NCBI GenBank assembly: GCA_946699065.1
Contig: CAMPDV010001983.1
Location: 19,801 to 83,800, forward strand
Direction of reading: 5' to 3'
Origin: Loxodes magnus
Lineage: Eukaryota; Ciliophora; Karyorelictea; Loxodida; Loxodidae
Length of the DNA stretch: 64,000 nucleotides
Shown: piece by piece, positions 1 to 64,000 of the stretch
Layout of the letters: each line of letters opens with the position of its first letter
How positions within the stretch are numbered: the first letter of the stretch is position 1
Notes under the pieces: generated by a model
Told to the model about the DNA's origin: nothing
The model's input: the letters and a program-made list of their open reading frames with translations, nothing else
The model's database searches: none
Made by a program: the position numbers and the translations under genes

Positions 1-3000
1 TCTCAAAGCATACTCCTTAAAACTGAAATTCTATCTTCTTTTCTTACTTTACTTCTTCACTTTTCTAAATACTTATTATTTCTCAAAGCATACTCCTTAA
101 AACTGAAATTCTTTCTTCTTTTCTTACTTTACTACTTCACTTTTATAAATACTTTTTACTTCTAAAGCATACTCAATAAAACTGAAATTCTATCTTCTTT
201 TCTTACTTTACTTCTTCACTTTTCAAAATACTTATTACTTCTCAAAGCATACTCCTTAAAAGTGAAACTCTATCATTTTTTCTTACTTTACTTCTTCACT
301 TTTCTAAATACTTATTACTTCTCAAAGCACACTCCTTAAAACTGAAACTCTATCTTCTTTTCTTACTTTACTACTTCACTTTTATAAATACTTTTTACTT
401 CTAAAGCATACTCAATAAAACTGAAATTCTATCTTCTTTTCTTACTTTACTTCTTCACTTTTCAAAATACTATTACTTCTCAAAGCATACTCCTTAAAAC
501 TGAAATTCTATCTTCTTTTCTTACTTTACTTCTTCACTTTTCAAATACTTATTACTTCTCAAAGCATACTCCTTAAAACTGAAATTCTATCTTCTTTTCT
601 TACTTTACTTCTTCACTTTTTTAAATACTTATTACTTCTAAAGCATACTCCTTAAAACTGAAATTCTAACTTCTTTTCTTACTTTACTTCTTCACTTTTT
701 TAAATACTTATTACTTCTCAAAGCATACTCCTTAAAACTGAAATTCTATCTTCTTTTCTTACTTTACTTCTTCACTTTTCAAATACTTATTACTTCTAAA
801 GCATACTCCTTAAAACTGAAATTCTATCTTCTTTTCTTACTTTACTTCTTCACTTTTTAAAATACTTTTTACTTCTAAAGCATACTCCTTAAAACTGAAA
901 TTCTATCTTCTTTTCTTACTTTACTTCTTCACTTTTCTAAATACTTATTACTTCTCAAAGCATACTCCTTAAAACTGAAATTCTATCTTCTTTTCTTACT
1001 TTACTTCTTCACTTTTCTAAATACTTATTACTTCTAAAGCATACTCCTTAAAACTGAAATTCTATCTTCTTTTCTTACTTTACTTCTTCACTTTTTTAAA
1101 TACTTATTACTTCTCAAAGCATACTCCTTAAAACTGAAATTCTATCTTCTTTTCTTACTTTACTTCTTCACTTTTCTAATCACTTATTACTTCTCAAAGC
1201 ATACTCCTTAAAACTGAAATTCTATCTTCTTTTCTTACTTTACTACTTCACTTTTCAAATACTTATTACTTCTCAAAGCATACTCCTTAAAACTGAAATT
1301 CTATCTTCTTTTATTACTTTACTTCTTCACTTTTCTAAATACTTATTACTTCTCAAAGCATACTCCTTAAAACTGAAATTCTATCTTCTTTTCTTACTTT
1401 ACTTCTTCACTTTTCTAAATACTTATTACTTCTAAAGCATACTCCTTAAAACTGAAATTCTATCTTCTTTTCTTACTTTACTTCTTCACTTTTTTAAATA
1501 CTTATTACTTCTCAAAGCATACTCAATAAAACTGAAATTCTATCTTCTTTTCTTACTTTACTTCTTCACTTTTCAAATACTTATTACTTCTCAAAGCATA
1601 CTCTTTAAAACTGAAATTCTTTCTTCTTTTCTTACTTTACTTCTTCACTTTTATAAATACTTTTTACTTCTAAAGCATACTCCTAAAAACTGAAATTCTA
1701 TCTTCTTTTCTTACTTTACTTCTTCACTTTTCAAATACTTATTACTTCTCAAAGCATACTCCTTAAAACTGAAATTCTATCTTCTTTTATTACTTTACTT
1801 CTTCACTTTTCTAAATACTTATTACTTCTCAAAGCATACTCCTTAAAACTGAAATTCTATCTTTTTTTCTTACTTTACTTCTTCACTTTTCTAATCACTT
1901 ATTACTTCTCAAAGCATACTCCTTAAAACTGAAATTCTATCTTCTTTTCTTACTTTACTACTTCACTTTTCAAATACTTATTACTTCTCAAAGCATACTC
2001 CTTAAAACTGAAATTCTATCTTCTTTTATTACTTTACTTCTTCACTTTTCTAAATACTTATTACTTCTCAAAGCATACTCAATAAAACTGAAATTCTATC
2101 TTCTTTTCTTACTTTACTTCTTCACTTTTCAAAATACTTATTACTTCTCAAAGCATACTCCTTAAAACTGAAATTCTATCTTCTTTTCTTACTTTACTAC
2201 TTCACTTTTTTAAATACTTATTACTTCTCAAAGCATACTCCTTAAAACTGAAATTCTATCTTCTTTTCTTACTTTACTTCTTCACTTTTCTAAATACTTA
2301 TTACTTCTAAAAGCATACTCTTTAAAACTGAAATTCTTTCTTCTTTTCTTACTTTACTTCTTCACTTTTATAAATACTTTTTACTTCTCAAAGCATACTC
2401 CTAAAAACTGAAATTCTATCTTCTTTTCTTACTTTACTTCTTCACTTTTCAAATACTTATTACTTCTCAAAGCATACTCCTTAAAACTGAAATTCTATCT
2501 TCTTTTATTACTTTACTACTTCACTTTTCTAAATACTTATTACTTCTAAAGCATACTCCTTAAAACTGAAATTCTATCTTCTTTTCTTACTTTACTTCTT
2601 CACTTTTCTAAATACTTATTACTTCTCAAAGCATACTCCTTAAAACTGAAATTCTTTCTTCTTTTCTTACTTTACTTCTTCACTTTTCTAAATACTTATT
2701 ACTTCTAAAGCATACTCCTTAAAACTGAAATTCTATCTTCTTTTCTTACTTTACTTCCTCACTTTTATAAATACTTATTACTTCTAAAGCATACTCCTTA
2801 AAACTGAAATTCTTTCTTCTTTTCTTACTTTACTTCTTCACTTTTCTAAATACTTATTACTTCTAAAGCATACTCCTAAAAACTGAAATTCTATCTTCTT
2901 TTCTTACTTTACTTCCTCACTTTTCTAAATACTTATTACTTCTAAAGCATACTCCTTAAAACTGAAATTCTATCTTCTTTTCTTACTTTACTTCTTCACT

Positions 3001-6000
3001 TTTAAATACTTATTACTTCTAAAGCATACTCCTAAAAACTGAAATTCTATCTTCTGCTCTTACTTTACTTCTTCACTTTTTTAAATACTTATTACTTCTC
3101 AAAGCATACTCCTTAAAACTGAAATTCTATCTTCTTTTCTTACTTTACTTCTTCACTTTTAAATACTTATTACTTCTAAAGCATACTCCTTAAAACTGAA
3201 ATTCTATCTTTTTTTCTTACTTTACTTCTTCACTTTTAAATACTTATTACTTCTAAAGCATACTCCTTAAAACTGAAATTCTATTTTTTTTTCTTACTTT
3301 ACTTCTTCACTTTTATAAATACTTATTACTTCTCAAAGCATACTCCTTAAAACTGAAATTCTATCTTCTTTTCTTACTTTACTTCTTCACTTTTCAAAAT
3401 ACTTTTTACTTCTCAAAGCATACTCCTTAAAACTGAAATTCTATCTTCTTTTCTTACTTTACTTCTTCACTTTTATAAATACTTATTACTTCTCAAAGCA
3501 TACTCCTTAAAACTGAAATTCTATCTTCTTTTCTTACTTTACTTCTTCACTTTTCTAAATACTATTACTTCTCAAAGCATACTCCTTAAAACTGAAATTC
3601 TATCTTCTTTTCTTACTTTACTTCTTCACTTTTCTAAATACTTATTACTTCTCAAAGCATACTCTTTAAAACTGAAATTCTTTCTTCTTTTCTTACTTTA
3701 CTTCTTCACTTTTATAAATACTTTTTACTTCTAAAGCATACTCCTAAAAACTGAAATTCTATCTTCTTTTCTTACTTTACTACTTCACTTTTCTAAATAC
3801 TTATTACTTTTCAAAGCATACTCCTTAAAACTGAAATTCTATCTTTTTTTCTTACTTTACTTCTTCACTTTTAAATACTTATTACTTCTCAAAGCATACT
3901 CTTTAAAACTGAAATTCTATCTTCTTTTCTTACTTTACTTCTTCACTTTTCAAATACTTATTACTTCTCAAAGCATACTCCTTAAAACTGAAATTCTATC
4001 TTCTTTTCTTACTTTACTTCTTCACTTTTCTAAATACTTATTACTTCTCAAAGCATACTCTTTAAAACTGAAATTCTTTCTTCTTTTCTTACTTTACTTC
4101 TTCACTTTTATAAATACTTTTTACTTCTAAAGCATACTCTTTAAAACTGAAATTCTATCTTCTTTTCTTACTTTACTTCTTCACTTTTCTAAATACTTAT
4201 TACTTTTCAAAGCATACTCCTTAAAACTGAAATTCTATCTTTTTTTCTTACTTTACTTCTTCACTTTTAAATACTTATTACTTCTCAAAGCATACTCTTT
4301 AAAACTGAAATTCTATCTTCTTTTCTTACTTTACTTCTTCACTTTTCAAATACTTATTACTTCTAAAGCATACTCCTTAAAACTGAAATTCTATTTTTTT
4401 TTCTTACTTTACTTCTTCACTTTTCTAAATACTTATTACTTCTCAAAGCATACTCCTTAAAACTGAAATTCTATCTTCTTTTCTTACTTTACTTCTTCAC
4501 TTTTATAAATACTTTTTACTTCTAAAGCATACTCCTAAAAACTGAAATTCTATCTTCTTTTCTTACTTTACTACTTCACTTTTCTAAATACTTATTACTT
4601 TTCAAAGCATACTCTTTAAAACTGAAATTCTATCTTCTTTTCTTACTTTACTTCTTCACTTTTCTAAATACTTATTACTTCTCAAAGCATACTCTTTAAA
4701 ACTGAAATTCTTTCTTCTTTTCTTACTTTACTTCTTCACTTTTATAAATACTTTTTACTTCTAAAGCATACTCCTAAAAACTGAAATTCTATCTTCTTTT
4801 CTTACTTTACTACTTCACTTTTCTAAATACTTATTACTTTTCAAAGCATACTCCTTAAAACTGAAATTTTATTTTTTTTTCTTACTTTACTTCTTCACTT
4901 TTCTAAATACTTATTACTTCTCAAAGCATACTCTTTAAAACTGAAATTCTTTCTTCTTTTCTTACTTTACTTCTTCACTTTTATAAATACTTTTTACTTC
5001 TAAAGCATACTCCTAAAAACTGAAATTCTATCTTCTTTTCTTACTTTACTACTTCACTTTTCTAAATACTTATTACTTTTCAAAGCATACTCCTTAAAAC
5101 TGAAATTCTATCTTTTTTTCTTACTTTACTTCTTCACTTTTAAATACTTATTACTTCTCAAAGCATACTCTTTAAAACTGAAATTCTATCTTCTTTTCTT
5201 ACTTTACTTCTTCACTTTTCAAATACTTATTACTTCTCAAAGCATACTCCTTAAAACTGAAATTCTATCTTCTTTTCTTACTTTACTTCTTCACTTTTCT
5301 AAATACTTATTACTTCTCAAAGCATACTCTTTAAAACTGAAATTCTTTCTTCTTTTCTTACTTTACTTCTTCACTTTTATAAATACTTTTTACTTCTAAA
5401 GCATACTCTTTAAAACTGAAATTCTATCTTCTTTTCTTACTTTACTTCTTCACTTTTCTAAATACTTATTACTTTTCAAAGCATACTCCTTAAAACTGAA
5501 ATTCTATCTTTTTTTCTTACTTTACTTCTTCACTTTTAAATACTTATTACTTCTCAAAGCATACTCTTTAAAACTGAAATTCTATCTTCTTTTCTTACTT
5601 TACTTCTTCACTTTTCAAATACTTATTACTTCTAAAGCATACTCCTTAAAACTGAAATTCTATTTTTTTTTCTTACTTTACTTCTTCACTTTTCTAAATA
5701 CTTATTACTTCTCAAAGCATACTCCTTAAAACTGAAATTCTATCTTCTTTTCTTACTTTACTACTTCACTTTTATAAATACTTTTTACTTCTAAAGCATA
5801 CTCCTAAAACTGAAATTCTATCTTCTTTTCTTACTTTACTTCTTCACTTTTCAAAATACTTATTACTTCTCAAAGCACACTCCTTAAAACTGAAACTCTA
5901 TCTTCTTTTCTTACTTTAATTATTCACTTTTCTAAATACTTTTTACTTCTCAAAGCATATTTCTTAAAACTGAAACTCTGCCTTCTTTTCTTACTTTACT

Positions 6001-7195
6001 TCTTCACTTTTCAAATACTTATTACTTCTCAAAGCATACTCTTTAAAACTGAAATTCTTTCTTCTTTTCTTACTTTACTTCTTCACTTTTATAAATACTT
6101 TTTACTTCTAAAGCATACTCCTAAAAACTGAAATTCTATCTTTTTTTCTTACTTTACTTCTTCACTTTTCAAATACTTATTACTTCTCAAAGCATACTCC
6201 TTAAAACTGAAATTCTATCTTCTTTTCTTACTTTACTTCTTCACTTTTTTAAATACTTATTACTTCTCAAAGCATACTCCTTAAAACTGAAATTCTATCT
6301 TTTTTTCTTACTTTACTTCTTCACTTTTAAATACTTATTACTTCTAAAGCATACTCCTTAAAACTGAAATTCTATTTTTTTTTCTTACTTTACTTCTTCA
6401 CTTTTCTAAATACTTATTACTTCTCAAAGCATACTCCTTAAAACTGAAATTCTATCTTCTTTTCTTACTTTACTTCTTCACTTTTCTAAATACTTATTAC
6501 TTCTCAAAGCATACTCCTTAAAACTGAAATTCTATCTTCTTTTCTTACTTTACTTCTTCACTTTTATAAATACTTATTACTTCTCAAAGCATACTCCTTA
6601 AAACTGAAATTCTATCTTCTTTTCTTACTTTACTTCTTCACTTTTCTAAATACTTATTACTTCTCAAAGCATACTCTTTAAAACTGAAATTCTTTCTTCT
6701 TTTCTTACTTTACTTCTTCACTTTTATAAATACTTTTTACTTCTAAAGCATACTCCTAAAAACTGAAATTCTATCTTCTTTTCTTACTTTACTACTTCAC
6801 TTTTCTAAATACTTATTACTTTTCAAAGCATACTCCTTAAAACTGAAATTCTATCTTCTTTTCTTACTTTACTTCTTCACTTTTAAATACTTATTACTTC
6901 TCAAAGCATACTCTTTAAAACTGAAATTCTATCTTCTTTTCTTACTTTACTTCTTCACTTTTCAAATACTTATTACTTCTCAAAGCATACTCCTTAAAAC
7001 TGAAATTCTATCTTCTTTTCTTACTTTACTTCTTCACTTTTCTAAATACTTATTACTTCTCAAAGCATACTCCTTAAAACTGAAATTCTATCTTCTTTTC
7101 TTACTTTACTTCTTCACTTTTCTAAATACTTATTACTTCTCAAAGCATACTCTTTAAAACTGAAATTCTATCTTTTTATCTTCTTTTACTTCATT
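1..7195. repeat. 80-bp tandem satellite, about 90 copies
   Basis: A tandem repeat with a period near 80 bp (units about 77-81 bp) fills the window from base 1. Each unit has a core TCTCAAAGCATACTCC, an AAAACTGAAATTCT segment, a pyrimidine-rich stretch and a closing AAATACTTATTACTT. The + strand is strongly pyrimidine-rich. Variants recur in blocks (for example units with CTCTTTAAAACTG followed by ATAAATACTTTTTAC near 1603, 3663, 4693, 4923, 6043 and 6673), so a higher-order structure is layered on the basic unit. The unit length is variable and not a multiple of three, so it is not coding. The array continues past the left edge and decays over 7160-7195. Confidence 0.97.
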
Positions 7196-7394
7196 ACTTA
7201 GTTAATGTCTCAATCAGCTTATTTTTGCAACATTTTATTTTTTTTCTTTAATTCTTTGTTATTCAATTTTTTTTTTTATTCTTGTTTTTTAATATTAACT
7301 TTCATATTTTTAATAAAAAATTTTTTTTTTGTTTTGCTTTTCTTCATTTTTCGAAAAATTTTATTTTTTACTTTTCTTATAAACCATTTTTAAG
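7196..7394. other. T-rich spacer, no gene seen
   Basis: Almost pure T-rich DNA between the satellite and the first dispersed repeat. Open frames here only reflect poly-T composition (Phe/Leu runs), and I see no motif or structure. Confidence 0.7.
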
Positions 7395-7647
7395 CTTAAT
7401 GAATTTCGGACTGCAACTTCTTGCTCTTTACGATCCCAACACTTCCTTCATTGAATATCGTGGATATTCTGTTGCATTCGAAAAGCAGTTGTCAGTGAGC
7501 TTGATCGCTATTGGCAACCATGCTTTAAGCCCCTACAAGGAATGGATAATCAAGAGGAAGGCGTTCCCTTGCAAAGGTTGACTTTGACCATGCACTTTCT
7601 CTGCGACAGGAAAGGAACTTGTTCCTAGCCATAAAACTAGAAAGTAT
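7395..7647 (-). repeat. Dispersed repeat, copy 1 (G+C-richer)
   Basis: On the minus strand this block starts with ATGGCTAGGAACAAG and aligns along its length with 14078-14312 on the + strand, sharing for example GATTATCC, AGGGGCTT and AATCCGAAA-like blocks. It is clearly richer in G+C than its surroundings. Both copies have a frame encoding a similar R-G-L-K-x-G-C segment, so the ancestor may have been coding, but I do not recognise a family. It is probably part of a mobile element. Confidence 0.7.
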
Positions 7648-7854
7648 GATTCAGAAGGTCAATCTCTGCTCCCATTATCTTTTTAATTATAATTTCTTAC
7701 TTTTTTTAGTATATTTTTATTTTGTTTATTTTATCATAGTTTTGAAATATTTCTTCTTAGTAGATTATTTTTGCTTTTTTTTGTATGTTAAGATCTTTTT
7801 TCTTCTTTTATTAACTCTAAAAATTAAAATATTTCATTACCCAAAAATCAAAAA
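7648..7854. other. T-rich low-complexity DNA
   Basis: A T-rich stretch without recognisable coding or RNA features. It separates the dispersed repeat from the A-rich duplicated block. Confidence 0.6.
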
Positions 7855-8115
7855 AATTATCACAACCCAATTCAAAAAAAAATTAGCACAACCCAAAATC
7901 AAAACATTTCGAAACCAAAATCAAAAATTATATCCTTCATCTTTTTTAATCCCATTTTTTCTCATAACCCTTTTATATTTTGAAACTTTTTTTTGAAAAT
8001 TTGTTCCTTTCTGACCTTTATCTATCCCGATTAGTCCCAGTTTGTTCCGTCCGAAAAAAGTCTTGCAGTGTAAAAAGCTGAGCAAAAAAACAAAATTTAT
8101 TTTTTTCACGATTTA
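7855..8115. repeat. Local duplication, left copy
   Basis: This block aligns with 8395-8655. Shared landmarks in the same order are an ATTCCCATTTTTT-like segment, ACCCTTTT, TTGTTCCGTCC, AGTGTAAAA and GCTGAGCAAAAAAA. The copies are about 540 bp apart and considerably diverged. No coding potential is evident. Confidence 0.6.
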
Positions 8116-8244
8116 ATGCTTTAAATACTCTTATTCGCCTTTCATTTAGCTCTAAAAAATTAAAAAAATACCAAAACCCAATTCTTAAAATTTTTATCGT
8201 GCACCAAAGTCGAAAATTTTCAAATCAAAAAAAAGCAAAACTTT

Positions 8245-8465
8245 GCAAAACCAAAACTTAAATCTTCAAAACCAAAATAAAAAATCAAAAGTTTTCAAAT
8301 CCAAAATCGAAAATTATCAAAGCCAATATCAAAATTTTCAAAAAATAAAATCGAAATTTTTCAAAACCAAATTAAAAAAAATTCAAAACCAAAATCAAAA
8401 AAATTCAAAACCAAAATCAAAAAAATTCAAAACCAAAATCAAAAAAAAAACTAAAATCAAAAATT
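8245..8465. repeat. A-rich microsatellite-like tract
   Basis: Degenerate tandem copies of CAAAACCAAAATCAAAAAAATT, about 20 bp per unit. The apparent Lys/Asn/Gln-rich open frame comes from composition and repetition and is not treated as a gene. Confidence 0.75.
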
Positions 8466-8655
8466 TTAGTCACAAATTTTTTTATTCCCATTTTTTTTCA
8501 AAACCCTTTTGTACTTTAAAACATTTAATTAAAAAAATTTATTCCTTTTTGACCTGCTACCAATCCCGAAATCCCCCAACTTGTTCCGTCCCAACTCAGC
8601 CCTATAGTGTAAAACGCTGAGCAAAAAAAGGCTTTGACGTTTTTCGCCATTTCTG
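8395..8655. repeat. Local duplication, right copy
   Basis: Partner of 7855-8115. The shared TTGTTCCGTCC ... AGTGTAAAACGCTGAGCAAAAAAA landmark lies at about 8580-8628. The left part overlaps the A-rich microsatellite, which probably expanded after the duplication. Confidence 0.6.
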
Positions 8656-8779
8656 GGCTTCTAACTCATGAAAATTTAATCTGCTGCATATTAAATGCAG
8701 TACGCTAAATTTTTCCTGTCGGAAAATTATATTGTGCAACTTAAAAATTATAACAACGCAATTAAATTTTATAACAAAT

Positions 8780-9190
8780 TAAAAAAAAACTTCGCGCTAT
8801 CACGTAACTCAAAAATTTTCCTGACACTATACTATAAAATTAAAAACTTTTTAGCTCTAGCACATTACTCAAAAATTTTCCTAACACTTGAAAATTTAAA
8901 TTATTTAGCTTAGTACATACTTCAAAAAATTTTCCTAACGCCGGAAAAATTTAAATATTTTTACTCTAGTACGTACTTCAAAAATTTTTCTGTCTCTGAA
9001 AAATTTAGAATTTTTAGCTCTGGTACGTACTCTGAAAAATTTTCTATCACTAGAAAAATTTAAAACTTTTTGACTCTAGAACATACCTCAAAAATTCTCT
9101 TAACACTTGGAAATTAAACTATATTTGCTCTAGTACGTAACTCAAAAAAATTTTTAACACTTGAAAATTGTTAGTTACTCTAACACTTGA
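8780..9190. repeat. Degenerate tandem repeat of about 61 bp, about 7 copies
   Basis: Successive copies carry an AGCTCTAGTACGTACT-like block, then TCAAAAATTTTCCTAACAC and a GAAAAATTTAAA-like block. Copies differ at many positions. No reading frame persists across the units. Function unknown. Confidence 0.75.
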
Positions 9191-9395
9191 TTTTAAAATT
9201 AAATTTAAAAAATTATTAATAAAAATAACTAAGTTCAGAAAAAAAAGACTTAGGAAAAATTAAGAACTTTACAAATTTTAAACTTTAGTTGTAATAATAA
9301 TATTAAATGTAAGAACATACTTAATTAGAATAAAGACTTAGGAAAATTTAAATTCTTAAATGTAATAAAATTAAATAGTTTAAACTTCATAAAGA
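9191..9395. other. AT-rich 3' flank of the WD40 gene
   Basis: Lies directly downstream of the minus-strand RING/WD40 gene. It is AT-rich with a weak AAGACTTAGGAAAA duplication (near 9247 and 9345). It probably holds the 3' UTR and end-processing signal, but no specific signal can be defended. Confidence 0.5.
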
Positions 9396-11977
9396 TCACT
9401 TGATGTATCTCTACTTGTCCTCCACACTCATTGTAATATTACTCATTACGCAGTTCTAAAATCGCAATCCATAGTCTCCATATACCTTGTTCCAGTCAGT
9501 CTATATAATTATTGTAGATTTAAACTTACCTGTTGTTAGTTAGTTGTTTATTCTCCATTCAATAACCTTCCTATGTTCCATCTTCGAATGTTGTAATCAC
9601 TTGATTAGTTATTTCAACGAGCTCCATTACTTGATACCAACCAATTGTTGTCCCTAGATAATGATAAACTACCCACTGTGTCCGTATGACCCTATAGTAC
9701 ACAGATACACTATCCATTATTGATATTTCAGATTCTTATTGACTTGTCATATGATCCAGATAAGATATACTTGTTGTTACTCGAGAATATTACCGAGAAG
9801 ACCCAAGAGGTGTGTCCCGATAAGACCTTGGTACATTATTGTGTCTTAGAGTTCCATAGTCTCACCGTCTAATCATTACTTCCCGATACGATGAACTCTG
9901 AATCACTGGATATAGCCACAGATCATACTGAATCTGTGTGACCACTCATGGTCTTACAGCTACCTGTCTGGACGTCCCATAGTCTCACCGTCTTATCATA
10001 ACTTCCCGATACGATGAACTCTGAATCACTGGATATAGCCACAGCAGATAAATAACTAGTGTGACCACTCATGGTCTTACAGGTACCTGTCTTGACGTCC
10101 CATAGTCTTACCGTATTATCATAACTTCCCGATACGATGAACTCTGAATCACTGGATATAGCCACAGATAATACATAACTAGTGTGACCACTCATGGTCT
10201 TACAGCTACCTGTCTTGACGTCCCATAGTCTTACCGTATTATCATAACTTCCCGATACGATGAACTCTGAATCACTGGATATAGCCACAGCATATACATA
10301 ACTAGTGTGACCACTCATGGTCTTACAGGTACCTGTCTTGACGTCCCATAGTCTCACCGTCTAATCTAAACTTCCCGATACGATGAACTCATTGTTTGGT
10401 GAGATGGCAACTGAAGTGACGGCTGCTGTATGTCCAGTGTATATGTGTGGGTGTTCAGAAGTTATTTAGGTTAGGTTGGCGTTAGAGAGGTCGCAGTTGA
10501 TGAATTTTGCGTTGCGGAGGTTTGCCAATGTTAGGTTGGAATAATTGAATTTGCAGTTTGTGAAGGAGGTGTCCGAGAGATTAGCATTAGAAAGGTCGAT
10601 ATTTTAGAAATTTAGTTAAGTGAATTGGTAATTGATGCAATTTAAGATAATTTAGGTATTATCTTCTACTTAAGATAATATTTATTACGATTTACATGTC
10701 TGCAAAATCTAATTTAACTTGTTTGTAATTTTTTAGTCAGTTATTTATGTTAATTTTAACAAAGTTTAAGCTTAGTCTACTAATCCTGGTTTATTTAACG
10801 GATTGTATTTCAACGTTGCTATATTGAAATTCTCATCTTTAATCTGGTTTAAGAACTAATTTAAATTGTCGAAATTTATGTTTGCAAAATCTTATATCAC
10901 ATACTTGATCAAGTTTTATTATTCATTACATACTTAAACTATTTAGTTCTCATTCTTAAATTCATTTTTAAGATTCTCTACTCTTTACTCTATTACTTAG
11001 ACTAACTCTTTTGCTTCAACTATTTATCTCTCTTTTGATTATAAATCTAACTTTACTAAAACATCCTTAACTTGAACTTATTAGGTTCGTTATTATTAAT
11101 CAATTTCTTGGTCTTAATTTTGGTACTGGATAATCGAATTTTCTTAATTAGGTTTTTTTTCTTTCATTTGGACATTTGCCTATCCTCTTTAATGATCTAC
11201 ATGCTTTGCTACTTGACTAAGACCCCTTATTACTTTGAATTGCTTGAAAAACTTATCAACTAACTACTCTGCCTTCTTCAAAGTTAAGTATTTTCCGTTG
11301 GTATTCTCTTTTAAATAGCTAAAGAGATTGAACTGACATGTCTGAATATTATTTCTTAAAGTTTAAACTTCCATTTGCTATTTCTAATCTCTCTTAAAAT
11401 TTTCTATCTCTCGCAATAATTATTAAAATTATTCTTGAGCTTGATCATTTTACCTTTATTATTATTACTATTCCATTCTTTACGCTTAGAATTATTAAAC
11501 TTCATTTGAGTCTTTAAGCTAAGATAAACGCTATAATAGATTTTTGATTTTACTGTTGCTAAGAGCAAACGAGTCTATTAAAAATTTAAATATTGCCTGC
11601 ATTGATAATGATTGGATATGCTTCATAAACTAAGAACTTTCCGAAATAACTTCTCTCACCATAAGTTAGTAATTCTATTTCTAAGTGTATTAATCCTGTA
11701 ACCACTTGAACTACTCATTGATTTGCACTTAATCAATTATTTCATTTTGCTGAATTGGTAAATTTTATGGATCTTGTTCTTAAACTACATGTCCTTGAAA
11801 CTATTCAGGATTTATTCTAAAAACTTGTTAATGAATTCGGCATTTGATTTTCTTAGTAAATTAATAAACTGTTTTAAGACAAGTTAAACATGAAATACAA
11901 CCACATGGTATTTGCTTAGCTACTCTCTCGTCTTAATCGAATTGCTTTTGACAGTTTGGACATTAATTGCTATCCAT
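9396..11977 (-). CDS. RING-like / coiled-coil / pentapeptide-repeat / seven-blade WD40 protein
   Basis: Read with TAA/TAG as Gln and TGA as Trp, the minus strand is open from ATG at 11977 for 816 codons, then through a candidate 29-nt intron to TGA at 9398-9396, about 850 residues. Domains in order: a RING-type zinc finger with ligands C6, C9, C25, C27, C30, C33, C46 and H49 (position 27 is usually His); a long Gln-rich, charged, probably coiled-coil region (about 60-440); pentapeptide repeats with D-L-S-N-A-N-L-type motifs (about 455-503); and seven WD40 blades with GH histidines at 516, 557, 598, 639, 680, 722 and 764, enough for one closed propeller. TGA gives W685, W750 (the canonical WD-repeat Trp) and W788. 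By family, a RING plus WD40 layout suggests a ubiquitin-ligase-like or scaffold protein; substrate unknown. Inner blades 2-5 are nearly identical to the units of the 22-64 kb array. A second TGA at 9389-9387 is an alternative stop. No frameshift was found. Confidence 0.85.
9501..9529 (-). other. Candidate 29-nt spliceosomal intron
   Basis: On the minus strand the segment begins GTAAGT and ends TATAG, directly after a run of Gln codons. Its length is not a multiple of three, so removing it changes frame. The downstream frame then reads as a convincing C-terminus with a Y-G-L-R-F-Q-N-C-V-M-S segment before the first TGA. Under this code the unspliced frame is also open, so the call rests on splice-site consensus and protein character. 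An RNA read across the junction would decide it. Confidence 0.55.
9905..10440 (-). repeat. Near-identical 123-bp WD40 blade units inside the intact gene
   Basis: Consecutive 123-bp units with the invariant V-A-I-S-S-D-S-E-F-I-V-S-G-S core. They differ at the same codons that vary in the large array (Y/L/W after the GH-loop Val, and the residue before Asp in S-x-D). Here the GH loop is mostly T-S-Y, and two linkers read T-G-S-C instead of T-G-T-C. Only blades 2-5 are homogenised; blade 1 and blades 6-7 are diverged. Confidence 0.9.
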
Positions 11978-13093
11978 TTATAAATATTAAAAACCAATTT
12001 AGTATATAGAAACTAATTATATTGAAATAAAAATTGATAAAATATTTTTATTATTTAAAAATTAAATTTAAAATTTAAAAATTTAACTTAACGAAATATT
12101 GAATTATTTTTAAGATAGCATTTTAAAAACTTAAATGTTATTATAAATAATTTAGTATTTTGAATTAAACAAAAATTTTAAATTAAAACAAAAAAAATTA
12201 AATATATAATTCTAAAAAAAAACAATTCTAGAAATAAATTATGATAATCTGAAAATATTATTTTAAGAAAGAAAAAAACTTTGCTATAATAAAAAAATAA
12301 ACTTGCCATACATAATGCTAATATATTAATGACTTAAAATACAAAGAGATAAAAAGTAAATTTGAATAAATAAAAATTATTAACACTTCTTTTATGCGCA
12401 GAACTTTTATAATTAATATTTCATATTAAGAGAAATGTTTACATGCTTCATGATATAATTTTATTATCATAATAAGATACGTCACCTTCAATATATGGGA
12501 AATTTCCTTATTAAATATGAATCTCGACTCTTAAATCAAATGCAACTTGTCCTCTTATAAAAGGTCCAAATAAGCATAATTATTAAGACATCAGTGGGCA
12601 TGGAAGTAAAACGTTTATACATCTTGTGAGAATACTTAAGAAAGTTAGGGTTATCTCTTCCTAACTTGTCCACTGTTTTTTGTGGTGACATTTATTGTGA
12701 GAGATTACTTGTTATGTAGTATACACTACACCAAATGTTCAATGGTTCTCCTGACAACTGCCGACATCCAATTTTTAATATAAAGATGATTATGGAAATT
12801 TAAAAAATTTTAACTATCAACAAAAACATATTATAAATCAATTGATCTATGAAAATAATATTTGAAATATTCGATGAGAAATGTTTAAAATAAATAATAT
12901 AACTTAAACAAAAAATGTTGGATAAGATCGAAAACATCTTTTATAAAACTCATAAATATAAGAATAAGTATGAAAATACTATACTTATAACCACGTTATC
13001 TTTTTAAAAAGAATAATATTTTTATTAAACTTATCAATAACTTCCCAATGAACTAGAAAAAAAACTAGAAATGCTTCAAAAATAATTGAAAAA
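11978..13093. other. AT-rich divergent intergenic region
   Basis: Lies between the starts of the minus-strand RING/WD40 gene and the plus-strand Gag-like ORF. It is very AT-rich to about 12480. A somewhat richer block follows at 12480-12775 (around TTAGGGTTATCTC and CTGACAACTGCCGAC), then AT-rich DNA again. I found no tRNA, no protein motif and no repeat partner. With no effective stop codons, open frames are uninformative. Promoters for both genes presumably lie here. Confidence 0.5.
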
Positions 13094-14209
13094 ATGGTGG
13101 GAGCTGAGAATGACCTTCGTGACAACACTTTCTTGTTTTATGGCTAGGAACAAGAAAAAAAATATGGTAGAAGGTTTCAAAAAGAGCTTCTATACCACCT
13201 CTTTCTAAGCTAAAAAGGAAGAGAGGAAGCAGGAAACCTAAATTTCTAAACACCACACGATATCTTCCAAAACCTAACCTTCTTCTTAAACCACATAGGA
13301 GCAACTCTAAACAACACACCCAGATAACCCTAGAAACACTAATATGCAACAATATCGACTGAGGACCTTCCCAAGAAGCAAAAGATTAGTAACTTTCAGG
13401 CCTAGATTAGGACATTCAACCCCTTCATGGACCTCGGAGATCTCAATAAAGAACAAATCTTAGGAATGACGAAGGAGGAAATGGTTAAGCTTATCTTAGC
13501 ATTAATAGGAAAAAATAAAGATCTGGAAAAACAGATTGAAGAACTAGTTTAAGAACAGCAAGAGCATTTAGAAGATGAGGAAATCCATGCTCCTAGAAAC
13601 TTAAACCAGGTTGCAATGAATATCAGAATTGACGAATTCGATAGGCAGCTGGAACAATTATACGAATCGAATGAAAATATTCATATCAAATTGGAAAAAT
13701 TAGAGACAAGTGTAAAATAATAGGCTATGCAATCTATCCCAATGGAGATCGAATAAGAGAATAATAAGCCAATTGAGCAAACTAGAGAGAAATATTTTAG
13801 GAAAAAATGTTACATCTGCAGGAGAACAGACCACCTATGGAGACGATGCTGGAAGAGAAAGAAGATTTAATAGAAAATATGGAATGACCTAACCTAATTT
13901 TACCCAACTAGGAATGGAGAAATTTATAAGAATAAAGCAAGCTATATGAAGAGACAACCATTCCGAAAACTTGACAGTGAAAGGAGGAGAAGATTATAAA
14001 GAGATCAAGTTCCTATTGGTTGGATAGGGAAGTAGGAAGCTTTTAAGTAGACGATCCTTCTTTAACACTTTAATTTAATTTAATGGCTAGGAACAAGTTC
14101 TTTTCCTGTCGCTGAGAAAGTCCCTGGTCAGAGTTATTTTCTGAATGGAACACTGTCTTTGAGATTATCCGCTCTTGGCAGGGGCTTGAAGCCTGGCTGC
14201 TCATAGTGA
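13094..14209 (+). CDS. Gag-like protein with CCHC zinc knuckle (retroelement ORF1)
   Basis: With TAA/TAG as Gln the frame is open from ATG at 13094 to TGA at 14207-14209, about 371 residues. A zinc knuckle of the exact C-x2-C-x4-H-x4-C spacing lies at C239, C242, H247 and C252 (13808-13851). It is preceded by a helical, charged, probably coiled-coil region (about 110-215) and followed by a basic stretch, as in nucleocapsid or LINE ORF1 proteins that bind element RNA. In-frame TAA/TAG codons occur between clearly coding blocks, supporting UAR as Gln. No TGA interrupts before 14207. An alternative start is ATG at 13427. The last 40-odd codons overlap a dispersed repeat also present at 7.4 kb, so the true C-terminus may be near 14078. 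It faces away from the LINEs at 14.8-21.7 kb, so it belongs to another element copy. Confidence 0.7.
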
Positions 14210-14312
14210 TGGAGCTCCCTAGCAGCTGTGCCTGGAGCATAACAGGATATCCCCGTTATTCCATAAAAAGATAGAGTCGGGCCTCGCAATCCGAAAGGAG
14301 TTTCTGGTCCAA
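14078..14312 (+). repeat. Dispersed repeat, copy 2
   Basis: Begins ATGGCTAGGAACAAG and aligns with the minus strand of 7395-7647. It is G+C-richer than the surroundings and lies immediately 3' of the Gag-like core. A short piece of the same start (TTTTATGGCTAGGAACAAG) also occurs at 13137-13155 inside the Gag-like ORF. Confidence 0.7.
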
Positions 14313-14550
14313 AAACTTTTTTAGTTGAAATTAATTAATTGCTTCTTAAATATTCGAAACTTTAATATTATATAATAAGCTTAAAATATAAAAAATAACC
14401 AAATATAACGAGAAGTCGAAGAAATTACAACTGAAAAAAAAGTACAAATATAAACAGATAGTTAAGGTAATATTTAACCTAAATTAAGAATTTATAAAGA
14501 CTAATAACTGACTAAATAAAATAAAATCGAATTATTAACTATTAAAATAT
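14313..14550. other. AT-rich spacer
   Basis: No motif, repeat partner or structure recognised. Composition matches the AT-rich background. Confidence 0.5.
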
Positions 14551-14699
14551 AAATAGGGTGGAAAGCCCTTTCCTTCGGATGTTGCTTGGAGGCCCAGCAA
14601 GACAAATAAAAAATAAGCGCAGACGAAGGATAAATCGGAGAAAAAGAAATCAATGACAAGAGAAAGAAGATGTGACAAGCTGGAGAACTCTGAATGCCA

Positions 14700-14775
14700 G
14701 GAGGAAACTTTCTTCATCATAGGTCGGGGAAATGTACCCATAATCGCATATTGCATCCTATGTTTTGGAAGGAAA
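14700..14775. repeat. Structured dispersed repeat, copy 3 (CATAGG/CCTATG stem)
   Basis: Shares ATAGGT-CGGGGAA, GTACCCATAATCG and TTTTGG landmarks with copies at 19.58 and 19.74 kb. The arms CATAGG (14718-14723) and CCTATG (14757-14762) can pair. The other two copies have CAGAGG and CCTCTG at the same places, so both arms changed together. The surrounding 14550-14850 block is G+C-richer than background. Family unknown. Confidence 0.6.
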
Positions 14776-14859
14776 AATTACAGGGATGTACTGCAGGAAG
14801 AGAAAACAAGGATAGAGAGACATAAAAAATTGTTTCGACATTAAATAAAATTAATTTAA

Positions 14860-14893
14860 AGAGTTGCGCACCAACGAGAGTGCTACGCGCTCT
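14860..14893 (-). repeat. LINE 3'-end hairpin, copy 1
   Basis: The + strand reads AGAGTTGCG ... CGCGCTCT. The arms AGAGT and GCTCT pair (with one G-U), and GCG/CGC extends the stem past a bulge. Two more copies are at 19997 and 20063, where the arm is AGAGC. LINEs with 3' stem-loops use them for recognition by their reverse transcriptase; that role here is inferred. Confidence 0.7.
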
Positions 14894-15269
14894 ATAATTA
14901 AATTTTTTTTTAATTTAAATAAATAACAATAAAACTTTACTCCCATTAAGGAAAATTAAATACTTTTTGAAGTACTTCATAAAATCAAACCAACAACACT
15001 TAAAGCATGTAAACAAATCAGATAGAAATTAATATAAGACCACAAAAAATATAGAAAATAAGCAAAAATTATAAACTAAAATGACTATAATAGAGTAAAA
15101 ACTGAAACAATGATAATTAAAAAAGAAATTATCAGAAATCTTAAAAGAAAAAGAAATAAACTAAATAAAAAAATTAAATTTGTTTTAGATGATAAAAGGC
15201 ATATAAATCGACAACATAAGAAAGTTATAAAAGAAAAAAAAAAACTAGAAGTTTAAAAGTAAAACTATA

Positions 15270-16585
15270 AATGCTGAAGAAAGAGTTTATGAATGAATGA
15301 ATTAACCAATCAAATAATTTACGTGGTTTCACCATTGATAGTTGAACCATAAATTAAGAGAAAATCAAAAGTAAGAGTATTCTTGGAAATTATCTTATCA
15401 AACCAGAATCTTCTAAATTCCCTTTTATTTATTCTAAATTTTTCTTCCAATAGATTCATTATATCCTGATCTGAATAATTAGAGTCAATCTCCATCATTA
15501 GGTCTTTTTAAAACAGTAGAATTCTATTTTTATCTATTACTTTTCCAACTCTTTCATTTGTCTTTAGATAGTTAAGCTATCTGTTAGTCTTTTCTGAGGG
15601 CATCGCAAGTTCCTTTTCACATTTTTTAGAATTGTTATAAAGTTGCTAAATCATATTTTCATTTTTGTCCTCTTGATAAATTATTATAAATTCAAATATG
15701 CTCGTTGGATCCTGCTCTATAGTCTTTACCGTTTTTTTCTAATAAGGAAGAATTTTTTAAATATAACCCCATTTTCTTTTCTCTTATATATCTCTCAGAA
15801 AATTATTAATATGACAATCTATTTCTTTTCTTTTGATTACTTGTAGAGTTCGGATCAGATTTTCGAATTTGTAATTTTCTCACTCTATTTCTTCAAGCCT
15901 GAGTTTAAGAAGGCTTATTTTTATTAGTTATTACTGATAATTACGTTCGTGATATTTTCTATTAACTATTCTCTTTCTTCTTTGTATTATCTGCAATCTT
16001 CTATTATATGGATCTCATCTACCTTTCTATAATTGCAGAATTAAAATGCTTCACTCATCTATTAGATTTTTTTCTTTTTTTTCATTGTTTATTCTGCTCC
16101 ATTACATTTGGCCCATAGCATAAATAAGTATCATATTTTCTGTTTTCTGTGTTTGTTGAATCTTGGATAGTTTGGTATTCCTTGTAAGAATTGTTCAATT
16201 AATTCACTCTAATTTTTTGCAGGCGATCATATTCTACATTCGTGTAATGGAATTTACATCATTATGGAACTTTATCGCTTTTTATTATTAATTTTTCATC
16301 TATTCCTTTTCATTTTTCTTGTATTATTATTTCGTCATTGAGCCGTAGTGCCTCCATTACCTTCCTTGAGTTATGTTTCAAATATATAGTTATTCCTCTT
16401 TGTTAATTGACATATTCATCCATCCAATGTTGATTCTTAGCTTAGGAACAATTTTCTTCTGAACATTATCATACGTTATCACATGTAATTTTGTAGTTTA
16501 AGGAAAATCAGTTCATTCTCTAGGATTTCGTTTTATGCTCAAAAAGGTCCATCTACTACAGCTCTTAATGATCTAATCTGCATGA
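15270..16585 (-). pseudogene. LINE ORF2 C-terminal region (family A)
   Basis: On the minus strand, with Gln/Trp decoding of stops, a LINE-like C-terminal protein is readable from ATG at about 16582. It includes a Cys/His motif of the form C-N-x9-H-x4-C around 16037-15993, followed by a Tyr/Arg-rich segment, as in the C-terminal zinc motif after many LINE reverse transcriptases. The lower part (15.9-15.3 kb) continues in a shifted frame, implying at least one indel near 15.75 kb. It contains TGA at Trp-compatible places. It is a remnant, not an active gene. Confidence 0.65.
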
Positions 16586-16609
16586 TTTCCAATTTATTAA
16601 TTAATTAAT

Positions 16610-16830
16610 TGAAATATAATATTTCCAATATTTAAGTATAGTGAGACATAGTTGCAATAGATATAGTTTAGACTATAAATATTACAAATATGTTGAAAGA
16701 TAAAAGTTTATAAATTTCAATCAAGTTTTTTCTTGTTCTTTCTCTAATATCTGCATTTTATTAGCAATAAAAAATAAGATCAGTTTCATCAAAATCTTAG
16801 CCACATAAGCAAATAATGCTATATCTAACG
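16610..16830 (-). pseudogene. LINE B C-terminal Cys-rich tail
   Basis: The minus strand encodes a C-L-C-G segment followed at LINE-like spacing by D-L-I-F-Y-C and an R-E-R-T-R basic stretch, in the position of the zinc motif that follows LINE reverse transcriptases. The usual His is not evident. TAA encodes Gln three times within about 20 codons. Confidence 0.6.
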
Positions 16831-17054
16831 TTAATGTAACGATTACTGAGTTCTTATTGAAAATTATAAGAAAAATTTCTTAGTTTATAGATGAAAATAT
16901 AGTCTCTCTAATATAGTGTTTATTATATTTAGTGTAAGTATTTTCAGGAAATACACTTAAATTATTTTCTATTTAGTCTATAATTCTTTTTGCTGTTGGC
17001 ATAAATGTATTTATAGAGAGACATTCCATTAAGAATTTATGTTTTATTTTTTAT

Positions 17055-18440
17055 TCCGTGAGTTTATAAAAATCTTGAAATAAACCTTTACGATTTTGCT
17101 ATCTTGCTTTTTATTCCTTTAATTCCAGAAATAGTAGCTCACGGAGTAATATCACTTCCATATTAAACTTTAGGCAAAATAAAAGTTCTATAAAGAATTT
17201 TGAAGCTGAGAGGGGATACTAAAACATATTTAGAAAGTATTAAAGTAGCTTTTTAAATTGCTACTCTGTGTTTGGTAGCTACTGCTGTACTATGTAATTA
17301 GTAATTTTATTTTATTCCTAACTAATATCCTAAATAGTTAACTTCATCTTTTTAAGCAATTTAAATTCCATTGAACTTTAGAATAATAGAAGGTTAGCTT
17401 TCTTTTCATTTATTTTTTTTCCAGAATTCTATTACTTCACATTTATCTACATTAATTGTAATTTTTATTAAATCAAAAACTGTAGATGTAGCTTGTAATA
17501 ATTTTTAGCCATTTTTCTAGGAAGAGGACAATTAGATTAAGTTGTCAGCAAAGGCTCGTACTACGAAAGTTTTAGATAAGATTTGAAATCCTAATTTCTT
17601 CTGATTATCTTCTAAATATCTTATAACAATATCATAGTATAAAATTACATGTACAGATGCTTGGCTACTTCCTTATAATACTTTATTGTTATATTTAATT
17701 GTTCTTGTAAGATATCCATCAATTATAAACTTAGCCTCAACATTATCATAAAAAGATTCTAATGCCAATATTAGGTCAAAGGTAAATTAAGTCTTCTAAG
17801 ATAATCAAAAAGTAATTTCCGAGATATGCTATCAAACATTTTTTCTACATCTATTAAAGTAGCAACTAATTACTTTTTAAGAGATCATCTGCGATGCAAG
17901 TTTCTAATTTACTAAATATTTCAAATTTGCTAAGTAGTGGAGCGTTTATGAATAAATCCAAATTAGGCTGGATGTAAAATGTTTCGTTCATAAATATAAT
18001 TTTAAAGTCGTCATGCTAGTGCTTTATCATAAATTTTAAGTAGACAGTTTAATAAAGCGATAGGTCGTCAATTACATTAATTATTTTTGTTTCCCTTTTT
18101 GAAAATCGGAAGAATATTTATTTTTTTCATTGCATTAAGTATTTTAAATGTTCTAAGCATGTTATTAATGAAACTTGTAATAATTTGATGCAAATCTTAA
18201 TCTCCATATTTAATAAGTTCAGCTTTTAGACCATCATTACCTGTAGCTTTATTATTTGCGAGCTAAGATATAATTTTTTTAATTTCAAATCACGTGAAAA
18301 GAGGCATATTTTATAAATGACTTAATTTCTAATTTAAGATAAAAGATTTATTTCTAAATATTCCATCTATTTTTCTATTTAAGAAGTAAAAGTCTATCTT
18401 ACTTATTTTCGAATGTTTATTAAAAACGTTAGTTTCTCAA
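17055..18440 (-). pseudogene. LINE reverse transcriptase, family B (catalytic FADN)
   Basis: Reverse transcriptase motifs appear in order on the minus strand: an N-terminal N-K-A-T-G-N-D-G block; the I-L-P-I-F-K-K-G block; N-W-R-P-I-A-L-L-N with W encoded by TGA at 18070-18068; Q-F-G-F-I-H-K-R-S; T-L-I-D-V-E-K-M-F-D-S with the first catalytic Asp; Q-G-S-S-Q-A; then F-A-D-N at about 17552-17541 where F/Y-x-D-D is expected; and Y-L-G-Y and L-P-K-V-Q-Y-G blocks. One frameshift lies near 17775. The Asp-to-Asn change and the frameshift indicate an inactive copy. It would have copied element RNA at a nicked genomic target. Confidence 0.88.
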
Positions 18441-18944
18441 TTTTCAATAAATTGCTGTTGTTAGTTAAAGTTAAAATTCATCTAATTACGAATTTTAGGG
18501 TTTATTAGATTCTAAGCTTGTTTAAACATTATTTAAGCGTTTTTTTTAAGATCTTTATGTTTTTCCTTGCTTTTTATTTTTTCATTTCCTAAATTTGTGA
18601 AGATAATGCTTATAAGATTAAATTTTAAGCTAGTAAAGTTTTGTAACTTCTTAATTATGACATCCATACAAAGCTAATGCGTTCTAATATTCAATATTAT
18701 CCATTTTTACTTGAACAAATAACATAGTTAAGTAACTTGGCAACTGATAATAGTTTTTTCTTTAATTTTAAGATTCAAGCGCAATTTCAGCATCATAACT
18801 AATAAGATCGCAGATGAATTTATACTAATTTTCAACATCTTTTTAATCAAGTTACTAGAATTGATAAAATTATCCCAAAAATAGTTTAATAATAGTTTCT
18901 CGTGTTCAGATCCTATAATTTAGAAATTTTAAAGAGTAATCGTT

Positions 18945-19187
18945 ATTGTTAATCTTATTCACTTCTTTTTAAATTATAATTTAATGTAATATTTAGTGGA
19001 AAATTATCAGTATGCAAACCCGAATATTGGATAACTTTATAGTCAACGAAAACATCAGAATTTAAATGTTAAGTTGCCAAGAAGTAGTCATTACAATAGC
19101 ATTAATTATTCGCTCTATGAATAAATGTGTTGGATTCATAATCATTTAAAATTATTAATTCATATTTTATAAAATGGATGTTGGCCG
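18945..19187 (-). pseudogene. APE-type endonuclease remnant of LINE B
   Basis: The minus strand carries the C-terminal end of an APE-type endonuclease: a T-F-I-H-R segment, a D-Y-F-L-A-T block and L-H-T-D-N-F-P-L, corresponding to the family's S-D-H-F-P-L motif with D-N in place of D-H. The N-terminal catalytic part is missing at the 19.19 kb break. In-frame TAA gives Gln. Confidence 0.7.
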
Positions 19188-19370
19188 CACCAGACAAGAT
19201 AGTAGGTAATCTGGTTCAGAGTATACTGCATTACGAGTAATCTCGCACTAGATGCCACCATGGGGAAGGGTGGATAAGCTCCGTTGAGACATACCTAACT
19301 TACCCCGAGGGTTTTCTCTAGCAGTATGAAAGTTTGACTGACGGTCCTTCTTATTACCGACTTAATAACT
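19188..19370. other. G+C-rich island of unknown nature
   Basis: About 180 bp with much higher G+C than its surroundings (around CACCATGGGGAAGGGTGG), immediately upstream of the truncated LINE B. It is not a recognisable tRNA or rRNA segment and has no second copy in the window. It could be the insertion target, an unrecognised small RNA gene or part of another element. Confidence 0.45.
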
Positions 19371-19574
19371 TCTTTTATTTGGACCTTATTAAAGAAGGCT
19401 GAAGCATTTGACTCAAGATTTAAGAATAGATTTTAATAAGAAGATTCCCCATTTGGAGAAGCTGACATGGCTTATCGAACCTCTAGAATTTTAACGAGAA
19501 ACATGAGAACATTTTTCTTAATATTAAATTTTTCTTTAAAACCGCCATAGTTGTTCGAAGGTGAACAACAAGGT
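19371..19574. other. Unassigned spacer
   Basis: Intermediate composition. I see no protein motif, structure or second copy. Confidence 0.4.
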
Positions 19575-19640
19575 CATCTTCATCAGAGGTTGGGGAAGTT
19601 AAGTACCCATAATCGACTTTATGTCTTCCTCTGCTTTGGT
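19575..19640. repeat. Structured dispersed repeat, copy 1 (CAGAGG/CCTCTG stem)
   Basis: Arms CAGAGG (19584-19589) and CCTCTG (19628-19633) enclose 38 nt containing TTGGGGAA and GTACCCATAATCG, and TTTGG follows. An inner GGGG/CCC pairing is possible. It matches 14700-14775 and 19736-19800. Confidence 0.6.
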
Positions 19641-19735
19641 TTGGCCTCGAGACATAAGATTCTTAGACCTTTGACGTTGGCTTGACTTGGTTTCGTTTAT
19701 TTTTAATACTGGAACGAAAAAGAAATAATATTGCG

Positions 19736-19800
19736 AGCTTCATCAGAGGTGGGAAATTTAAGTACCCTTAATTGACACATGTCGTCCTCTGCTTTGGTGA
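19736..19800. repeat. Structured dispersed repeat, copy 2
   Basis: Arms CAGAGG (19744-19749) and CCTCTG (19786-19791) enclose 36 nt with GGGAAATTTAAGTACCC. It lies in direct orientation about 160 bp from copy 1. The CTTCATCAGAGG start and CTGCTTTGGT end are kept while the interior has diverged, suggesting that structure is conserved. Confidence 0.6.
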
Positions 19801-19867
19801 TGCAATGAGACACAATCCTGCCATGTCCTTGGACTTCCAGCAAGTATTAAAGATTACGAGTATTCTA

Positions 19868-19988
19868 AAATTATATCAGTATTGAACATTTTTATCAGTA
19901 CTGAATAATTATACCAGTATTGTACAAGATCTACCAGTATCTGATAATTTTATCAGTAACAAACATTCTTGTCAGTATGAAACATTTT
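19868..19988. repeat. Degenerate repeat of about 22 bp (ATCAGTATTGAACAT)
   Basis: About six imperfect copies of a TTTTATCAGTATTGAACAT-like unit lie directly beside the LINE A 3' hairpins. Non-coding. Possibly derived from 3' element sequence or the insertion site. Confidence 0.65.
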
Positions 19989-19996
19989 TTTTTAAA

Positions 19997-20030
19997 GAGC
20001 TGCGCACCAATGAGAGTGCTACGCGCTCTA
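19997..20030 (-). repeat. LINE 3'-end hairpin, copy 3
   Basis: Arms AGAGC (19997-20001) and GCTCT (20026-20030), extended by GCG/CGC past a single-base bulge. It nearly duplicates the copy at 20063, separated by a TTTATTTATTTA tract. Confidence 0.75.
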
Positions 20031-20062
20031 TAATCAAATTTATTTATTTATTTAATACTGAA

Positions 20063-20096
20063 AGAGCTGCGCGCCAATGAGAGTGCTACGCGCTCT
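20063..20096 (-). repeat. LINE 3'-end hairpin, copy 2
   Basis: Arms AGAGC (20063-20067) and GCTCT (20092-20096) with the same GCG/CGC extension. A TTTATTTATTTATTTAT tract flanks it. The tandem arrangement suggests either a two-hairpin 3' end or a second, extremely truncated insertion. Confidence 0.75.
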
Positions 20097-20279
20097 ATAA
20101 TCATTTTTATTTATTTATTTATCTGTTAATTTTTATATTTTAATCTTGAGTTCTTTTACTTCATTTAGAAGTATTTCATTTTATTTTTCAACTTAAAGAG
20201 TATCTTAAATATTCATAATATTATTTACTGCTTTTAACTGGTTAGAGAATGAATTATCAAAAGTATCTTACTATGTAGA

Positions 20280-21690
20280 GGATATTTTTGATACGAATGT
20301 TGAGACTGAGGTACCAATCTAGTTTTTTTTATCTATAAATATATTTTTGAATCTTTAGAATTCTTGTTAGTTAATTTCCAGTTCTTAAGGAATTTCGAAG
20401 TAATTTTAACGGAATTCGAAGGATCTTGTTAACTGGAGATTAACTACAACTATTTAGTAAAGCTCTTAACAAGTTTATAATATGCTCTACGGATTTGAGT
20501 TGAAATGAATCAGGATAAATTTTTAGAAAGTTTTCGAGAATCTGCTTATGCTCATTTAATTAGATGGCAACTTCTTTATTTTTAGGTTAAGAAGAGTCAT
20601 CAAGATTTTAATCCCGCGATATTTAGAAATCATTAATTTTTTTACATTTCCAATTTATTGAAAGAGTTATTTCCTATAGCTTCCTCAATGAATGGAATAC
20701 ACTCGCTTCCATAACCAAATATTTGATTTATAAATAATTTTATTATTATAGATGCATTATATAGAGGGATTCTTTTATAAATTGTTATTTTGCTTAAAAT
20801 TCATGCTTAGGTTTACTGGCATTCTTAGATTCTTGACTCCAGATGTTTTTAATATGAAATATTTTCTAATATCCAAAGACCTAAATACTTAAAGACCTTC
20901 ACTTTCTCTATTACTATACCTCTTATTGTGATTATCTCTTAATTTTGTCATGCATTACAATTTCATACCATTCATTTTGTTTTGTCCGCAATTTATAAAT
21001 TATAGAGTTATGATCATTATTATAGTATATCAGTCATATCTTCTAGTTAATTTGGATGAACTAATGGTACAATATCATCAGCATATGCTAGGGCGCCTAC
21101 ATATCTTACTTCTGTTCAATATTCAGTTTCAGTCTGTGTTGTAATACCAACTTCTTTTTTTTAAGTTCATTTAATAACTAATTTAATATTATATTATATT
21201 GAATAATCTTGAGGGAGCAGACACATCCTTATATTACTCCGTTTATAGTTTCAAATTCTTCAGAGATAAGATACTTATTCTTAATCTTATTCTCTCCTCT
21301 TTATATATGTCTGCTAGGATCTTATTTCTCCTTGCATACTTCGATCTTATTCAGAATATTTCAAAAATCTGATCTAATTACTGAATCAAATGCTTTTTTA
21401 ATATAAATAAATAAACGATAGTCTCTTGATAGTTATAAAATAGACATTCAAGTAATGTTCTTAAATTGAATATTTGATAAGATTATGATTAACAAGATTA
21501 AAATCCGTAATAAAATTCATCATCACATCTTTACAAGTAAATTTTGAATTATTTCAATAGCATAAATTTATGATTTTAAAAAGATGAATTATAAGTGATA
21601 TAAAAGGTACTTATAGGATCATATGTTTTCGCTATTTTATACAGCAATTATATGTAGGATACTTTCTTGCTTTGTACTTCCCGCTATTGA
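20280..21690 (-). pseudogene. LINE reverse transcriptase, family A (YADD intact, frameshifted)
   Basis: Minus-strand motifs in order: P-F-I-S-L-I-I-H-L-F-K-I-I (about 21.6 kb), equivalent to the RPISLL block; K-K-A-F-D-S-V-I-R-S-D-F-W with the Trp from TGA; G-V-I-Q-G-C-V-C-S; L-N-Q-L-L-N-E-L; then A-Y-A-D-D-I-V at about 21088-21068 with both catalytic Asp present; and F-K-Y-L-G-L. Frameshifts lie near 21405 and in a T8 run near 21155-21162, so this copy is broken. TGA reads as Trp at several places downstream of YADD, including a K-W-M-V-W stretch. The C-terminal zinc motif seen in the 15-16.6 kb copy was not identified here. Confidence 0.82.
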
Positions 21691-22148
21691 AACATATTTT
21701 AAATAAATTTACAGTAAATTATATTAAACTAAAACTACGGCTTTATAAAATTTAATTTAAACTAAGTCTAGACATGCAGCTTTTTTTAAGCAAAATTTTC
21801 AAATAATCTTTATATGTCTTCTAAATTAAAAAAATTTTAACAATACACTTTTAAGGCCTGTAATAGATTCAATATTCATAAACACTTTTTTAAACAAAGT
21901 AAAATATTAATATTTTCTCTTGTTAAATTATTAAAAAGAAAATTCGTTTGCAAGTTTGCACACAATCATCTTTAAAATAAAATGTCAAATTTAGAGAATA
22001 AATTTAAAGTAGGAAATTAAAAGGTTTAAAAAGAATATGCATTTAGAATTTAAAATTAATTTAAAGATAGTAAAAAAATTTTAAGAATAACAATACGTAA
22101 AATAAAAAAAAAAGCAGACTTAAAATTCGAGCCAGAAATATGAGTTAA
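21691..22148. other. AT-rich junction between LINE and WD40 array
   Basis: Very AT-rich, with no motif seen. It separates the family A LINE from the 3' end of the array and may include unrecognised upstream LINE sequence. Confidence 0.5.
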
Positions 22149-25100
22149 TCAAAAAAATTGATTGATAGAATTTAAAGTTTTTATTTTATATAAAAATAAA
22201 ACTAAAAAAACAGAATATACAACATTAGTGTGACCACTCATGGTCTTACAGGTACCTGTCTTGACGTCCCATAGTCTCACCGTCTCATCATCACTTCCCG
22301 ATACGATGAACTCTGAATCACTGGATATAGCCACAGCAAATACAGAACTAATGTGACCACTCATGGTCTTACAGGTACCTGTCTTGACGTCCCATAGTCT
22401 CACCGTATAATCTTAACTTCCCGATACGATGAACTCTGAATCACTGGATATAGCCACAGCATATACAGAACTAATGTGACCACTCATGGTCTTACAGGTA
22501 CCTGTCTTGACGTCCCATAGTCTCACCGTATAATCTGCACTTCCCGATACGATGAACTCTGAATCACTGGATATAGCCACAGATAATAAAGTACTAGTGT
22601 GACCACTCATGGTCTTACAGGTACCTGTCTTGACGTCTCATAGTCTCACCGTCTAATCTAAACTTACCGATACGATGAACTCTGAATCACTGGATATAGC
22701 CACAGCAAATACAGAACTAATGTGACCACTCATGGTCTTACAGGTACCTGTCTTGACGTCCCATAGTCTCACCGTCTAATCATTACTTCCCGATACGATG
22801 AACTCTGAATCACTGGATATAGCCTCAGCATATACAGAACTAATGTGACCACTCATGGTCTTACAGGTACCTGTCTTGACGTCCCATAGTCTCACCGTCT
22901 AATCATTACTTCCCGATACGATGAACTCTGAATCACTGGATATAGCCACAGCAAATACAGAACTAATGTGACCACTCATGGTCTTACAGGTACCTGTCTT
23001 GACGTCCCATAGTCTTACCGTCTAATCTGCACTTCCCGATACGATGAACTCTGAATCACTGGATATAGCCACAGCAAATACAGAACTAATGTGACCACTC
23101 ATGGTCTTACAGGTACCTGTCTTGACGTCCCATAGTCTCACCGTCTAATCATTACTTCCCGATACGATGAACTCTGAATCACTGGATATAGCCACAGCAA
23201 ATACAGAACTAATGTGACCACTCATGGTCTTACAGGTACCTGTCTTGACGTCCCATAGTCTCACCGTCTCATCATCACTTCCCGATACGATGAACTCTGA
23301 ATCACTGGATATAGCCACAGATGATACAGAACTAATGTGACCACTCATGGTCTTACAGGTACCTGTCTTGACGTCCCATAGTCTCACCGTCTAATCATTA
23401 CTTCCCGATACGATGAACTCTGAATCACTGGATATAGCCACAGCAAATACAGAACTAATGTGACCACTCATGGTCTTACAGGTACCTGTCTTGACGTCCC
23501 ATAGTCTCACCGTCTAATCTAAACTTCCCGATACGATGAACTCTGAATCACTGGATATAGCCACAGCAAATACAGAACTAATGTGACCACTCATGGTCTT
23601 ACAGGTACCTGTCTTGACGTCCCATAGTCTCACCGTCTAATCATTACTTCCCGATACGATGAACTCTGAATCACTGGATATAGCCACAGCAAATACAGAA
23701 CTAATGTGACCACTCATGGTCTTACAGGTACCTGTCTTGACGTCCCATAGTCTCACCGTCTAATCATGACTTCCCGATACGATGAACTCTGAATCACTGG
23801 ATATTGCCACAGCATATACATAACATGTGTGACCACTCATGGTCTTACAGGTACCTGTCTTGACGTCCCATAGTCTCACCGTCTAATCTAAACTTACCGA
23901 TACGATGAACTCTGAATCACTGGATATAGCCACAGCAAATACAGAACTAATGTGACCACTCATGGTCTTACAGGTACCTGTCTTGACGTCCCATAGTCTC
24001 ACCGTCTAATCTACACTTCCCGATACGATGAACTCTGAATCACTGGATATAGCCTCAGCATATACAGAACTAATGTGACCACTCATGGTCTTACAGGTAA
24101 CTGTCTTGACGTCTCATAGTCTCGCCGTCTAATCATTACTTCCCGATACGATGAACTCTGAATCACTGGATATAGCCACAGCATATACATGACTAGTGTG
24201 ACCACTCATGGTCTTACAGGTACCTGTCTTGACGTCCCATAGTCTCACCGCATAATCATGACTTCCCGATACGATGAACTCTGAATCACTGGATATAGCC
24301 ACAGCAAATACAGAACTAATGTGACCACTCATGGTCTTACAGGTACCTGTCTTGACGTCCCATAGTCTCACCGTCTAATCATTACTTCCCGATACGATGA
24401 ACTCTGAATCACTGGATATAGCCACAGCAAATACAGAACTAATGTGACCACTCATGGTCTTACAGGTACCTGTCTTGACGTCCCATAGTCTCACCGTCTC
24501 ATCATCACTTCCCGATACGATGAACTCTGAATCACTGGATATAGCCACAGATGATACAGAACTAATGTGACCACTCATGGTCTTACAGGTACCTGTCTTG
24601 ACGTCCCATAGTCTTACCGTCTAATCATTACTTCCCGATACGATGAACTCTGAATCACTGGATATAGCCACAGCAAATACAGAACTAATGTGACCACTCA
24701 TGGTCTTACAGGTACCTGTCTTGACGTCTCATAGTCTCACCGTCTAATCATGACTTCCCGATACGATGAACTCTGAATCACTGGATATGGCCACAGATGA
24801 TACTCAACTAGTGTGACCACTCATGGTCTTACAGGTACCTGTCTTGACGTCCCATAGTCTCACCGTCTAATCATTACTTCCCGATACGATGAACTCTGAA
24901 TCACTGGATATAGCCACAGCAAATACAGAACTAATGTGACCACTCATGGTCTTACAGGTACCTGTCTTGACGTCCCATAGTCTCACCGTCTCATCATCAC
25001 TTCCCGATACGATGAACTCTGAATCACTGGATATAGCCACAGATGATACAGAACTAATGTGACCACTCATGGTCTTACAGGTACCTGTCTTGACGTCCCA

Positions 25101-26110
25101 TAGTCTTACCGTCTAATCATTACTTCCCGATACGATGAACTCTGAATCACTGGATATAGCCACAGCAAATACAGAACTAATGTGACCACTCATGGTCTTA
25201 CAGGTACCTGTCTTGACGTCTCATAGTCTCACCGTCTAATCATGACTTCCCGATACGATGAACTCTGAATCACTGGATATGGCCACAGATGATACTCAAC
25301 TAGTGTGACCACTCATGGTCTTACAGGTACCTGTCTTGACGTCCCATAGTCTTACCGTCTAATCATTACTTCCCGATACGATGAACTCTGAATCACTGGA
25401 TATAGCCTCAGCATATACAGAACTAATGTGACCACTCATGGTCTTACAGGTAACTGTCTTGACGTCTCATAGTCTCGCCGTCTAATCATTACTTCCCGAT
25501 ACGATGAACTCTGAATCACTGGATATAGCCACAGATGATACATGACTAGTGTGACCACTCATGGTCTTACAGGTACCTGTCTTGACGTCCCATAGTCTCA
25601 CCGCATAATCATGACTTCCCGATACGATGAACTCTGAATCACTGGATATAGCCACAGCAAATACAGAACTAATGTGACCACTCATGGTCTTACAGGTACC
25701 TGTCTTGACGTCCTTTAGTCTCACCCTCTAATCATGACTTCCCGATACGATGAACTCTGAATCACTGGATATAGCCACAGCAAATACAGAACTAATGTGA
25801 CCACTCATGGTCTTACAGGTACCTGTCTTGACGTCCCATAGTCTCACCCTCTAATCATGACTTCCCGATACGATGAACTCTGAATCACTGGATATAGCCA
25901 CAGCAAATACATAACATGTGTGACCACTCATGGTCTTACAGGTACCTGTCTTGACGTCCCATAGTCTCACCGTCTAATCATTACTTCCCGATACGATGAA
26001 CTCTGAATCACTGGATATAGCCTCAGCATATACATAATGTGTGTGACCACTCATGGTCTTACAGGTACCTTTCTTGACGTCCTTTAGTCTCACCGTCTAA
26101 TCATTACTTC
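22149..26110 (-). CDS. WD40 array segment, 3'-terminal frame block
   Basis: One reading frame (TAG=Gln, TGA=Trp) holds from a 1-base deletion at about 26110 to the array end, about 31 blades. The last blade breaks off after G-H-T-N-V-V-Y-S-V at about 22211, and about 20 unrelated residues follow to TGA at 22151-22149. There is no diverged closing blade like blades 6-7 of the intact gene, so the C-terminus looks truncated. Whether it is expressed is unknown. Confidence 0.5.
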
Positions 26111-27831
26111 CGATACGATGAACTCTGAATCACTGGATATAGCCACAGCAAATACAGAACTAATGTGACCACTCATGGTCTTACAGGTACCTGTCTTGAC
26201 GTCCCATAGTCTTACCGTCTAATCATTACTTCCCGATACGATGAACTCTGAATCACTGGATATAGCCACAGCAAATACAGAACTAATGTGACCACTCATG
26301 GTCTTACAGGTACCTGTCTTGACGTCTCATAGTCTCACCGTCTAATCATGACTTCCCGATACGATGAACTCTGAATCACTGGATATGGCCACAGATGATA
26401 CTCAACTAGTGTGACCACTCATGGTCTTACAGGTACCTGTCTTGACGTCCCATAGTCTCACCGTCTAATCATTACTTCCCGATACGATGAACTCTGAATC
26501 ACTGGATATAGCCACAGCAAATACAGAACTAATGTGACCACTCATGGTCTTACAGGTACCTGTCTTGACGTCCCATAGTCTCACCGTCTCATCATCACTT
26601 CCCGATACGATGAACTCTGAATCACTGGATATAGCCACAGATGATACAGAACTAATGTGACCACTCATGGTCTTACAGGTACCTGTCTTGACGTCCCATA
26701 GTCTTACCGTCTAATCATTACTTCCCGATACGATGAACTCTGAATCACTGGATATAGCCACAGCAAATACAGAACTAATGTGACCACTCATGGTCTTACA
26801 GGTACCTGTCTTGACGTCTCATAGTCTCACCGTCTAATCATGACTTCCCGATACGATGAACTCTGAATCACTGGATATGGCCACAGATGATACTCAACTA
26901 GTGTGACCACTCATGGTCTTACAGGTACCTGTCTTGACGTCCCATAGTCTTACCGTCTAATCATTACTTCCCGATACGATGAACTCTGAATCACTGGATA
27001 TAGCCTCAGCATATACAGAACTAATGTGACCACTCATGGTCTTACAGGTAACTGTCTTGACGTCTCATAGTCTCGCCGTCTAATCATTACTTCCCGATAC
27101 GATGAACTCTGAATCACTGGATATAGCCACAGATGATACATGACTAGTGTGACCACTCATGGTCTTACAGGTACCTGTCTTGACGTCCCATAGTCTCACC
27201 GCATAATCATGACTTCCCGATACGATGAACTCTGAATCACTGGATATAGCCACAGCAAATACAGAACTAATGTGACCACTCATGGTCTTACAGGTACCTG
27301 TCTTGACGTCCCATAGTCTCACCGTCTAATCATGACTTCCCGATACGATGAACTCTGAATCACTGGATATAGCCACAGCAAATACAGAACTAATGTGACC
27401 ACTCATGGTCTTACAGGTACCTGTCTTGACGTCCCATAGTCTCACCGTCTAATCATTACTTCCCGATACGATGAACTCTGAATCACTGGATATAGCCACA
27501 GATCATACATAACATGTGTGACCACTCATGGTCTTACAGGTACCTGTCTTGACGTCCCATAGTCTCACCGTCTAATCATTACTTCCCGATACGATGAACT
27601 CTGAATCACTGGATATAGCCACAGATCATACATAACATGTGTGACCACTCATGGTCTTACAGGTACCTGTCTTGACGTCCCATAGTCTCACCGTCTAATC
27701 ATTACTTCCCGATACGATGAACTCTGAATCACTGGATATAGCCTCAGCATATACATAATGTGTGTGACCACTCATGGTCTTACAGGTACCTTTCTTGACG
27801 TCCTTTAGTCTCACCGTCTAATCATTACTTC
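26111..27831 (-). CDS. WD40 array segment, frame block
   Basis: About 14 blades in one frame between identical 1-base deletions (ACTTCCGAT for ACTTCCCGAT) at about 26110 and 27831. Both deletions sit in the same multi-unit context, an A-E-A blade followed by an R-L-K-D blade, so the frameshift was copied by segmental duplication. Part of a broken or reservoir ORF. Confidence 0.4.
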
Positions 27832-30800
27832 CGATACGATGAACTCTGAATCACTGGATATAGCCACAGCATATACAGAACTAATGTGACCACTCATGGT
27901 CTTACAGGTACCTGTCTTGACGTCCCATAGTCTCACCGTATAATCATGACTTCCCGATACGATGAACTCTGAATCACTGGATATAGCCACAGATGATACA
28001 TGACTAATGTGACCACTCATGGTCTTACAGGTACCTGTCTTGACGTCCCATAGTCTTACCGTCTAATCTGCACTTCCCGATACGATGAACTCTGAATCAC
28101 TGGATATAGCCACAGATGATACAACACTAGTGTGACCACTCATGGTCTTACAGGTACCTGTCTTGACGTCCCATAGTCTCACCGTCTAATCTACACTTCC
28201 CGATACGATGAACTCTGAATCACTGGATATAGCCTCAGCATATACAGAACTAATGTGACCACTCATGGTCTTACAGGTAACTGTCTTGACGTCTCATAGT
28301 CTCGCCGTCTAATCATGACTTCCCGATACGATGAACTCTGAATCACTGGATATAGCCACAGATGATACATGACTAGTGTGACCACTCATGGTCTTACAGG
28401 TACCTGTCTTGACGTCCCATAGTCTCACCGCATAATCATGACTTCCCGATACGATGAACTCTGAATCACTGGATATAGCCACAGCAAATACAGAACTAAT
28501 GTGACCACTCATGGTCTTACAGGTACCTGTCTTGACGTCCCATAGTCTCACCGTCTAATCATTACTTCCCGATACGATGAACTCTGAATCACTGGATATA
28601 GCCACAGCAAATACAGAACTAATGTGACCACTCATGGTCTTACAGGTACCTGTCTTGACGTCCCATAGTCTCACCGTCTCATCATCACTTCCCGATACGA
28701 TGAACTCTGAATCACTGGATATAGCCACAGATGATACAGAACTAATGTGACCACTCATGGTCTTACAGGTACCTGTCTTGACGTCCCATAGTCTTACCGT
28801 CTAATCATTACTTCCCGATACGATGAACTCTGAATCACTGGATATAGCCACAGCAAATACAGAACTAATGTGACCACTCATGGTCTTACAGGTACCTGTC
28901 TTGACGTCTCATAGTCTCACCGTCTAATCTAAACTTACCGATACGATGAACTCTGAATCACTGGATATAGCCTCAGCATATACAGAACTAATGTGACCAC
29001 TCATGGTCTTACAGGTACCTGTCTTGACGTCCCATAGTCTCACCGTCTAATCATTACTTCCCGATACGATGAACTCTGAATCACTGGATATAGCCACAGC
29101 AAATACAGAACTAATGTGACCACTCATGGTCTTACAGGTACCTGTCTTGACGTCCCATAGTCTCACCGTCTAATCATCACTTCCCGATACGATGAACTCT
29201 GAATCACTGGATATAGCCACAGATCATACATAACATGTGTGACCACTCATGGTCTTACAGGTACCTGTCTTGACGTCCCATAGTCTCACCGTCTAATCAT
29301 TACTTACCGATACGATGAACTCTGAATCACTGGATATAGCCACAGCATATACAGAACTAATGTGACCACTCATGGTCTTACAGGTACCTGTCTTGACGTC
29401 CCATAGTCTCACCGTATTATCTAAACTTACCGATACGATGAACTCTGAATCACTGGATATAGCCACATCATATACAGAACTAATGTGACCACTCATGGTC
29501 TTACAGGTACCTGTCTTGACGTCCCATAGTCTCACCGCATAATCATGACTTCCCGATACGATGAACTCTGAATCACTGGATATAGCCACAGCAAATACAG
29601 AACTAATGTGACCACTCATGGTCTTACAGGTACCTGTCTTGACGTCCCATAGTCTCACCGCATAATCATGACTTCCCGATACGATGAACTCTGAATCACT
29701 GGATATAGCCACAGCAAATACAGAACTAATGTGACCACTCATGGTCTTACAGGTACCTGTCTTGACGTCCCATAGTCTTACCGTCTAATCTGCACTTCCC
29801 GATACGATGAACTCTGAATCACTGGATATAGCCACAGCAAATACAGAACTAATGTGACCACTCATGGTCTTACAGGTACCTGTCTTGACGTCCTTTAGTC
29901 TCACCGTCTAATCATGACTTCCCGATACGATGAACTCTGAATCACTGGATATAGCCACAGCAAATACAGAACTAATGTGACCACTCATGGTCTTACAGGT
30001 ACCTGTCTTGACGTCCCATAGTCTCACCGTCTAATCATGACTTCCCGATACGATGAACTCTGAATCACTGGATATTGCCACAGCATATACAGAACTAATG
30101 TGACCACTCATGGTCTTACAGGTACCTGTCTTGACGTCCCATAGTCTCACCGTCTAATCATTACTTCCCGATACGATGAACTCTGAATCACTGGATATTG
30201 CCACAGCATATACAGAACTAATGTGACCACTCATGGTCTTACAGGTACCTGTCTTGACGTCCCATAGTCTCACCGTCTAATCATTACTTCCCGATACGAT
30301 GAACTCTGAATCACTGGATATAGCCACAGATGATACAGAACTAATGTGACCACTCATGGTCTTACAGGTACCTGTCTTGACGTCCCATAGTCTCACCGTC
30401 TAATCATGACTTCCCGATACGATGAACTCTGAATCACTGGATATAGCCACAGCAAATACAGAACTAATGTGACCACTCATGGTCTTACAGGTACCTGTCT
30501 TGACGTCCCATAGTCTCACCGTCTAATCATTACTTCCCGATACGATGAACTCTGAATCACTGGATATAGCCACAGCAAATACAGAACTAATGTGACCACT
30601 CATGGTCTTACAGGTACCTGTCTTGACGTCCTTTAGTCTCACCGTCTAATCATGACTTCCCGATACGATGAACTCTGAATCACTGGATATAGCCACAGCA
30701 AATACAGAACTAATGTGACCACTCATGGTCTTACAGGTACCTGTCTTGACGTCCCATAGTCTCACCGTCTAATCATTACTTCCCGATACGATGAACTCTG

Positions 30801-31028
30801 AATCACTGGATATAGCCACAGATGATACATGACTAGTGTGACCACTCATGGTCTTACAGGTACCTGTCTTGACGTCCCATAGTCTCACCGCATAATCATG
30901 ACTTCCCGATACGATGAACTCTGAATCACTGGATATAGCCTCAGCATATACATAATGTGTGTGACCACTCATGGTCTTACAGGTACCTTTCTTGACGTCC
31001 TTTAGTCTCACCGTCTAATCATTACTTC
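27832..31028 (-). CDS. WD40 array segment, frame block
   Basis: About 26 blades in one frame, bounded by the same duplicated 1-base deletion at about 27831 and 31028. It includes three consecutive frames open even in the standard code (29293-29742), where the TAG position is replaced by Tyr or Asn codons. Confidence 0.4.
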
Positions 31029-34000
31029 CGATACGATGAACTCTGAATCACTGGATATAGCCACAGATGATACAGAACTAATGTGACCACTCATGGTCTT
31101 ACAGGTACCTGTCTTGACGTCCCATAGTCTTACCGTCTAATCTGCACTTCCCGATACGATGAACTCTGAATCACTGGATATAGCCACAGCAAATACAGAA
31201 CTAATGTGACCACTCATGGTCTTACAGGTACCTGTCTTGACGTCCTTTAGTCTCACCGTCTAATCATGACTTCCCGATACGATGAACTCTGAATCACTGG
31301 ATATAGCCACAGCAAATACAGAACTAATGTGACCACTCATGGTCTTACAGGTACCTGTCTTGACGTCCCATAGTCTCACCGTCTAATCATTACTTCCCGA
31401 TACGATGAACTCTGAATCACTGGATATAGCCACAGCATATACAGAACTAATGTGACCACTCATGGTCTTACAGGTACCTGTCTTGACGTCCCATAGTCTC
31501 ACCGTATTATCTAAACTTACCGATACGATGAACTCTGAATCACTGGATATAGCCACAGCAAATACAGAACTAATGTGACCACTCATGGTCTTACAGGTAC
31601 CTGTCTTGACGTCCCATAGTCTCACCGTCTAATCATTACTTCCCGATACGATGAACTCTGAATCACTGGATATAGCCTCAGCATATACAGAACTAATGTG
31701 ACCACTCATGGTCTTACAGGTAACTGTCTTGACGTCTCATAGTCTCGCCGTCTAATCATTACTTCCCGATACGATGAACTCTGAATCACTGGATATAGCC
31801 ACAGATGATACATGACTAGTGTGACCACTCATGGTCTTACAGGTACCTGTCTTGACGTCCCATAGTCTCACCGCATAATCATGACTTCCCGATACGATGA
31901 ACTCTGAATCACTGGATATAGCCACAGCAAATACAGAACTAATGTGACCACTCATGGTCTTACAGGTACCTGTCTTGACGTCCCATAGTCTCACCGTCTA
32001 ATCATTACTTCCCGATACGATGAACTCTGAATCACTGGATATAGCCACAGCAAATACAGAACTAATGTGACCACTCATGGTCTTACAGGTACCTGTCTTG
32101 ACGTCCCATAGTCTCACCGTCTAATCATGACTTCCCGATACGATGAACTCTGAATCACTGGATATAGCCACAGATCATACATAACATGTGTGACCACTCA
32201 TGGTCTTACAGGTACCTGTCTTGACGTCCCATAGTCTCACCGTCTAATCTAAACTTACCGATACGATGAACTCTGAATCACTGGATATAGCCACAGCAAA
32301 TACAGAACTAATGTGACCACTCATGGTCTTACAGGTACCTGTCTTGACGTCCCATAGTCTCACCGTCTAATCATTACTTCCCGATACGATGAACTCTGAA
32401 TCACTGGATATAGCCTCAGCATATACAGAACTAATGTGACCACTCATGGTCTTACAGGTAACTGTCTTGACGTCTCATAGTCTCGCCGTCTAATCATTAC
32501 TTCCCGATACGATGAACTCTGAATCACTGGATATAGCCACAGCAAATACAGAACTAATGTGACCACTCATGGTCTTACAGGTACCTGTCTTGACGTCCTT
32601 TAGTCTCACCGTCTAATCATGACTTCCCGATACGATGAACTCTGAATCACTGGATATAGCCACAGCAAATACAGAACTAATGTGACCACTCATGGTCTTA
32701 CAGGTACCTGTCTTGACGTCCCATAGTCTCACCGTCTAATCATTACTTCCCGATACGATGAACTCTGAATCACTGGATATAGCCACATCATATACAGAAC
32801 TAATGTGACCACTCATGGTCTTACAGGTACCTGTCTTGACGTCCCATAGTCTCACCGTCTAATCATTACTTCCCGATACGATGAACTCTGAATCACTGGA
32901 TATAGCCACAGCAAATACAGAACTAATGTGACCACTCATGGTCTTACAGGTACCTGTCTTGACGTCCCATAGTCTCACCGTCTAATCATGACTTCCCGAT
33001 ACGATGAACTCTGAATCACTGGATATAGCCACAGATGATACATGACTAATGTGACCACTCATGGTCTTACAGGTACCTGTCTTGACGTCTCATAGTCTCA
33101 CCGTCTAATCTAAACTTACCGATACGATGAACTCTGAATCACTGGATATAGCCACAGCAAATACAGAACTAATGTGACCACTCATGGTCTTACAGGTACA
33201 TGTCTTGACGTCCCATAGTCTCACCGTCTAATCATTACTTCCCGATACGATGAACTCTGAATCACTGGATATAGCCTCAGCATATACAGAACTAATGTGA
33301 CCACTCATGGTCTTACAGGTACCTGTCTTGACGTCCCATAGTCTCACCGTCTAATCATTACTTCCCGATACGATGAACTCTGAATCACTGGATATAGCCA
33401 CAGATGATACATGACTAGTGTGACCACTCATGGTCTTACAGGTACCTGTCTTGACGTCCCATAGTCTCACCGCATAATCATGACTTCCCGATACGATGAA
33501 CTCTGAATCACTGGATATAGCCACAGCAAATACAGAACTAATGTGACCACTCATGGTCTTACAGGTACCTGTCTTGACGTCCCATAGTCTCACCGTCTAA
33601 TCATTACTTCCCGATACGATGAACTCTGAATCACTGGATATAGCCACAGCAAATACAGAACTAATGTGACCACTCATGGTCTTACAGGTACCTGTCTTGA
33701 CGTCCCATAGTCTCACCGTCTAATCATTACTTCCCGATACGATGAACTCTGAATCACTGGATATAGCCACAGCAAATACAGAACTAATGTGACCACTCAT
33801 GGTCTTACAGGTACCTGTCTTGACGTCCCATAGTCTCACCGTCTAATCATTACTTCCCGATACGATGAACTCTGAATCACTGGATATAGCCACAGCAAAT
33901 ACAGAACTAATGTGACCACTCATGGTCTTACAGGTACCTTTCTTGACGTCCTTTAGTCTCACCGTCTAATCATGACTTCCCGATACGATGAACTCTGAAT

Positions 34001-37000
34001 CACTGGATATAGCCACAGCATATACATAATGTGTGTGACCACTCATGGTCTTACAGGTACCTGTCTTGACGTCCCATAGTCTCACCGTCTAATCTAAACT
34101 TACCGATACGATGAACTCTGAATCACTGGATATAGCCACAGCATATACAGAACTAATGTGACCACTCATGGTCTTACAGGTACCTGTCTTGACGTCCTTT
34201 AGTCTCACCGTCTAATCATGACTTCCCGATACGATGAACTCTGAATCACTGGATATAGCCACAGCATATACATAATGTGTGTGACCACTCATGGTCTTAC
34301 AGGTACCTGTCTTGACGTCCCATAGTCTCACCGTCTAATCATTACTTCCCGATACGATGAACTCTGAATCACTGGATATAGCCACAGCAAATACAGAACT
34401 AATGTGACCACTCATGGTCTTACAGGTACCTGTCTTGACGTCCCATAGTCTCACCGCATAATCATGACTTCCCGATACGATGAACTCTGAATCACTGGAT
34501 ATAGCCACAGCAAATACAGAACTAATGTGACCACTCATGGTCTTACAGGTACCTGTCTTGACGTCCTTTAGTCTCACCCTCTAATCATGACTTCCCGATA
34601 CGATGAACTCTGAATCACTGGATATAGCCACAGCAAATACAGAACTAATGTGACCACTCATGGTCTTACAGGTACCTGTCTTGACGTCCCATAGTCTCAC
34701 CCTCTAATCATGACTTCCCGATACGATGAACTCTGAATCACTGGATATAGCCACAGCAAATACAGAACTAATTTGACCACTCATGGTCTTACAGGTACCT
34801 GTCTTGACGTCCCATAGTCTCACCGTCTAATCATGACTTCCCGATACGATGAACTCTGAATCACTGGATATAGCCACAGATCATACATGACTAGTGTGAC
34901 CACTCATGGTCTTACAGGTACCTGTCTTGACGTCCCATAGTCTCACCGTCTAATCTAAACTTACCGATACGATGAACTCTGAATCACTGGATATAGCCAC
35001 AGCATATACAGAACTAATGTGACCACTCATGGTCTTACAGGTACCTGTCTTGACGTCCCATAGTCTCACCGTCTAATCATTACTTCCCGATACGATGAAC
35101 TCTGAATCACTGGATATAGCCACAGCAAATACAGAACTAATGTGACCACTCATGGTCTTACAGGTACCTGTCTTGACGTCCCATAGTCTCACCGTCTAAT
35201 CATGACTTCCCGATACGATGAACTCTGAATCACTGGATATAGCCTCAGCATATACAGAACTAATGTGACCACTCATGGTCTTACAGGTACCTGTCTTGAC
35301 GTCTCATAGTCTCGCCGTCTAATCATTACTTCCCGATACGATGAACTCTGAATCACTGGATATAGCCACAGATGATACATGACTAGTGTGACCACTCATG
35401 GTCTTACAGGTACCTGTCTTGACGTCCCATAGTCTCACCGCATAATCATGACTTCCCGATACGATGAACTCTGAATCACTGGATATAGCCACAGCAAATA
35501 CAGAACTAATGTGACCACTCATGGTCTTACAGGTACCTGTCTTGACGTCCTTTAGTCTCACCCTCTAATCATGACTTCCCGATACGATGAACTCTGAATC
35601 ACTGGATATAGCCACAGCAAATACAGAACTAATGTGACCACTCATGGTCTTACAGGTACCTGTCTTGACGTCCCATAGTCTCACCGTCTAATCATTACTT
35701 CCCGATACGATGAACTCTGAATCACTGGATATAGCCACAGCAAATACAGAACTAATGTGACCACTCATGGTCTTACAGGTACCTGTCTTGACGTCCCATA
35801 GTCTCACCGTCTAATCATTACTTCCCGATACGATGAACTCTGAATCACTGGATATAGCCACAGCAAATACAGAACTAATGTGACCACTCATGGTCTTACA
35901 GGTACCTGTCTTGACGTCCCATAGTCTCACCGTCTAATCATTACTTCCCGATACGATGAACTCTGAATCACTGGATATAGCCACAGCATATACAGAACTA
36001 ATGTGACCACTCATGGTCTTACAGGTACCTGTCTTGACGTCCCATAGTCTCACCGTCTAATCTAAACTTACCGATACGATGAACTCTGAATCACTGGATA
36101 TAGCCACAGCAAATACAGAACTAATGTGACCACTCATGGTCTTACAGGTACCTGTCTTGACGTCCCATAGTCTCACCGTATAATCATTACTTCCCGATAC
36201 GATGAACTCTGAATCACTGGATATAGCCACAGATGATACATGACTAATGTGACCACTCATGGTCTTACAGGTACCTGTCTTGACGTCCCATAGTCTCACC
36301 GTCTAATCTAAACTTACCGATACGATGAACTCTGAATCACTGGATATAGCCACAGCAAATACAGAACTAATGTGACCACTCATGGTCTTACAGGTACCTG
36401 TCTTGACGTCCCATAGTCTCACCGTCTAATCATTACTTCCCGATACGATGAACTCTGAATCACTGGATATAGCCACAGATGATACATGACTAATGTGACC
36501 ACTCATGGTCTTACAGGTACCTGTCTTGACGTCCCATAGTCTCACCGCATAATCATGACTTCCCGATACGATGAACTCTGAATCACTGGATATAGCCACA
36601 GCAAATACAGAACTAATGTGACCACTCATGGTCTTACAGGTACCTGTCTTGACGTCCCATAGTCTCACCGTCTAATCATGACTTCCCGATACGATGAACT
36701 CTGAATCACTGGATATAGCCTCAGCATATACAGAACTAATGTGACCACTCATGGTCTTACAGGTACCTGTCTTGACGTCCCATAGTCTCACCGTCTAATC
36801 TAAACTTACCGATACGATGAACTCTGAATCACTGGATATAGCCACAGCATATACAGAACTAATGTGACCACTCATGGTCTTACAGGTACCTGTCTTGACG
36901 TCCCATAGTCTCACCGCATAATCATGACTTCCCGATACGATGAACTCTGAATCACTGGATATAGCCACAGCAAATACAGAACTAATGTGACCACTCATGG

Positions 37001-40000
37001 TCTTACAGGTACCTGTCTTGACGTCCTTTAGTCTCACCGTCTAATCATGACTTCCCGATACGATGAACTCTGAATCACTGGATATAGCCACAGCAAATAC
37101 AGAACTAATGTGACCACTCATGGTCTTACAGGTACCTGTCTTGACGTCCCATAGTCTCACCGTCTAATCATTACTTCCCGATACGATGAACTCTGAATCA
37201 CTGGATATAGCCACAGCAAATACAGAACTAATGTGACCACTCATGGTCTTACAGGTACCTGTCTTGACGTCTCATAGTCTCGCCGTCTAATCATTACTTC
37301 CCGATACGATGAACTCTGAATCACTGGATATAGCCACAGATGATACATGACTAGTGTGACCACTCATGGTCTTACAGGTACCTGTCTTGACGTCCCATAG
37401 TCTCACCGCATAATCATGACTTCCCGATACGATGAACTCTGAATCACTGGATATAGCCACAGCAAATACAGAACTAATGTGACCACTCATGGTCTTACAG
37501 GTACCTGTCTTGACGTCCCATAGTCTCACCGTCTAATCATGACTTCCCGATACGATGAACTCTGAATCACTGGATATAGCCACAGCAAATACAGAACTAA
37601 TGTGACCACTCATGGTCTTACAGGTACCTGTCTTGACGTCCCATAGTCTCACCGTCTAATCATTACTTCCCGATACGATGAACTCTGAATCACTGGATAT
37701 AGCCTCAGCATATACAGAACTAATGTGACCACTCATGGTCTTACAGGTACCTGTCTTGACGTCCCATAGTCTCACCGTCTAATCATTACTTCCCGATACG
37801 ATGAACTCTGAATCACTGGATATAGCCACAGCATATACAGAACTAATGTGACCACTCATGGTCTTACAGGTACCTGTCTTGACGTCCCATAGTCTCACCG
37901 TCTAATCATGACTTCCCGATACGATGAACTCTGAATCACTGGATATAGCCTCAGCAAATACAGAACTAATGTGACCACTCATGGTCTTACAGGTACCTGT
38001 CTTGACGTCCCATAGTCTCACCGTATAATCATTACTTCCCGATACGATGAACTCTGAATCACTGGATATAGCCACAGCATATACAGAACTAATGTGACCA
38101 CTCATGGTCTTACAGGTACCTGTCTTGACGTCCCATAGTCTCACCGTCTAATCATTACTTCCCGATACGATGAACTCTGAATCACTGGATATAGCCACAG
38201 CATATACATAATGTGTGTGACCACTCATGGTCTTACAGGTACCTGTCTTGACGTCCCATAGTCTCACCGTCTAATCATTACTTCCCGATACGATGAACTC
38301 TGAATCACTGGATATAGCCACAGCAAATACAGAACTAATGTGACCACTCATGGTCTTACAGGTACCTGTCTTGACGTCCCATAGTCTCACCGTCTAATCA
38401 TGACTTCCCGATACGATGAACTCTGAATCACTGGATATAGCCTCAGCATATACAGAACTAATGTGACCACTCATGGTCTTACAGGTACCTGTCTTGACGT
38501 CTCATAGTCTCGCCGTCTAATCATTACTTCCCGATACGATGAACTCTGAATCACTGGATATAGCCACAGATGATACATGACTAGTGTGACCACTCATGGT
38601 CTTACAGGTACCTGTCTTGACGTCCCATAGTCTCACCGCATAATCATGACTTCCCGATACGATGAACTCTGAATCACTGGATATAGCCACAGCAAATACA
38701 GAACTAATGTGACCACTCATGGTCTTACAGGTACCTGTCTTGACGTCCTTTAGTCTCACCCTCTAATCATGACTTCCCGATACGATGAACTCTGAATCAC
38801 TGGATATAGCCACAGCAAATACAGAACTAATGTGACCACTCATGGTCTTACAGGTACCTGTCTTGACGTCCCATAGTCTCACCGTCTAATCATTACTTCC
38901 CGATACGATGAACTCTGAATCACTGGATATAGCCACAGCATATACATGACTAATGTGACCACTCATGGTCTTACAGGTACCTGTCTTGACGTCCTTTAGT
39001 CTCACCCTCTAATCATGACTTCCCGATACGATGAACTCTGAATCACTGGATATAGCCACAGCAAATACAGAACTAATGTGACCACTCATGGTCTTACAGG
39101 TACCTGTCTTGACGTCCCATAGTCTCACCGTATAATCATTACTTCCCGATACGATGAACTCTGAATCACTGGATATAGCCACAGCAAATACAGAACTAAT
39201 TTGACCACTCATGGTCTTACAGGTACCTGTCTTGACGTCCCATAGTCTCACCGTCTAATCTAAACTTACCGATACGATGAACTCTGAATCACTGGATATA
39301 GCCACAGCAAATACAGAACTAATGTGACCACTCATGGTCTTACAGGTACCTGTCTTGACGTCCCATAGTCTCACCGTCTAATCATTACTTCCCGATACGA
39401 TGAACTCTGAATCACTGGATATAGCCACAGCATATACAGAACTAATGTGACCACTCATGGTCTTACAGGTACCTGTCTTGACGTCCCATAGTCTCACCGT
39501 CTAATCTAAACTTACCGATACGATGAACTCTGAATCACTGGATATAGCCACAGCAAATACAGAACTAATGTGACCACTCATGGTCTTACAGGTACCTGTC
39601 TTGACGTCCCATAGTCTCACCGTATAATCATTACTTCCCGATACGATGAACTCTGAATCACTGGATATAGCCACAGATGATACATGACTAATGTGACCAC
39701 TCATGGTCTTACAGGTACCTGTCTTGACGTCCCATAGTCTCACCGTCTAATCTAAACTTACCGATACGATGAACTCTGAATCACTGGATATAGCCACAGC
39801 AAATACAGAACTAATGTGACCACTCATGGTCTTACAGGTACCTGTCTTGACGTCCCATAGTCTCACCGTCTAATCATTACTTCCCGATACGATGAACTCT
39901 GAATCACTGGATATAGCCACAGATGATACATGACTAATGTGACCACTCATGGTCTTACAGGTACCTGTCTTGACGTCTCATAGTCTCACCGTCTAATCTA

Positions 40001-43000
40001 AACTTACCGATACGATGAACTCTGAATCACTGGATATAGCCACAGCAAATACAGAACTAATGTGACCACTCATGGTCTTACAGGTACCTGTCTTGACGTC
40101 CCATAGTCTCACCGTCTAATCATGACTTCCCGATACGATGAACTCTGAATCACTGGATATAGCCTCAGCATATACAGAACTAATGTGACCACTCATGGTC
40201 TTACAGGTACCTGTCTTGACGTCTCATAGTCTCGCCGTCTAATCATTACTTCCCGATACGATGAACTCTGAATCACTGGATATAGCCACAGATGATACAT
40301 GACTAGTGTGACCACTCATGGTCTTACAGGTACCTGTCTTGACGTCCCATAGTCTCACCGCATAATCATGACTTCCCGATACGATGAACTCTGAATCACT
40401 GGATATAGCCACAGCAAATACAGAACTAATGTGACCACTCATGGTCTTACAGGTACCTGTCTTGACGTCCCATAGTCTCACCGTCTAATCATGACTTCCC
40501 GATACGATGAACTCTGAATCACTGGATATAGCCACAGCAAATACAGAACTAATGTGACCACTCATGGTCTTACAGGTACCTGTCTTGACGTCCCATAGTC
40601 TCACCGTCTAATCTAAACTTACCGATACGATGAACTCTGAATCACTGGATATAGCCACAGCATATACAGAACTAATGTGACCACTCATGGTCTTACAGGT
40701 ACCTGTCTTGACGTCCTTTAGTCTCACCCTCTAATCATGACTTCCCGATACGATGAACTCTGAATCACTGGATATAGCCACAGCAAATACAGAACTAATG
40801 TGACCACTCATGGTCTTACAGGTACCTGTCTTGACGTCCTTTAGTCTCACCGTCTAATCATGACTTCCCGATACGATGAACTCTGAATCACTGGATATAG
40901 CCACAGCAAATACAGAACTAATGTGACCACTCATGGTCTTACAGGTACCTGTCTTGACGTCCCATAGTCTCACCGTCTAATCATTACTTCCCGATACGAT
41001 GAACTCTGAATCACTGGATATAGCCACAGCAAATACAGAACTAATGTGACCACTCATGGTCTTACAGGTACCTGTCTTGACGTCTCATAGTCTCGCCGTC
41101 TAATCATTACTTCCCGATACGATGAACTCTGAATCACTGGATATAGCCACAGATGATACATGACTAATGTGACCACTCATGGTCTTACAGGTACCTGTCT
41201 TGACGTCCCATAGTCTCACCGCATAATCATGACTTCCCGATACGATGAACTCTGAATCACTGGATATAGCCACAGCAAATACAGAACTAATGTGACCACT
41301 CATGGTCTTACAGGTACCTGTCTTGACGTCCCATAGTCTCACCGTCTAATCATGACTTCCCGATACGATGAACTCTGAATCACTGGATATAGCCACAGCA
41401 AATACAGAACTAATGTGACCACTCATGGTCTTACAGGTACCTGTCTTGACGTCCCATAGTCTCACCGTCTAATCATGACTTCCCGATACGATGAACTCTG
41501 AATCACTGGATATAGCCTCAGCATATACAGAACTAATGTGACCACTCATGGTCTTACAGGTACCTGTCTTGACGTCCCATAGTCTCACCGTCTAATCATG
41601 ACTTCCCGATACGATGAACTCTGAATCACTGGATATAGCCACAGCATATACAGAACTAATGTGACCACTCATGGTCTTACAGGTACCTGTCTTGACGTCC
41701 CATAGTCTCACCGTCTAATCATTACTTCCCGATACGATGAACTCTGAATCACTGGATATAGCCACAGCATATACATAATGTGTGTGACCACTCATGGTCT
41801 TACAGGTACCTGTCTTGACGTCCTTTAGTCTCACCGTCTAATCATGACTTCCCGATACGATGAACTCTGAATCACTGGATATAGCCACAGCATATACATA
41901 ATGTGTGTGACCACTCATGGTCTTACAGGTACCTGTCTTGACGTCCCATAGTCTCACCGTCTAATCATTACTTCCCGATACGATGAACTCTGAATCACTG
42001 GATATAGCCACAGCAAATACAGAACTAATGTGACCACTCATGGTCTTACAGGTACCTGTCTTGACGTCCCATAGTCTCACCGTCTAATCATGACTTCCCG
42101 ATACGATGAACTCTGAATCACTGGATATAGCCACAGATCATACATAACATGTGTGACCACTCATGGTCTTACAGGTACCTGTCTTGACGTCCCATAGTCT
42201 CACCGTCTAATCTAAACTTACCGATACGATGAACTCTGAATCACTGGATATAGCCACAGATGATACAGAACTAATGTGACCACTCATGGTCTTACAGGTA
42301 CCTGTCTTGACGTCCCATAGTCTTACCGTCTAATCTGCACTTCCCGATACGATGAACTCTGAATCACTGGATATAGCCACAGCAAATACAGAACTAATGT
42401 GACCACTCATGGTCTTACAGGTACCTGTCTTGACGTCCCATAGTCTCACCGTCTCATCATCACTTCCCGATACGATGAACTCTGAATCACTGGATATAGC
42501 CACAGATGATACATGACTAATGTGACCACTCATGGTCTTACAGGTACCTGTCTTGACGTCCCATAGTCTTACCGTCTAATCTGCACTTCCCGATACGATG
42601 AACTCTGAATCACTGGATATAGCCACAGCAAATACAGAACTAATGTGACCACTCATGGTCTTACAGGTACCTGTCTTGACGTCCCATAGTCTCACCGTAT
42701 TATCTCAACTTCCCGATACGATGAACTCTGAATCACTGGATATAGCCACAGCAAATACAGAACTAATGTGACCACTCATGGTCTTACAGGTACCTGTCTT
42801 GACGTCCCATAGTCTCACCGTCTAATCATGACTTCCCGATACGATGAACTCTGAATCACTGGATATAGCCACAGCATATACAGAACTAATGTGACCACTC
42901 ATGGTCTTACAGGTACCTGTCTTGACGTCCCATAGTCTCACCGTATTATCTCAACTTCCCGATACGATGAACTCTGAATCACTGGATATAGCCTCAGCAT

Positions 43001-46000
43001 ATACAGAACTAATGTGACCACTCATGGTCTTACAGGTACCTGTCTTGACGTCCCATAGTCTCACCGTCTAATCATGACTTCCCGATACGATGAACTCTGA
43101 ATCACTGGATATAGCCACAGATCATACATAACATGTGTGACCACTCATGGTCTTACAGGTACCTGTCTTGACGTCCCATAGTCTCACCGTCTAATCTAAA
43201 CTTACCGATACGATGAACTCTGAATCACTGGATATAGCCACAGATGATACATGACTAGTGTGACCACTCATGGTCTTACAGGTACCTGTCTTGACGTCCC
43301 ATAGTCTCACCGCATAATCATGACTTCCCGATACGATGAACTCTGAATCACTGGATATAGCCACAGCAAATACAGAACTAATGTGACCACTCATGGTCTT
43401 ACAGGTACCTGTCTTGACGTCCCATAGTCTCACCGTCTAATCATTACTTCCCGATACGATGAACTCTGAATCACTGGATATAGCCACAGCAAATACAGAA
43501 CTAATGTGACCACTCATGGTCTTACAGGTACCTGTCTTGACGTCCCATAGTCTCACCGTCTAATCATGACTTCCCGATACGATGAACTCTGAATCACTGG
43601 ATATAGCCACAGATCATACATGACTAGTGTGACCACTCATGGTCTTACAGGTACCTGTCTTGACGTCCCATAGTCTCACCGTCTAATCTAAACTTACCGA
43701 TACGATGAACTCTGAATCACTGGATATAGCTACAGCAAATACAGAACTAATGTGACCACTCATGGTCTTACAGGTACCTGTCTTGACGTCCCATAGTCTC
43801 ACCGTCTAATCATTACTTCCCGATACGATGAACTCTGAATCACTGGATATAGCCACAGCAAATACAGAACTAATGTGACCACTCATGGTCTTACAGGTAC
43901 CTGTCTTGACGTCCCATAGTCTCACCGTCTAATCATCACTTCCCGATACGATGAACTCTGAATCACTGGATATAGCCACAGATCATACATAACATGTGTG
44001 ACCACTCATGGTCTTACAGGTACCTGTCTTGACGTCCCATAGTCTCACCGTCTAATCTAAACTTACCGATACGATGAACTCTGAATCACTGGATATAGCC
44101 ACAGCATATACAGAACTAATGTGACCACTCATGGTCTTACAGGTACCTGTCTTGACGTCCCATAGTCTCACCGTCTAATCATTACTTCCCGATACGATGA
44201 ACTCTGAATCACTGGATATAGCCTCAGCATATACAGAACTAATGTGACCACTCATGGTCTTACAGGTACCTGTCTTGACGTCCCATAGTCTCACCGTCTA
44301 ATCATGACTTCCCGATACGATGAACTCTGAATCACTGGATATAGCCACAGATCATACATAACATGTGTGACCACTCATGGTCTTACAGGTACCTGTCTTG
44401 ACGTCCCATAGTCTCACCGTCTAATCTAAACTTACCGATACGATGAACTCTGAATCACTGGATATAGCCACAGCAAATACAGAACTAATGTGACCACTCA
44501 TGGTCTTACAGGTACCTGTCTTGACGTCTCATAGTCTCACCGTCTAATCATTACTTCCCGATACGATGAACTCTGAATCACTGGATATTGCCACAGCATA
44601 TACAGAACTAATGTGACCACTCATGGTCTTACAGGTACCTGTCTTGACGTCCTTTAGTCTCACCGTATAATCATTACTTCCCGATACGATGAACTCTGAA
44701 TCACTGGATATAGCCACAGCAAATACAGAACTAATGTGACCACTCATGGTCTTACAGGTACCTGTCTTGACGTCCCATAGTCTCACCGTCTAATCATTAC
44801 TTCCCGATACGATGAACTCTGAATCACTGGATATAGCCACAGCAAATACAGAACTAATGTGACCACTCATGGTCTTACAGGTACCTGTCTTGACGTCCCA
44901 TAGTCTCACCGTCTAATCATGACTTCCCGATACGATGAACTCTGAATCACTGGATATAGCCACAGATCATACATGACTAGTGTGACCACTCATGGTCTTA
45001 CAGGTACCTGTCTTGACGTCCCATAGTCTCACCGTCTAATCTAAACTTACCGATACGATGAACTCTGAATCACTGGATATAGCCACAGCATATACAGAAC
45101 TAATGTGACCACTCATGGTCTTACAGGTACCTGTCTTGACGTCCCATAGTCTCACCGTCTCATCATCACTTCCCGATACGATGAACTCTGAATCACTGGA
45201 TATTGCCACAGCATATACAGAACTAATGTGACCACTCATGGTCTTACAGGTACCTGTCTTGACGTCCCATAGTCTCAACGTCGAATCTGCACTTCCCGAT
45301 ACGATGAACTCTGAATCACTGGATATAGCCACAGCATATACAGAACTAATGTGACCACTCATGGTCTTACAGGTACCTGTCTTGACGTCCCATAGTCTCA
45401 CCGTCTAATCATCACTTCCCGATACGATGAACTCTGAATCACTGGATATAGCCACAGATGATACATGACAAGTGTGACCACTCATGGTCTTACAGGTACC
45501 TGTCTTGACGTCCTTTAGTCTCACCGTCTAATCATGACTTCCCGATACGATGAACTCTGAATCACTGGATATAGCCACAGCATATACAGAACTAATGTGA
45601 CCACTCATGGTCTTACAGGTACCTGTCTTGACGTCCCATAGTCTCACCGTCTAATCATTACTTCCCGATACGATGAACTCTGAATCACTGGATATAGCCA
45701 CAGATGATACATAATGTGTGTGACCACTCATGGTCTTACAGGTACCTGTCTTGACGTCCCATAGTCTCACCGTCTAATCTAAACTTACCGATACGATGAA
45801 CTCTGAATCACTGGATATAGCCACAGCATATACAGAACTAATGTGACCACTCATGGTCTTACAGGTACCTGTCTTGACGTCCCATAGTCTCACCGTCTAA
45901 TCATTACTTCCCGATACGATGAACTCTGAATCACTGGATATAGCCTCAGCATATACAGAACTAATGTGACCACTCATGGTCTTACAGGTACCTGTCTTGA

Positions 46001-48647
46001 CGTCCCATAGTCTCACCGTCTAATCATGACTTCCCGATACGATGAACTCTGAATCACTGGATATAGCCACAGATCATACATAACATGTGTGACCACTCAT
46101 GGTCTTACAGGTACCTGTCTTGACGTCCCATAGTCTCACCGTCTAATCTAAACTTACCGATACGATGAACTCTGAATCACTGGATATAGCCACAGCAAAT
46201 ACAGAACTAATGTGACCACTCATGGTCTTACAGGTACCTGTCTTGACGTCTCATAGTCTCACCGTCTAATCATTACTTCCCGATACGATGAACTCTGAAT
46301 CACTGGATATTGCCACAGCATATACAGAACTAATGTGACCACTCATGGTCTTACAGGTACCTGTCTTGACGTCCTTTAGTCTCACCGTATAATCATTACT
46401 TCCCGATACGATGAACTCTGAATCACTGGATATAGCCACAGCATATACATAATGTGTGTGACCACTCATGGTCTTACAGGTACCTGTCTTGACGTCCCAT
46501 AGTCTCACCGTATAATCATTACTTCCCGATACGATGAACTCTGAATCACTGGATATAGCCACAGATGATACATGACTAATGTGACCACTCATGGTCTTAC
46601 AGGTACCTGTCTTGACGTCCCATAGTCTCACCGCATAATCATGACTTCCCGATACGATGAACTCTGAATCACTGGATATAGCCACAGCAAATACAGAACT
46701 AATGTGACCACTCATGGTCTTACAGGTACCTGTCTTGACGTCCTTTAGTCTCACCCTCTAATCATGACTTCCCGATACGATGAACTCTGAATCACTGGAT
46801 ATAGCCACAGCAAATACAGAACTAATGTGACCACTCATGGTCTTACAGGTACCTGTCTTGACGTCCCATAGTCTCACCGTATAATCATTACTTCCCGATA
46901 CGATGAACTCTGAATCACTGGATATAGCCACAGCAAATACAGAACTAATTTGACCACTCATGGTCTTACAGGTACCTGTCTTGACGTCCCATAGTCTCAC
47001 CGTCTAATCATTACTTCCCGATACGATGAACTCTGAATCACTGGATATAGCCACAGCAAATACAGAACTAATGTGACCACTCATGGTCTTACAGGTACCT
47101 GTCTTGACGTCCCATAGTCTCACCGCATAATCATGACTTCCCGATACGATGAACTCTGAATCACTGGATATAGCCACAGCAAATACAGAACTAATGTGAC
47201 CACTCATGGTCTTACAGGTACCTGTCTTGACGTCCCATAGTCTCACCGTCTAATCTGCACTTCCCGATACGATGAACTCTGAATCACTGGATATAGCCAC
47301 AGCAAATACAGAACTAATGTGACCACTCATGGTCTTACAGGTACCTGTCTTGACGTCCCATAGTCTCACCGTCTCATCATCACTTCCCGATACGATGAAC
47401 TCTGAATCACTGGATATTGCCACAGCATATACAGAACTAATGTGACCACTCATGGTCTTACAGGTACCTGTCTTGACGTCCCATAGTCTCACCGTCTAAT
47501 CATGACTTCCCGATACGATGAACTCTGAATCACTGGATATAGCCACAGCATATACAGAACTAATGTGACCACTCATGGTCTTACAGGTACCTGTCTTGAC
47601 GTCCCATAGTCTCACCGTCTCATCATCACTTCCCGATACGATGAACTCTGAATCACTGGATATTGCCACAGCATATACAGAACTAATGTGACCACTCATG
47701 GTCTTACAGGTACCTGTCTTGACGTCCCATAGTCTCAACGTCGAATCTGCACTTCCCGATACGATGAACTCTGAATCACTGGATATAGCCACAGCATATA
47801 CAGAACTAATGTGACCACTCATGGTCTTACAGGTACCTGTCTTGACGTCCCATAGTCTCACCGTATAATCTAAACTTACCGATACGATGAACTCTGAATC
47901 ACTGGATATAGCCACAGCATATACAGAACTAATGTGACCACTCATGGTCTTACAGGTACCTGTCTTGACGTCCCATAGTCTCACCGTCTAATCATTACTT
48001 CCCGATACGATGAACTCTGAATCACTGGATATAGCCACAGCATATACAGAACTAATGTGACCACTCATGGTCTTACAGGTACCTGTCTTGACGTCCCATA
48101 GTCTCACCGTCTAATCATTACTTCCCGATACGATGAACTCTGAATCACTGGATATAGCCACAGATGATACATAATGTGTGTGACCACTCATGGTCTTACA
48201 GGTACCTGTCTTGACGTCCCATAGTCTCACCGTCTAATCTAAACTTACCGATACGATGAACTCTGAATCACTGGATATAGCCACAGCATATACAGAACTA
48301 ATGTGACCACTCATGGTCTTACAGGTACCTGTCTTGACGTCCCATAGTCTCACCGTCTAATCTAAACTTACCGATACGATGAACTCTGAATCACTGGATA
48401 TAGTCACAGCAAATACAGAACTAATGTGACCACTCATGGTCTTACAGGTACCTGTCTTGACGTCCCATAGTCTCACCGTCTAATCATTACTTCCCGATAT
48501 GATGAACTCTGAATCACTGGATATAGCCACAGCAAATACAGAACTAATGTGACCACTCATGGTCTTACAGGTACCTGTCTTGACGTCCCATAGTCTCACC
48601 GTCTCATCATCACTTCCCGATACGATGAACTCTGAATCACTGGATAT
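31029..48647 (-). CDS. WD40 array segment, longest uninterrupted frame (about 143 blades)
   Basis: All blade starts I checked across this interval share one phase, so about 17.6 kb (near 5,870 codons) is free of net frameshift when TAG is Gln and TGA is Trp. Bounded by 1-base deletions at about 48647 (GATATGCC for GATATTGCC) and 31028. In-frame TGA occurs only at the WD Trp or the V-W-S-V position, as far as I read. If translated it would be a very large repeat protein of about 20 seven-blade propellers; by family such surfaces bind peptides or proteins. Variation concentrates in the GH loop and the S-x-D turn. I saw no start ATG or non-repeat flank. Coding status is inferred from frame and periodicity only. 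Confidence 0.5.
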
Positions 48648-51003
48648 GCCACAGCATATACAGAACTAATGTGACCACTCATGGTCTTACAGGTACCTGT
48701 CTTGACGTCCCATAGTCTCACCGTCTAATCTAAACTTACCGATACGATGAACTCTGAATCACTGGATATAGCCACAGCAAATACAGAACTAATGTGACCA
48801 CTCATGGTCTTACAGGTACCTGTCTTGACGTCTCATAGTCTCACCGTCTAATCATTACTTCCCGATACGATGAACTCTGAATCACTGGATATTGCCACAG
48901 CATATACAGAACTAATGTGACCACTCATGGTCTTACAGGTACCTGTCTTGACGTCCTTTAGTCTCACCGTATAATCATTACTTCCCGATACGATGAACTC
49001 TGAATCACTGGATATAGCCACAGCATATACATAATGTGTGTGACCACTCATGGTCTTACAGGTACCTGTCTTGACGTCCCATAGTCTCACCGTATAATCA
49101 TTACTTCCCGATACGATGAACTCTGAATCACTGGATATAGCCACAGATGATACAGAACTAATGTGACCACTCATGGTCTTACAGGTACCTGTCTTGACGT
49201 CCCATAGTCTCACCGCATAATCATGACTTCCCGATACGATGAACTCTGAATCACTGGATATAGCCACAGCAAATACAGAACTAATGTGACCACTCATGGT
49301 CTTACAGGTACCTGTCTTGACGTCCCATAGTCTCACCGTCTAATCTGCACTTCCCGATACGATGAACTCTGAATCACTGGATATAGCCACAGCATATACA
49401 GAACTAATGTGACCACTCATGGTCTTACAGGTACCTGTCTTGACGTCCCATAGTCTCACCGCATAATCATGACTTCCCGATACGATGAACTCTGAATCAC
49501 TGGATATAGCCACAGCAAATACAGAACTAATGTGACCACTCATGGTCTTACAGGTACCTGTCTTGACGTCCTTTAGTCTCACCCTCTAATCATGACTTCC
49601 CGATACGATGAACTCTGAATCACTGGATATAGCCACAGCAAATACAGAACTAATGTGACCACTCATGGTCTTACAGGTACCTGTCTTGACGTCCCATAGT
49701 CTCACCGTATAATCATTACTTCCCGATACGATGAACTCTGAATCACTGGATATAGCCACAGCAAATACAGAACTAATTTGACCACTCATGGTCTTACAGG
49801 TACCTGTCTTGACGTCCCATAGTCTCACCGTCTAATCATTACTTCCCGATACGATGAACTCTGAATCACTGGATATAGCCACAGCAAATACAGAACTAAT
49901 GTGACCACTCATGGTCTTACAGGTACCTGTCTTGACGTCCCATAGTCTCACCGCATAATCATGACTTCCCGATACGATGAACTCTGAATCACTGGATATA
50001 GCCACAGCAAATACAGAACTAATGTGACCACTCATGGTCTTACAGGTACCTGTCTTGACGTCCCATAGTCTCACCGTCTAATCTGCACTTCCCGATACGA
50101 TGAACTCTGAATCACTGGATATAGCCACAGCAAATACAGAACTAATGTGACCACTCATGGTCTTACAGGTACCTGTCTTGACGTCCCATAGTCTCACCGT
50201 CTAATCATCACTTCCCGATACGATGAACTCTGAATCACTGGATATAGCCACAGCATATACAGAACTAATGTGACCACTCATGGTCTTACAGGTACCTGTC
50301 TTGACGTCCCATAGTCTCACCGTCTAATCATGACTTCCCGATACGATGAACTCTGAATCACTGGATATAGCCACAGCATATACAGAACTAATGTGACCAC
50401 TCATGGTCTTACAGGTACCTGTCTTGACGTCCCATAGTCTCACCGTCTCATCATCACTTCCCGATACGATGAACTCTGAATCACTGGATATTGCCACAGC
50501 ATATACAGAACTAATGTGACCACTCATGGTCTTACAGGTACCTGTCTTGACGTCCCATAGTCTCACCGTCGAATCATGCACTTCCCGATACGATGAACTC
50601 TGAATCACTGGATATAGCCACAGCATATACAGAACTAATGTGACCACTCATGGTCTTACAGGTACCTGTCTTGACGTCCCATAGTCTCACCGTCTAATCA
50701 TGACTTCCCGATACGATGAACTCTGAATCACTGGATATAGTCACAGCATATACAGAACTAATGTGACCACTCATGGTCTTACAGGTACCTGTCTTGACGT
50801 CCCATAGTCTCACCGTCTCATCATCACTTCCCGATACGATGAACTCTGAATCACTGGATATTGCCACAGCATATACAGAACTAATGTGACCACTCATGGT
50901 CTTACAGGTACCTGTCTTGACGTCCCATAGTCTCACCGTCTAATCTGCACTTCCCGATACGATGAACTCTGAATCACTGGATATAGCCACAGATGATACA
51001 TAA
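48648..51003 (-). CDS. WD40 array segment, frame block with one internal insertion
   Basis: About 19 blades. A 1-base insertion near 50577 (GAATCATGCAC for GAATCTGCAC) splits it, and a deletion near 51003 (ACATAATAATG for ACATAACTAATG) bounds it. It contains the rarer S-A-D-S-T-L-R-L and S-D-D-E-T-V-R-L blade types. Confidence 0.4.
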
Positions 51004-54000
51004 TAATGTGACCACTCATGGTCTTACAGGTACCTGTCTTGACGTCCCATAGTCTCACCGTATAATCTAAACTTACCGATACGATGAACTCTGAATCACT
51101 GGATATAGCCACAGCATATACAGAACTAATGTGACCACTCATGGTCTTACAGGTACCTGTCTTGACGTCCCATAGTCTCACCGTCTAATCTAAACTTACC
51201 GATACGATGAACTCTGAATCACTGGATATAGTCACAGCATATACAGAACTAATGTGACCACTCATGGTCTTACAGGTACCTGTCTTGACGTCCCATAGTC
51301 TTACCGTCTAATCATTACTTCCCGATATGATGAACTCTGAATCACTGGATATAGCCACAGATGATACATAACTAATGTGACCACTCATGGTCTTACAGGT
51401 ACCTGTCTTGACGTCCCATAGTCTCACCGTCTCATCATCACTTACCGATACGATGAACTCTGAATCACTGGATATAGCCACAGCATATACAGAACTAATG
51501 TGACCACTCATGGTCTTACAGGTACCTGTCTTGACGTCCCATAGTCTCACCGTCTAATCTAAACTTCCCGATACGATGAACTCTGAATCACTGGATATAG
51601 CCACAGCAAATACAGAACTAATGTGACCACTCATGGTCTTACAGGTACCTGTCTTGACGTCTCATAGTCTCACCGTCTAATCATTACTTCCCGATACGAT
51701 GAACTCTGAATCACTGGATATAGCCACAGCAAATACAGAACTAATGTGACCACTCATGGTCTTACAGGTACCTGTCTTGACGTCCCATAGTCTCACCGTA
51801 TCATCATTACTTCCCGATACGATGAACTCTGAATCACTGGATATAGCCACAGCATATACATAACTAATGTGACCACTCATGGTCTTACAGGTACCTGTCT
51901 TGACGTCCCATAGTCTCACCGTATAATCATTACTTCCCGATACGATGAACTCTGAATCACTGGATATAGCCACAGATGATACATGACTAATGTGACCACT
52001 CATGGTCTTACAGGTACCTGTCTTGACGTCCCATAGTCTCACCGCATAATCATGACTTCCCGATACGATGAACTCTGAATCACTGGATATAGCCACAGCA
52101 AATACAGAACTAATGTGACCACTCATGGTCTTACAGGTACCTGTCTTGACGTCCCATAGTCTCACCGTATAATCATTACTTCCCGATACGATGAACTCTG
52201 AATCACTGGATATAGCCACAGATGATACATGACTAATGTGACCACTCATGGTCTTACAGGTACCTGTCTTGACGTCCCATAGTCTCACCGCATAATCATG
52301 ACTTCCCGATACGATGAACTCTGAATCACTGGATATAGCCACAGCAAATACAGAACTAATGTGACCACTCATGGTCTTACAGGTACCTGTCTTGACGTCC
52401 CATAGTCTCACCGTCTAATCTGCACTTCCCGATACGATGAACTCTGAATCACTGGATATAGCCACAGCATATACAGAACTAATGTGACCACTCATGGTCT
52501 TACAGGTACCTGTCTTGACGTCCCATAGTCTCACCGCATAATCATGACTTCCCGATACGATGAACTCTGAATCACTGGATATAGCCACAGCAAATACAGA
52601 ACTAATGTGACCACTCATGGTCTTACAGGTACCTGTCTTGACGTCCTTTAGTCTCACCCTCTAATCATGACTTCCCGATACGATGAACTCTGAATCACTG
52701 GATATAGCCACAGCAAATACAGAACTAATGTGACCACTCATGGTCTTACAGGTACCTGTCTTGACGTCCCATAGTCTCACCGCATAATCATGACTTCCCG
52801 ATACGATGAACTCTGAATCACTGGATATAGCCACAGCAAATACAGAACTAATTTGACCACTCATGGTCTTACAGGTACCTGTCTTGACGTCCCATAGTCT
52901 CACCGTCTAATCATTACTTCCCGATACGATGAACTCTGAATCACTGGATATAGCCACAGCAAATACAGAACTAATGTGACCACTCATGGTCTTACAGGTA
53001 CCTGTCTTGACGTCCCATAGTCTCACCGTATAATCATTACTTCCCGATACGATGAACTCTGAATCACTGGATATAGCCACAGCAAATACAGAACTAATTT
53101 GACCACTCATGGTCTTACAGGTACCTGTCTTGACGTCCCATAGTCTCACCGTCTCATCATCACTTCCCGATACGATGAACTCTGAATCACTGGATATTGC
53201 CACAGCATATACAGAACTAATGTGACCACTCATGGTCTTACAGGTACCTGTCTTGACGTCCCATAGTCTCACCGTCTAATCTAAACTTCCCGATACGATG
53301 AACTCTGAATCACTGGATATAGCCACAGCAAATACAGAACTAATGTGACCACTCATGGTCTTACAGGTACCTGTCTTGACGTCTCATAGTCTCACCGTCT
53401 AATCATTACTTCCCGATACGATGAACTCTGAATCACTGGATATAGCCACAGCAAATACAGAACTAATGTGACCACTCATGGTCTTACAGGTACCTGTCTT
53501 GACGTCCTTTAGTCTCACCGTATAATCATTACTTCCCGATACGATGAACTCTGAATCACTGGATATAGCCACAGCATATACATAATGTGTGTGACCACTC
53601 ATGGTCTTACAGGTACCTGTCTTGACGTCCCATAGTCTCACCGTATAATCATTACTTCCCGATACGATGAACTCTGAATCACTGGATATAGCCACAGATG
53701 ATACATGACTAATGTGACCACTCATGGTCTTACAGGTACCTGTCTTGACGTCCCATAGTCTCACCGCATAATCATGACTTCCCGATACGATGAACTCTGA
53801 ATCACTGGATATAGCCACAGCAAATACAGAACTAATGTGACCACTCATGGTCTTACAGGTACCTGTCTTGACGTCCCATAGTCTCACCGTCTAATCTGCA
53901 CTTCCCGATACGATGAACTCTGAATCACTGGATATAGCCACAGCATATACAGAACTAATGTGACCACTCATGGTCTTACAGGTACCTGTCTTGACGTCCC

Positions 54001-54395
54001 ATAGTCTCACCGCATAATCATGACTTCCCGATACGATGAACTCTGAATCACTGGATATAGCCACAGCAAATACAGAACTAATGTGACCACTCATGGTCTT
54101 ACAGGTACCTGTCTTGACGTCCTTTAGTCTCACCCTCTAATCATGACTTCCCGATACGATGAACTCTGAATCACTGGATATAGCCACAGCAAATACAGAA
54201 CTAATGTGACCACTCATGGTCTTACAGGTACCTGTCTTGACGTCCCATAGTCTCACCGTATAATCATTACTTCCCGATACGATGAACTCTGAATCACTGG
54301 ATATAGCCACAGCAAATACAGAACTAATTTGACCACTCATGGTCTTACAGGTACCTGTCTTGACGTCCCATAGTCTCACCGTCTAATCTGCACTT
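51004..54395 (-). CDS. WD40 array segment, frame block
   Basis: About 27 blades in one frame. It includes the longest run open even under the standard code (51677-52411, 244 codons), because consecutive blades carry Tyr, Asp or Glu codons instead of TAG at the variable turn position. Repeats of its 162-codon subblock occur at 46.3, 48.8 and 60.8 kb. Confidence 0.45.
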
Positions 54396-57300
54396 CCGAT
54401 ACGATGAACTCTGAATCACTGGATATAGCCACAGCAAATACAGAACTAATGTGACCACTCATGGTCTTACAGGTACCTGTCTTGACGTCCCATAGTCTCA
54501 CCGTCTAATCATGACTTCCCGATATGATGAACTCTGAATCACTGGATATAGCCACAGCAAATACAGAACTAATGTGACCACTCATGGTCTTACAGGTACC
54601 TGTCTTGACGTCCCATAGTCTCACCGTCTAATCTAAACTTACCGATACGATGAACTCTGAATCACTGGATATAGCCACAGATGATACATGACAAGTGTGA
54701 CCACTCATGGTCTTACAGGTACCTGTCTTGACGTCCCATAGTCTCACCGTCTAATCTGCACTTCCGATACGATGAACTCTGAATCACTGGATATAGCCAC
54801 AGCATATACAGAACTAATGTGACCACTCATGGTCTTACAGGTACCTGTCTTGACGTCCCATAGTCTCACCGTCTCATCATCACTTCCCGATACGATGAAC
54901 TCTGAATCACTGGATATAGCCACAGCAAATACAGAACTAATGTGACCACTCATGGTCTTACAGGTACCTGTCTTGACGTCCCATAGTCTCACCGTCTCAT
55001 CATCACTTCCCGATACGATGAACTCTGAATCACTGGATATAGCCACAGCAAATACAGAACTAATGTGACCACTCATGGTCTTACAGGTACCTGTCTTGAC
55101 GTCCCATAGTCTCACCGTCTAATCATGACTTCCCGATACGATGAACTCTGAATCACTGGATATAGCCACAGCAAATACAGAACTAATGTGACCACTCGTG
55201 GTCTTACAGGTACCTGTCTTGACGTCCCATAGTCTCACCGTCTAATCATGACTTCCCGATACGATGAACTCTGAATCACTGGATATAGCCACAGCAAATA
55301 CAGAACTAATGTGACCACTCATGGTCTTACAGGTACCTGTCTTGACGTCTCATAGTCTCACCGTCTAATCTAAACTTACCGATACGATGAACTCTGAATC
55401 ACTGGATATAGCCACAGCAAATACAGAACTAATGTGACCACTCATGGTCTTACAGGTACATGTCTTGACGTCCCATAGTCTCACCGTCTAATCATTACTT
55501 CCCGATACGATGAACTCTGAATCACTGGATATAGCCTCAGCATATACAGAACTAATGTGACCACTCATGGTCTTACAGGTACCTGTCTTGACGTCCCATA
55601 GTCTCACCGTCTAATCATTACTTCCCGATACGATGAACTCTGAATCACTGGATATTGCCACAGCATATACAGAACTAATGTGACCACTCATGGTCTTACA
55701 GGTACCTGTCTTGACGTCCCATAGTCTCACCGTCTAATCATTACTTCCCGATATGATGAACTCTGAATCACTGGATATAGCCACAGCAAATACAGAACTA
55801 ATGTGACCACTCATGGTCTTACAGGTACCTGTCTTGACGTCTCATAGTCTCACCGTCTAATCTAAACTTACCGATACGATGAACTCTGAATCACTGGATA
55901 TAGCCACAGCAAATACAGAACTAATGTGACCACTCATGGTCTTACAGGTACCTGTCTTGACGTCCCATAGTCTCACCGTCTAATCATTACTTCCCGATAC
56001 GATGAACTCTGAATCACTGGATATAGCCACAGCAAATACAGAACTAATGTGACCACTCATGGTCTTACAGGTACCTGTCTTGACGTCTCATAGTCTCGCC
56101 GTCTAATCATTACTTCCCGATACGATGAACTCTGAATCACTGGATATAGCCACAGATGATACATGACTAGTGTGACCACTCATGGTCTTACAGGTACCTG
56201 TCTTGACGTCCCATAGTCTCACCGCATAATCATGACTTCCCGATACGATGAACTCTGAATCACTGGATATAGCCACAGCAAATACAGAACTAATGTGACC
56301 ACTCATGGTCTTACAGGTACCTGTCTTGACGTCCCATAGTCTCACCGTCTAATCATGACTTCCCGATACGATGAACTCTGAATCACTGGATATAGCCACA
56401 GCAAATACAGAACTAATGTGACCACTCATGGTCTTACAGGTACCTGTCTTGACGTCCCATAGTCTCACCGTCTAATCATGACTTCCCGATACGATGAACT
56501 CTGAATCACTGGATATAGCCACAGATGATACATGACAAGTGTGACCACTCATGGTCTTACAGGTACCTGTCTTGACGTCCCATAGTCTCACCGTCTAATC
56601 TGCACTTCCGATACGATGAACTCTGAATCACTGGATATAGCCACAGCAAATACAGAACTAATGTGACCACTCATGGTCTTACAGGTACCTGTCTTGACGT
56701 CCCATAGTCTCACCGTCTAATCATGACTTCCCGATATGATGAACTCTGAATCACTGGATATAGCCACAGCAAATACAGAACTAATGTGACCACTCATGGT
56801 CTTACAGGTACCTGTCTTGACGTCCCATAGTCTCACCGTCTAATCATGACTTCCCGATACGATGAACTCTGAATCACTGGATATAGCCACAGCAAATACA
56901 GAACTAATGTGACCACTCGTGGTCTTACAGGTACCTGTCTTGACGTCCCATAGTCTCACCGTCTAATCATGACTTCCCGATACGATGAACTCTGAATCAC
57001 TGGATATAGCCACAGATGATACATGACTAATGTGACCACTCATGGTCTTACAGGTACCTGTCTTGACGTCTCATAGTCTCACCGTCTAATCTAAACTTAC
57101 CGATACGATGAACTCTGAATCACTGGATATAGCCACAGCAAATACAGAACTAATGTGACCACTCATGGTCTTACAGGTACATGTCTTGACGTCCCATAGT
57201 CTCACCGTCTAATCATTACTTCCCGATACGATGAACTCTGAATCACTGGATATAGCCTCAGCATATACAGAACTAATGTGACCACTCATGGTCTTACAGG

Positions 57301-58206
57301 TACCTGTCTTGACGTCCCATAGTCTCACCGTCTAATCATTACTTCCCGATACGATGAACTCTGAATCACTGGATATTGCCACAGCATATACAGAACTAAT
57401 GTGACCACTCATGGTCTTACAGGTACCTGTCTTGACGTCCCATAGTCTCACCGTCTAATCATTACTTCCCGATATGATGAACTCTGAATCACTGGATATA
57501 GCCACAGCAAATACAGAACTAATGTGACCACTCATGGTCTTACAGGTACCTGTCTTGACGTCTCATAGTCTCACCGTCTAATCTAAACTTACCGATACGA
57601 TGAACTCTGAATCACTGGATATAGCCACAGATGAAACATGACTAGTGTGACCACTCATGGTCTTACAGGTACCTGTCTTGACGTCCCATAGTCTCACCGT
57701 CTAATCATTACTTCCCGATACGATGAACTCTGAATCACTGGATATAGCCACAGATGATACATGACAAGTGTGACCACTCATGGTCTTACAGGTACCTGTC
57801 TTGACGTCCCATAGTCTCACCGTCTAATCTGCACTTCCGATACGATGAACTCTGAATCACTGGATATAGCCACAGCAAATACAGAACTAATGTGACCACT
57901 CATGGTCTTACAGGTACCTGTCTTGACGTCCCATAGTCTCACCGTCTAATCATGACTTCCCGATATGATGAACTCTGAATCACTGGATATAGCCACAGCA
58001 AATACAGAACTAATGTGACCACTCATGGTCTTACAGGTACCTGTCTTGACGTCCCATAGTCTCACCGTCTAATCTAAACTTACCGATACGATGAACTCTG
58101 AATCACTGGATATAGCCACAGATGATACATGACAAGTGTGACCACTCATGGTCTTACAGGTACCTGTCTTGACGTCCCATAGTCTCACCGTCTAATCTGC
58201 ACTTCC
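54396..58206 (-). pseudogene. WD40 array segment broken by five copies of one deletion
   Basis: The 1-base deletion in GCACTTCCGAT recurs at about 54396, 54764, 56608, 57837 and 58205. A rare ACTCGTGG variant at 55195, 56917 and 58639 is spaced exactly 1722 bp (14 units), marking a higher-order repeat that overlaps and extends past this block. The frame therefore changes repeatedly. The frameshift arose once and was then amplified with its block, which argues against coding constraint here. Confidence 0.6.
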
Positions 58207-61200
58207 GATACGATGAACTCTGAATCACTGGATATAGCCACAGCATATACAGAACTAATGTGACCACTCATGGTCTTACAGGTACCTGTCTTGACGTCCC
58301 ATAGTCTCACCGTCTCATCATCACTTCCCGATACGATGAACTCTGAATCACTGGATATAGCCACAGCAAATACAGAACTAATGTGACCACTCATGGTCTT
58401 ACAGGTACCTGTCTTGACGTCCCATAGTCTCACCGCATAATCATGACTTCCCGATACGATGAACTCTGAATCACTGGATATAGCCACAGCAAATACAGAA
58501 CTAATGTGACCACTCATGGTCTTACAGGTACCTGTCTTGACGTCCCATAGTCTCACCGTCTAATCATGACTTCCCGATACGATGAACTCTGAATCACTGG
58601 ATATAGCCACAGCAAATACAGAACTAATGTGACCACTCGTGGTCTTACAGGTACCTGTCTTGACGTCCCATAGTCTCACCGTCTAATCATGACTTCCCGA
58701 TACGATGAACTCTGAATCACTGGATATAGCCACAGATGATACATGACTAATGTGACCACTCATGGTCTTACAGGTACCTGTCTTGACGTCTCATAGTCTC
58801 ACCGTCTAATCTAAACTTACCGATACGATGAACTCTGAATCACTGGATATAGCCACAGCAAATACAGAACTAATGTGACCACTCATGGTCTTACAGGTAC
58901 ATGTCTTGACGTCCCATAGTCTCACCGTCTAATCATTACTTCCCGATACGATGAACTCTGAATCACTGGATATAGCCTCAGCATATACAGAACTAATGTG
59001 ACCACTCATGGTCTTACAGGTACCTGTCTTGACGTCCCATAGTCTCACCGTCTAATCATTACTTCCCGATACGATGAACTCTGAATCACTGGATATTGCC
59101 ACAGCATATACAGAACTAATGTGACCACTCATGGTCTTACAGGTACCTGTCTTGACGTCCCATAGTCTCACCGTCTAATCATTACTTCCCGATATGATGA
59201 ACTCTGAATCACTGGATATAGCCACAGCAAATACAGAACTAATGTGACCACTCATGGTCTTACAGGTACCTGTCTTGACGTCTCATAGTCTCACCGTCTA
59301 ATCTAAACTTACCGATACGATGAACTCTGAATCACTGGATATAGCCACAGCAAATACAGAACTAATGTGACCACTCATGGTCTTACAGGTACCTGTCTTG
59401 ACGTCCCATAGTCTCACCGTCTAATCATTACTTCCCGATACGATGAACTCTGAATCACTGGATATAGCCACAGCAAATACAGAACTAATGTGACCACTCA
59501 TGGTCTTACAGGTACCTGTCTTGACGTCTCATAGTCTCGCCGTCTAATCATTACTTCCCGATACGATGAACTCTGAATCACTGGATATAGCCACAGATGA
59601 TACATGACTAGTGTGACCACTCATGGTCTTACAGGTACCTGTCTTGACGTCCCATAGTCTCACCGCATAATCATGACTTCCCGATACGATGAACTCTGAA
59701 TCACTGGATATAGCCACAGCAAATACAGAACTAATGTGACCACTCATGGTCTTACAGGTACCTGTCTTGACGTCCCATAGTCTCACCGTCTAATCATGAC
59801 TTCCCGATACGATGAACTCTGAATCACTGGATATAGCCACAGCAAATACAGAACTAATGTGACCACTCATGGTCTTACAGGTACCTGTCTTGACGTCCCA
59901 TAGTCTCACCGTCTAATCATGACTTCCCGATACGATGAACTCTGAATCACTGGATATAGCCTCAGCATATACAGAACTAATGTGACCACTCATGGTCTTA
60001 CAGGTACCTGTCTTGACGTCCCATAGTCTCACCGTCTAATCATGACTTCCCGATACGATGAACTCTGAATCACTGGATATAGCCACAGCATATACAGAAC
60101 TAATGTGACCACTCATGGTCTTACAGGTACCTGTCTTGACGTCCCATAGTCTCACCGTCTAATCATTACTTCCCGATACGATGAACTCTGAATCACTGGA
60201 TATAGCCACAGCATATACATAATGTGTGTGACCACTCATGGTCTTACAGGTACCTGTCTTGACGTCCTTTAGTCTCACCGTCTAATCATGACTTCCCGAT
60301 ACGATGAACTCTGAATCACTGGATATAGCCACAGCATATACATAATGTGTGTGACCACTCATGGTCTTACAGGTACCTGTCTTGACGTCCCATAGTCTCA
60401 CCGTCTAATCATTACTTCCCGATACGATGAACTCTGAATCACTGGATATAGCCACAGCAAATACAGAACTAATGTGACCACTCATGGTCTTACAGGTACC
60501 TGTCTTGACGTCCCATAGTCTCACCGTCTAATCATGACTTCCCGATACGATGAACTCTGAATCACTGGATATAGCCACAGATCATACATAACATGTGTGA
60601 CCACTCATGGTCTTACAGGTACCTGTCTTGACGTCCCATAGTCTCACCGTCTAATCTAAACTTACCGATACGATGAACTCTGAATCACTGGATATAGCCA
60701 CAGCAAATACAGAACTAATGTGACCACTCATGGTCTTACAGGTACCTGTCTTGACGTCTCATAGTCTCACCGTCTAATCATTACTTCCCGATACGATGAA
60801 CTCTGAATCACTGGATATTGCCACAGCATATACAGAACTAATGTGACCACTCATGGTCTTACAGGTACCTGTCTTGACGTCCTTTAGTCTCACCGTATAA
60901 TCATTACTTCCCGATACGATGAACTCTGAATCACTGGATATAGCCACAGCATATACATAATGTGTGTGACCACTCATGGTCTTACAGGTACCTGTCTTGA
61001 CGTCCCATAGTCTCACCGTATAATCATTACTTCCCGATACGATGAACTCTGAATCACTGGATATAGCCACAGATGATACATGACTAATGTGACCACTCAT
61101 GGTCTTACAGGTACCTGTCTTGACGTCCCATAGTCTCACCGCATAATCATGACTTCCCGATACGATGAACTCTGAATCACTGGATATAGCCACAGCAAAT

Positions 61201-62550
61201 ACAGAACTAATGTGACCACTCATGGTCTTACAGGTACCTGTCTTGACGTCCCATAGTCTCACCGTCTAATCTGCACTTCCCGATACGATGAACTCTGAAT
61301 CACTGGATATAGCCACAGCAAATACAGAACTAATGTGACCACTCATGGTCTTACAGGTACCTGTCTTGACGTCCCATAGTCTCACCGCATAATCATGACT
61401 TCCCGATACGATGAACTCTGAATCACTGGATATAGCCACAGCAAATACAGAACTAATGTGACCACTCATGGTCTTACAGGTACCTGTCTTGACGTCCTTT
61501 AGTCTCACCCTCTAATCATGACTTCCCGATACGATGAACTCTGAATCACTGGATATAGCCACAGCAAATACAGAACTAATGTGACCACTCATGGTCTTAC
61601 AGGTACCTGTCTTGACGTCCCATAGTCTCACCGTATAATCATTACTTCCCGATACGATGAACTCTGAATCACTGGATATAGCCACAGCAAATACAGAACT
61701 AATTTGACCACTCATGGTCTTACAGGTACCTGTCTTGACGTCCCATAGTCTCACCGTCTAATCATTACTTCCCGATACGATGAACTCTGAATCACTGGAT
61801 ATAGCCACAGCAAATACAGAACTAATGTGACCACTCATGGTCTTACAGGTACCTGTCTTGACGTCCCATAGTCTCACCGCATAATCATGACTTCCCGATA
61901 CGATGAACTCTGAATCACTGGATATAGCCACAGCAAATACAGAACTAATGTGACCACTCATGGTCTTACAGGTACCTGTCTTGACGTCCCATAGTCTCAC
62001 CGTCTAATCTGCACTTCCCGATACGATGAACTCTGAATCACTGGATATAGCCACAGCAAATACAGAACTAATGTGACCACTCATGGTCTTACAGGTACCT
62101 GTCTTGACGTCCCATAGTCTCACCGTCTCATCATCACTTCCCGATACGATGAACTCTGAATCACTGGATATTGCCACAGCATATACAGAACTAATGTGAC
62201 CACTCATGGTCTTACAGGTACCTGTCTTGACGTCCCATAGTCTCACCGTCTAATCATGACTTACCGATACGATGAACTCTGAATCACTGGATATAGCCAC
62301 AGCATATACAGAACTAATGTGACCACTCATGGTCTTACAGGTACCTGTCTTGACGTCCCATAGTCTCACCGTCTCATCATTACTTCCCGATACGATGAAC
62401 TCTGAATCACTGGATATTGCCTCAGCATATACAGAACTAATGTGACCACTCATGGTCTTACAGGTACCTGTCTTGACGTCCCATAGTCTCAACGTCGAAT
62501 CTGCACTTCCCGATACGATGAACTCTGAATCACTGGATATAGCCACAGCA
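58207..62550 (-). CDS. WD40 array segment, frame block
   Basis: About 35 blades in one frame. It contains a close copy of the 46.27-46.75 kb subblock at 60774-61262, including its G-H-T-H-Y-V and R-L-K-D blades, so long-range segmental duplication connects these parts of the array. Confidence 0.45.
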
Positions 62551-64000
62551 TCATACATAACTAATGTGACCACTCATGGTCTTACAGGTACCTGTCTTGA
62601 CGTCCCATAGTCTCACCGTATAATCTAAACTTACCGATACGATGAACTCTGAATCACTGGATATAGCCACAGCATATACAGAACTAATGTGACCACTCAT
62701 GGTCTTACAGGTACCTGTCTTGACGTCTCATAGTCTCACCGTCTAATCATTACTTCCCGATACGATGAACTCTGAATCACTGGATATAGCCACAGCATAT
62801 ACAGAACTAATGTGACCACTCATGGTCTTACAGGTACCTGTCTTGACGTCCCATAGTCTCACCGTATAATCATTACTTCCCGATACGATGAACTCTGAAT
62901 CACTGGATATAGCCACAGATGATACATAATGTGTGTGACCACTCATGGTCTTACAGGTACCTGTCTTGACGTCCCATAGTCTCACCGTCTAATCTATTAC
63001 TTACCGATACGATGAACTCTGAATCACTGGATATAGCCACAGCATATACAGAACTAATGTGACCACTCATGGTCTTACAGGTACCTGTCTTGACGTCCCA
63101 TAGTCTCACCGTCTAATCTAAACTTACCGATACGATGAACTCTGAATCACTGGATATAGCCACAGCATATACATGACGTGTGTGACCACTCATGGTCTTA
63201 CAGGTACCTGTCTTGACGTCCCATAGTCTCACCGTATAATCTAAACTTCCCGATACGATGAACTCTGAATCACTGGATATAGCCACAGCATATACATAAC
63301 ATGTGTGACCACTCATGGTCTTACAGGTACCTGTCTTGACGTCCCATAGTCTCACCGTCTCATCATCACTTCCCGATACGATGAACTCTGAATCACTGGA
63401 TATTGCCACAGCATATACAGAACTAATGTGACCACTCATGGTCTTACAGGTACCTGTCTTGGACGTCCCATAGTCTCAACGTCGAATCTGCACTTCCCGA
63501 TACGATGAACTCTGAATCACTGGATATAGCCACAGCATATACATAATTTGTGTGACCACTCATGGTCTTACAGGTACCTGTCTTGACGTCCCATAGTCTC
63601 ACCGTCTCATCATCACTTCCCGATACGATGAACTCTGAATCACTGGATATAGCCACAGCATATACATATTGTGTGACCACTCATGGTCTTACAGGTACCT
63701 GTCTTGACGTCCCATAGTCTCACCGTCTCATCATCACTTCCCGATACGATGAACTCTGAATCACTGGATATTGCCACAGCATATACAGAACTAATGTGAC
63801 CACTCATGGTCTTACAGGTACCTGTCTTGACGTCCCATAGTCTCACCGTCTAATCATGACTTCCCGATACGATGAACTCTGAATCACTGGATATAGCCAC
63901 AGCATATACAGAACTAATGTGACCACTCATGGTCTTACAGGTACCTGTCTTGACGTCCCATAGTCTCACCGTCTCATCATCACTTCCCGATACGATGAAC
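62551..64000 (-). pseudogene. WD40 array segment with four indels, continues past window
   Basis: Single-base changes near 62551 (+1), 62994 (+1), 63462 (+1, TTGGACGTCC) and 63668 (-1) disrupt the frame within 12 blades. Blades here are more varied in the GH loop (T-C-Y, T-R-H, T-N-Y) than in the middle of the array and resemble those of the intact gene. Higher diversity towards an array edge is typical of arrays homogenised by unequal exchange, which suggests the 5' edge may not be far away. Indels could also be sequencing errors. Confidence 0.5.

What the first reader, a model, noticed from the sequence alone, without database searches (positions are those of the whole stretch)
22211..64000. 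Enormous tandem array of about 340 WD40 blades on one strand
A normal WD40 propeller has 7-8 blades. Here at least 41.8 kb is a head-to-tail array of one 123-bp blade cassette, still running at the window edge. The repeat keeps codon periodicity (41 codons) and the WD40 signature throughout, so it arose from a coding gene. I know of no described WD40 gene or blade reservoir of this size.
Basis: partly seen in the sequence, partly recalled or inferred. Interest (0 to 1): 0.92.

Follow-up and report, generated by a model that had tools for sequence, protein, structure and literature searches.

The report
WD40-blade satellite DNA in a ciliate
A ciliate genome assembly carries hundreds of thousands of copies of a DNA repeat that spells one blade of a protein-binding propeller, and the repeat varies mainly at the few positions that would touch a partner, as in fungal self/non-self recognition proteins.

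Summary
The array is real: TRF finds 339.7 copies of a 123-bp unit at 22229-64000, and the window's right edge is the contig end. It is not one giant gene: 15 of 339 units have 1-2 bp indels, frameshifted units were copied on in two sister contigs, and the two array ends seen open mid-blade into A+T-rich DNA without gene head or tail.

The genome is almost certainly the Loxodes magnus macronuclear assembly (705,730,643 bp; TAA/TAG=Q, TGA=W). Exact words count 414,996 blades (411,635 + 3,361), about 51 Mb or 7% of the assembly; the window array belongs to a minor branch.

The blade is shared with at least 120 loci (allelic copies possible) of a RING-like/pentapeptide/seven-blade WD40 family; one lies 10 kb away. 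In 11 sampled genes blades are homogenised (pS 0.044, against 0.353 in C-terminal blades), yet four codons, spaced like those selected in fungal HET-D/HET-E, vary non-synonymously (pN/pS 2.8). Arrays vary at the same codons.

Best reading: blade satellite evolving in concert with a recognition-like gene family. A donor role is unproven: of two gene blades counted genome-wide, one had 577 exact copies, one only itself.

The parts
22210..64000 (-). tandem array of a 123-bp (41-codon) WD40-blade unit; 3' end of the array at about 22.2 kb breaks off mid-blade into A+T-rich DNA; 5' side runs to the contig end
   Evidence: TRF 22229-64000, 339.7 copies; blastn of a gene tail aligns from 22210; unit lengths and codon table; contig ends at window edge
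9542..10456 (-). seven-blade WD40 domain of the nearby gene; blades 2-4 canonical, blades 5-7 diverging; three in-frame TGA read as W
   Evidence: translation with TGA=W; AlphaFold2 single sequence mean pLDDT 92.1, pTM 0.90; PDB matches are WD40 propellers, best 5yzv_B TM 0.89 on query length
10367..11977 (-).
   Evidence: P0001; Pentapeptide E 5.8e-12; zf-RING_2 E 0.015, below its cut-off; 81 full-length relatives scored in the own genome incl. itself
7381..9158 (.). 3' flank of the gene, shared with another family locus (C295); contains A+T-rich short tandem repeats 8203-9167
   Evidence: C295:1-240 matches 7381-7620 at 97.5%, C295:1900-3130 matches 9158-10381 at 91.6%; TRF
1..7199 (.). 80-bp A+T-rich satellite that continues leftward to the other contig end (249 more copies)
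   Evidence: TRF
12500..22209 (.). spacer between gene and array; no Pfam domain found in six frames

Best explanation
The array is satellite DNA built from one WD40 blade of a large, fast-diversifying protein family of a karyorelict ciliate (almost certainly Loxodes magnus). Shown: the unit is the canonical blade of neighbouring seven-blade WD40 genes; the blade occurs about 415,000 times in the assembly; within and between genes the blade framework is homogenised while surface codons 18, 20, 36 and 38 (plus 17 and 21) are diverse; arrays show the same codon profile; the window-type arrays carry frameshifts and, where their ends were seen, no gene head or tail. Inferred: unequal exchange amplified blades into arrays that share a conversion pool with the genes; the window array is a non-coding, partly decayed branch. 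Inferred and least certain: the gene family works like fungal HNWD recognition proteins, binding partners through the variable top face of the propeller, and the arrays can feed blade variants back into genes.
For: Unit = gene blade: framework codons of gene and array consensus are identical; consensus differs only at codons 16, 18, 20, 36, 38 (window, C1606) or 18, 38 (C994). Gene-array framework pS 0.033-0.042 against 0.353 for the C-terminal blades between 10 genes. Amino-acid diversity per codon, 34 gene blades of 11 genes versus arrays: Pearson 0.91, Spearman 0.65 over 41 codons; the top four in genes are 36, 38, 20, 18. Codons 18, 20, 36, 38 hold 52.7% of non-synonymous differences in genes and 53.8% in distinct array units; pN/pS there 2.8, gene-bootstrap 2.38-3.43; framework 0.73, 0.44-1.62. 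Alleles outside the variable codons in arrays: 40 non-synonymous, 18 synonymous, fitting neutrality (p=0.37). Frameshift units amplified: C994 one unit 18 deleted copies, 0 undeleted; C1606 one 11 to 0 and a 121-bp unit in 12 copies. Ends without head or tail: window 22.2 kb, C994 62.3 kb. Copy number: 411,635 + 3,361 words, reversed-pattern controls 0; another core word 387,771, control 0.
Against: Bulk arrays may differ from the window array: the frameshift word is only 2,335 against 387,771 core words, I16 is 3,361 against 411,635, 8 blades sampled from C375 are in frame, and C4 keeps phase for 115 unit lengths after four 2-bp shifts; so 'non-coding' is shown only for the window-type arrays. 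In the window itself each of the 5 distinct G-deletion units also has undeleted copies, so some of those deletions could be consensus errors. Gene blades outside the variable codons also fit neutrality (25:12, p=0.35), so that test does not separate genes from arrays. Rarefied, gene blades are no nearer to arrays (5.70, 6.51, 6.50) than to other genes (5.44). Only 11 of about 120 loci were read; at least L031 and L035 show frame shifts in blades, so some loci may be pseudogenes. No expression data.
Confidence: 0.7

Rival explanations
1. Giant repeat proteins: at least the bulk, in-frame arrays are genes for enormous WD40 proteins, and the window array is a decayed one.
For: Open frames of 2,899 aa (C6957) and 2,099 aa (C119) in the 126-bp family; C375 sample in frame; C4 in phase over 115 unit lengths; longest unbroken run in the window 142 units.
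Against: No gene head at C994's 5' end, no tail at the window's 3' end; C1503 (126-bp family) also ends abruptly in A+T-rich DNA; amplified frameshifts in C994 and C1606. In-frame unit lengths are also expected of any satellite built from a coding unit.
Confidence: 0.12
2. Archive: arrays are working donors from which germline or somatic gene conversion renews the blades of the expressed genes.
For: Arrays and genes share framework at synonymous sites; one gene blade (L038 blade 4) has 577 exact copies genome-wide; nearest matches of the window gene's blades 2-4 are 96-97% on 14 other contigs, none of them among the contigs of the 120 loci; arrays lie upstream of a family gene on the same strand in 5 of 5 contigs where both were listed within 300 kb.
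Against: The window gene's blade 3 has no exact copy besides itself among about 415,000 blades; L038 blade 4 was picked because it was already known to match an array; rarefied distances show no preference for arrays; arrays vastly outnumber genes, so near matches are expected by number alone.
Confidence: 0.3
3. Plain selfish or structural satellite: blades were amplified once by chance and now serve only as heterochromatin or nothing; resemblance to genes is descent alone.
For: Second large satellite (80 bp) on the same contig; neutral allele spectrum in arrays; presumed assembly holds 231 Mbp tandem repeats.
Against: Descent alone does not explain why old paralogues (65-88% N-terminal identity to the window gene; C-terminal pS 0.353) and arrays still share one blade framework (pS about 0.04), unless the whole blade set turned over recently.
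Confidence: 0.35
4. Assembly artefact: a modest array inflated by the assembler.
For: Assembly 706 Mbp against about 261 Mbp by k-mers, and the authors suspect misassembly of repeats; C52 shows a head-to-head array with an inversion near 1,049-1,050 kb.
Against: HiFi reads; 121 distinct units in the window and 393 distinct among 1,625 scanned on three contigs; unique junctions at two ends.
Confidence: 0.08

Closest known systems
Podospora anserina HNWD / HET-D, HET-E NLR genes (PMC1805685, PMC2873952, PMC12222747; passages read)
   Same: WD40 repeats with high internal identity, concerted evolution between paralogues, diversification at two codon pairs 18 codons apart that flank conserved residues (fungal 7,9 and 25,27 around 8 and 26; here 18,20 and 36,38 around V19 and D37).
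   Different: No NACHT or HET domain found in the ciliate gene; RING-like and pentapeptide parts instead; at least 120 loci against a family of 10; no giant arrays reported in the fungal passages read; function untested.
Recently amplified, highly repetitive beta-propellers (PMC9218822, passages read; PMC6805158, listing and start of abstract only)
   Same: Blades amplified nearly unchanged from one unit.
   Different: There, counts of consecutive near-identical WD40 blades peak at 7 and 14 inside proteins; here hundreds to thousands in arrays outside a gene frame. 'ciliate' does not occur in that paper's main text.
Coding-repeat satellites and megasatellites; satellite DNA with higher-order repeats (recalled; listing only)
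   Same: Large tandem units, homogenisation, higher-order periodicity.
   Different: Unit is a recognisable protein-blade unit whose variation sits at ligand-facing codons shared with a live-looking gene family.
WD40 and TPR tandem repeats in Paramecium tetraurelia (PMC5405496, passages read)
   Different: All tandem repeats there sum to 1.39 Mb; here one blade family is about 51 Mb of assembly.
Antigen archives such as trypanosome VSG arrays (recalled)
   Same: Many silent units near contig-end-located family genes, if the archive reading holds.
   Different: No demonstrated switching, expression site or telomere here.

Membership tests
Fungal HNWD/NWD recognition genes | NACHT nucleotide-binding domain (and HET domain in HNWD) | tested here: not met
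   Pfam scans of P0001 and of its N-terminal 508 aa list no NACHT or HET (9 families at E up to 10; one search shows the best 25 of 33 families)
Fungal HNWD/NWD recognition genes | near-identical WD40 repeats under concerted evolution between paralogues | tested here: met
   blade framework pS 0.044 between genes against 0.353 in C-terminal blades
Fungal HNWD/NWD recognition genes | four diversifying codons in two pairs flanking conserved residues | tested here: met
   codons 18,20,36,38: top four of 41 in diversity, pN/pS 2.8. Correspondence to fungal 7,9,25,27 rests on spacing and flanking residues, not on an alignment to HET-E
Fungal HNWD/NWD recognition genes | allorecognition or immune function | not testable with these tools
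   no phenotype data
Single WD40 protein gene | one open frame with start and tail | tested here: not met
   15 of 339 units shift frame; no tail at 22.2 kb. The array's own 5' end is off the contig; C994's 5' end, same unit, has no head
Satellite DNA | long homogenised tandem array, many loci, not held in frame | tested here: met
Satellite DNA | absence of transcription or translation | not testable with these tools
   no RNA or protein data
Karyorelict nuclear code (table 27) | TAA/TAG=Q, TGA=W internally | tested here: met
   88 TAA/TAG Q in P0001; TGA at conserved W site in 7 of 7 tails read with TGA as stop
Donor archive for gene conversion | tracts in expressed copies identical to archive units | tested here: inconclusive
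   1 of 34 gene blades identical to a unit of the three arrays; genome-wide exact counts for two blades: 577 and 1

The most novel reading that the evidence does not exclude
A unicellular ciliate keeps a genome-wide archive of roughly 400,000 WD40 blades, about 7% of its assembled DNA, that exchanges sequence with at least 120 RING-like/pentapeptide/WD40 receptor genes lying next to satellite-flanked contig ends, and so generates a combinatorial recognition repertoire by the same four surface positions that fungi use in HET-D/HET-E. It would be an independent invention of a repeat-shuffled recognition system, with the donor pool stored as satellite DNA.
Probability: 0.28. Interest if true: 0.95.

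Novelty: new variant of a known kind. Interest (0 to 1): 0.82.

Why it matters
If right, a major satellite of a eukaryotic genome is made of a protein interaction unit whose ligand-facing codons stay diverse while the rest is homogenised. That links two usually separate subjects, satellite DNA turnover and diversifying recognition genes, and gives a ciliate with a candidate large recognition repertoire. It makes two questions testable with existing long reads: do satellite arrays feed variation into genes, and did fungi and ciliates independently arrive at the same variable face of the WD40 propeller? Even on the dullest reading it explains part of the tandem-repeat bulk of the presumed Loxodes magnus assembly, which the passages read describe only as low-complexity repeats.

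Tried and rejected
One giant gene across the window array: rejected (indels, amplified frameshifts, no head or tail). Standard code: rejected, TAG interrupts most units. Table 6 with TGA as stop (Paramecium or Tetrahymena): rejected for TGA at W sites conserved between paralogues and for genome size. Paramecium germline origin: considered first because of PMC5405496, dropped when the genome size came out. Retrotransposon near 21 kb: I saw a YADD-like string by eye; Pfam found nothing in 12.5-22.2 kb on either strand, so not claimed. Viral contigs: 0 matches to a 24-bp unit word. Sequencing error as the source of frame shifts: unlikely for C994 and C1606 (deleted units without undeleted copies), open for the window's G deletions. 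Neutrality test outside the variable codons: does not separate genes from arrays. Distance gradient along arrays: no clear trend. A first blade finder missed blades and was replaced. Exclusions: 34 gene blades are those within 16 mismatches of a reference (44 found within 30 were listed); array tests used 1,322 of 1,625 scanned units, namely those with exact 123-bp neighbours on both sides; codon 16 was left out of the framework sets; L038 is not in the C-terminal comparison (10 of 11 genes).

Literature: searches (9 of 10 used). 'Loxodes' with 'WD40': 0 papers. Le Mouel 2003 (PMC219357) is not held. PMC11441545: passages and one whole section; PMC5405496, PMC3464196, PMC1805685, PMC2873952, PMC9218822, PMC12222747: passages; the rest listings only.
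Full report
OBSERVATION. TRF reports one array at 22229-64000 with period 123, 339.7 copies and 94% matches. Cut at a fixed anchor on the minus strand it gives 339 complete units, 324 of them 123 bp, 10 of 122, 4 of 124 and 1 of 121, 121 distinct. The unit is a WD40 blade. The window is C1983:19801-83800 of a 705,730,643-bp, 7,843-contig genome, and C1983 is 83,800 bp long: the array runs into the contig end.

ORGANISM AND CODE. In the nearby gene 88 codons are TAA or TAG where the frame continues. TGA stands where WD40 blades have W: at RI[TGA]N in 7 of 7 gene tails read with TGA as stop, and a position that is TGA in some tails is TGG in others (GAR[TGA]NN against GARWYS). That is table 27 usage. 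The assembly size equals the 706 Mbp macronuclear assembly of Loxodes magnus, a karyorelict, built from PacBio HiFi reads with Falcon; its authors report 231 Mbp of tandem repeats there and suspect misassembly of low-complexity repeats (PMC11441545). The organism is therefore inferred, not given.

NEIGHBOURING GENE. On the same strand, 10 kb downstream of the array, lies a gene from 11977 to about 9.4 kb (3' end uncertain; a short intron is likely, by eye). It has a RING-like start (zf-RING_2 E 0.015, below cut-off), pentapeptide repeats (E 5.8e-12) and seven WD40 blades. Its WD40 domain, TGA read as W, folds from single sequence with mean pLDDT 92.1 and pTM 0.90 and matches solved WD40 propellers. 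A search with 537 aa of the N-terminal part scored 81 places, itself included (the others 65-79% identical over the query, itself listed at 88% because Q stops are counted as mismatches, my inference; 6,380 first-look candidates, so a lower bound). An 18-bp word of the last canonical blade occurs at 82 places, control 0; 39 lie on contigs not in the first list, so at least 120 loci by this union. Some may be alleles: C43 and C6165, and C713 and C6887, have equal scores.

GENOME-WIDE COPIES. A 25-bp blade core occurs 387,771 times, reversed control 0. A 20-bp word with threonine codon 16 occurs 411,635 times, with the isoleucine start 3,361 times; both controls 0. At 123 bp each, 414,996 blades make 51 Mb, 7.2% of the assembly; against the 231 Mbp of published tandem repeats it would be about 22%. 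These are assembly figures and may be inflated. A second family with a 126-bp unit has 3,725 exact core words; it varies at the corresponding places by eye. The window array (ATT at codon 16 in 246 of 297 clean units) belongs to the minor branch.

SISTER CONTIGS AND ENDS. C1606 is blades over all 110,000 bp fetched (895 anchors); C994 has 507 anchors from 89 to 62,266. At C994's 5' end the array starts mid-blade after A-rich DNA with no family head; a different WD40 stretch lies about 1.7 kb further upstream. At the window's 3' end it stops mid-blade. C1503, of the 126-bp family, also stops in A+T-rich DNA. In C994 a G-deletion unit has 18 copies and no undeleted form; in C1606 one has 11 copies and none undeleted, and a 121-bp unit has 12 copies: frameshifts were amplified. 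In the window 5 distinct G-deletion units all have undeleted twins, so there the point is weaker. Genome-wide the G-deletion word is rare, 2,335, and 8 blades sampled from C375 are in frame. So the window-type arrays are non-coding as wholes; for the bulk this is open.

VARIATION. From 11 gene tails I took 34 canonical blades, all distinct. Diversity is highest at codons 36, 38, 20, 18, then 17 and 21. Four of these are two pairs flanking V19 and D37, 18 codons apart; the fungal HET-D/HET-E codons under positive selection are 7, 9 and 25, 27 flanking 8 and 26, on the top face of the propeller (PMC1805685). The four hold 52.7% of non-synonymous differences; pN/pS is 2.8 (bootstrap over genes 2.38-3.43), six codons together 4.0, framework 0.73 with an interval that includes 1. 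The framework is nearly identical between genes (pS 0.044) while the C-terminal blades of the same genes differ at pS 0.353 (10 genes): concerted evolution of the canonical blades. Arrays share the framework (gene-array pS 0.033-0.042) and the profile of variable codons (Pearson 0.91, Spearman 0.65). Blocks 17-21 and 36-38 occur in many combinations: 51 of 306 possible in the window, 76 of 320 in C1606, 96 of 672 in C994, so units are shuffled internally.

DO ARRAYS FEED GENES? For: shared framework; one gene blade identical to 577 places; the window gene's blades 2-4 find 96-97% matches on 14 other contigs, none in the contigs of the 120 loci; arrays lie upstream of and on the same strand as a family gene on C1983, C295, C351, C54 and C40, 5 of 5 contigs where my truncated listings show both within 300 kb, while C121 and C6 have opposite-strand blades more than 0.6 Mb away. 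Against: the window gene's blade 3 has only itself; 1 of 34 gene blades equals a unit of the three arrays; rarefied distances show no preference (5.44 to other genes; 5.70, 6.51, 6.50 to C994, C1606, C1983); haplotypes at six codons are 31 in genes and 158 in arrays with 6 shared. I judge the archive reading possible, not shown.

LAYOUT. Downstream of the gene comes a flank shared with C295 (97.5% over its first 240 bp) and then the 80-bp satellite, which fills C1983 to its left end. Of 56 reverse-strand gene tails 28 lie within 10 kb of the contig start, of 26 forward ones 1: genes point their 3' ends at contig breaks, plausibly this satellite. Whether these are chromosome ends is unknown; the Loxodes authors could not identify telomeres.

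VERDICT. A blade-derived satellite tied to a recognition-like gene family. Known ingredients, new combination and, to judge by the assembly, unusual size. Confidence 0.7 for this reading, 0.3 for the archive role.

Noticed in passing
window 1-7199 and L009-L010 (C1983:1-19800): An 80-bp A+T-rich satellite fills the left end of the contig, 249 copies left of the window and 90.8 in it.
   Followed up: partly
C1983, C295, C351, C54, C40: Blade arrays lie upstream of, and on the same strand as, a family gene within 300 kb in 5 of 5 contigs where the listings show both; C121 and C6 have distant opposite-strand blades.
   Followed up: partly
82 gene-tail places: 28 of 56 reverse-strand tails are within 10 kb of a contig start against 1 of 26 forward ones (Fisher p 2e-5).
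   Followed up: partly
C1503, C119, C9, C6957: A second WD40-blade array family with a 126-bp unit (HADSVLSIAISPDQKWIVSASYDKTIKVWDFQTGSCLRTFTG), with open frames up to 2,899 aa; C119's array reaches within 340 bp of the contig end.
   Followed up: partly
C52:989612-1073001: Frameshift-bearing blades run forward to about 1,048.5 kb and reverse from 1,050.0 kb: a head-to-head array or a palindromic misassembly.
   Followed up: no
L031, L035: Gene tails with a frame shift inside one blade (in L031 restored at the next), perhaps pseudogenes or marks of misaligned exchange.
   Followed up: no
C994 about 63.9-64.7 kb: Another WD40 gene of a different subfamily, also with TGA at W sites, just upstream of the C994 array on the same strand.
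   Followed up: no
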